Source: Nitrosomonas sp.
GTDB taxonomy: Bacteria > Pseudomonadota > Gammaproteobacteria > Burkholderiales > Nitrosomonadaceae
Length of the DNA: 38,952 bases
NCBI GenBank assembly: GCA_020890945.1
Contig: JAJHPK010000054.1
Span: 1-38,952, forward strand
Direction: 5' to 3'
The notes below the pieces were generated by a model. That model did no database searches and had not been told where the DNA came from. It was given only the letters and a program-made list of their open reading frames with translations. Position numbers and translations under genes: made by a program. This document shows positions 1-38,952 of the stretch, in pieces; position 1 is the first letter of the stretch, and every line of letters starts with the position of its first letter.

Positions 1-338
1 CATTGATACAAATTAGCTAATGTCGAAAGCGTTTCACCTTTACCTTGAGCCATTTCTTTTACTAAGCTAGTGTAATTTTGCTGCGCAAAAACTTCTCTTT
101 CTTTATCCAAGCTTAACAAACCATGGTCGCCGCAATTAGAGGTACCAGAAGTAATACCAAAAGTTTGTGAACCAAAAGTACCGTTGGTGGTAGCTGCCAG
201 AATTTGCTTTGCCCCAGGCTCAGAACCCATTACTTCAGATCCCAATCCACAACCTGCAGCACCATATCCAGCGGCAGAAACAACAGCAGGAGATAACAAC
301 AGGAAAGCACTTACTGCAATTAAACCATTTCGTATCAT
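1..338 (-). CDS. DUF3015 exported protein, 3' end outside window
   Basis: The frame starts at the ATG at 336-338 (minus strand), with a GGAGAA ribosome site about 7 nt upstream, and runs off the left edge, so about 112 residues are visible. The N-terminus is a signal peptide (MIRNGLIAVSAFLLLSPAVV, cleavage near VSA-AG). The mature part begins YGAAGCGLGSEV and continues with ILAATTNGTFGSQTFGIT and SGTSNCG, which is how I recognise the DUF3015 family: small exported proteobacterial proteins with conserved Gly and Cys. Their function is unknown. The two visible cysteines could pair in the periplasm. The next gene on its right, the PepSY gene, is on the same strand, but 427 bp separate them, so they are probably separate transcripts. 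Confidence 0.8.
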   Translation of the reverse strand, partial: MIRNGLIAVSAFLLLSPAVVSAAGYGAAGCGLGSEVMGSEPGAKQILAATTNGTFGSQTFGITSGTSNCGDHGLLSLDKEREVFAQQNYTSLVKEMAQGKGETLSTLANLYQ

Positions 339-765
339 AATGTTCTCCAATAAAATTTATATTTTCAAAACTTCTTTTTTGCCATTTTAAAAGTAGTATT
401 TTTAAATCAATCACTACCTTTAATACCTCAAGAAATATGATCCAAAAAAGGCAACACTCCCCCTTATCAGAACGCTTTGACTGTACTCAACCATAAATAG
501 GTTGTCAAATTTTTATATAGGAACAAGATATATAATTTACTTGCTGATTGATTTCTTCTAATAATCCATCCCACACTTTTATTATTCTATTAAACAACTT
601 CCTAAGGGTGACAGCACAAAATCATCGGATACACTATTTTTCCGTGATAGCCCTAAAAATCTCATGACATCTAGATTTGAGTTCGTCAGGTCTTCCACCA
701 ACTCATCACCGAATATTGGTAAAAATCATACCAACGAAAATGCGGTAAGTTTGCGCATTTCTCGA
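339..765. other. Non-coding gap between the DUF3015 and PepSY genes
   Basis: No convincing gene was found here. The short open frames lack ribosome sites and family signals. The stretch is AT-rich and must hold the minus-strand promoter of the DUF3015 gene and the transcript end of the PepSY gene. I see no clear stem-loop followed by a T-run. Confidence 0.5.
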
Positions 766-2016
766 TTAATTGCTAGAGCGACTGCTTGTGACAATCAAAT
801 GACTGATCTGGCGAGCTTGTCGTTTTTTCATCCAAATCACGATGCCAGTAACGGATAACAACGTAATGACAAAACCCATCACACACACAAAAATACGCCA
901 CGTCAAACCAAAAACGTTGCCCATGTGCAGTGCATATAACCAACTCGTTACCGTATTGCCATTCCATTGTCCGGTTGGTAAGGTAGCCAATCGAAGTTCG
1001 CCAGTATTGGCATCAAAATAAACCCTCGTCACGCCGCGTCGATCTTGAATATCGCGCGAACTCCGCACGGTATAGTTGTAAATTCCGCGCTCACGATCTA
1101 ATTTCATTCCGACCACTTTTTCAACTGAAATCTGATGCGCTTGTGCATGTTCTGCCATTAGCCGTTGCCCGACAATGCTCGCTTCACGCCAACTCAGTTC
1201 AGTTTTCTGCAGCGGCGCTGGCAATTTAGCTATTTCCGTCCACGGCGCGCGATATTCCAACACCACGCGAGTTGCCCATGTGTAAACGCTATCCCACATA
1301 TTCATATACACGCTGGACCAGGCAAACATCAACAAAATAATCCATAACCACAAACCGTTAGCGCGATGCAAATCGAAATTAAGCTTGTTAAAGCTTGCAC
1401 CAAGACGAATTTTCCAAGCCGGCTGCCATCGTTGCCACCAGCTTTTACTGGAGTTGCCCAAATAGTTATGATTGATTTCACGCTTCACTTTATTGCGTGC
1501 TGGTAGGGTCAAATAAAATCCCACAAAGCAATCGATCGTCCAAAGCGCTGCACAAATCCCGAGGATCCAAACGCCAATCTTATCGAGCAACAAGGTATAG
1601 TGCAGTTTATAAATGAAAGGCATGAAGTTCGTCATACCTTGAGAAATTGCGCCAAATTTTCTACGCCCCAATTCTTCACCGGTGTGCGGATTCAATATCA
1701 ATTGATCAAAATCCGTATACCCATTGCTGGTGGCTGGCATACGCACCATCGCAAAAGTCAGTCCTTGATTACCTTCTAGAAAAATCGAATTGATCTGAGC
1801 ATCCGGCACGATCTGCTCTACCTGCGCGGCAAGCGTTCCAATATCCAACGTATCGCGATCATCTTCATCAGAATAGAATTGCGGATTGATCAACCGTTCG
1901 AGTTCAGGATGAAAAGCCAGTAAACTGCCGGTCAGTGCTACCACGATCAACAATAAGGACATGATCAAACCGGCCCAGCGATGTATCACTAGCCAAAGAG
2001 AACGCTTGAAAATCAT
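766..2016 (-). CDS. PepSY-associated transmembrane protein
   Basis: This 416-residue inner-membrane protein has the usual PepSY-TM layout. A first helix carries the HRWAGL motif (about residues 12-35). A periplasmic PepSY-like region follows. Further helices lie near residues 130-170 (KLHYTLLLDKIGVWI), 215-240 (DLHRANGLWLWII) and 365-395 (ALHMGNVFGLTWRIF). Histidines at helix ends (HRWAG, KLHY, DLHRANG, ALHMG) are typical of this family and could bind haem or metal; that is inference. Members often sit beside TonB-dependent receptors and are thought to help in reductive release or uptake of iron or other metal ligands. Here the receptor gene lies 333 bp upstream on the same strand. The gene has its own promoter with the shared palindrome at 2126-2142. 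The ribosome site is weak. Confidence 0.85.
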   Translation of the reverse strand: MIFKRSLWLVIHRWAGLIMSLLLIVVALTGSLLAFHPELERLINPQFYSDEDDRDTLDIGTLAAQVEQIVPDAQINSIFLEGNQGLTFAMVRMPATSNGYTDFDQLILNPHTGEELGRRKFGAISQGMTNFMPFIYKLHYTLLLDKIGVWILGICAALWTIDCFVGFYLTLPARNKVKREINHNYLGNSSKSWWQRWQPAWKIRLGASFNKLNFDLHRANGLWLWIILLMFAWSSVYMNMWDSVYTWATRVVLEYRAPWTEIAKLPAPLQKTELSWREASIVGQRLMAEHAQAHQISVEKVVGMKLDRERGIYNYTVRSSRDIQDRRGVTRVYFDANTGELRLATLPTGQWNGNTVTSWLYALHMGNVFGLTWRIFVCVMGFVITLLSVTGIVIWMKKRQARQISHLIVTSSRSSN

Positions 2017-2096
2017 AAAATAAAAAATAATTACTTAATCCGGATGATTGATAAAACAAAGGATCACGCGAGTTTCGACGATAACCACAAACGCGG

Positions 2097-2142
2097 ATTA
2101 TTGAATACAAAGTACATCTTGTGAATGCGGCATTTTGCCGCA
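2097..2142 (-). promoter_or_regulatory. Promoter of PepSY gene with shared palindromic operator
   Basis: On the minus strand a perfect palindrome with 7-bp arms and a 3-bp centre (TGCGGCA-N3-TGCCGCA, 2126-2142) is followed directly by a -35-like TTCACA (2120-2125), exactly 17 bp, and AATAAT (2097-2102) as the -10. The palindrome centre lies near -44 of the predicted start. The same layout recurs at 4488-4533 and 22917-22967. The gap 2017-2349 holds no gene and nothing else I can name. Confidence 0.65.
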
Positions 2143-2349
2143 GGCAATGCAAGAATGACCGAATTAACAAAAGCCCTACCCCGGGCTGTTTATCGTGTCA
2201 TACATATCGCAACTACTGTTTCATCAGTATTGAAGGCGAACCGATCCCATCATTGTCAATGCTTTAACGGATAAGTTTGTTCTTTTTCTTCTTTAGTTAT
2301 AATCTTCCGCGCCATTGATATTGCTGATGTTCAATAGCGCTGTTAATTT

Positions 2350-4440
2350 TTAAAAACTCAACACGACACCACCATAAAATGATCTTCCTGCGGCTGGGGA
2401 ATGTAAGCTTTGCGCGCCATCCCACCAAACATACTCATAACGCGCATCGTTGATGTTTCTAATTTGAAATTCCACATTAATGCGTTTGGTTACTTGATAG
2501 GATAACCCTAAATTACCGACAATAAACCCACCAAAGCGACCAGCAGTGTTGGTGCGCTCGATAAAGTAATTATTTTGGTAATTTGCCCACAAGTTAAACA
2601 GCAAATCGGGTGTAATTTTGTAATCGATTCCACCGGATCCCATATGATTTGGAATGTGATCGATTTCTTTACCTTGCGTAATATCAAGCCCAGAACCTGC
2701 TTGCACAATTTTGGAATCTTGCCAGGTATAAGTTAACCACATAGTCAAAGGATCGATCGGCGTGATATTGACCTGAAAATCAACACCACGGCGCCGCGTT
2801 CGTCCTATGTTTTCCGCATCATTATTGGCACTATTAAGAATCCGCCTCGCTTCATTGGAAGCGGTTTGTTCCCAGGTTGCAATCCTTCCTTCAAACCAGG
2901 ATACGGGATTAAGTTTGATACCCGCTTCCCAGCCATGATTGAGCGAAGGACCAAGGTTGGCTATACGAGGTGGAATTAAATAGGAATCTGCACCAACGCC
3001 TACTTGGAACGTTCTTCCCCAGTTTCCATAAAAGCTGTAGCCCTCAATAGGCGTATACACCACACTGATTTTGGGTTGATGAATAAAATCGTAATCGTTA
3101 ATGGAGTATCTTTGACCATTCAAATTATTAGTCAAATGACCATCGATCGTATCGACCCGATAGGCAGGGACAATTTTGAGCGAATCAAAAGGCTTCAACA
3201 TCGTTTGTATGTATGCGCCAAAAATATTAAAGTCAAAGCGCTGATCGCGAGTTTGACTGGTGCGAACACGCTGATCGGTCAAGAAACGCTTACTTTTATT
3301 TTCTTGAAATTGAATATCGACACCGGTTTCTACCGCAAAATCTCGCAAAAAAGGAACGACAGGTCGATAGGTGAAAGTCGATAATAAACCGTATTGCTGC
3401 TCTTGCGTCACTCGATTTTGCTGCGACACATTCGCTGAGAATTTTACGAATCGCGAATCATCGTAGTCGTTGTAATAAGCTTTGGTAGACCAAGAGAGAT
3501 CGTGGCGTAAATCAATATCGATATGCGCGCTGTACTGATTCATGGTTCTTCGCCCACCATCTGTGCTATTGAACGCATTGGTGCTGAATGGACGGGTGCG
3601 GCTTTCTTCCAAGGTTAAATAACCAGGTTCTTGAGCGTGATTGGTGTAATGCCGTACGCTTGCGCCAACTTGAAAATTCGCATCATCCGGTGCATAAAAC
3701 CATTTTCCCGATACCGAAAATTTATTCATATCGGAATGAGCGCGGTATCCATCGGTTGTGCGATAACCAATGAAGTAGTTTTGCATGAAACCATTTTTTT
3801 CATAACCTGCGCCAGCTTGTATATCCGTCGTATTAAAACTGCCATGATTAACACGGCCTTTTGCATACGTGCCGCCCATCGTGGTAGTAATATTGGCATT
3901 ACCCGCGATGTTATGTAAGCCATAGCGCGGATCATTAGTACCTCGCACTGTTTCGATCGATTCAATGTTTAAAGGAAACAACGCATCGAGAAACGGCATA
4001 TTACCGTCATTGGTGTTGCTCGGAATACCATCGATAAGGAGTTTAACCGCGTTGATTTCACCTTCGCCATTAAATCCGCGAAAAGAAAACTTTCCGTTCG
4101 TATTACCTTGGTTGAAATTGGTCAATAATGCGCCTGGAATACGGTTAAACAATTCCCACACATAGTTGACGTTTTGGTTTTGGATGAGGCTTTTGCCAAC
4201 CACGTCAACAGACGTAAACACGTCCTTCGTTGACAGCCTTCCGGTTTTGACAGTCTTCACCTCCACTTCACCGAGCCGAAAAGTGGAATCTGATTCTTTT
4301 TTAGTTTTTTGAGTTTTCTTAACCGATTGTTCTTGATCGTTTTTGTCTGTCGCAATCGGCTGTGAACAAACAGTCTGTGAAAAAAATATACCCCCCAAAA
4401 TTAATCCAGAGATTAATTTTGATAACCGCTCATGTCTCAT
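2350..4440 (-). CDS. TonB-dependent outer-membrane receptor
   Basis: This 696-residue outer-membrane receptor starts with a signal peptide (residues about 1-27, ending TVCSQ), then a charged Lys/Gln/Thr-rich linker. The plug domain spans about residues 60-170 with the typical FSFRGFNG, LLIDGIP and IETVRGTNDPRYG segments. The rest is a 22-strand type beta-barrel, ending in the aromatic terminus FYGGVVLSF. It would import a siderophore, a metal complex or another scarce ligand using energy from TonB/ExbBD, which are not in the window. The substrate cannot be read from sequence. Only a PepSY protein accompanies it, with no FecI/FecR regulator pair. The start is the ATG at 4438-4440. Upstream lies the promoter/palindrome at 4488-4533, and just beyond that an IS scar. 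Confidence 0.92.
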   Translation of the reverse strand: MRHERLSKLISGLILGGIFFSQTVCSQPIATDKNDQEQSVKKTQKTKKESDSTFRLGEVEVKTVKTGRLSTKDVFTSVDVVGKSLIQNQNVNYVWELFNRIPGALLTNFNQGNTNGKFSFRGFNGEGEINAVKLLIDGIPSNTNDGNMPFLDALFPLNIESIETVRGTNDPRYGLHNIAGNANITTTMGGTYAKGRVNHGSFNTTDIQAGAGYEKNGFMQNYFIGYRTTDGYRAHSDMNKFSVSGKWFYAPDDANFQVGASVRHYTNHAQEPGYLTLEESRTRPFSTNAFNSTDGGRRTMNQYSAHIDIDLRHDLSWSTKAYYNDYDDSRFVKFSANVSQQNRVTQEQQYGLLSTFTYRPVVPFLRDFAVETGVDIQFQENKSKRFLTDQRVRTSQTRDQRFDFNIFGAYIQTMLKPFDSLKIVPAYRVDTIDGHLTNNLNGQRYSINDYDFIHQPKISVVYTPIEGYSFYGNWGRTFQVGVGADSYLIPPRIANLGPSLNHGWEAGIKLNPVSWFEGRIATWEQTASNEARRILNSANNDAENIGRTRRRGVDFQVNITPIDPLTMWLTYTWQDSKIVQAGSGLDITQGKEIDHIPNHMGSGGIDYKITPDLLFNLWANYQNNYFIERTNTAGRFGGFIVGNLGLSYQVTKRINVEFQIRNINDARYEYVWWDGAQSLHSPAAGRSFYGGVVLSF

Positions 4441-4487
4441 CGTTACTTGACTCCCGCCTGTCTATCTTGGTTTATTAATGGCGGGGA

Positions 4488-4533
4488 ATCATAACGACAA
4501 AGACGTAATCTGGGAATGCGACATATTGTCGCA
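4488..4533 (-). promoter_or_regulatory. Promoter of TonB receptor with shared palindromic operator
   Basis: On the minus strand a perfect palindrome (TGCGACA-N3-TGTCGCA, 4517-4533) is followed directly by TTCCCA as a weak -35 (4511-4516), 17 bp, and a good -10 TATGAT (4488-4493). The ATG lies about 48 bp further on. The layout matches the sites at 2097-2142 and 22917-22967. An operator touching a weak -35 suits either activation or repression. Confidence 0.65.
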
Positions 4534-4672
4534 GCACTCTATGCAATGATTATTTATTGGCTGTAGGCTAGCAGGCGCAATGAAAAGCCAAAAGATTGCG
4601 CGCCTCTTTAAAAAGAGACTTATAAAAATTCAAGCTAATAATGCAGCGCCGTTTTATCGCAAAATACGGGAA

Positions 4673-4717
4673 GAGTCTTTTGCAAAATCCTATTTTACAA
4701 AATTCCAGTTGAATAAA
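4673..4717. repeat. 45-bp repeat, copy A (IS end or MITE-like)
   Basis: The 45 bases starting GAGTCTTTTGCAAAA match 15779-15823 at about 40 of 45 positions. The GAG-N2-TTTGCAAAA start resembles the terminal repeat of IS5-group elements, so this is probably an abandoned end of such an element. A second TTTGCAAAACCT follows at about 4749. No intact transposase belongs to it. Confidence 0.55.
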
Positions 4718-4790
4718 AACAGTGGGTTAGGAATGCTAATATGCGCATTTGCAAAACCTCTGGAAATGATTGTTCATCAACTAGAGTAAG

Positions 4791-5259
4791 AATTTCACAA
4801 AATCCTTCATGGTGTGGTGGAATTAGATGAAAGCTACTTTGGTGGTATTCGTAAGGTCAAGCGTGGTCGCGGCGCTGCAGGTAAGTTTGCTGTGTTTGGC
4901 ATATTGAAGCGCGGTGGTAAGGTTTATACAAGTGTTGTTGGAGATACCAAGACAGAAACGTTTATGCCGCGCTCATTACTAGAAAGATAGCGCCTGACAG
5001 CATAGTTTATACAGACTGTTATCGCAGTTACAATGCGCTCGATGTGAATCATTTTTACCATGAACGGATCAATCATTCCACACAATTTGCTCAAGGTAAG
5101 AATCACATCAACGGCATTGAAAACTTTTGGAATCAGGCCAAACGCGTCTTAAGAAAATACAATGGTATTCCTAAAGGATCATTTCCATTGTTTCTCAAGG
5201 AATGTTAATTCAGATTCAATTATGGAACACCTAAACAACAGTTAAAAAGAAAGTTCTAA
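4791..5259 (+). mobile_element. Decayed IS1595/IS1016-type transposase
   Basis: Reading from about 4791 gives a C-terminal piece of an IS1595-family transposase: VVELDESYFGG (catalytic Asp/Glu region), KRGRGAAGKFAVFGILKRGG, then a frameshift near 4955-4985. In the next frame it continues KIAPDSIVYTDCYRSYNAL, INHSTQF and GKNHINGIENFWNQAKR, ending FPLFLKEC. A TAA at 5206-5208 interrupts it, after which FRFNYGTPKQQLK continues in frame to 5259. The N-terminal zinc-binding part is missing. There are therefore at least three lesions (5' truncation, frameshift, nonsense), so the element is dead. Its 3' end overlaps the end of the convergent arsC-like gene by a few bases, and it lies between arsC and the TonB receptor promoter. 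Terminal repeats were not located. Confidence 0.85.
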
Positions 5260-5606
5260 TTTCTATTCAGTAAACTGATAACAACCTCCGGTGGCCGACA
5301 CACTTTAGCCCGATCTCCACGAACTACGATCGGGCGTTGCATCAAATCTGGATTTTCAATCATGGCGTAAATCAATTCATTATCGGATGCATTAATCAGC
5401 CGACTTGCAAGCGGCTCGTCCTGACGCAAAACATCACGAGCAGATCCACCTAATTTCCGTATGATTTCTTTCAGCTCATCAACGGTCAAAGGGGTTTCGT
5501 AATAATTAATAGACTCAAACTCTTCACCACTTTCTGTCAAAATAGACAACGCAGATCTACATTTACTGCAAGTCGGTTTTTGGTAAATTTTTATTTTATC
5601 GTCCAT
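5256..5606 (-). CDS. arsC: ArsC-family reductase (arsenate reductase-like)
   Basis: This 116-residue cytosolic protein has the thioredoxin-like ArsC fold. The strand IKIYQKPTC is followed by C13-S-K-C16-R17. The motif GSARDVLRQDEPLASRLI covers the middle, and the family signature QRPIVVRGDRAKVCRPPEVV lies near residues 90-109. ArsC of the glutaredoxin type reduces arsenate to arsenite through the first cysteine, with three arginines holding the anion; candidates are visible here. The extra cysteine three residues later is more like the Spx/YffB branches of the family, so the true substrate is open. No arsR, arsB or acr3 gene is nearby, which weakens an arsenic-resistance role. The gene follows the IalB-like gene by 35 bp on the same strand and may share its transcript. 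Confidence 0.75.
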   Translation of the reverse strand: MDDKIKIYQKPTCSKCRSALSILTESGEEFESINYYETPLTVDELKEIIRKLGGSARDVLRQDEPLASRLINASDNELIYAMIENPDLMQRPIVVRGDRAKVCRPPEVVISLLNRN

Positions 5607-5641
5607 TTTTTATGACAAAACAACGCTATATTTCTAACAGC

Positions 5642-6166
5642 CTACTTTATTCCGCATTCTAACGAAATCGCTTTATAAGCCGCTGATGATCCGCTTAATC
5701 CAAATGTATCAACTGTATTGGTGCCACGAGAGGAAACACCTTTCACCACTAATGAGCTACCCCGCTTAATGGCATCCACGATCTTATCATCCGTAGTTTG
5801 ATCACGCGCCCAAGCCGAATCATCTTGTGTAAAAAGATTAAAATTTTGATTATTCACGGCAACCGAAGCTTCAGAACCTGCTTTGTAGGTATACCCTGAT
5901 ACATAACTAAATACATTTTTACTTTTCTCTGCAGGACGATGCGTAATCAATGCGAACACATCGCCTCTTTTTGAATAATTTCCAGAAGTTTTCTTGGGCT
6001 GGCTAACCATATAACAGACTTTGTTGTTATTCTCCATATAGGTATAAGCTGTCCAATCACCATGCTCACCTAGTACTTTAGGTTCCGTAGCATGTACACT
6101 ATTATTCCACATGAAAAGTAGAAAACTACTACAGAGTAGAAACTTTGTACGCTTTAATTTCATCAT
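5642..6166 (-). CDS. IalB-like exported protein
   Basis: This 174-residue protein has a signal peptide (MMKLKRTKFLLCSSFLLFMW…VHA, about 26 residues). The mature domain has the invasion-associated locus B pattern: GDWTAYTYMENNNKVCYMVS, RGDVFALITHRPAEKSKNV, FSYVSGYTYKAGS, and a late VKGVSSRGTNTVDTFGLSG followed by AISLEC. Two cysteines, one in VCYMV and one in the final SLECGIK, probably form a disulphide. The family is found in many proteobacteria. Despite its name it has no general proven link to invasion; the protein is taken to be periplasmic or outer-membrane associated. The gene precedes arsC on the same strand by 35 bp. Confidence 0.75.
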   Translation of the reverse strand: MMKLKRTKFLLCSSFLLFMWNNSVHATEPKVLGEHGDWTAYTYMENNNKVCYMVSQPKKTSGNYSKRGDVFALITHRPAEKSKNVFSYVSGYTYKAGSEASVAVNNQNFNLFTQDDSAWARDQTTDDKIVDAIKRGSSLVVKGVSSRGTNTVDTFGLSGSSAAYKAISLECGIK

Positions 6167-6266
6167 TCGAAGAAACCTTGAAAATTATCGAAAAATTCAG
6201 TCATATACTCAAAAACCATCAACATCTACAAGTTAGTATAGAAATAAATCTAGTCACCCAAGCTAC

Positions 6267-6524
6267 TTATTTACACCCTTCCATTTTGTAAATATAAAAT
6301 CCATTTTGGTTGATTTCATCAACCACATTGGGTGGTGCGCTTTGACTGTGACAAAAACTGCATTCTTTACTGGTAACGACAGCATCACCCTCACCAATCG
6401 TTGCAAGCCATTGTTTTGCATATTCTACGGCTTTTTTATCATCTTTTACCGACGTAAAAACATCAAAGTGCATGGTATGTCCATCCTTGGCTTTAACGTA
6501 AGTATCATATACATGAATTTGCAT
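6267..6524 (-). CDS. DUF2024 family protein
   Basis: This 85-residue cytosolic protein starts MQIHVYDTYVKAKDGHTMHF, followed by DVFTSVKDDKKAVEYAKQWL. It contains KECSFCHSQ and ends GFYIYKMEGCK. This is close to the whole length of DUF2024, a small family of unknown function. The CxxCH piece looks like a haem-attachment motif, but the protein has no signal peptide, so covalent haem is unlikely and metal binding is a more plausible role for the cysteines and histidine. A good AAGGAA ribosome site lies 6-7 nt before the ATG. It stands about 100 bp upstream of the IalB-like gene on the same strand, with no evident functional link. Confidence 0.85.
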   Translation of the reverse strand: MQIHVYDTYVKAKDGHTMHFDVFTSVKDDKKAVEYAKQWLATIGEGDAVVTSKECSFCHSQSAPPNVVDEINQNGFYIYKMEGCK

Positions 6525-7102
6525 TGAATTTCCTTTTTGACGAAATTGATTAATTTTAATATAGAAAATTTTATGGCTATTTCAATTCACTTCCTATTTC
6601 AATTTGAATTACTATTTTCTGAATTCAGAATTCTACATTTTTGCTCAGAAAAATGTACATCATTCATAAAATTTGGAGGTCCTAATAGTAATAGCTTAGC
6701 ATCTAAAAACACTAAATCAACAAAGTGTATATACTATATCAGATGGAATTTGTATCCACTATTTTTAGTGAATGAGTAGATTCTTCTTTAAAACTGAATT
6801 CATTGTATTTTGAGAAAAATAACAATATTCCTAAAAATCCCACTTCAACCTTACTGTAAAAACATAGTCGATTAGAATAAACGCAACATATTCAAAATGA
6901 ATATCACCATTGTCTCTGATAAGCAAATAAGTCTAGCTTTTAATGTCATCTTTTTTTTATGCTTTGCGTTATTGCTACGTAGCCGGTCATATCTTCATCA
7001 TTCGCCTTGAATATATGTCGTAAACTATGTCGAGTTTTCCTGTTTAGATAATTTTCAACCATTAACAAAAAACCATAACCAATAAATCCCTCGGAGGAAT
7101 AT
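6525..7102. other. AT-rich intergenic stretch with palindromes
   Basis: No gene is supported in this 578-bp gap between divergent genes. It holds a perfect 14-bp palindrome centred on GAATTC (6617-6630). A perfect 9-bp stem with a 6-nt loop follows immediately (TACATTTTT-N6-AAAAATGTA, 6634-6657), about 110 bp upstream of the DUF2024 start. A small CACTA/TAGTG stem lies further right, near 6756-6770. The rest should contain the two divergent promoters. Confidence 0.5.
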
Positions 7103-7720
7103 ATGATTAAAAAAATAATGAGAACTACCATTCTGATTTCCATTCTCACCATCTTTGTTTCAGCTTGTTCAACAACGCAAAAAATCACCCCTACTCTCAG
7201 AACTGCGACAGAACAGCTACTGCTTACTGAATCTGTTTTACGTAGTTTACCCAAAGACCGAGATATGCCTTTCCCGATTCCACGTGGCTCAAAAGTGAAA
7301 TTAGAGGTAAGCGGCGTAAGTCCTGATAAAGATCTAGTAAAATCAGTTGTTGCTGGATGGATGGGCATGCATGGCTATATTCCACAAGATGAAAATGCAA
7401 GTCATCGTATCAATATCGTCGTTAATTCACTCGGCACAGAATATGCCACAACTTTCTTTGGTATCCCACCGATTAATGCCTCTTTGATACCGATTGCCAC
7501 ACCTGAATTAGCCTTCTATAAATCAGAAAGCCAATTAGGTTATTCAAGATTCCATTTCGATATATTCGAAGTGCCTTCTGGAAAATTTCTGGCTTCCTCA
7601 TCTCCATTTCGTGCAGATGCTTTCTATAATATGTATACCGTATTATTCTTATTCAAGTTTAATAAATCTGACTTAGTTTCTCCTCCTGAAATCAAAACAT
7701 TCACACAATTAGTAAAATAA
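7103..7720 (+). CDS. Uncharacterised lipoprotein
   Basis: This 205-residue protein has a lipoprotein signal (IFVSAC-S, lipid cysteine at residue 22), so it should be anchored in the inner or outer membrane. A strong GGAGG precedes the ATG. The mature part has the segments FPIPRGSKVKLEVSGV, VVAGWMGMHGYIPQDENASH, RINIVVNSLGTEYATTFFGI, PPINASLIPIATPELAFYKS and FHFDIFEVPSGKFLASSSP. The alternation of short strands and a helix suggests a compact alpha/beta lipoprotein of a kind often annotated as a domain of unknown function in Gram-negatives. I cannot name the family with confidence. A short inverted repeat without a T-run lies at 7770-7786, downstream. It stands alone, divergent from the DUF2024 gene. 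Confidence 0.7.
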   Translation: MIKKIMRTTILISILTIFVSACSTTQKITPTLRTATEQLLLTESVLRSLPKDRDMPFPIPRGSKVKLEVSGVSPDKDLVKSVVAGWMGMHGYIPQDENASHRINIVVNSLGTEYATTFFGIPPINASLIPIATPELAFYKSESQLGYSRFHFDIFEVPSGKFLASSSPFRADAFYNMYTVLFLFKFNKSDLVSPPEIKTFTQLVK

Positions 7721-7882
7721 TTCTAGGTGGATTTAATCCAAGCTATTGGATTTAAATAAAACAACTTAAGATTCGCTCTGAATCTAAATGTAGATCTAGA
7801 AACAATGATAATTGTAAATACTAATAACTTGGATTATGCTATATCCTGTAATCTAATCGAAAAATAGGAGTTTAAATATTAC

Positions 7883-8086
7883 ATGAATAAATTTTTGTTA
7901 ATGTTGATGATTGCGTTAGTCGCATTGTCATTAGCAGCTTGTGAAGGAAAGAAAAGTTTGGATGGTCATCCGATGGACAAACCACCTCCTTCAGCTTATG
8001 CTCCAAGAGATTCTGAACCTCAGTTGGATGCACCAAAAGAAAACGCTGGGGCAGCGGGTGCAACTTCAGATGCTGCTAAGAAATAA
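7883..8086 (+). CDS. Small lipoprotein
   Basis: This 67-residue protein begins MNKFLLMLMIALVALSLAAC, with lipid cysteine at residue 20. The short tail is rich in Pro, Ala, Lys and Asp and has no predicted fold. AGGAG lies at 7866-7870, a rather long spacing from the ATG. Small lipoproteins of this kind are often outer-membrane stability factors or entericidin-like, but nothing in the sequence picks a role. A strong terminator follows at 8136-8170, supporting a short single-gene transcript. Confidence 0.65.
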   Translation: MNKFLLMLMIALVALSLAACEGKKSLDGHPMDKPPPSAYAPRDSEPQLDAPKENAGAAGATSDAAKK

Positions 8087-8135
8087 TGAGGACAGTTTTA
8101 CTGTAATTTGATTTAATTTGTATGTTAGTTGTACC

Positions 8136-8170
8136 AACCCCTAGCCAAAAACTAGGGGTTTTGTTTTATT
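8136..8170 (+). terminator. Rho-independent terminator, probably bidirectional
   Basis: A 9-bp perfect stem (AACCCCTAG … CTAGGGGTT) with a 6-nt loop is followed by TTTGTTTTATT. It lies between the small lipoprotein gene (plus) and the end of czcA (minus) and can serve both. Confidence 0.85.
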
Positions 8171-8182
8171 ACGATAAAGAAT

Positions 8183-11407
<3,225 letters not shown>

Positions 11408-12910
11408 TTAGTGATCATGGCTTGCTCCAGCTTTTCCTAATTCTGCTTTCAATGCAAAGCTATTACCGCTGGCGTAAACTTCTCCAGCCGTTAATCCACT
11501 CAACACTTCGACATTATCACCATCGCTGCGTCCCAATTCCAAAGGACGAACTTCAAAAAATTGATCATAGCGCCCAAAAACAACCGACCAATCGCGAAAT
11601 GTTTGTATCGCATTCATCGACACAGCAACCGGCACGGTTATTTCCTCAGCGATCAACTCGACATTGACAAACATACCGGGACGCCACTTGTTATCTGCAT
11701 TATCCAATTCAACCCGCGCCGTTGCGGTGCGGGTTTGTCCACCGATAAGCGTTGAAATATAGGTCACAGTGCCTTCACTTTCAACATTCGAAGCGGCTGC
11801 CCTGACTTTTGCTTTCTGCCCTACGCGAACCGCATTCAAATCTTTTGGATAGACCGTTACTGCAGTCCAAATCGTGGACACATCGGCTATGGTGTAAATT
11901 TCTCGGTCTTCTTTCAGCGATTCACCTCGTGCGATCGCTTTAGCGATAATAATGCCCGTGATCGGAGCGCGAATGATGAAATTCGGAAAATCGGCGGCTG
12001 AATGACTGGCTTCGGGTTTTACGCCTAATGCGCGTAACTTACTGGTCGCTTGTTCTACCGCTATCTGTGCTTCTTGCCACAACTCTTCAGCAGTTAAAAA
12101 ATCCTGCTTGGCAGAAATTTTTTCCTCCCACAATTTCTTTTCACGCTCGTAAGTCGTTCTTGCCAGCTTGAGTCGTTTATTAGCCACAAAATATTGGCTA
12201 CGCAAATCCGATAACGTCGGGCTTTCGATAATAGCCAATACATCGCCTTGCTTCACATGCTGACCATGATGTCCACGGACTTCTGTAACCAACCCTGCGA
12301 CACGAGGAACAACGCGAACGATATTATGTTCGTTAAAAACAATCTCTCCTGGCAATTTAAGCTTAGATCTGATGACAGCCGGTCCGGCAGAAAGCAAGTC
12401 GACACCGACGCTTTTAAGCATTTCATCCTGCATTTCTATTCGGCCTTCGACCTGACTGTAGCTCCAGCGCATCACTTTCTTATTGTGCTCTGCGGCTATC
12501 GCCACCTCAAAAGAATGAGGTTCTTTCACTACTTGATCGCCCAATAGATAGTCTGCTTCGGGTTTAAATTTGATTAATTGAGCGGGCGCTCCCAAACGTG
12601 ACAAAGTCACCGCAACAGACGCAGATATCGGCGGTATAGGCTTTCCTTTTTCGTACAAATAAATTCTAAATTCCGGCGCTACACCTTTCTCAAAAATAGT
12701 CACTTCCAGAGCGAAGTCACCTTCTTGGAAAAATTTTCCTCCTCGAGGGCCAGTGTCTTTCTGATCTGTATTCGAATCTTCAACAGCAGCACCATTTTCA
12801 GTTTCCTCAGAACTTCCCGTTGGTTTATCTAAAAGCAGAATCAGGCCTGCTAGAATAATTCCTACACCAATCACGATGATAATGGGTTTGAGTTTAGCTT
12901 GATTGATCAT
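11408..12910 (-). CDS. czcB: CzcB-type membrane-fusion (adaptor) protein
   Basis: This 500-residue periplasmic adaptor links the CzcA pump to the CzcC outer-membrane channel. An N-terminal anchor helix (about residues 8-26) is followed by an acidic linker and the CzcB-specific N-terminal domain, with GPRGGKFFQEGDFALEVTIF at about 54-73. Then come the barrel-sandwich/lipoyl piece (VRGHHGQHVKQGDVLAIIES), a helical hairpin, the second lipoyl half (IRAPITGIIIAKAIARGE) and beta-barrel domains. The C-terminus ends SHDH, and His pairs (GHHGQH) could bind metal. The length fits CzcB rather than the shorter AcrA type. czcC ends 18 bp before its start. Confidence 0.92.
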   Translation of the reverse strand: MINQAKLKPIIIVIGVGIILAGLILLLDKPTGSSEETENGAAVEDSNTDQKDTGPRGGKFFQEGDFALEVTIFEKGVAPEFRIYLYEKGKPIPPISASVAVTLSRLGAPAQLIKFKPEADYLLGDQVVKEPHSFEVAIAAEHNKKVMRWSYSQVEGRIEMQDEMLKSVGVDLLSAGPAVIRSKLKLPGEIVFNEHNIVRVVPRVAGLVTEVRGHHGQHVKQGDVLAIIESPTLSDLRSQYFVANKRLKLARTTYEREKKLWEEKISAKQDFLTAEELWQEAQIAVEQATSKLRALGVKPEASHSAADFPNFIIRAPITGIIIAKAIARGESLKEDREIYTIADVSTIWTAVTVYPKDLNAVRVGQKAKVRAAASNVESEGTVTYISTLIGGQTRTATARVELDNADNKWRPGMFVNVELIAEEITVPVAVSMNAIQTFRDWSVVFGRYDQFFEVRPLELGRSDGDNVEVLSGLTAGEVYASGNSFALKAELGKAGASHDH

Positions 12911-12928
12911 TGCATCCTCATGAGTTTT

Positions 12929-14383
12929 TTATTGTTTAGGGTGATAGACAGCATTCGGACTCGACTTAATGCTATCGATGGGCGCTGCAATTAAACGCTC
13001 AATATCATTGGCTAACCGTTGATAATTAGCCAGTGCGCGCACATATAGCACTTGATTCTGAAACAATACGCGTTGCGAATCGAGTAATTCCAGCAAACCA
13101 AACTTACCCAGCTCATACCCGCGACGCATCACGCTAAACGCATTTTTTGCTCCCGGTATAATTTCGTCACGCAGAATACTGATTTCATTCCAGGAGGCCA
13201 GCAGCATTTCGTAGGCTTGGGCTAATTCTGTTTTTAAGCGCAACTCAGTCGCGGCCTGTTCATCGACCGCTTTATCGATACGTTGATAGGCTTCTTTGAT
13301 GCTACCTTGGTTGCGATCAAACAGAGGAAGCGGAATCGCCACACTTGCTGTTGCGGTAGTGCCCCCTAATTGGGCATGATGCACCGCTCCCGCACTGACT
13401 GTTAAATTAGGTATTGCACGCGTTTGTTCGACTTTTAACAACGCTTTTCGATGTTCAACATTTTTCAGTGCGCGAATTGCTAGTGGATTCGCTAAAACAC
13501 GTTCTTCAAGCGCATGCAATTCAGGTGGCGTCACGACAGACTCTAGATTTCCCACCGCTTTGTTAAATTGAGGCGTTACGCTATTCCAAAGCAATGCCAA
13601 ACGCTTACGCGCGCCGATTAGGTCTCTCTGCGCTTGCTCTTGCTCGATCCGAGTAGTCGATAAACCTATTTTTACACGTGTTTCTTCAATCGGAGCCACC
13701 TTACCTCCTTGAACGCGTTCCGATACGGTGGTTACGACACTTTTGGCCACTCGCTGCGTTTCTTCGGCCAAGCGTAACCGCTCTTGGGCTGCCAGAACCT
13801 CGATAAACACACCGGCTACTCGAGCAATGATTTCGATCCGTTTTGCTTCGTAATCACGTCCAGCAAGTTCTTCACCTAATAAAGCCGCATTCGTTCGAGC
13901 AGCGCGCTTACCTCCCAACTCGATTAACTGATAAATTCGAATTGTGGTTAATTGCTGCACGACCTCCTGTGCAACACCTTCAGCAGAGTTAATATCGCCT
14001 GGAAGTTTTTGTATGTTTCCGGCATTCTCCACATTGGCGACTAATTCGGGGTTTTTAAGCAAGCCCGCTTGCAGCGTCGCCCCTTCCAGTGCACGCATTT
14101 CTTTGCCAAAAGCCGCCAATTCAGGATTTTGCAACAACGCCAAATTAATCGCATCGCGCAAAGTCAAGTCTCCCGCAGGAGCATTATTAATATTAGCACT
14201 TGAATGTTTGATCGCATCATCCGCATCAACGTTATTCTGCGGCAAAAATGTCAACGTATCGGCACTGCTAATTGCTGCAACAAAAAAATTGGTCAATAAA
14301 AGCGCTGCTGTTATAACAATTTTTTGTTGCAATAAAGACCGCTTACAAAGCGCTGAAAATGAATCGAGATCGCGCCATTTCAT
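12929..14383 (-). CDS. czcC: CzcC-type outer-membrane efflux channel (TolC-like)
   Basis: This 484-residue protein has an N-terminal signal segment (IVITAALLLTNFFVAAISSA, about residues 22-41) and two outer-membrane efflux repeats. The first includes LTLRDAINLALLQNPELAAF (about 75-94) and the coiled-coil region with ELGGKRAARTNAA. The second is in the C-terminal half, with SAGAVHHAQLGGTTATASVA, IPLPLFDRNQGSIKEA and YELGKFGLLELLDSQRVLF. Trimeric proteins of this family form the outer-membrane duct for RND pumps. A strong GGAGG lies 6-7 nt before the ATG. It is the first structural gene of the efflux operon, 131 bp after the CzcI-like gene. Confidence 0.92.
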   Translation of the reverse strand: MKWRDLDSFSALCKRSLLQQKIVITAALLLTNFFVAAISSADTLTFLPQNNVDADDAIKHSSANINNAPAGDLTLRDAINLALLQNPELAAFGKEMRALEGATLQAGLLKNPELVANVENAGNIQKLPGDINSAEGVAQEVVQQLTTIRIYQLIELGGKRAARTNAALLGEELAGRDYEAKRIEIIARVAGVFIEVLAAQERLRLAEETQRVAKSVVTTVSERVQGGKVAPIEETRVKIGLSTTRIEQEQAQRDLIGARKRLALLWNSVTPQFNKAVGNLESVVTPPELHALEERVLANPLAIRALKNVEHRKALLKVEQTRAIPNLTVSAGAVHHAQLGGTTATASVAIPLPLFDRNQGSIKEAYQRIDKAVDEQAATELRLKTELAQAYEMLLASWNEISILRDEIIPGAKNAFSVMRRGYELGKFGLLELLDSQRVLFQNQVLYVRALANYQRLANDIERLIAAPIDSIKSSPNAVYHPKQ

Positions 14384-14514
14384 GGAATCCTCCGCGCATT
14401 ACTAAATGCTGTATTTAAAACAATTCATTCTATTTGAGAAAAGCTACACTGACTTGACAGCAATACTCACGAACGAAAGCTCATCGTTATTGCCACTCAA
14501 CAATCTAACCGATA

Positions 14515-14889
14515 TCAAACAGAGGATGGCGGACGAAGAAATGGGTCGGGAATTATTTCAGGAAGAACGGAAGATACAAAGAAAATCTCCGTTTTGGTAA
14601 CAACTTGTTGAAAAACTTGTGGTAACGAATGAAAGAAAAAGGGTTGATATTGGCCTGCGGAATGTAAACATAAATGAGTAGCGGCATCCAAATCAATGCC
14701 CTCTTTCGCAAGACTGTCGCGATGCATAGCCAAATGTTTGATTGGATCGGCAGGAATCACTTGCCGTGCGTGATCCAATTCATGTGCAAATACTTCCCCT
14801 CTGAAAGACAAACTGAGCCCGTTCACTAATATGCACACGACGAGCATAAAAATTACCGGCACAGGGGAATATTTTTTCATGTTACTCAT
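14515..14889 (-). CDS. CzcI-like exported His/Cys protein of the efflux operon
   Basis: This 124-residue protein starts with a hydrophobic signal or anchor (about residues 9-34). A short histidine-rich exported part follows: AHELDHARQV, HLAMHRD, THLCLHSAGQYQPFFFHSL, ending PDPFLRPPSS. Gene position just upstream of czcC, small size, export signal and His/Cys content match CzcI-type accessory proteins found at the head of czc operons, where they affect metal response. Sequence similarity to classical CzcI is only in general layout, chiefly the PDxPFRPP-like tail, so I leave the symbol empty. A palindrome at 14927-14942 lies 38 bp upstream and may be the operon operator. Confidence 0.5.
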   Translation of the reverse strand: MSNMKKYSPVPVIFMLVVCILVNGLSLSFRGEVFAHELDHARQVIPADPIKHLAMHRDSLAKEGIDLDAATHLCLHSAGQYQPFFFHSLPQVFQQVVTKTEIFFVSSVLPEIIPDPFLRPPSSV

Positions 14890-14926
14890 TTTAACAGTGG
14901 AATCGATTTCCTTATTTCTTATAAAG

Positions 14927-14942
14927 TCTATGATTTCATAGA
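14927..14942. promoter_or_regulatory. Palindrome upstream of the czc operon, candidate operator
   Basis: A perfect 16-bp palindrome TCTATGA-N2-TCATAGA sits 38-53 bp before the CzcI-like ATG. On the minus strand a -10-like TTTATAAG follows it directly (about 14918-14925). A dyad just upstream of the -10 would suit a metal-sensing regulator, for example of the MerR type, but no convincing -35 was identified and no regulator gene is in the window. A half-site resembling the TGCGACA operator occurs at 14961-14967, with wrong spacing for a full site. Confidence 0.5.
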
Positions 14943-15037
14943 ATCAGCTAAGTTGCAATTGTGTCGCAAAAAAGAAAAAATATTCAGTGGCCAGTTGTAA
15001 TCGCACAACATCATGCTTGGTACATAATCGGTATTCA

Positions 15038-15616
15038 CTAAAATAGCTTCACCCCTTCCTCAACCAACATATCCACCAACGCGATCAAAGGAAGTCCAAT
15101 CAATGCATTCGGATCTTCGCCGGCCATTCGTTCGATCAAAGCAATGCCCAAGCCTTCGGATTTCGTACTTCCCGCGCAGTGATACGGTTGTTCTTTGAGT
15201 AGGTAATTTTCAATCTGTTGAATGGATAAATGACGAAATTTGATTTGATAGGGAATCAAGCGCGACTGCAACCGATTTGTCGCACTATTTAACACACATA
15301 ACGCCGTATAAAAAATAACTTCTTTACCGCTCATACGGCGTAATTGCCTGACCGCATTGTCATGAGTGATTGGCTTCCCCAGATAGCTATTGCCGAGCAA
15401 AGCGATTTGATCAGAACCAATAATCAATGCGTTTGGGTAAATTTCAGCCACTCTTCTTGCTTTTGCTTCGGCTAAACGTAACGCAGTATCTTGCGCTGAT
15501 TCAGCAGGCAACGGTGTTTCATCGACATGGGGACTTATCGTCTCAAATGGAATTTGTAACCGCTGCAGCAATTCTTTGCGGTAAATAGAACTCGAAGCTA
15601 GAATTATCTTTTGCAT
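15038..15616 (-). CDS. maf: Maf/YceF nucleotide pyrophosphatase (m7GTP type)
   Basis: This 192-residue cytosolic house-cleaning enzyme cleaves non-canonical nucleoside triphosphates to monophosphate and diphosphate. Visible motifs are [11 protein letters not shown] near the start (residues 7-17), GSDQ with the catalytic Asp69, LGKP, and [20 protein letters not shown] followed by [10 protein letters not shown] at the C-terminus. The KSEGLGIAL and [11 protein letters not shown] forms fit the YceF branch (7-methyl-GTP) rather than the YhdE branch. In proteobacteria yceF usually lies next to and divergent from yceD-rpmF. Here the two are 7.7 kb apart, and a dead copy of the first 22 codons of this gene sits beside yceD at 23118-23182, showing that the separation is secondary. 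Confidence 0.9.
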
Positions 15617-15778
15617 GAATATATTGTCGTAGAGTTGCTAACGAGCACTTGTTTTTAAATGGTTAAAAAAATTAACCCTCTTTTTTGCTAGCAAGTGCAA
15701 AAATATAACATGCGCGCCTTATTTCTGTACTATTTGTGGTAACCCTGCATGTAATGAATAAAGAATTAGAATCACATC
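15552..15778. repeat. Left copy of the maf/yceD intergenic region (direct repeat)
   Basis: 15552-15640 aligns without gaps to 23118-23206 at an offset of 7566. The middle is diverged, and 15701-15722 is nearly identical to 23260-23281 at an offset of 7559. The copy keeps the maf start (15614-15616) but the position equivalent to the yceD ATG is ATT (15721-15723). A few yceD codons are still traceable (SV-x-FV). Similarity fades between 15748 and 15778, where the 45-bp IS-like repeat begins. Confidence 0.85.
15645..15698. repeat. Nested inverted repeats inside the left copy
   Basis: GCACTTG (15645-15651) pairs with CAAGTGC (15692-15698). Inside lies GGTTAA-N5-TTAACC (15661-15677). The right copy lacks both, so they arose or were lost after the duplication. 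The inner dyad could act as a protein site; the outer could extrude as a cruciform. Confidence 0.5.
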
Positions 15779-15823
15779 GAGACCTTTGCAAAACCCTATT
15801 TTACAAAATTTCAGTTCAATAAA
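15779..15823. repeat. 45-bp repeat, copy B (IS end or MITE-like)
   Basis: Starts GAGACCTTTGCAAAACCC and matches 4673-4717 at about 40 of 45 positions. It sits exactly where similarity of the left flank to the right flank runs out, so it marks the left boundary of foreign material. No transposase for it is present here. Confidence 0.55.
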
Positions 15824-15824
15824 G

Positions 15825-15965
15825 TTACTCAAGCAAATCGACGCCTATCAAGCCGAACTCAAGACTGTGCAAAAATTAATCGAGGGAAAAATCCGGGTGA
15901 ATGAGAACAAATTTTATATCAAGCGCGCGATCCGGCAAACTTGGATCGGCAAGGAGTCTCAATAA
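15825..15965 (+). pseudogene. C-terminal gene fragment of unknown origin
   Basis: The open frame reads LLKQIDAYQAELKTVQKLIE, continues with EGKIRVNENKFYIKRAIRQT, and ends WIGKESQ plus stop. It has no start codon or ribosome site and follows the IS-like repeat directly. The charged helical pattern looks like the genuine end of a gene cut by an element. I do not recognise the family. A terminator hairpin overlaps the stop. Confidence 0.4.
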
Positions 15966-15992
15966 AAACCCCGCAACCAAGGCGAGGTTTTT
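15964..15992 (-). terminator. Terminator after the FG-GAP gene, bidirectional
   Basis: An 11-bp stem with one mismatch (AAAAACCCCGC … GCGAGGTTTTT) and a 7-nt loop ends in T-runs on both strands. It lies 23 bp beyond the end of the minus-strand FG-GAP gene and just after the plus-strand fragment at 15825-15965. Confidence 0.75.
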
Positions 15993-16015
15993 ACTGAAAA
16001 CTCAACGAACTAACT

Positions 16016-18241
16016 CTACGCCCCGCCAAACACCACATAAGCCTGACCTGCTTCAGTGACATCAGTTGTTGTGCCAATAAGCATCACGTCATCAAACCCA
16101 TCTTTGTTAATATCGCCTGCAGCCCGAGCCTGGCCAGCGGATCCTTTCAAAACAGCAGCGCTAGCTGCGTCAAGCTGGTCGAGCGCTATCGTCGCCGCAA
16201 AGCCGGAGTTTTTTCCATACACTATATAGTTGTCCAACCCACTGCTGCTACCGACAATTAGATCATCAAAGCCATCTTTATTAAAATCACCTGCGTTACT
16301 CGCAGCGCCATCTTTTATCATAAAACCGTTGCTACCATTGAGACTGCGCAAATCGATATTGGCATCGAAACCGGCCGCTTTGCCAAATACCACATAACTG
16401 CTAATAATTTCCGTATCACCACCAATCGGATTAGTATTAACTTGCAGAATAATGTCATCGAAGCCATCACCGTTAATGTCACCCGCTTTTCCCACTGCGG
16501 TATTTACTAGATTATTTCCAGTGCCACTTAGGCGAAAACCGTTACTGCCATCGAGACTATCCACCGTCATCGTAGCACCCACTCCGCCAGCCTTGCCAAA
16601 CACCACATAAGCAGCACCAGGCGATGTAGTGTTACCTGTCGTCGGATCCGGTTCACTCTGACCGGTTAAAGGAGCCGCAACAATGATATCACCCAGTCCA
16701 TCGCCATTAATGTCGCCAGCGCCAACGCTGTTGCCTAAAGATGATGCAAAATCAACGCCATCGAGACGAAATCCGTTGCTACCATCGAGCAGTGTTGCTA
16801 CATCCACCGTTGCACTAAACCCACCCGCTTTGCCAAATACGATATAACTACTGCCGGCGTAAGGGTCTACCTTCATTCCATTAGGATCGCCCATTATCAG
16901 ATCATCAATACCATCGCCGTTGAAGTCGCCAATATTACTCACCGGCCTCACTGATCCTGAGGTAATGCTAAAACCGTTAGTACCATTCAGACCGGGTAAG
17001 TCGATTACAGCGTCCCAACCCGTTTTTTTGCCAAATACCACACGTGTTGCGGCTGAATAACTTGATCCATCATCAGTGATAAACGGTGCAGTAATTACCA
17101 CATCATCAATACCATCGTGATTGATATCGCCGGCGCTACTCACAGATACATCGACACTATCCCCCAGACTCGTTCGCAATCCATTGAGACGAACGCCGTT
17201 ATTACCATCGACACTGGTCAAGGACTGTGTCGCAGCAAATCCCCCCGCTTTGCCAAACAACACAAAACTGCTACCGAAATTCTTTCCAAGCTCATTAATA
17301 TCTGAAGAAGCTCTAATTACCGCAAATGTGCCTACAATCACATCTCCAAATCCGTCGCCGTTGATATCGCCCGCGCTACCGATGGATGTTATGCTCTTCG
17401 AATCGAGATTTTCAAATTGCACATCGTTGACTAACGCAAATCCATTGGTTCCATCCAGATTTGCTAAATCTATTATCTTCGAACTTGGTGAATCGATTTT
17501 GAGCAACTCGTCGATTTGTTTATTGGCCGTTTCTACCGATGCAGCATCCGGCGTCACATCTACCAATACTTTCTGCAACGTGTCCAGATTAACCGATTTA
17601 CCTTGCTTTTCCACCGAATAGTAATTCGACACTTCAATGCGGTTATCCAACAATGCCGCAGCATCGCCCCATATCGGATCGGCATGGTCGATACGATCCA
17701 GTGCTGTGTAAGCCCACACCACCATTTCACCATAGCTTGCGCCATTTTGCATTTGACTCAAAAGTAGATCGATTGCATCGCTTTTGGTACCCGCATCGAC
17801 TTCATTGCCCAACAAATTGTTTGCCAGCTTGGTGGCGTTAGTGGTGTCATAATGCAATGCCGCTCGACCCCACGTTGGATCAGTGTGAGATATCCCAGAC
17901 AAAATTCCGGTTACTTCCGCGATCACTTGATTTTGCGTTGCTCCTGCGTTCATCCTAGCAACAATGAAATCGGTTGCAACAGTTTTATTACTCTCTGAGG
18001 CGCTGTCTCCAATCAAATCCTCAATAAATTTATCCGCAAAATCTGCTGCAGTGGTACTCGACAAATAATCTTTATTCATAAAGAGTGCCGTACCCGACAG
18101 CGCTTGCGCCAAATCGACTATTTTAACGCCGGATTCTATCTCTGCAGTCAAACTATCGAGATAATCCGTACCGGGCGTTGCATTAAACATCGCCTGAGTC
18201 ATTTTCAAAATTGCCGATTGCTGTTCAGCAGTTATGGCCAT
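16016..18241 (-). CDS. FG-GAP repeat (integrin-type propeller) protein
   Basis: This 741-residue protein starts MAITAEQQ after a good AAGGAG. There is no signal peptide, so if secreted it would need a type I or similar route. Residues about 1-260 form a helical region with an internal duplication. Two units near 102-160 and 165-222 share a V/IDxxVxxMxxGA start and the motif H-x-DP-x-WG-x-AA. Residues about 265-741 hold seven FG-GAP repeats, each with a calcium-loop core such as AGDINGDGFGDVIVG, IGDFNGDGIDDLIMG and AGDINKDGFDDVMLIG, separated by YVVFGKAGGF. Seven repeats should close a seven-bladed beta-propeller binding calcium, as in integrin alpha chains and bacterial surface adhesins. It is the last gene of the minus-strand island, and its own terminator follows. 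Confidence 0.85.
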   Translation of the reverse strand: MAITAEQQSAILKMTQAMFNATPGTDYLDSLTAEIESGVKIVDLAQALSGTALFMNKDYLSSTTAADFADKFIEDLIGDSASESNKTVATDFIVARMNAGATQNQVIAEVTGILSGISHTDPTWGRAALHYDTTNATKLANNLLGNEVDAGTKSDAIDLLLSQMQNGASYGEMVVWAYTALDRIDHADPIWGDAAALLDNRIEVSNYYSVEKQGKSVNLDTLQKVLVDVTPDAASVETANKQIDELLKIDSPSSKIIDLANLDGTNGFALVNDVQFENLDSKSITSIGSAGDINGDGFGDVIVGTFAVIRASSDINELGKNFGSSFVLFGKAGGFAATQSLTSVDGNNGVRLNGLRTSLGDSVDVSVSSAGDINHDGIDDVVITAPFITDDGSSYSAATRVVFGKKTGWDAVIDLPGLNGTNGFSITSGSVRPVSNIGDFNGDGIDDLIMGDPNGMKVDPYAGSSYIVFGKAGGFSATVDVATLLDGSNGFRLDGVDFASSLGNSVGAGDINGDGLGDIIVAAPLTGQSEPDPTTGNTTSPGAAYVVFGKAGGVGATMTVDSLDGSNGFRLSGTGNNLVNTAVGKAGDINGDGFDDIILQVNTNPIGGDTEIISSYVVFGKAAGFDANIDLRSLNGSNGFMIKDGAASNAGDFNKDGFDDLIVGSSSGLDNYIVYGKNSGFAATIALDQLDAASAAVLKGSAGQARAAGDINKDGFDDVMLIGTTTDVTEAGQAYVVFGGA

Positions 18242-18367
18242 GATTTCATTCTCCTTTTAGTGATATTAAATTCGCATCCATTATTAACTGATGCGTGATG
18301 CGCTGAAGATGCTTTCTCTCCCAGCTTTTTATTCCTACACTTTGCTTCTATTACCGCAGCAATCGCG

Positions 18368-18589
18368 TCAATAACACCCGCAACCGCCGCCCTGCCCTGC
18401 ATTGCCGGATGTTGCCGCTTCCCGGCTACCGTAACCATGTCCCCGGAAACTGCTTTGCATCTCATTGGCATCGATCGACATGTGCGGCTTGGCCAAATTC
18501 CCGCGTTCCCACGGCTGCACGGCACATGCGCTCAAGCAAGCCATGATCAGCAACACCCCAAACGCTATCTTTCTTTTTTGTTTGTTCAT
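18368..18589 (-). CDS. DUF4266 lipoprotein
   Basis: This 73-residue lipoprotein is read from the ATG at 18587-18589, chosen because GAGGAG lies 6 nt upstream; a longer reading to 18652 has no ribosome site and would run into the gene before it. Signal MNKQKRKIAFGVLLIMACLS ends at lipid Cys22 (LSAC). The mature part is the DUF4266 pattern: QPWERGNLAKPHM, a middle with SSFRGHGYGSREA, and a Gly-rich end GGGCGCY. DUF4266 and DUF3570 genes are usually found side by side, often with a thioredoxin-like gene and an ApbE-type flavin transferase; that pairing is from memory of family context. Function is unknown. The terminal CxC suggests metal or thiol chemistry (inference). It follows the DUF3570 gene by 52 bp. 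Confidence 0.85.
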   Translation of the reverse strand: MNKQKRKIAFGVLLIMACLSACAVQPWERGNLAKPHMSIDANEMQSSFRGHGYGSREAATSGNAGQGGGCGCY

Positions 18590-18641
18590 ATACATCTCCT
18601 CATACGAACGGCTACAACACCTATCCCATGTTCTACGCGGG

Positions 18642-21464
18642 TCAAAATCCATATTGCCAAGTCACTCGTAGTGCGCCATCGCGATCCAATTGGTAACCGT
18701 TATAATCGGTATGCACCGGCTGCAACCATTCGAACCGAGCACTATGACCCGCAAAGCTACCGCCGGGTACGTGCACATTGACACCCAACCCTACGTCAAC
18801 GAATCGCCCACCATAATTTGCGCCAAAATCGAACGGTCCGTAATGTTGCATAGGCCCTTCATCCGCCAAAATGATTTTTGGCGGCCCATCGGTGACAACT
18901 TTTCCTTCACTGGTATACAACCCACGAGCGGTGAATGACATCCAGTTGGTCCAACGCAAACCACCCCAGGCACTGGTATGAAAGACATCGCCGAAGGAAT
19001 ATCCCGAATCGTTGCGTTTTTCCAGCCGCACCGTACCGCCCGCTTGCACACCCCAAAACAACTTATCTACGCCGCCGCTATAGGTCAGCGTGGGTTTGAA
19101 ATCCCAAGTACCGCTACCGGTTTGCATGCCAAAATTGATGACTTTATTCGCGGATTTATTGACTTCTTTCGGTGAATGAATATTCGCATCACCAGTCGGT
19201 GCGGTCGCGCCGATGCTTAAGGTCAGTTGGTGCTGACGGTCGTGCCAGAGTTTGAACAAGGTATACATGCCCAAATCGCCGATACCGCCCGTCTCGTGAC
19301 GGCGCGCGGCGGCTAACGCTGAACTGCTGTGGGAAGCATGACCGCCCGTCAACTTCACATTGGCATTCGATTCCATCGCCATGTTCATGTCCATCCATTG
19401 CGGCATCAGCATCAGCGTTGCCCAACGCGTCGGAGCGAACATCACTTCCAGCATGTGCATATTGGTGGTCATGGTACTTGGCCAGGCTGCGCATTCCAGA
19501 TCGCCACAAGCATTGCGATTGACTTCGTCGATACTGACGCGTTGCGTGCCCGACAGCATGCTGCCATTTTGCGACGCGAACAGATACCGATAACCGAGCA
19601 TGAATTGCCCGGCCTGCGGTAACGCATGGTCAAACATGATACCGGCCGGTGCGTTAAAAAATATTGGTGCATGCGCAGCACTATGACCAGCCTGCCCGGC
19701 GCCATATCCTGACGCATTGAAGTTTCGCGTGGCATTAGTGATACCCAACGCGCTCGGATTGATTTTTAACGCCGCATTAGCGGTCCAGAAATTAAAGTCA
19801 GCAAACGATTGCTCACTACCGCCGCCGAGTTTCAATCCGCCTTGATGAGTATAGTATTCAAAACCGGTTTCTAGGGTCACCCCTCGCACGAATTCCTTGG
19901 TAACGGTGACGCCAGCACTCAATGTGCCGAAGCCCGATAGCCGATGGTCGCTCGAATAATGCTCCGGCAACACATTGAAGCGATTTAAATCATGCGCGAT
20001 CGGTCTACCGATACTCGTTTTAACCGTACCCTGAAGCAAAAATGCATGATAAAAATCCGCGCTAGACTGTGTGTAGTAACGCACCCGCGGTGTCACCATC
20101 CAATCATTACCAATTGGCTGTAGCCACTGCGCTTCCATGGTATGCGCATGAATATCCCAATCGTCTTGGAAATAGCGATAATCGAGATGGAGCGCCGAAT
20201 TGAACGGCGCAATATAGTGTCGGTAGCTGGCGGTACCGACAAACTGGCGACGTTCATTGGGACGCTGCTCTAATATGGATTGCGTCGTAGCGGCGATACG
20301 ATTCGCATCCAATTGCGCCGGTGTGGCGCTAAAACCGACCACGGTCACCGCTTTATACGGATTCGCTAGATAACCGCTACTGTCGGTATAGCCAACGCCA
20401 AAATTAACAAAAGCATTGCGCGTCAGAATCTGTGTTAACCCCAGTTGCAACCCCCAGTCACTGCGGGTGGCTTGGGTTCTAAATTCACTGTCTTTTGCAG
20501 GCCTAAAACCTAGTTGTCGACTAACAGTAAAAGGCACGCTCAAAAACCCCAATGCTGTAGGATCAAAAGTTGCATCGGTTTCGCTATGTGTATAGCTACC
20601 ACTGAAGTTGAGCGTCGTTCTTTTCTGGTTAAAATCCAGCCGCCCTGCCACACTACCAAAGCGCGAATGGTAATCGTGCTCTTCCGAAACCCCACCGCCC
20701 AATGTCAGCGCCGCTTCGTTCCATTCGTAACTGAGCTTGATGTCGCCTTGTTTGCGCGTTTCCGGGGAAGCGGAGGACATGGTATGTGCGAGAGTATTTA
20801 CTTGACGGGTAACGTTATTGACATTTTTGTTATAGAAATTAAATTGCTGGTCAAAAAAATAAGGAATACCTGCACTTTCGCTAGTATTATCGGGACTTAA
20901 ATAAGGCGATGCGCCAGAAATACCCCCGCCATTATTCAGTGATACGATCGGTGCCGTTGCGATCGGCGTAGCGCCTGACCAGGTATCTTGGGTGTAGTCG
21001 AGAATCAAGCGAATCCGATCTTTGAAAGTGAATCGTCCCCGCATGCGTAGATTGTCGACTTCGATCGGTCGCAATTTATCGCCAAAAAATTGACGTTGAA
21101 CATTCCCCGAAGTATCGACACTATGCAGGGTACGCGGTCCTTCCTGGTAGCGGCCGTACTGGAAATCGACGCCATCTTTATCTGCCGCCGATGCAACCGA
21201 TACCGCTAACCCGGGCAACGCCAATGCGGCGAGCGTCAAAGTCGCCAAAGAGGGATAGGGCGACGCTAACGGCAACTGCACATGAGACTGAGTCAATGCG
21301 CGGTCTGATTCATTCGGATTCGTATCGGAAGAAGAAGGATTTGCAGCGGAAAATGCGTGCTTCAGCAACCTTGGCTGCATTGACGAAAGTTTCAAACAAC
21401 TTACATTTTTCTGGAAATTTTGTTTAAAACCTTGCCTGATGTTTATTTTTTTATGATTAGCCAC
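18642..21464 (-). CDS. DUF3570 outer-membrane protein fused to a second transporter-like barrel
   Basis: This 940-residue protein starts at a GTG (21462-21464) with AAAGAG close upstream. An unusually long N-terminal extension (about 65 residues) comes before the signal-like hydrophobic stretch ATLTLAALALPGLAVSVASA, so an internal start such as Met29 is possible. Residues about 95-600 follow DUF3570: YGRYQEGPRTLHSVDTSGNV, DRIRLILDYTQDTWSGATP, a loop of Gly/Asn, and many amphipathic strands (ALHLDYRYFQDDWDIHAHTM). From about 605 a second barrel-like unit begins, PAGIMFDHALPQAGQFMLGY, with a Met/His-rich stretch (MTTNMHMLEVMF, MPQWMDMNMAME, GGHASHSSS) and repeated strands ending VTWQYGF. The Met/His clusters hint at copper or similar soft metals; this is inference. 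The DUF4266 gene follows directly. Confidence 0.75.
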   Translation of the reverse strand: MANHKKINIRQGFKQNFQKNVSCLKLSSMQPRLLKHAFSAANPSSSDTNPNESDRALTQSHVQLPLASPYPSLATLTLAALALPGLAVSVASAADKDGVDFQYGRYQEGPRTLHSVDTSGNVQRQFFGDKLRPIEVDNLRMRGRFTFKDRIRLILDYTQDTWSGATPIATAPIVSLNNGGGISGASPYLSPDNTSESAGIPYFFDQQFNFYNKNVNNVTRQVNTLAHTMSSASPETRKQGDIKLSYEWNEAALTLGGGVSEEHDYHSRFGSVAGRLDFNQKRTTLNFSGSYTHSETDATFDPTALGFLSVPFTVSRQLGFRPAKDSEFRTQATRSDWGLQLGLTQILTRNAFVNFGVGYTDSSGYLANPYKAVTVVGFSATPAQLDANRIAATTQSILEQRPNERRQFVGTASYRHYIAPFNSALHLDYRYFQDDWDIHAHTMEAQWLQPIGNDWMVTPRVRYYTQSSADFYHAFLLQGTVKTSIGRPIAHDLNRFNVLPEHYSSDHRLSGFGTLSAGVTVTKEFVRGVTLETGFEYYTHQGGLKLGGGSEQSFADFNFWTANAALKINPSALGITNATRNFNASGYGAGQAGHSAAHAPIFFNAPAGIMFDHALPQAGQFMLGYRYLFASQNGSMLSGTQRVSIDEVNRNACGDLECAAWPSTMTTNMHMLEVMFAPTRWATLMLMPQWMDMNMAMESNANVKLTGGHASHSSSALAAARRHETGGIGDLGMYTLFKLWHDRQHQLTLSIGATAPTGDANIHSPKEVNKSANKVINFGMQTGSGTWDFKPTLTYSGGVDKLFWGVQAGGTVRLEKRNDSGYSFGDVFHTSAWGGLRWTNWMSFTARGLYTSEGKVVTDGPPKIILADEGPMQHYGPFDFGANYGGRFVDVGLGVNVHVPGGSFAGHSARFEWLQPVHTDYNGYQLDRDGALRVTWQYGF

Positions 21465-21719
21465 ACTCTTTGTTGTTCAAAATAGAAAAATCGGATGGAA
21501 AAATCAATGCCTAAAACGTCTCAGCCAACAACGCTGGGCTGAATAGGAGGTAAGACAGCTGCTTACGAAAAACAGTGGGTAAGCTAATTCAAAATAATAA
21601 ACAGCACACACCAAACTGCGGCGTGCACCGTTTTCTCTGTTAAACGCAATACGTTTACTATTCATCAAGGCAATCGTTGATATTTACCGCTACCGCTATG
21701 GATTGACCAAATGCAACGA

Positions 21720-22250
21720 TTATTGATTCTGAATGTAAGTCAACACACCCGGGGTGGGATGAAAGCTTCCACTACCCGGATTGGAATACAAACAGTGGTA
21801 TTCGAGCTGATATTTCTCTATTGGTGAACCGGTTTTCGAAACATAGATCTTATAGACTCGCGTATCTCCTGCGGTGGTTGCAACCGTGGAAAAAGGACTC
21901 GCTTTACCAGGTGCATCGCCATCACCAACCCCTGAATTTGAATTGGGATCGGTTTGTAACGACCCTGTCAATAGCGGTGACACCCGTTCCACTTTGACAT
22001 TAACAAAGGGAGTCGCTACCGGCAATATATCTTTGACCCGCGCCTGGAAAGAGGCCAAGTTATATGTGATACCATCGTTAGGATTGATCCAAGTAGCGGC
22101 GCAACTGTACTTTAGAATATCTGTCGCCGTGGAAGTACTTCCCAATGAACCACTGTGCGTCCAGTGCGAGAATGCTGGCGCGCTTACCAGCAGCGCACCG
22201 AACAAAATCACGGCGTTCGTGTTGCGTAATAAATATCGTTTGAACATCAT
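21720..22250 (-). CDS. Exported protein of unknown function
   Basis: This 176-residue protein has a signal peptide (about residues 1-28, LLVSAPAFS-HWTHSG). The mature part contains GSLGSTSTATDILKYSCAAT, VNVKVERVSPLLTG, an Asp/Gly/Asn-rich loop, TRVYKIYVSKTG and YQLEYHCLYSNPGSGSFHP. It looks like an all-beta domain with two cysteines (SCA and HCLY) that could form a disulphide. I do not recognise a family. It lies 39 bp after the preceding exported-protein gene on the same strand, so the two are very probably co-transcribed. A 255-bp gap with a TCAGCC/GGCTGA hairpin (21521-21542) separates it from the DUF3570 gene. Confidence 0.7.
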   Translation of the reverse strand: MMFKRYLLRNTNAVILFGALLVSAPAFSHWTHSGSLGSTSTATDILKYSCAATWINPNDGITYNLASFQARVKDILPVATPFVNVKVERVSPLLTGSLQTDPNSNSGVGDGDAPGKASPFSTVATTAGDTRVYKIYVSKTGSPIEKYQLEYHCLYSNPGSGSFHPTPGVLTYIQNQ

Positions 22251-22289
22251 ACTTTTCCTTTTTAGGCGTAACTACACCGGAATGATTGA

Positions 22290-22799
22290 TTAGTTCGGAA
22301 CATAGCGTTTAATGGCTGGGCCTGGGAATACGACTGGGTCTTCCACGCAATCAAATTTTTCTGTCGGATGCTGACTACCCGCTCCACAAACGAATTTAAC
22401 GTTGTCGATGACGCGCCCGGCGATTGTGCCGTTCAACACGAAACCATAAGCACCATTTTGACTCGGCGTGATTTGCTTGGAGCCAAAGTTCTCAATGGTA
22501 TTGAGCACGCCTAAATGCTTTTTAGCGCTTACTGTTGCGTTATACGCTTCAGCGTTGAGTTTTAGCACGGTGACTTTGATGTTAATGTCTTCAGCCGCAA
22601 CGGGAGCGCCACCGCAATCTTCAATATTCAGCACGGTAGCGTTATCAGCATCTTCCAACGCAGGCTCGGTCAACCAGCCCACTTCTACGCTACAGTCTCC
22701 ACCAATAACCCGTGGCTCATGGGCAAAAGCAGCACTGGGACCAAATAATCCAAGGCTGATGACGCTGAATAAGGTATTGCGAATCAGGGTATTTCTCAT
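22290..22799 (-). CDS. Exported beta-sandwich protein, first gene of the island
   Basis: This 169-residue protein has a signal peptide ending GPSAAFA, then a mature start HEPRVIGGDCSVEVGWLTEP. The pattern VEVGWLTEPALEDADNATVL resembles exported beta-sandwich proteins seen near copper genes in other bacteria (xVGWxxEPAxxxxPNxV), but I could not confirm a family. Four cysteines (GDCS, EDCGG, FVCGAG, FDCVED) could form two disulphides. A TTGGAGAA ribosome site lies about 6 nt before the ATG. It is the first gene of the island in transcription order and is headed by the shared palindrome promoter at 22917-22967. The next exported-protein gene follows by 39 bp. Confidence 0.7.
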   Translation of the reverse strand: MRNTLIRNTLFSVISLGLFGPSAAFAHEPRVIGGDCSVEVGWLTEPALEDADNATVLNIEDCGGAPVAAEDINIKVTVLKLNAEAYNATVSAKKHLGVLNTIENFGSKQITPSQNGAYGFVLNGTIAGRVIDNVKFVCGAGSQHPTEKFDCVEDPVVFPGPAIKRYVPN

Positions 22800-22916
22800 G
22801 ACGTTTCTCCAAAATTTTTTATTAATTGAATGAACTCATCCGGTTCGTAAAGCAGTGATATGCTTGAACGGTGAGTCTAAGTTCAGGTTGCCGAAACCGA
22901 CTGCCTGCTAAAAAAC

Positions 22917-22967
22917 AGTATAGGAAGAAAAAATTTAGATTGGAATGTGACAAATTGTCGCATTCCA
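22917..22967 (-). promoter_or_regulatory. Island promoter with shared palindromic operator
   Basis: A long dyad with 12-bp arms and one mismatch spans 22941-22967 (TGGAATGTGACA-N3- and its complement). It contains the 17-bp core of the sites at 2126-2142 and 4517-4533. On the minus strand the core is followed directly by TTCCAA as a poor -35 (22940-22945), 17 bp, and TATACT as the -10 (22917-22922). The gap 22800-23279 holds no complete gene: besides this promoter it carries a hairpin, a maf remnant and the yceD promoter. Confidence 0.65.
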
Positions 22968-23070
22968 TCTGAAAAGGATACTTTTTCGTTGTGAGCAACA
23001 CGGCAAGAATACTTTGTGGAGAAAGGCATGCGCCACGTTTTTGACGTTAGCATAGCGCTTTATTTTTGGA

Positions 23071-23093
23071 TTTCTTACTTTTTACGTAAGAAA
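23071..23093. repeat. Hairpin at the right edge of the island
   Basis: A perfect 8-bp inverted repeat, TTTCTTAC-N7-GTAAGAAA, lies about 25 bp left of the right-hand copy of the maf/yceD region. The T-run needed for a classic terminator is weak. It may be a terminator, a protein site or an element end. Confidence 0.45.
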
Positions 23094-23117
23094 CGAATTT
23101 AGATTTTTACTTACGAG

Positions 23118-23182
23118 ATTTGTAACAAAAAAAGCAATTCTTTGCGGTCAATAGAACTCGAAGTTAAAATTATTTTTTACGC
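23118..23182 (-). pseudogene. 5' remnant of maf
   Basis: Read on the minus strand from 23182, the translation is A, stop, KIILTSSSIDRKELL, two changed residues, LQI. This aligns codon by codon with the first 22 codons of the intact maf at 15616. The start has become GCG and codon 2 is TAA, and similarity ends after LQI. It is a dead copy left beside yceD. Confidence 0.85.
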
Positions 23183-23241
23183 GAATATATTGTCGTAGAA
23201 TTACTCATTAATATTTGTTTCAGATATTTTTATGACATTTT

Positions 23242-23270
23242 TTGACAGCCCAATACAAAAAATATAACAT
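23242..23270 (+). promoter_or_regulatory. Promoter of the yceD-fab operon
   Basis: A consensus TTGACA (23242-23247) stands 17 bp before TAACAT (23265-23270). The predicted start of transcription falls about 23277, almost on the yceD ATG at 23280. No ribosome site is visible. The left copy has lost the TTGACA. Confidence 0.55.
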
Positions 23271-23279
23271 GCGCGCCTT

Positions 23280-23795
23280 ATGTCTGTACGATTTGTAATA
23301 GATCCTGTTGAATTTGTAAATAATAGTAGCGTACATCGTGATAAAATATCGCTGCATGATTTGACACGTTTGCACGATATATTGTTTGACGACGAAGGCA
23401 GTTTAGACTATCAAATCAGTGGTGATATTGATTCGCATGGTAAACCGAGTTTGATATTAACCATCGAGGGCTCTATGAATCTGGTTTGTCAACGTTGTTT
23501 GAGCAAAATGACCCATAAGGTCGAAATAGAAAACCATCTCTATTTGGCTAAAAACAATATCGAATTCGATCAAATTAACGAGGATAATAGCGTTGACGCA
23601 ATTTTAGCTGTGCCTGAATTGGATATAATTGATTTAATTGAGGAAGAAATCATTCTGAGCTTACCGATTTCTCCGCGTCATAGTGATGAACTATGTGTGC
23701 CCTATCAGTCTGATTTAAATGAAAGCACTATTGATCAATCGCCTCAACGTACCAATCCTTTTGCGGCATTATCAGTACTTAAAAAAACTAATTAA
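23280..23795 (+). CDS. yceD: YceD (DUF177) family protein
   Basis: This 171-residue cytosolic protein belongs to the DUF177/YceD family, nearly always found just before rpmF and linked to 23S rRNA/50S assembly. C70-x2-C73 (VCQRCLSKM), the acidic middle and the conserved [12 protein letters not shown] match the family, and the C-terminus ends with the typical [11 protein letters not shown]. The start at 23280 agrees with the family N-terminus, but there is no Shine-Dalgarno sequence and the predicted promoter start is a few bases upstream, so the message may be leaderless. It is first in the plus-strand operon, 14 bp before rpmF. Confidence 0.9.
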
Positions 23796-23809
23796 GGAGT
23801 TGTTTTAAC

Positions 23810-23989
23810 ATGGCAGTTCAGCAAAACAAAAAATCTCCCTCAAAACGAGGAATGCATCGTTCGCATGATTTTTTAACGAACCCTCCGTTAGCGATTGAAC
23901 CTAGCACAGGAGAAGTGCATCTGCGTCATCACATCAGCCCTAATGGCTATTATCGTGGCAAAAAAGTCATTAAAACCAAAAACGATTAA
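23810..23989 (+). CDS. rpmF: Ribosomal protein bL32
   Basis: The 59 residues begin [20 protein letters not shown] and end [14 protein letters not shown], the normal bL32 length and sequence for proteobacteria. This is the form without the zinc cysteine pair. A strong AAGGAG lies 9-10 nt upstream. bL32 is a large-subunit protein near the exit region. The yceD-rpmF-plsX order couples ribosome and phospholipid/fatty-acid synthesis in many bacteria. Confidence 0.97.
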
Positions 23990-24086
23990 ATTATTTCTTT
24001 TGCGGAATCTGCTAGGATATTGATATTGCTTTAACTCAATTCTTGCACAAGCAATTTCACTGACAAGAGAAATACGAGAACCAAAA

Positions 24087-25121
24087 TTGGATGTTACTGT
24101 TGCGATCGATTGTATGGGCGGCGATCATGGCCCACACGTAACGGTTCCTGCTGCGCTCCAGTATCTCCAACAAGATCCGGGTATTAATATCGTACTTGTA
24201 GGAATTAGCGATGCCATTGAAGCTGAGTTACGTGCCGCAAAGTTCGTACAAAATCCCCGCATTCGTATTCATTCAGCCAGTCAGGTTGTTACCATGGATG
24301 AATCGCCGGCTTTGGCGTTACGGGGAAAAAAAGATTCTTCGATGCGCGTCGCGATCAATTTAGTCAAATCGGGAGAAGCGCAAGCCTGTATCAGTGCTGG
24401 CAATACCGGTGCACTGCTTGCAACCTCGCGATTCGTGTTAAAGACAATTCCAGGTGTTGACCGACCCGCTTTGGCCGTTATTTTGCCAACCATCTCAGGA
24501 CATACCTATGTATTGGATTTGGGAGCGAATGTTGATTGTAGCGCGGAACATTTATTCCAATTTGGTATCATGGGCGCATCGCTGGTTTCATCTGTGGAAA
24601 ACAAGCCTTCTCCCACCGTCGGATTACTCAACATTGGTGAAGAGGACATTAAAGGCAACGACATCGTCAAGCAGGCGGCTGAATTACTGCGAAATAGTGG
24701 GTTAAATTTTTATGGCAATGTAGAAGGCGATGATATCTACAAAGGAACAACTGATGTGGTGGTATGCGATGGTTTTGTTGGTAATATCACCCTAAAAACA
24801 TCCGAAGGACTGGCTCAAATGTTAGCCACTTATTTACGTGAAGAATTTCGTCGTAACTTATTGACCAAATTAGCTGGAATCATTGCCTTACCCGTTATTA
24901 ATTCCTTTAAGCGCCGTGTCGATCACCGGCGTTATAATGGCGCAAGTTTTTTAGGATTACGCGGTATCGTCATCAAAAGTCACGGTTCTGCGGATAAATA
25001 TGCATTTGGTTTTGCTATCGAACGTGCTGTTGATGAAGTTCGCGGCGGCATGTTGCGACGCATCAGTGAACGCGTTGCAGAACTTTCTGATCGTTCAAAA
25101 TCCCTATCGGAAACCCAATAA
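24087..25121 (+). CDS. plsX: Phosphate acyltransferase PlsX
   Basis: This 344-residue peripheral membrane enzyme makes acyl-phosphate from acyl-ACP, the first step feeding PlsY in phospholipid synthesis. It starts at a TTG (24087-24089) giving the conserved [12 protein letters not shown]; there is no better ATG, and a weak ribosome site lies upstream (ACAAGAG). Motifs include [38 protein letters not shown] and the C-terminal [20 protein letters not shown]. The length is normal. The stop overlaps the fabH ATG by one base (TAATG), indicating translational coupling. A 97-bp gap separates it from rpmF. Confidence 0.97.
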
Positions 25122-26077
25122 TGTATTCTAGAATCACCGGCACCGGTAGCTATTTACCTGACAAAATCCTCACCAACCAAGACTTGGAGCGCATGGTTGA
25201 TACCAGCGATGAGTGGATAAGAACACGCACTGGAATCACGCAACGGCATATCGCCGCTAAAGATCAAGTTGCCAGTGATCTGGCTTTATACGCCAGTCAG
25301 AATGCAATGAAAGCAGCCGGGGTAACCAGTAAAGATATCGATTTAATCATTGTTGCCACTACAACACCGGACATGGTTTTCCCCAGTACAGCCTGCATAT
25401 TGCAAAATAAATTAGGTGTGGAAAACTGTCCGGCATTTGATGTACAAGCAGTTTGCAGCGGCTTTGTATACGCATTAGCCACGGCCGATATGTTTGTTAG
25501 CTCAGGCAAATGCCGTAACGCGTTAGTCGTGGGAACTGAAATTTATTCCAAATTACTTGATTGGAACGACCGTAGTACATGCGTTTTGTTTGGCGATGGA
25601 GCTGGCGCCGTAGTTCTTTCCCAAAGCGAAAATCCCGGCATTTTATCCACCCACCTACACGCGAGTGGAGATTATTGTAACGTTTTATCTGTTCCCGGGA
25701 GTATCAGCGGCGGGAAAGTAGAAGGCAATCCATATGTCAACATGGAAGGCTCGGTTGTATTTAAATTTGCCGTCAAAGTGCTTGAAGAAGTCGTGCAAGA
25801 AGCGATTGCCAAAAACAATCTGCAAGCCACTGATATTGATTGGTTAATTCCACATCAGGCAAATATTCGCATCATACAATCGACTGCAAAAAAACTCGGC
25901 ATTCCGATGGATAAAGTTGTCGTTGCAGTCGATAAGCATGGCAATACATCGGCCGCATCGATTCCACTGGCCTTGGATATTGCTGTGCGTGATGGTCGTA
26001 TTCAATCCGATCAATTGGTTCTTTTAGAGGGCGTTGGTGGTGGCTTCACCTGGGGCGCCGTTTTATTACGCTGGTAA
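25121..26077 (+). CDS. fabH: Beta-ketoacyl-ACP synthase III
   Basis: This 318-residue cytosolic enzyme starts fatty-acid synthesis by condensing acetyl-CoA with malonyl-ACP. The catalytic triad is visible: Cys112 in VCSGF, His245 in PHQAN and Asn275 in GNTSAAS. Other family landmarks are [10 protein letters not shown] near residue 30 and [11 protein letters not shown] at the end. Length and numbering match E. coli FabH closely. fabD begins 3 bp after the stop. Confidence 0.97.
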
Positions 26078-26080
26078 TTT

Positions 26081-27019
26081 ATGAAACTTGCATTTGTTTT
26101 TCCTGGCCAAGGCTCCCAATCTGTTGGGATGATGAATGGATATTCCGATTTACCGGAAATCCAGCAAACTTTTTTAGAAGCATCAGAAATTCTACATCAA
26201 GATATTTGGTCGCTGGTTAATAATGGTCCTGTGGAAGAGCTTAATCAAACATTGAATACACAACCTGTGATGCTTGCTGCGGGAGTTGCTATCTATCGTG
26301 CCTGGATCAATTTATGCGGTTTTAAACCGCAAATTTTAGCAGGCCATAGTTTGGGTGAATATACCGCTTTAGTAGCGTCTGAAGTGTTAGATTTCAAAGA
26401 TGCCATAGAATTAGTGCGCTTTCGCGCACAATCAATGCAACAAGCCGTTCCAGAAGGCGTAGGAGCCATGGCTGCGATTTTAGGGCTGGAAGAAGATGTT
26501 ATTAATACCCTATGCAAGGAAGTAACTCATCAAACTAACCATGAAATAGTTGAGGTCGCCAACCTCAATTCACCTGGACAAATTGTTATCGCCGGTCATA
26601 AAAATGCTGTTCAGAAAGCTATTGAAATGTCACAATCGCGCGGCGCTAAACGTGCAATCTTATTGCCTGTGAGTATTCCATCGCATTGCTCTTTAATGCA
26701 ATCCGCTGTTGAAAAAATGCAATCGCAGCTGGCACAAAAAACTTTTCATGAACCAAAATTACCAATCCTGCATAATGCGGACGTTGCATCACATACCGAT
26801 ACAGAGTCTATAAAAAATATTTTGACGCAACAGCTTGTTAAACCCGTTAGGTGGATAGATACTATCCATAGTTTTGCGAATCAAGGAATAACTCATGTTA
26901 TCGAATGTGGTCCGGGTAAAGTTTTAATGGGATTGAATAAACGTATCGAACCTAATTTACAGCACCTATCGCTTTACGATAAAAAATCCATCGAACAAGC
27001 GATCGAGGTTTTAAAATAA
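26081..27019 (+). CDS. fabD: Malonyl-CoA:ACP transacylase
   Basis: This 312-residue cytosolic enzyme transfers malonyl from CoA to ACP to supply extender units. The start MKLAFVFPGQGSQSVGMM is the classical N-terminus. The nucleophile is Ser90 in GHSLGEY. His202 (IPSHCSLM) pairs with it, and the carboxylate-binding Arg lies in LVRFRAQSMQ. The end carries VIECGPGKVLMGLNKR. It is tightly packed after fabH; 66 bp separate it from fabG. Confidence 0.97.
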   Translation: MKLAFVFPGQGSQSVGMMNGYSDLPEIQQTFLEASEILHQDIWSLVNNGPVEELNQTLNTQPVMLAAGVAIYRAWINLCGFKPQILAGHSLGEYTALVASEVLDFKDAIELVRFRAQSMQQAVPEGVGAMAAILGLEEDVINTLCKEVTHQTNHEIVEVANLNSPGQIVIAGHKNAVQKAIEMSQSRGAKRAILLPVSIPSHCSLMQSAVEKMQSQLAQKTFHEPKLPILHNADVASHTDTESIKNILTQQLVKPVRWIDTIHSFANQGITHVIECGPGKVLMGLNKRIEPNLQHLSLYDKKSIEQAIEVLK

Positions 27020-27085
27020 GAACAATTATGAAAAATTTCCTGAATAAATCATGCAAACCACATCATTATTCTCTGAGGTGTTATT

Positions 27086-27823
27086 TTGGAAAATAAAATA
27101 GCATTGGTCACTGGCGCAAGCCGAGGAATCGGTCAAGCCATTGCACTTAAACTCGGACAGAACGGCGCCATCGTGGTTGGTGCTGCCACAACCGAAAATG
27201 GTGCTAATGCAATTACACAATATCTTGAAAAAGCAGGCATTAAGGGAACCGGCATCGTACTGAATGTCAATAACACAGAACAAATTGAACAGGCATTCCA
27301 AAAAATTCGTGAACAATTTGGCGAAGTTGAAATTCTGGTTAATAATGCCGGAATTACGCGTGACAACTTGTTAGTACGCATGAAAGATGAAGAATGGGAT
27401 GACATCCTGACGACCAATCTAAAATCCGTCTTTCGTCTAAGCCGCAGCGTGCTGCGTGCCATGATGAAAGCGCGCTATGGCCGAATTATTAATATTTCTT
27501 CGGTAGTCGGTTCCATGGGCAATATGGGACAAGCCAACTATGCCGCCGCAAAAGCAGGTATTGCAGGTTTTACCAAATCATTGGCACGCGAAGTCGGCAG
27601 TCGCAATATCACTGTGAACTGTGTTGCCCCTGGTTTTATCGATACCGACATGACTCGATCCTTACCGAATGAACATCAGCAAAGTTTGATTCAACATGTT
27701 CCACTTGGAAGGCTTGGTCGACCAGAAGAAGTTGCCGTTGCAGTTGCTTTTCTTGCCTCATCTTCTGCAAGCTACATTACAGGATCAACAATACATGTCA
27801 ATGGTGGTATGTACATGGATTGA
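27086..27823 (+). CDS. fabG: 3-oxoacyl-ACP reductase
   Basis: This 245-residue NADPH-dependent short-chain dehydrogenase reduces 3-ketoacyl-ACP in each elongation cycle. It starts at a TTG (27086-27088) with GAGGTG upstream; the protein begins MENKIALVTGASRGIG. The nucleotide loop GASRGIG (10-16), NNAG, the catalytic Tyr152-x3-Lys156 (YAAAK) and PGFIDTDMT are all intact, and the end SYITGSTIHVNGGMYM is typical. Downstream, 172 bp without a gene precede acpP. A TTAAAAT about 40-50 bp before acpP may be the -10 of an extra promoter for it. Confidence 0.97.
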   Translation: MENKIALVTGASRGIGQAIALKLGQNGAIVVGAATTENGANAITQYLEKAGIKGTGIVLNVNNTEQIEQAFQKIREQFGEVEILVNNAGITRDNLLVRMKDEEWDDILTTNLKSVFRLSRSVLRAMMKARYGRIINISSVVGSMGNMGQANYAAAKAGIAGFTKSLAREVGSRNITVNCVAPGFIDTDMTRSLPNEHQQSLIQHVPLGRLGRPEEVAVAVAFLASSSASYITGSTIHVNGGMYMD

Positions 27824-27995
27824 TGACATATCTTTGTAATAATTAATCGAGAGAATCCATTACTTTATTGCTAATTATTCTGACTATTAAAAAACCTTGA
27901 AAATTTAATGAGCAAAACTGTTGTGGTTTTATTAGATGTTAAAATTTGTTAAAATGAAGAAGTTTTTCTTACCTGAAGAAAAGGAATGTATTTAG

Positions 27996-28232
27996 ATGGA
28001 AAATATTGAGCAGCGTATTAAAAAAATTGTTGCTGAACAATTAGGCGTTAATGAAGCGGAAGTAAAGAATGAATCATCATTTGTCAACGACTTAGGTGCT
28101 GATTCGCTGGATACCGTAGAATTGGTCATGGCGCTCGAAGAAGAATTTGACTGCGAAATTCCGGATGAGCAAGCAGAAAAAATCAACACAGTCCAAGAAG
28201 CGATTAATTACGTTACCGCTCACACCAATTAG
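27996..28232 (+). CDS. acpP: Acyl carrier protein
   Basis: This 78-residue acidic four-helix protein carries growing acyl chains on 4'-phosphopantetheine attached to Ser37 in [10 protein letters not shown]. Start [18 protein letters not shown] and end [11 protein letters not shown] are classical. AAGGAATG lies about 10 nt before the ATG. ACP is needed in large amounts, which would fit a separate promoter in the preceding 172 bp. fabF follows after 39 bp. Confidence 0.97.
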
Positions 28233-28271
28233 AAACCTCTTCTTTTAGTTTTATCGACGAATGGAGTTATT

Positions 28272-29513
28272 TTGTCCAAGCGTAGGGTAGTTATTACCGG
28301 GTTAGGTATTGTATCGCCCGTTGGCAATACAGTTACAACAGCGTGGGAAAACATTATTTCTAGTAAATCGGGTATCACCCGGATTACTCGATTTGATGCT
28401 TCCAACTTCGCCTCTCAAATGGCTGGCGAAGTTAAAGATTTTGACATCCAGGAATACTTGTCGGCCAAAGAAGCCAGGCGTATGGATACTTTTATCCATT
28501 TTGGCATGGCTGCGGGGATTCAAGCGATACGTGATGCAAATCTAGAGGATCTGACGATGCTTGATGCCGAGAAAATCGGTGTTAATATCGGCTCAGGTAT
28601 CGGAGGTCTTCCAATGATTGAGGATACCGATGCTGCTTACCATGCCGGCGGACCTCGTAAAATATCTCCTTTTTTCATTCCTAGCACCATTATCAATATG
28701 ATCGCCGGAAATTTATCCATTATGTATGGATATAAAGGTCCCAATATTGCGATTGTCACAGCGTGTACAACTGCAACACACAGTATTGGTCATTCGGCGC
28801 GTATGATTGAATATGGCGATGCTGATGTCATGATCTGTGGTGGCGCAGAATCTTGCGTTTCACCGCTTGCCATTGGTGGATTCGCCGCTGCTAAGGCATT
28901 GTCAACAAACAATGACAACCCCGCAACTGCCAGTCGCCCCTGGGATATCGATCGAGATGGTTTTGTGTTAGGAGAAGGTGCTGGAGTATTAGTTTTAGAG
29001 GAATTGCAGCATGCTCAGCAGCGAGGAGCAAGAATCTATGCAGAATTAGCTGGATTTGGCATGAGCGCAGACGCTTTTCACATGACAGCACCTTGCGATG
29101 ATGGTGAAGGAGCAGCACGATGCATGACGAACGCACTGAAAAATGCCTCGATCAATACGGACGAGGTAGACTATGTGAATGCGCATGGTACTTCTACCCC
29201 ACTCGGCGATTTTGCCGAAACAGTCGCGGTCAAACGTTGTTTTGCCGATCACGCTAAAAAATTAGCGGTAAGCTCGACCAAATCAATGACAGGACACCTA
29301 TTAGGTGCCGCTGGTGGCGTTGAAGCAGTATTTTCAGCCCTCGCCATTCATCACCAGATTGCACCGCCCACTATTAATCTCATTAATCAAGATCCGCAAT
29401 GTGATCTGGATTATGTCCCCAACACTGCGAGAGAAATGCCGATTAAAGTCGCGTTGTCCAATTCTTTTGGGTTTGGAGGAACAAACGGAACACTTGTGTT
29501 CCGAAAAATTTAG
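28272..29513 (+). CDS. fabF: Beta-ketoacyl-ACP synthase II
   Basis: This 413-residue condensing enzyme elongates acyl-ACP with malonyl-ACP. It starts at a TTG (28272-28274) after GGAG, giving [20 protein letters not shown]. The nucleophile is Cys165 ([12 protein letters not shown]); the two histidines are in [11 protein letters not shown] and [10 protein letters not shown]; the Phe/Gly-rich end [14 protein letters not shown] closes the family pattern. Length is normal. mltG begins 14 bp later. Confidence 0.97.
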
Positions 29514-29527
29514 TATCTGAAAAGCGT

Positions 29528-30523
29528 ATGCGCACGCTTACACGCCTTTTATTTTACATCCTGGCGGGTGTTATTTTGGCGGTAAGTTGGTTGTACTTAC
29601 ACGTTCATTCGTCTATTACATTACCAGCCACCCCTTTTGAATTATCCATTGAATCTGGCAGCAACCTCAGTCAAGTTTCTCAACAACTGGTTGACGCCGG
29701 ATTAATTCCTAGCAAATGGCCTTTCATTTTAATGGCACGCTATCTGGGTCAAGAATCGGCCATCAAAGCGGGTGATTATGAAATTTCTGAAGGTTTGACA
29801 CAAATTGCCTTGTTGCGGTATTTAGCAAAAGGGGATATTAAGCAACGAGACATCAAGTTTATAGAAGGCTGGACATTTACCCAGATGAGAAAGGCTCTTG
29901 ATGATCACCCGGATATCAAGCACGATTCATCAGAGCTAACTGATCAACAGATACTACAGCATATTGCTGCTAAGGAAGCTTTAGCTGAAGGACTTTTTTT
30001 TCCAGACACCTATTTTTTTGTTCGTGGTGAAAGTGACCTGAATATTCTTCGCCGCGCTTACCAGGTCATGAATAATCATTTACAAACCCATTGGTCGACT
30101 CGAAGTGAATCTTTACCTCTTTCTACTCCTTACGAAGCCTTGATTCTTGCCTCGATTATCGAAAAAGAAACAGGGATAGAAAATGATAGGCCAGAAATAG
30201 CTGGGGTTTTCATTAATCGACTGCGCAAAGGCATGCGTTTACAAACGGACCCAACAGTAATTTATGGGATGGGTAAAGAATTCAATGGCAACTTGCGTAA
30301 AAAAGATTTACTGGCCGATCAAGCATACAACACTTACACTCGCTCGGGCTTGCCTCCTACCCCAATTTCGTTACCCAGCCTTGCTTCCATTCGTGCTACT
30401 TTGAATCCAGCCCAAACCGATGCCTTGTATTTCGTTGCGAAAGGCAATGGCGAATCACATTTTTCAACTAATTTGACAGATCACAACAAAGCGGTCAATG
30501 AATACCAAAAACGACAAAAATAA
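29528..30523 (+). CDS. mltG: Endolytic murein transglycosylase MltG
   Basis: This 331-residue inner-membrane enzyme has a single N-terminal helix (LLFYILAGVILAVSWLYL, about residues 7-24). A periplasmic LysM-like part follows (SGSNLSQVSQQLVDAGLIPS). The YceG catalytic domain contains ASIIEKETG, with the catalytic glutamate in the EKET segment (212-215), then FINRLRKGMRLQTDPTVIYG and the late SGLPPTPISLPS. MltG cleaves nascent glycan strands and helps set their length. It ends the fatty-acid block here. In many relatives pabC comes before it and tmk-holB after it; none of these is in the window. Confidence 0.95.
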   Translation: MRTLTRLLFYILAGVILAVSWLYLHVHSSITLPATPFELSIESGSNLSQVSQQLVDAGLIPSKWPFILMARYLGQESAIKAGDYEISEGLTQIALLRYLAKGDIKQRDIKFIEGWTFTQMRKALDDHPDIKHDSSELTDQQILQHIAAKEALAEGLFFPDTYFFVRGESDLNILRRAYQVMNNHLQTHWSTRSESLPLSTPYEALILASIIEKETGIENDRPEIAGVFINRLRKGMRLQTDPTVIYGMGKEFNGNLRKKDLLADQAYNTYTRSGLPPTPISLPSLASIRATLNPAQTDALYFVAKGNGESHFSTNLTDHNKAVNEYQKRQK

Positions 30524-30571
30524 TTCTGCCGCGGATTATTCCACTTCAGAACCTCATCTCCATGAGGCCAA

Positions 30572-33247
30572 ATGACACAATTTTCGATTGTAATACCTAC
30601 ACTCAATGAATCTGAAAACATCGATCCGTTGCTAGAGCGCATCACTGCGCTTGATTTTCCTAACGGTCATTTCGAAATCATCATTGTAGATGATGGTTCA
30701 ACGGATCACACACAAGATAAAGTCAGAGGCTGGAGCAGCAATTCAAATGTTCGCTTGATCGAAAGAACGGAAAAACCCGATTTAACTGCAGCGATACTTG
30801 CTGGTGTTGCTGCCGCCAAAAGTAATATCATCGTGGTAATGGACGCAGATTTGAGTCATCCACCAGAAAGTATTCCAGCCGTTGTTTCTCCTCTACTAAA
30901 AGGTGAGCATGATCTTGTTGTAGGCAGTCGATACATTCCCGGTGGAAACATTGAAAATTGGCCACTGCATCGAAAGCTGCTATCCCGTGTTGGTGGATGG
31001 ATAGCTCGCCCAATCTGCGATGTCAACGACCCCATGTCTGGTTTTTTTGCCTTCCGAAAAGAACTGACCAACAATGTTTCCAACGATGCGCAAGGCTACA
31101 AGATTTTACTCGAGTTACTGATGGCCAATTATGGAAAAATTCGTGTCACGGAAGTACCGATTTGTTTTCGTGATCGCATTCATGGCACCTCGAAGTTATC
31201 TATTTTTCATCAACGAGCCTATTTACAACGGCTCATTACATTAGCCGGCGGCACAGCTACCTTAAATACCGCTGGGCGGTTTGCCATTGTCGGGTTAATC
31301 GGCGTATTGATTGACGCTGCGGTGTTTCAATGGATGATTATGCAAAATGCCGGGCTTGCACTCGCACATTTTGTCAGTTTCTTGGTAGCAGCCACCAGCA
31401 ATTATATTTTTAATTCCAAATGGTCATTTCGAGAACATCATGCGGGATACTTACGTTGGAATCACTTTGGTCGCTTTTTGATCGTTGCTGCACTCGCTCT
31501 ATTATTACGGGGGGGCGTACTCGCCCTATTGGTGTACGTATGGCAACTGCCGCCGATACTGGCGATATTTCCCGCCATTGTTGCCACGGCAATGGTGAAC
31601 TACCTAGGGTCCGCTTTCTATGTTTTTCCCGACAAAAGCAAGTCGATTCCTGCCGAAATACGCTGGCGCACCGCTGCCATAGGAATTTTTGCATTCGCTT
31701 TGCTACTTCGTCTGGTCTATGCCGGATTGGCACAATTAATTCCCGATGAAGCTTACTATTGGCAGTACGCTCAGCATATGGATTTCAGTTACTACGACCA
31801 TCCGCCCATGGTCGCCTGGTTGATATGGTTGGGTACGGCCGTATTTGGCCACAATGAATTTGGTGTGCGTATCATCTCGTTGCTATGTGGTTTTATTGCC
31901 ATTGGTTATTTGTATGCCTTAGCATGTAACCTGTATAACAAATCGACCGCCATGCTTAGCGTATTGCTCATGGTCGTTTTACCCGTTGGATTTGTTTCAG
32001 GCTTGTTGATGACGCCTGATGCTCCACTTGTTGCCGCTTGGGCAGCCACGCTGTATTACATGGAGCGCGCGCTACTATCCAATCAACAGAATGCTTGGTT
32101 AGGCATGGGTATCGCTTTTGGTCTGGGTTTATTGTCTAAGTACACGCTGGGATTATTGGGCATCGCGGCATTGGTTTTTGTCATCATCGATCCGATCTCG
32201 CGACGCTGGATGTTACGCCCGCATCCCTACTCAGCGGCTTTATTGGCGCTGCTATTATTTTCACCCGTAATTTACTGGAATTACGCACATGCCTGGACAT
32301 CTTTCGCATTCCAATCAACCCGTGTTCTCGCGGATGGAAATGTGTTCTCAGTGCACCATCTTTTTTTTCATATTTTGATTTTACTCACCCCTGTCGGTAT
32401 GGTTGCCGCAGGTTGGGCCTTTTTTACCAAAGGAAAACCACAAAACACTTCGCACGAAAAACGACGGCATTTGTTCGTACAAATTTTTACAGGTATCCCT
32501 TTGTTAATTTGCTTTGCACTTAGCACCTTTGATACACCGCGTTTTCATTGGACAGGCCCAATCTGGTTGGCATTATTACCAACTATCGCATGGATGATCA
32601 TTCAGTTTGGCAACCATAATGCTTTTCTTCAGCGCATGCGTGCTGCATGGCAGGTCACGATCATTATTTGCGTTTTTTCCTATGCCTTATTATTGCACTA
32701 TATCGTATTAGGTATTCCAGGAGTGCCTTATCAACTCTTTACTGAGCATTACTTTTGGAGAGAAACTGCTGATGAAATCAACAAAATTGTCGATCAAGTT
32801 AGAAAGGATACTGGCGAAGAACCTATAGTCATTGGTATGAGCAAATGGTCTGTTGCCAGTTCGTTGTATTTCTATACCCATCACCAAAACAAACCATTGG
32901 ATATACGCTCACGTAATATATTTGGTGACAGCGCCGCCATGTACGATTTTTGGTATCCATCGCAACAACCGTCGGATCGACCCATCATTCAAGTTGGCAT
33001 GGCACGCCACCATTTAGAAAAAACCCGGAAAGGCATTAAAGGAATCGATACTGAAAAATTACTGATCCATCCCGGTAATATTGAATACAAAATTATCGAA
33101 CGCTATGACGTACCGGTACGGAAATTATATTATCGTATTTCAGAAGGATTTAAAGGCGGCATCGATTATTTGTGCAACGATGAAAACCAACGGGCAGCTT
33201 TGTTGTTATCCGACAGCAAGGCCTGCGTAAAGTATCAGAGACATTAA
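30572..33247 (+). CDS. Three-part glycosyltransferase: GT2 – GtrA – GT39/ArnT
   Basis: This 891-residue membrane protein is a natural fusion. Residues about 4-215 are a dolichol-phosphate-mannose-synthase-like GT2 domain (VIPTLNESENIDPLL, DDGSTDH, MDADLSHPPE, DPMSGFFAFRKE) that would put a sugar on undecaprenyl phosphate. Residues about 236-352 are a GtrA-type four-helix domain (RFAIVGLIGVLIDAAVFQW, SNYIFNSKWSFREH) thought to flip or handle the lipid-linked sugar. From about 365 there is a GT39/ArnT-like polytopic transferase (LIPDEAYYWQYAQHMDFSYY, DHPPMVAWLIWLGTA) that moves the sugar from the lipid carrier to an acceptor outside. One polypeptide thus covers three steps usually split among separate genes. 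The acceptor (lipid A, glycan or protein) is unknown. The gene starts 48 bp after mltG. Confidence 0.9.
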   Translation: MTQFSIVIPTLNESENIDPLLERITALDFPNGHFEIIIVDDGSTDHTQDKVRGWSSNSNVRLIERTEKPDLTAAILAGVAAAKSNIIVVMDADLSHPPESIPAVVSPLLKGEHDLVVGSRYIPGGNIENWPLHRKLLSRVGGWIARPICDVNDPMSGFFAFRKELTNNVSNDAQGYKILLELLMANYGKIRVTEVPICFRDRIHGTSKLSIFHQRAYLQRLITLAGGTATLNTAGRFAIVGLIGVLIDAAVFQWMIMQNAGLALAHFVSFLVAATSNYIFNSKWSFREHHAGYLRWNHFGRFLIVAALALLLRGGVLALLVYVWQLPPILAIFPAIVATAMVNYLGSAFYVFPDKSKSIPAEIRWRTAAIGIFAFALLLRLVYAGLAQLIPDEAYYWQYAQHMDFSYYDHPPMVAWLIWLGTAVFGHNEFGVRIISLLCGFIAIGYLYALACNLYNKSTAMLSVLLMVVLPVGFVSGLLMTPDAPLVAAWAATLYYMERALLSNQQNAWLGMGIAFGLGLLSKYTLGLLGIAALVFVIIDPISRRWMLRPHPYSAALLALLLFSPVIYWNYAHAWTSFAFQSTRVLADGNVFSVHHLFFHILILLTPVGMVAAGWAFFTKGKPQNTSHEKRRHLFVQIFTGIPLLICFALSTFDTPRFHWTGPIWLALLPTIAWMIIQFGNHNAFLQRMRAAWQVTIIICVFSYALLLHYIVLGIPGVPYQLFTEHYFWRETADEINKIVDQVRKDTGEEPIVIGMSKWSVASSLYFYTHHQNKPLDIRSRNIFGDSAAMYDFWYPSQQPSDRPIIQVGMARHHLEKTRKGIKGIDTEKLLIHPGNIEYKIIERYDVPVRKLYYRISEGFKGGIDYLCNDENQRAALLLSDSKACVKYQRH

Positions 33248-33258
33248 TTGCTATGTGT

Positions 33259-33278
33259 ATTCAATTACCGTATTGAAT
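33259..33278. terminator. Weak hairpin between convergent genes
   Basis: A perfect 7-bp inverted repeat, ATTCAAT-N6-ATTGAAT, lies between the glycosyltransferase gene and the convergent DUF4019 gene and overlaps the last codons of the latter. It has no T-run, so its role as a terminator is doubtful. Confidence 0.3.
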
Positions 33279-33696
33279 ATTCTACTACTTTCCAGTTTTC
33301 TGTCCCTATTGAATCGTTCGACTTCACCAACGTAACGGTTTCTAACGCAAGTCCTTTTTCTGGGAATGTCGTATAAAATTCTAATATGACATATTCGCCA
33401 TCTGCAAACCCTGATAACGATTTAGCCGAACTTGCCGTTGCAATATAACGCGCAGTTTGTTTTCCGCGAGAATTACGCAAAGTAGTAATAGTTTTTATCC
33501 ACTCCTGCTCTGAAGTTTTTTTCTGCAGCAATAACGATGCATTTTGCCAACTTTCAGGATATTTCTCGTTATCAAGCCACTCTAACCAGGAACGCGCACT
33601 ACCTTCAACTTGCTCTAGCAAATCAGCCTCTTTGGCAAAAGCATAAGGCAACATACAAATAATCAGTAGTCCTAATAATGTCAATTTCTTAAACAA
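33265..33696 (-). CDS. DUF4019 exported protein
   Basis: This 143-residue protein has a signal peptide (MFKKLTLLGLLIICMLPYAFA). The mature domain has the DUF4019 pattern: ARSWLEWLDNEKYPESWQNA, KKTSEQEWIKTITTLRNSRG, YVILEFYTTFPEKGLALETV and a last NWKVVEYSIR. Members are small periplasmic proteins of unknown function, NTF2-like in appearance. There are no cysteines in the mature part. It converges with the glycosyltransferase gene (17-bp gap) and lies 52 bp after the ZIP transporter gene on the same strand. Confidence 0.85.
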   Translation of the reverse strand: MFKKLTLLGLLIICMLPYAFAKEADLLEQVEGSARSWLEWLDNEKYPESWQNASLLLQKKTSEQEWIKTITTLRNSRGKQTARYIATASSAKSLSGFADGEYVILEFYTTFPEKGLALETVTLVKSNDSIGTENWKVVEYSIR

Positions 33697-33748
33697 CTCA
33701 GTCTCCGTAATCGAAAAAAACGCTCGTTAAAATGGAATTTTGCGTAAC

Positions 33749-34546
33749 TCACTCGTGTGGGAAAAAATTTCCCATCAGCCAAATAGACAAAATCCCCAAT
33801 AAAATCAATATAACCTGCTGTATAGTGGCATTAATTTCCGGACGCCGGTGTAAACCAGGAATCAAGTCTGACATTGCCACATAGATCATACTCGCTGAAG
33901 CAAACGCTAGTAGCGGTTGTACTAAGTAATTCATATTATGCAACATAAAATATGCCAATACTCCGCCTACCACAGTCGCAAACGTCGAAAACAGATTTAA
34001 CAAAAAAGCCTGACGACGGGTATAACCAGAATTCAATAGAATAATGAAATCTCCCGCTTCTTGCGGAATTTCATGCGCAATAATGGCGATGGATGTGACA
34101 ATTCCTAATTGCACATCAACCATAAATGCAGCGGCGATCAAAATACCATCGACAAAATTATGAAACGTATCTCCCACAATCACCATCATGCCGCTACGCC
34201 CATAATCATGATTATGCTGCGACACGGTTGTTTCTTTGTCGTGCAATAAATCATGCGCTTCACAGTCTTCAAGATGACAATGCCGCCACAACACCAGCTT
34301 TTCTAAAATAAAAAAGAATAAAATACCGATTAGCACCATCATCGTCACATGAATTGGATTTTCAGCGAGTTCAAATGCTTCCGGTAACGTATTCAGAAAT
34401 GCCGCGCCCAATAAAGCACCAATCGCATACGATACTAAAACAGACAACCAAGACACGCGCGCATTAAAGGCTAATACGGCCGCACATAACAGGCTCAACA
34501 CGCCCCCTAACAAGCTAACCGCGATAATCCAGGCAAGTGTTGACAT
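33749..34546 (-). CDS. ZIP family divalent-metal transporter
   Basis: This 265-residue inner-membrane protein has about seven to eight helices. The metal-site helices are clear: GDTFHNFVDGILIAAAF (HNxxD) and IIAHEIPQEAGDFIILLNSG (HE-x-P-x-E). A cytosolic His/Asp-rich loop, HCHLEDCEAHDLLHDKE, may sense or buffer metal. ZIP proteins carry zinc, iron or related ions into the cytosol, the opposite of the CzcCBA pump in this window; the exact ion cannot be told. The HEIPQE form in place of HEIPHE is common in the GufA-like bacterial branch. DUF4019 follows on the same strand. Confidence 0.9.
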   Translation of the reverse strand: MSTLAWIIAVSLLGGVLSLLCAAVLAFNARVSWLSVLVSYAIGALLGAAFLNTLPEAFELAENPIHVTMMVLIGILFFFILEKLVLWRHCHLEDCEAHDLLHDKETTVSQHNHDYGRSGMMVIVGDTFHNFVDGILIAAAFMVDVQLGIVTSIAIIAHEIPQEAGDFIILLNSGYTRRQAFLLNLFSTFATVVGGVLAYFMLHNMNYLVQPLLAFASASMIYVAMSDLIPGLHRRPEINATIQQVILILLGILSIWLMGNFFPHE

Positions 34547-34630
34547 CTATGGAATTTCGAATAAATCCGCGATTATACCTGTTGCAAGAACATCTGTTGA
34601 GAATCAAAGAACAAAATGCAAGCAATAGAA

Positions 34631-35401
34631 TTACTCTAACCAAATTAATGCCGCCATGCGTCCGGTTTCACCGTCGCGGCGATAAGAAAAGAAACGCGTA
34701 GAATCACAATACGTGCAAGCCCCTCCGCCATGAATCTGCGTGATACCAGCACGCAATAAACGTTGCCGTGCTAACAGAAAAATATCTGCCAACCATTTTT
34801 TTTGAACATTATCCGATAACATAAAAGCTTGCTCGGAATCCTTATCGTATTCGACAAAGGCTTGAAAAACTTCCACTCCAACTTCAAAATGATCGGGACC
34901 AATGGCCGGACCCAGCCAAGCAACCAAATCAGTAACATTTACCGACATTGCCGTGACTGTTTTTTCAATGATTCCTCCCACCAGACCACGCCACCCTGCA
35001 TGCACAACGGCCACGACCGAACCCGCACGATCACACAAAAAAACCGGCAAACAATCCGCCACCATCACTGCGCAAACAATGCTACGTTGTTTCGTCATCG
35101 CAGCATCCGCCGCTATCGTCGATGTGGTTTTCTCATCGACCCAAACCGGCAGCACACCATGCACTTGCTGCAGCCATTTCGGTTCGCTCGGTAAAAAACG
35201 ACGCAATAACATGCGGTTCTGTTCGACATGCAGTACCTCATCATTGACGTGTGCTCCTAAATTCAGCGATGCAAATTGATGGTTGTTGCCGCTACTAAAA
35301 CCGCCCTGACGCGTAGTAAACAACGCTTTAACATTCGATGGCGCTGGCCAATCCGGGATAATCCAATGGTTTGGAATATTTTGCAAACTCATGTCAATCA
35401 A
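34631..35401 (-). CDS. pgeF: Purine nucleoside phosphorylase / YfiH (PgeF)
   Basis: This protein of about 256 residues belongs to the YfiH/LACC1 family. It acts on purine nucleosides and is also known as PgeF, which corrects misincorporated amino acids in peptidoglycan. The zinc site is visible in VMVADCLPVF (Cys) and VVHAGWRGLVGG (His), with an earlier His in WLQQVHG. WLGPAIGPDHFEVG and the C-terminal FFSYRRDGETGRMAALIWL complete the family. The longest frame begins at a TTG (35399-35401), but an ATG three codons later (35390-35392) is also possible. AAGG lies 4 nt before the TTG and 13 nt before the ATG. rluD, its frequent neighbour, is not here. Confidence 0.92.
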   Translation of the reverse strand: MIDMSLQNIPNHWIIPDWPAPSNVKALFTTRQGGFSSGNNHQFASLNLGAHVNDEVLHVEQNRMLLRRFLPSEPKWLQQVHGVLPVWVDEKTTSTIAADAAMTKQRSIVCAVMVADCLPVFLCDRAGSVVAVVHAGWRGLVGGIIEKTVTAMSVNVTDLVAWLGPAIGPDHFEVGVEVFQAFVEYDKDSEQAFMLSDNVQKKWLADIFLLARQRLLRAGITQIHGGGACTYCDSTRFFSYRRDGETGRMAALIWLE

Positions 35402-35543
35402 ACAACCTTATGATAAAAATGCACCTTCACGACAATTGCGTGATAGCTTCGGTTCTCAGGTAAAATATCGGATTGGTTACTGTAACATGAACAAATTCTA
35501 ATTCAGCAACAAATAATAACAATATTCGTCATAGGTATAAGCA

Positions 35544-36701
35544 ATGAATTTTACAAAGAAACTGACTCATTCCATACGCATTCTCTTTATTACGGTTTTC
35601 GTTTCGACGTGCTTCTTGACAGCGAATGTATTCGCCGACGATGACAATAGTGAATTTCTCAAAGCCGCTTTTTCAGGAAGCATTGAAACCATCAAAGAAT
35701 TATTAGCTAAAAACACCAACATCAATTATCAAAATGATAAAGGATTCAATGCATTGATGATCGCATCTCAATACGGTCATAGCGATGTTGTCAAGCTGTT
35801 GTTGGAGAATAAAGCCGATGTCAATTTAAAAAACACTGGGGATACCACCGCGTTGATGCTGGCCGCCAAAAACGGACACGCCGAAATTGTTGATACCTTA
35901 TTAGCTAAAGACGCAAAAATCAATGCACAAACGACCGATGGCATCACCGCTTTGATGCTAACCATTCAAAAAGGCCAGGAAGCGATTGTTAATACGCTGA
36001 TAACAAAAGGAGCAGATATTCAATTAGAAACTAAAGACAAAGTTACTGCTTTGATCATCGCCGCACTGGAAGGGAAACAAGCTGTCGTCGAAAAACTTTT
36101 GGCAAAAGGTGCCAAAATCGACCATCGTGCAGCGGATAATACAACCGCGCTTTATATGGCTGCGAGAAATGGGCATAAAGCTGTCGTCGAGACACTCCTG
36201 GCAAAAAATGCTGCGTTTGATCTGCCCGCCATCAATGATACGACCCCGCTCTATATTGCTGTGCAAAATGGGCATATCGATATCGTCAATACCTTGCTAA
36301 CAAAAGGCGCCAAAGTCGATCAACAGGATAAAAACAAAGCAACCGCTTTAACCATTGCTGCATTGATTGGTAATACCGAGATGGCAAAGACACTCATTAA
36401 ACATGGGGCAAAAGTTGATCACAAAGCTGCTATCGGATTCACGCCTCTGATACTTGCCGCGCAAAATGGGCATACAAATGTTATTGAAGCATTGTTAGAA
36501 AATGGCGCAAAGATAGATTTACAAAATGACGATGGGGTAACAGCGTTGATGTGGGCGGGATTACACGATCATGCGGACACGGTAAAAATCTTGTTACAGA
36601 AAGGCGCAAACCTCAATCTCAAAAGTAAAAAAGGTAAAACCGCTGCCGAAATCGCAAAAGATCCAGCTATCGTCGAATTATTGAAAACAGCGAAAAAATA
36701 A
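35544..36701 (+). CDS. Exported ankyrin-repeat protein
   Basis: This 385-residue protein has a signal peptide (RILFITVFVSTCFLTANVFA, residues about 12-31). Almost the whole mature part is ten ankyrin repeats of 33-34 residues plus a short cap, each close to TALMLAAKNGHAEIVDTLLA-K-x-A-K-I. Repeats in the middle, such as TALIIAALEGKQAVVEKLLA, are very regular, suggesting expansion by duplication. Ankyrin proteins bind partners. An exported one in a free-living proteobacterium would work in the periplasm, where similar proteins (AnkB type) accompany catalase or envelope functions. No partner gene is adjacent. It stands 142 bp from the divergent pgeF gene and 51 bp before the glycerophosphodiesterase gene. 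Confidence 0.88.
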   Translation: MNFTKKLTHSIRILFITVFVSTCFLTANVFADDDNSEFLKAAFSGSIETIKELLAKNTNINYQNDKGFNALMIASQYGHSDVVKLLLENKADVNLKNTGDTTALMLAAKNGHAEIVDTLLAKDAKINAQTTDGITALMLTIQKGQEAIVNTLITKGADIQLETKDKVTALIIAALEGKQAVVEKLLAKGAKIDHRAADNTTALYMAARNGHKAVVETLLAKNAAFDLPAINDTTPLYIAVQNGHIDIVNTLLTKGAKVDQQDKNKATALTIAALIGNTEMAKTLIKHGAKVDHKAAIGFTPLILAAQNGHTNVIEALLENGAKIDLQNDDGVTALMWAGLHDHADTVKILLQKGANLNLKSKKGKTAAEIAKDPAIVELLKTAKK

Positions 36702-36752
36702 TTGAGACTTGTTATTCATTTAATGCCGGCTAAGCTTTAATTTTTAGTCATC

Positions 36753-37502
36753 ATGAATACTCGGCCAGCCGGAAAACCTTGGGTCTACGCCCATCGCGGT
36801 GCAAATTCCGAAGCACGTGAAAATACACGCAGTGCTTTTGACAAGGCATTGGCATATCCGATTGATGGCATTGAAACAGACGTTCAACTCAGCCGAGATG
36901 AAATCGCCGTGCTATGGCATGATCGCTATCTCGGCAAAATTGGACTCAGCGATAAACATATTGATGATTTCGATTACGAGCAGCTCAGCGAAATATTTTC
37001 AAACTCCACGGGCGATGCGCGCCAAGGTTTAATGACACTGCAAGATTTTTTGCTCACCTATCGAAACCACTGTCGTTTATTGGTTGAAATCAAAAACCGT
37101 GATTGGGAAACAGTTTCACGCCACCAATTAAAAATGCGTGAAACTTTAAAGCTGATTGGTAGCAGTTTAGACAATCGCATCGTGGTATCATCATTTAATT
37201 TAGCTAGTCTCGTGTATGCGCACGAGTGTCAGCCAGACTTTCCGTTAATTTACAATATCGAAACCGATCAAACCTTTTCCGATATACGCGCAGCTAACAG
37301 TGCACATCCTTTTCTGCACGGATTCTGCTTACCGATTGATAACATTAATCAGGCGATCATTGATTTATTGCGTGATCAAAACAAATGTATTGGCGTCTAT
37401 ACCTGCAACAGTGAACTGCAAATTAACAGGGCCATAGAATTCGATGTAGACATATTAATCAGCGACTTTCCGCAAAAAGCTTTAGCCATTCGCGATCAAT
37501 GA
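36753..37502 (+). CDS. ugpQ: Glycerophosphodiester phosphodiesterase (UgpQ type)
   Basis: This 249-residue cytosolic GDPD hydrolyses glycerophosphodiesters, from phospholipid turnover, to glycerol-3-phosphate and an alcohol. The family residues are visible: His14-Arg15-Gly (YAHRGANSE), ENT, Glu41 and Asp43 (IETDVQLS), His56-Asp57 (LWHDRYLG), and a later LVEIKNR. There is no signal peptide, so it is the cytosolic UgpQ form rather than periplasmic GlpQ. The stop overlaps the glpD start (ATGA), so the product is passed to the next enzyme in the same operon. ugpBAEC transport genes are not seen. Confidence 0.92.
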   Translation: MNTRPAGKPWVYAHRGANSEARENTRSAFDKALAYPIDGIETDVQLSRDEIAVLWHDRYLGKIGLSDKHIDDFDYEQLSEIFSNSTGDARQGLMTLQDFLLTYRNHCRLLVEIKNRDWETVSRHQLKMRETLKLIGSSLDNRIVVSSFNLASLVYAHECQPDFPLIYNIETDQTFSDIRAANSAHPFLHGFCLPIDNINQAIIDLLRDQNKCIGVYTCNSELQINRAIEFDVDILISDFPQKALAIRDQ

Positions 37503-38952
37503 AAAGGGATTTTGCTGCTCTTACCCATCAACCTTATGATTTATTGGTATGTGGCGGCGGTATTTACGGCGCCTGGACCGCTTATGATGCAGCGCTACGT
37601 GGGTTAAAAGTCGCAATTGTTGAACAAGGCGATTGGGCCAGTGCCACTTCATCAGCATCCAGCAAATTGATACACGGCGGCCTGCGATACTTAGAAACAT
37701 ACGATTTCAAGCTGGTCAGCAAATCCCTAAAAGAACGAGAGCTTCTGTTAAAAAATGCGCCCCACCGCGTTTGGCCTTTGCAGTTCGGTGTTCCCATTTA
37801 CGCATCGCAGCGCAATCAAAGAATCAGCCGCTTTACCTTGAAATTGGGATTGATGATTTATGATTGGCTCGCAGGAAAACTGCCAACAGAAATGCGACAT
37901 CACTATTTAAGTGCTGAGCAATCTGTCCATCAGCTTCCTTATCTTTGTCACGATGCGTTAACAGGAAGCTTTATTTATTCCGATGCACAAACCGATGATG
38001 CACGTTTGGTGTTAGAACTTATCGCTGGCGCATTAGATACCGGCGCAATCTGCGTCAACTACTGTCAGTTGACACAATTTCAGCAAGCAAATGAAAGCAC
38101 TCATGAAGTATCTCTGAAAGATCTACTGACCGGCGAACAACAAACTATCCATGCCAAGCAAATTGTTTTTACCACAGGCCAATGGTTAGTGAATGACAAA
38201 AACAGTCAATCGTGGTGCCGACTTGCTAAAGGCATTCATTTGATCATGACGGGTGTTACGGGAAATAAAGCGCTACTTTTAACCGCAAAATCGGATGGAC
38301 GAGTTTTTTTCTTGATTCCTTGGTATGGCAAGAGTCTGCTTGGTACAACCGATACAGATTATTGTGACGATATAGCTAATGTTAAGGTTGAATCAAACGA
38401 TATTCGCTATCTACTCGATGCGGTAAATGATTATTTGCAAATCCCCTGGGGCGAACAAGATATCATCGGGAAATTTGCTGGATTGAGAGTTTTCAAGCAA
38501 GACGAACAATCCAGCACACACAAAACGCCTATCGCACCCTCTTCAGTCAGTCGCGATTGGGAACTAAAATCCATTTCTAAAAGCATTCATTATTCGATCG
38601 GTGGCAAAATTACTTCTGCCCGACAAGATGCTGCTGCAATTGTCAATGAAGTTTGTCAACAATTGGGAAATCCCCTTTCTTGCGCAACCCAACGATTATT
38701 TCCTTGGGCACCTCATGAAGATTTCGAGACTTGGCTACATCAAATGCAATCGAAAGCCACCGAACTGAGCATTGATGCTGAAAGTACACAGTGGTTGCTA
38801 CGTCGGCATGGTACTCGAACCAATGATATTTTCCAGCAAATTGAACAGCAACCACAATTAGCACACCGTATCACTCCATCTGTACCGCTTATCTATGCCG
38901 ATTTGATTCATTGCGCTCAATTCGAGATGGTAATGCATTTAGACGATTTGTT
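37499..38952 (+). CDS. glpD: Glycerol-3-phosphate dehydrogenase, cut by window end
   Basis: The frame opens at the ATG at 37499-37501, overlapping the ugpQ stop, and stays open to the window end (484 codons seen). The FAD-binding start YDLLVCGGGIYGAWTAYDAA is followed by the GlpD signature WASATSSASSKLIHGGLRYL, then FFLIPWYGKSLLGTTDTDY and GGKITSARQDA. The enzyme oxidises glycerol-3-phosphate to dihydroxyacetone phosphate at the inner membrane and gives electrons to quinone. With ugpQ before it, this is a two-step route from phospholipid head groups to central metabolism. The normal GlpD length is about 500-530 residues, so only the C-terminal end is missing. Confidence 0.93.
   Translation, partial: MKRDFAALTHQPYDLLVCGGGIYGAWTAYDAALRGLKVAIVEQGDWASATSSASSKLIHGGLRYLETYDFKLVSKSLKERELLLKNAPHRVWPLQFGVPIYASQRNQRISRFTLKLGLMIYDWLAGKLPTEMRHHYLSAEQSVHQLPYLCHDALTGSFIYSDAQTDDARLVLELIAGALDTGAICVNYCQLTQFQQANESTHEVSLKDLLTGEQQTIHAKQIVFTTGQWLVNDKNSQSWCRLAKGIHLIMTGVTGNKALLLTAKSDGRVFFLIPWYGKSLLGTTDTDYCDDIANVKVESNDIRYLLDAVNDYLQIPWGEQDIIGKFAGLRVFKQDEQSSTHKTPIAPSSVSRDWELKSISKSIHYSIGGKITSARQDAAAIVNEVCQQLGNPLSCATQRLFPWAPHEDFETWLHQMQSKATELSIDAESTQWLLRRHGTRTNDIFQQIEQQPQLAHRITPSVPLIYADLIHCAQFEMVMHLDDL

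Follow-up and report, generated by a model that had tools for sequence, protein, structure and literature searches.

Three promoters in a 38,952-nucleotide stretch of Nitrosomonas DNA (the window) carry a 17-bp dyad, TGYGRCA-N3-TGYCRCA, whose regulator is most likely the RegB/RegA system (PrrBA, RoxSR, ActSR), encoded elsewhere in the genome. Computation yielded the box itself, a fixed promoter geometry, a linkage to the regBA operon and a fit to the published RegA motif. Judging from these sequence data, it is highly probable that RegA reads the box.

The three promoters lie on the minus strand and share one layout. Each was found where the earlier note had placed it, with the same -35 hexamers, spacers and -10 hexamers. 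The dyads and cores also stand as that note gave them, except that bases 22963-22967, which it had included in the third site, fall outside the dyad. The features of the window are as follows.

766-2016, minus strand: PepSY_TM protein, 416 aa (Pfam PF03929, 2.9e-59), with the box 110 bp upstream
2097-2125, minus strand: core of the PepSY_TM promoter, with -35 TTCACA (2120-2125), a 17-bp spacer and -10 AATAAT (2097-2102)
2126-2142, minus strand: RegA-type box (17-bp dyad) of the PepSY_TM promoter, predicted from sequence
2350-4440, minus strand: TonB-dependent receptor, 696 aa (Pfam PF00593 and PF07715)
4488-4516, minus strand: core of the TonB receptor promoter, with -35 TTCCCA (4511-4516), a 17-bp spacer and -10 TATGAT (4488-4493)
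4517-4533, minus strand: RegA-type box of the TonB receptor promoter, predicted from sequence
8183-14383: CusA-like RND efflux operon
18642-21464, minus strand: DUF3570 protein, 940 aa (Pfam PF12094, 2.1e-112), further downstream of the island genes
21720-22250, minus strand: island gene 2, a 176-aa exported-looking protein without a Pfam or NCBIfam match
22290-22799, minus strand: island gene 1, a 169-aa exported-looking protein without a Pfam or NCBIfam match
22917-22945, minus strand: core of the island promoter, with -35 TTCCAA (22940-22945), a 17-bp spacer and -10 TATACT (22917-22922)
22946-22962, minus strand: RegA-type box of the island promoter, predicted from sequence

A genome-wide pattern scan of the 2.68-Mb Nitrosomonas genome found 16 exact copies of the dyad and one near-match, versus no exact copy of the reversed pattern used as a control. 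When one mismatch was allowed, the counts were 19 and 3, respectively. The dyad is rare and bound to promoters, not scattered regardless of them. The three window promoters belong to a genome-wide set, and the proposal of a single regulator for all three is supported. In this layout, the dyad is followed by the TT of a weak -35 (TT and four variable bases) and then by a -10 exactly 23 bases past the dyad. A TATAAT-like hexamer (at least 4/6) occupies offset 23 at 12 of the 17 sites, compared with a background of 8.6%; the binomial p of 7e-10 is the value for this single offset, among 120 offsets that were looked at. Two sites were copied from other boxed promoters: L022 repeats 203 bases of the window's receptor promoter, and L019 repeats 254 bases of the FecI promoter of L017. 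The other 15 have unrelated flanks, and 10 of them carry the offset-23 -10.

Dyads of relatives exhibit the same spacing. With orientation set by the adjacent TT alone, a -10 lies at offset 23 in 43 of 44 dyads, from a set of 52 that was partly collected through its DNA similarity to a single boxed promoter and from which six with TT on both sides and two without TT were omitted. The unbiased part of these data comes from four other whole Nitrosomonas genomes, in which 31 of 32 scorable dyads have the -10 at offset 23 on the TT side, versus 4/32 at the same offset on the other side (38 dyads in all; six that had either two flanking TTs or none were omitted). At the 17 sites of the original genome, the bases after the dyad on the promoter side are T (17/17) and T (16/17), and this flank is symmetric about the dyad in only 6/17 and 3/17. 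Because the TT is promoter-sided and rarely mirrored across the palindrome, it reads as part of a -35. The same symmetry counts led us to reject the idea that TTC merely continues the palindrome outward (GGAATG...CATTCC at site 3). The centre of the dyad is near -44, the position at which the earlier note had the regulator act. GSDH (L016) is a doubtful target of the one-mismatch site, which has no -10 in that direction and has GATACA (4/6) at offset 23 in the other. Weaker sites with two mismatches and a -10 occur at C42:12012 and C90:1969.

The earlier note had also placed the regulator outside the window, and the operon linked to the dyad is indeed encoded elsewhere. A dyad lies 89 bp before this operon, which codes for a histidine kinase and a response regulator with a Fis-type helix-turn-helix (HTH).

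L025:6090-7358 and 7316-7915, outside the window: regB/regA-type operon (HisKA, HATPase_c, Response_reg, HTH_8)

By far the best NCBIfam models for the two proteins are ActS/PrrB/RegB and ActR/PrrA/RegA, with scores below the model cut-offs (NF033792, 283.3 versus 350 bits; NF033791, 198.1 versus 250 bits). The heavy-metal response regulator model TIGR01387 gives the response regulator 50.8 bits (cut-off 279.2) and matches in effect only the receiver. The HTH aligns to that of PrrA (1umq; 8.2e-12), with the stretch LNMHRRTLQR identical. RegB of Rhodobacter capsulatus has a conserved redox cysteine, Cys-265. In the kinase of Nitrosomonas, a cysteine is found in IVHCKQTL after the H-box HELGTPLST, located by eye and unaligned to RegB. 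The translated kinase also carries GGSTNPF, which fits GGxxNPF, described in an excerpt of PMC8191878 as the quinone-binding motif of RegB kinases.

The linkage extends to other genomes. Among 78 named relatives, 66 have a dyad (at most one mismatch; 26 exact) 1.25-1.8 kb upstream of the response regulator, which is where regB begins in the original genome. Another 594,846 positions contain three dyad matches, and the reversed motif has none in the same upstream intervals. The box before regB is absent in 12 of the 78, including the locus of N. eutropha Nm24. Of 28 genomes from other genera that bear the response regulator and have listed dyads, 12 show a dyad 1.15-1.8 kb upstream of it, compared with 0.013 expected. 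In a survey of 150 genomes, the dyad occurs in 50/66 with the response regulator versus 11/84 without (Fisher 3e-15, a value that is merely indicative because genomes share ancestry), and is thus absent in 16 of the 66; the reversed motif occurs in 25/66 and 29/84 (p 0.73). At least two dyad copies are found in 35 genomes with the response regulator and in one without. The regBA promoter itself deviates from the common layout: its dyad is followed by TA where the others have TT, and offset 21 is occupied by a conserved TAATGT.

We compared the 15-bp cores with published motifs. Each of the 17 sites matches 13-15 of 15 positions, in register, of the R. capsulatus RegA motif SSGNVRDNHYSNCSS, as quoted in an excerpt of PMC5506826, and likewise 13-15 of 15 positions of the RegR box GNGRCRTTNNGNCGC. 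Shuffled sites average 9.6 and 7.9, respectively. Conversely, our matrix scores 29 RegA ChIP 15-mers, taken from the portion of PMC5359404 that presents them, 15.5 SD above letter shuffles; these Rhodobacter sites have a mean of 0.1 and a best score of 18.4 under this matrix, versus a minimum of 20.2 among the Nitrosomonas sites.

We infer binding, dimer formation, activation over repression and the redox signal from sequence. RegA, which consists of a receiver and the Fis-type HTH, would be phosphorylated by RegB, a histidine kinase of the membrane that carries a quinone-binding heptapeptide. As a dimer, RegA would occupy the dyad, flush against the poor -35, and aid the start of RNA polymerase as a class-II-like activator, which is the natural reading of the geometry and had been suggested earlier. 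The three window promoters would be among about 17 such promoters, and another would serve regBA itself. This whole explanation, in which RegA reads the box and acts there mainly as an activator, appears probable.

The dyad touches the -35, a position also open to a repressor, and the variant layout of the regBA promoter is compatible with negative feedback. Nevertheless, RegA is unlikely to read the dyad and repress, blocking RNA polymerase at the -35 of some or all promoters: a repressor needs neither a -10 at one exact distance, as 31 of the 32 dyads in four genomes have, nor a poor -35. It is also improbable that another regulator binds the dyad and controls regBA, making RegA a target, not the reader. 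Such a regulator would equally meet all of the linkage evidence, and 11 of the 84 genomes without the response regulator do have the dyad; however, the box matches the published RegA motif in register, the HTH is of the RegA family, and multi-copy dyads are nearly confined to genomes with the response regulator.

Among its candidates, the earlier note had named a class II activator of the CRP/FNR type and had pointed to a likeness to the boxes of the copper regulators CusR/CopR. The GACA...TGTC core and the location near -44 fit such proteins, and the window holds an RND efflux operon. Yet across genomes the dyad is linked to one regulator only, the Fis-HTH response regulator (the RegA-type regulator being the one scored for co-occurrence), its best model is RegA with the heavy-metal model far lower, and the dyad scan found no dyad in front of the RND genes. 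The evidence thus points to the RegA/PrrA/RoxR/ActR family, and the original candidates are very improbable. Chance or a dispersed repeat is hardly a credible origin for the dyad. Although two sites are copies, the other 15 are not, the controls (the absent reversed pattern, the placement upstream of regB and the offset-23 -10) speak against chance, and both arms have undergone compensating changes between Nitrosomonas and Nitrosospira.

Boxed genes include those for TonB receptors, TonB, FecI, PepSY, MauG-type cytochromes and exported proteins; because these mix iron, copper and redox functions, a copper-only regulon was dropped. Two sibling sRNA-like genes are also boxed (in L021 and L028), paired per genome and with CCCTCC-type stretches, and the RegB/RegA system seems to drive this pair as well. 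Neither has an Rfam match, even at a relaxed threshold, and the literature matches listed for Nitrosomonas small RNAs were unrelated papers.

Of the outcomes that would have spoken against the earlier note, most did not occur: the dyad is not spread regardless of promoters, and it recurs upstream of some orthologues. Only 1/60 other Nitrosomonas genomes matches the window receptor at E<=1e-100 (44% identity). In this sole orthologue (L198), an exact dyad precedes an in-frame ATG by 60 bp, as located by eye, and is followed by TA, with only 2/6 at offset 23. For island gene 1, a threshold of E<=1e-15 gave matches in 0/60 other Nitrosomonas genomes, and the receptor and the genes of the island are for the most part specific to the lineage. 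The PepSY protein has matches at E<=1e-60 in 22/85 genomes. Among 14 orthologues with at least 53% identity and 400 bp of upstream sequence (truncated L293 and L297 excluded), the box is 104-115 bp before the start in three (L284, L286, L288) and absent in 11; L286 has an in-frame stop, and in L289 a box stands some 480 bp upstream. Some boxless orthologues follow a same-strand ORF and may be internal to an operon.

A broader reading can be offered tentatively. RegA of ammonia oxidizers may be a strictly addressed class-II-like activator through which the quinone pool, by its redox state, controls metal acquisition (TonB receptors, TonB, FecI/FecR, the PepSY protein and a CopD-like protein), di-haem MauG-type cytochromes, exported proteins that presumably begin with His when mature and the sRNA pair, whose CCCTCC stretches might mask Shine-Dalgarno sequences. 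Gene islands of the accessory genome would enter the regulon by gaining a ready-made promoter module. For the bacteria that carry out the opening step of nitrification, RegA is a candidate global redox regulator with testable metal-acquisition targets. Among the matches listed by a full-text search of open-licence PMC articles, judged mostly from listings, none was seen to deal with a RegA regulon in Nitrosomonas.

RegA-family sites have been hard to define so far, being degenerate and variably spaced, and bound regions of two organisms yielded no strong motif, according to excerpts of PMC4263372 (R. sphaeroides PrrA ChIP-seq, no strong consensus) and PMC5506826 (Acidithiobacillus ferrooxidans, no motif derivable). 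The Nitrosomonas site is apparently so regular that the regulon can be read from sequence, and transcription activation by RegA could be studied there in a clean system. The A. ferrooxidans RegB/RegA system likewise belongs to a chemolithotroph, and its RegA was bound upstream of energy-metabolism genes, mostly upstream of the -35 (same excerpt of PMC5506826). In Methylomonas sp. DH-1, RegA is tied to iron uptake: as summarized in part of PMC13274454, feo, the tonB operon and a TonB receptor fell to 3-23% of their wild-type levels when regA was deleted, and TonB control looked indirect because ChIP found RegA only at feo. In Nitrosomonas, the box is directly before TonB receptor, TonB and FecI genes. 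The sRNA PcrZ of R. sphaeroides is PrrA-dependent and has a PrrA site in its promoter (excerpt of PMC8139620); the Nitrosomonas sRNA-like genes have a predicted RegA box in front of them and differ in being two siblings per genome with CCCTCC-type stretches. The RegR box of Bradyrhizobium japonicum RegSR fits the Nitrosomonas cores, and its half-sites are differently spaced and imperfectly conserved, as a passage of PMC4064962 states. RegB/RegA of R. capsulatus and PrrB/PrrA of R. sphaeroides share operon type, protein families and HTH with the Nitrosomonas system. Their motif is degenerate with a variable spacer (excerpt of PMC4263372), whereas in Nitrosomonas the arms, the 3-bp AT-rich centre and the promoter distance are nearly invariant. 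The RegB/RegA system that most likely controls these promoters would thus have an unusually strict DNA address and promoter layout in Nitrosomonas.

At three places on the minus strand of the window, in front of the PepSY_TM gene, the TonB receptor gene and the island (whose first gene encodes a 169-aa exported-looking protein), a 17-bp palindrome, here called the dyad or box (TGYGRCA-N3-TGYCRCA), is followed by a hexamer starting with TTC and, 17 bp further on, by one resembling TATAAT, as an earlier note on three look-alike promoters had described. That note also proposed that these promoters share one regulator, and a genome-wide scan supports this: in the 2,684,521 bases (106 contigs) of the same genome, G000, there are 16 copies of the dyad and none of the reversed pattern, with a -10 hexamer at a fixed distance in most cases. 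An additional site, C6:16935 (C numbers denote contigs), has the same layout with one mismatch; one-mismatch matches on C31 and C44 have centres that contain GC and were excluded. The resulting 17 sites were each inspected with their flanks.

The gene or hairpin that follows each site gave its orientation, and a -10 hexamer was required to match TATAAT at four or more of six positions. Such a hexamer begins exactly 23 bases after the dyad at 12 of the 17 sites and at 21 or 22 at four more, compared with a chance rate of 8.6% at a random offset; at the seventeenth (C6), it stands at 23 only in the opposite reading direction. Without two copied promoters, the count at 23 is 10 of 15. Four other Nitrosomonas genomes were searched by dyad alone, and there the hexamer is found at 23 on the side where TT follows the dyad in 31 of 32 cases, versus 4 of 32 on the opposite side (of 38 dyads, the 6 flanked by TT on both sides or on neither were dropped).

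Weaker dyads with two mismatches and a -10 at the right distance (G000:C42:12012-12057 and G000:C90:1969-2014, both minus strand) are possible further members. The window receptor promoter (4438-4639) is duplicated at locus L022:5898-6097 (G000:C24), before a chromate-transporter gene, and the FecI promoter L017:5017-5264 at L019:6828-7079 (G000:C15), without an intact FecI gene. Contig C1 of another Nitrosomonas genome, G014, carries a cluster of boxed promoters with seven dyads in about 6 kb (2059896-2065813, L253) and a second with three more in 2.3 kb (2193751-2196062, L254).

The first base of the -10 comes 32 bases after the centre of the dyad, which puts that centre at about -44, where the earlier note had placed the regulator. 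Directly after the dyad, on the promoter side only, the 17 sites have T (17/17) and then T (16/17), which would make up a poor -35 that the bound protein touches. Such a -35 combined with rigid phasing suggests a class-II-like activator contacting RNA polymerase; given these features, we consider it improbable that the protein represses these promoters instead.

The dyad at C62:10795 (L025), outside the window, stands 89 bp 5' of regBA, which encodes a histidine kinase and, in one operon with it, a response regulator carrying a Fis-type HTH. In NCBIfam, the two proteins score highest with the RegB and RegA models, both below curated cut-offs. The closest relatives of the regulator, from Nitrosomonas and from proteobacterial bins, are 84-87% identical, which assigns the window to a Nitrosomonas species. 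The regulator's HTH aligns with that of PrrA (1umq), and the kinase contains GGSTNPF, matching the heptapeptide GGxxNPF described for RegB (PMC8191878, available part). The linked regulator is RegA-type instead of the CRP/FNR or CusR proteins suggested previously. At regBA itself, TA follows the dyad and a conserved TAATGT stands at offset 21; with this different layout, feedback there may work otherwise than at the other boxed promoters.

This linkage extends to other genomes. Among 80 named loci retrieved with the response regulator, 78 with at least 1,450 bp upstream were counted; a dyad with no more than one mismatch lies 1.25-1.8 kb 5' of the regulator in 66 (26 exact) and is absent from that interval in 12, against a background of 3 in 594,846 other positions. 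Nitrosospira-type loci have arms TGCGGCA/TGCCGCA, and many Nitrosomonas loci TGAGACA or TGCGACA with TGTCGCA, so that a change in one arm is matched in the other. Beyond the genus, the regulator is present in 61 genomes of the order, and in 12 of the 28 among the matches listed for dyads, a dyad lies 1.15-1.8 kb upstream of it (0.013 expected). Across 150 genomes, dyads occur in 50 of 66 with the regulator (E<=1e-25) versus 11 of 84 without, a p value of 3e-15 that is only indicative because genomes share ancestry; for the reversed motif, the counts are 25 of 66 and 29 of 84. On these sequence comparisons, we judge the regulon to be real and its regulator most likely RegA-type.

Boxed genes include the following.

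Own genome: PepSY_TM; TonB receptor; window island; regBA
Own genome: two FecI genes, with FecR and a TonB receptor downstream of each
Own genome: 927-aa protein with 7 CxxCH motifs
Own genome: two loci with CCP_MauG proteins
Own genome: weakly thioredoxin-like protein; BNR-repeat protein; 252-aa exported-looking protein
Four other genomes: PepSY_TM (59% identical); regB (76%)
Four other genomes: TonB receptors; TonB; FecI-type sigma factor
Four other genomes: MauG protein and CopD-like protein, each >500 bp off and uncertain
Four other genomes: weak BNR proteins; members of the 252-aa family

For the four other genomes, the boxed gene was taken as the longest ORF whose start is no more than 600 bp away; three dyads had no such ORF, and several ORFs had no recognisable family. 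The common theme is metal acquisition and redox proteins. In several small targets, the apparent signal peptide is directly followed by His (AHTRL, AHISY, FSHWTH, FAHEPR); to judge by features of CopC/YcnI, these proteins might conceivably bind copper. One family of exported-looking, 250-280-aa proteins (L027:4295-5884, L253, L266, L267), with AHTRL or SHTRL at that place and no Pfam match, is boxed in three of five Nitrosomonas genomes examined. An RND efflux operon (OEP, CusB/HlyD-like and AcrB-family proteins; window 8183-14383, minus strand) has no dyad in front.

The window receptor has matches in 1 of 60 other genomes and the island gene in none of the 60; these particular genes are local. 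The expectation of the motif upstream of orthologues held for the lone receptor orthologue and 3 of 14 PepSY genes, and failed for the other 11.

At two loci of the own genome, which hold sibling sRNA-like genes, the dyad precedes a terminator-like hairpin, without a suitable ORF.

L021:5853-6017 (G000:C17), minus strand: sRNA-like gene with RegA-type box, CATAAT and hairpin
L028:5881-6017 (G000:C76), minus strand: sRNA-like gene with RegA-type box, CATAAT and hairpin

A covariance model, searched with filters that lose weak matches, gave at least eight matches among 85 Nitrosomonas genomes, in pairs from 4 of them. The model was built from five of the eight, in which the hairpin T-run ends about 90-125 bases past the -10; the independent finds are second copies in three other genomes. 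An exact dyad accompanies every one of the eight, with CATAAT at offset 23. Twelve of 13 hairpin pairs are kept in all eight and one in seven, and four pairs have changes on both sides (raw count). No Rfam family matched at the sRNA places of the two own copies. Stretches like CCCTCCCTC could pair with Shine-Dalgarno sequences, and the available part of PMC8139620 offers a precedent in PcrZ, a PrrA-dependent sRNA. Elsewhere in L028 (9903-9983, minus strand), Rfam traJ-II RNA matches with 59.6 bits (gathering score 40).

The regulator family and the motif are already known. The 15-bp core matches both the RegA motif of R. capsulatus and the RegR box of B. japonicum, as quoted in the available part of PMC5506826, at 13-15 of 15 positions. 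When scored with a matrix built on the 17 own sites, 29 of the RegA ChIP 15-mers from PMC5359404, whose table numbers 33 peaks, lie 15.5 SD above letter shuffles; since those 15-mers were chosen by its authors' motif analysis, this shows the same motif, not binding. What appears new is the exceptionally strict box and promoter geometry, the metal-and-redox target set and the linked sRNA-like genes in ammonia oxidizers. Every own site (20.2-25.0) outscores the best of these ChIP 15-mers (18.4), which makes the boxes in Nitrosomonas much more regular than the published sites. The metal and redox theme of the boxed genes resembles RegA effects in Methylomonas, where, according to the available part of PMC13274454, regA deletion decreased TonB-receptor, tonB and feo expression.
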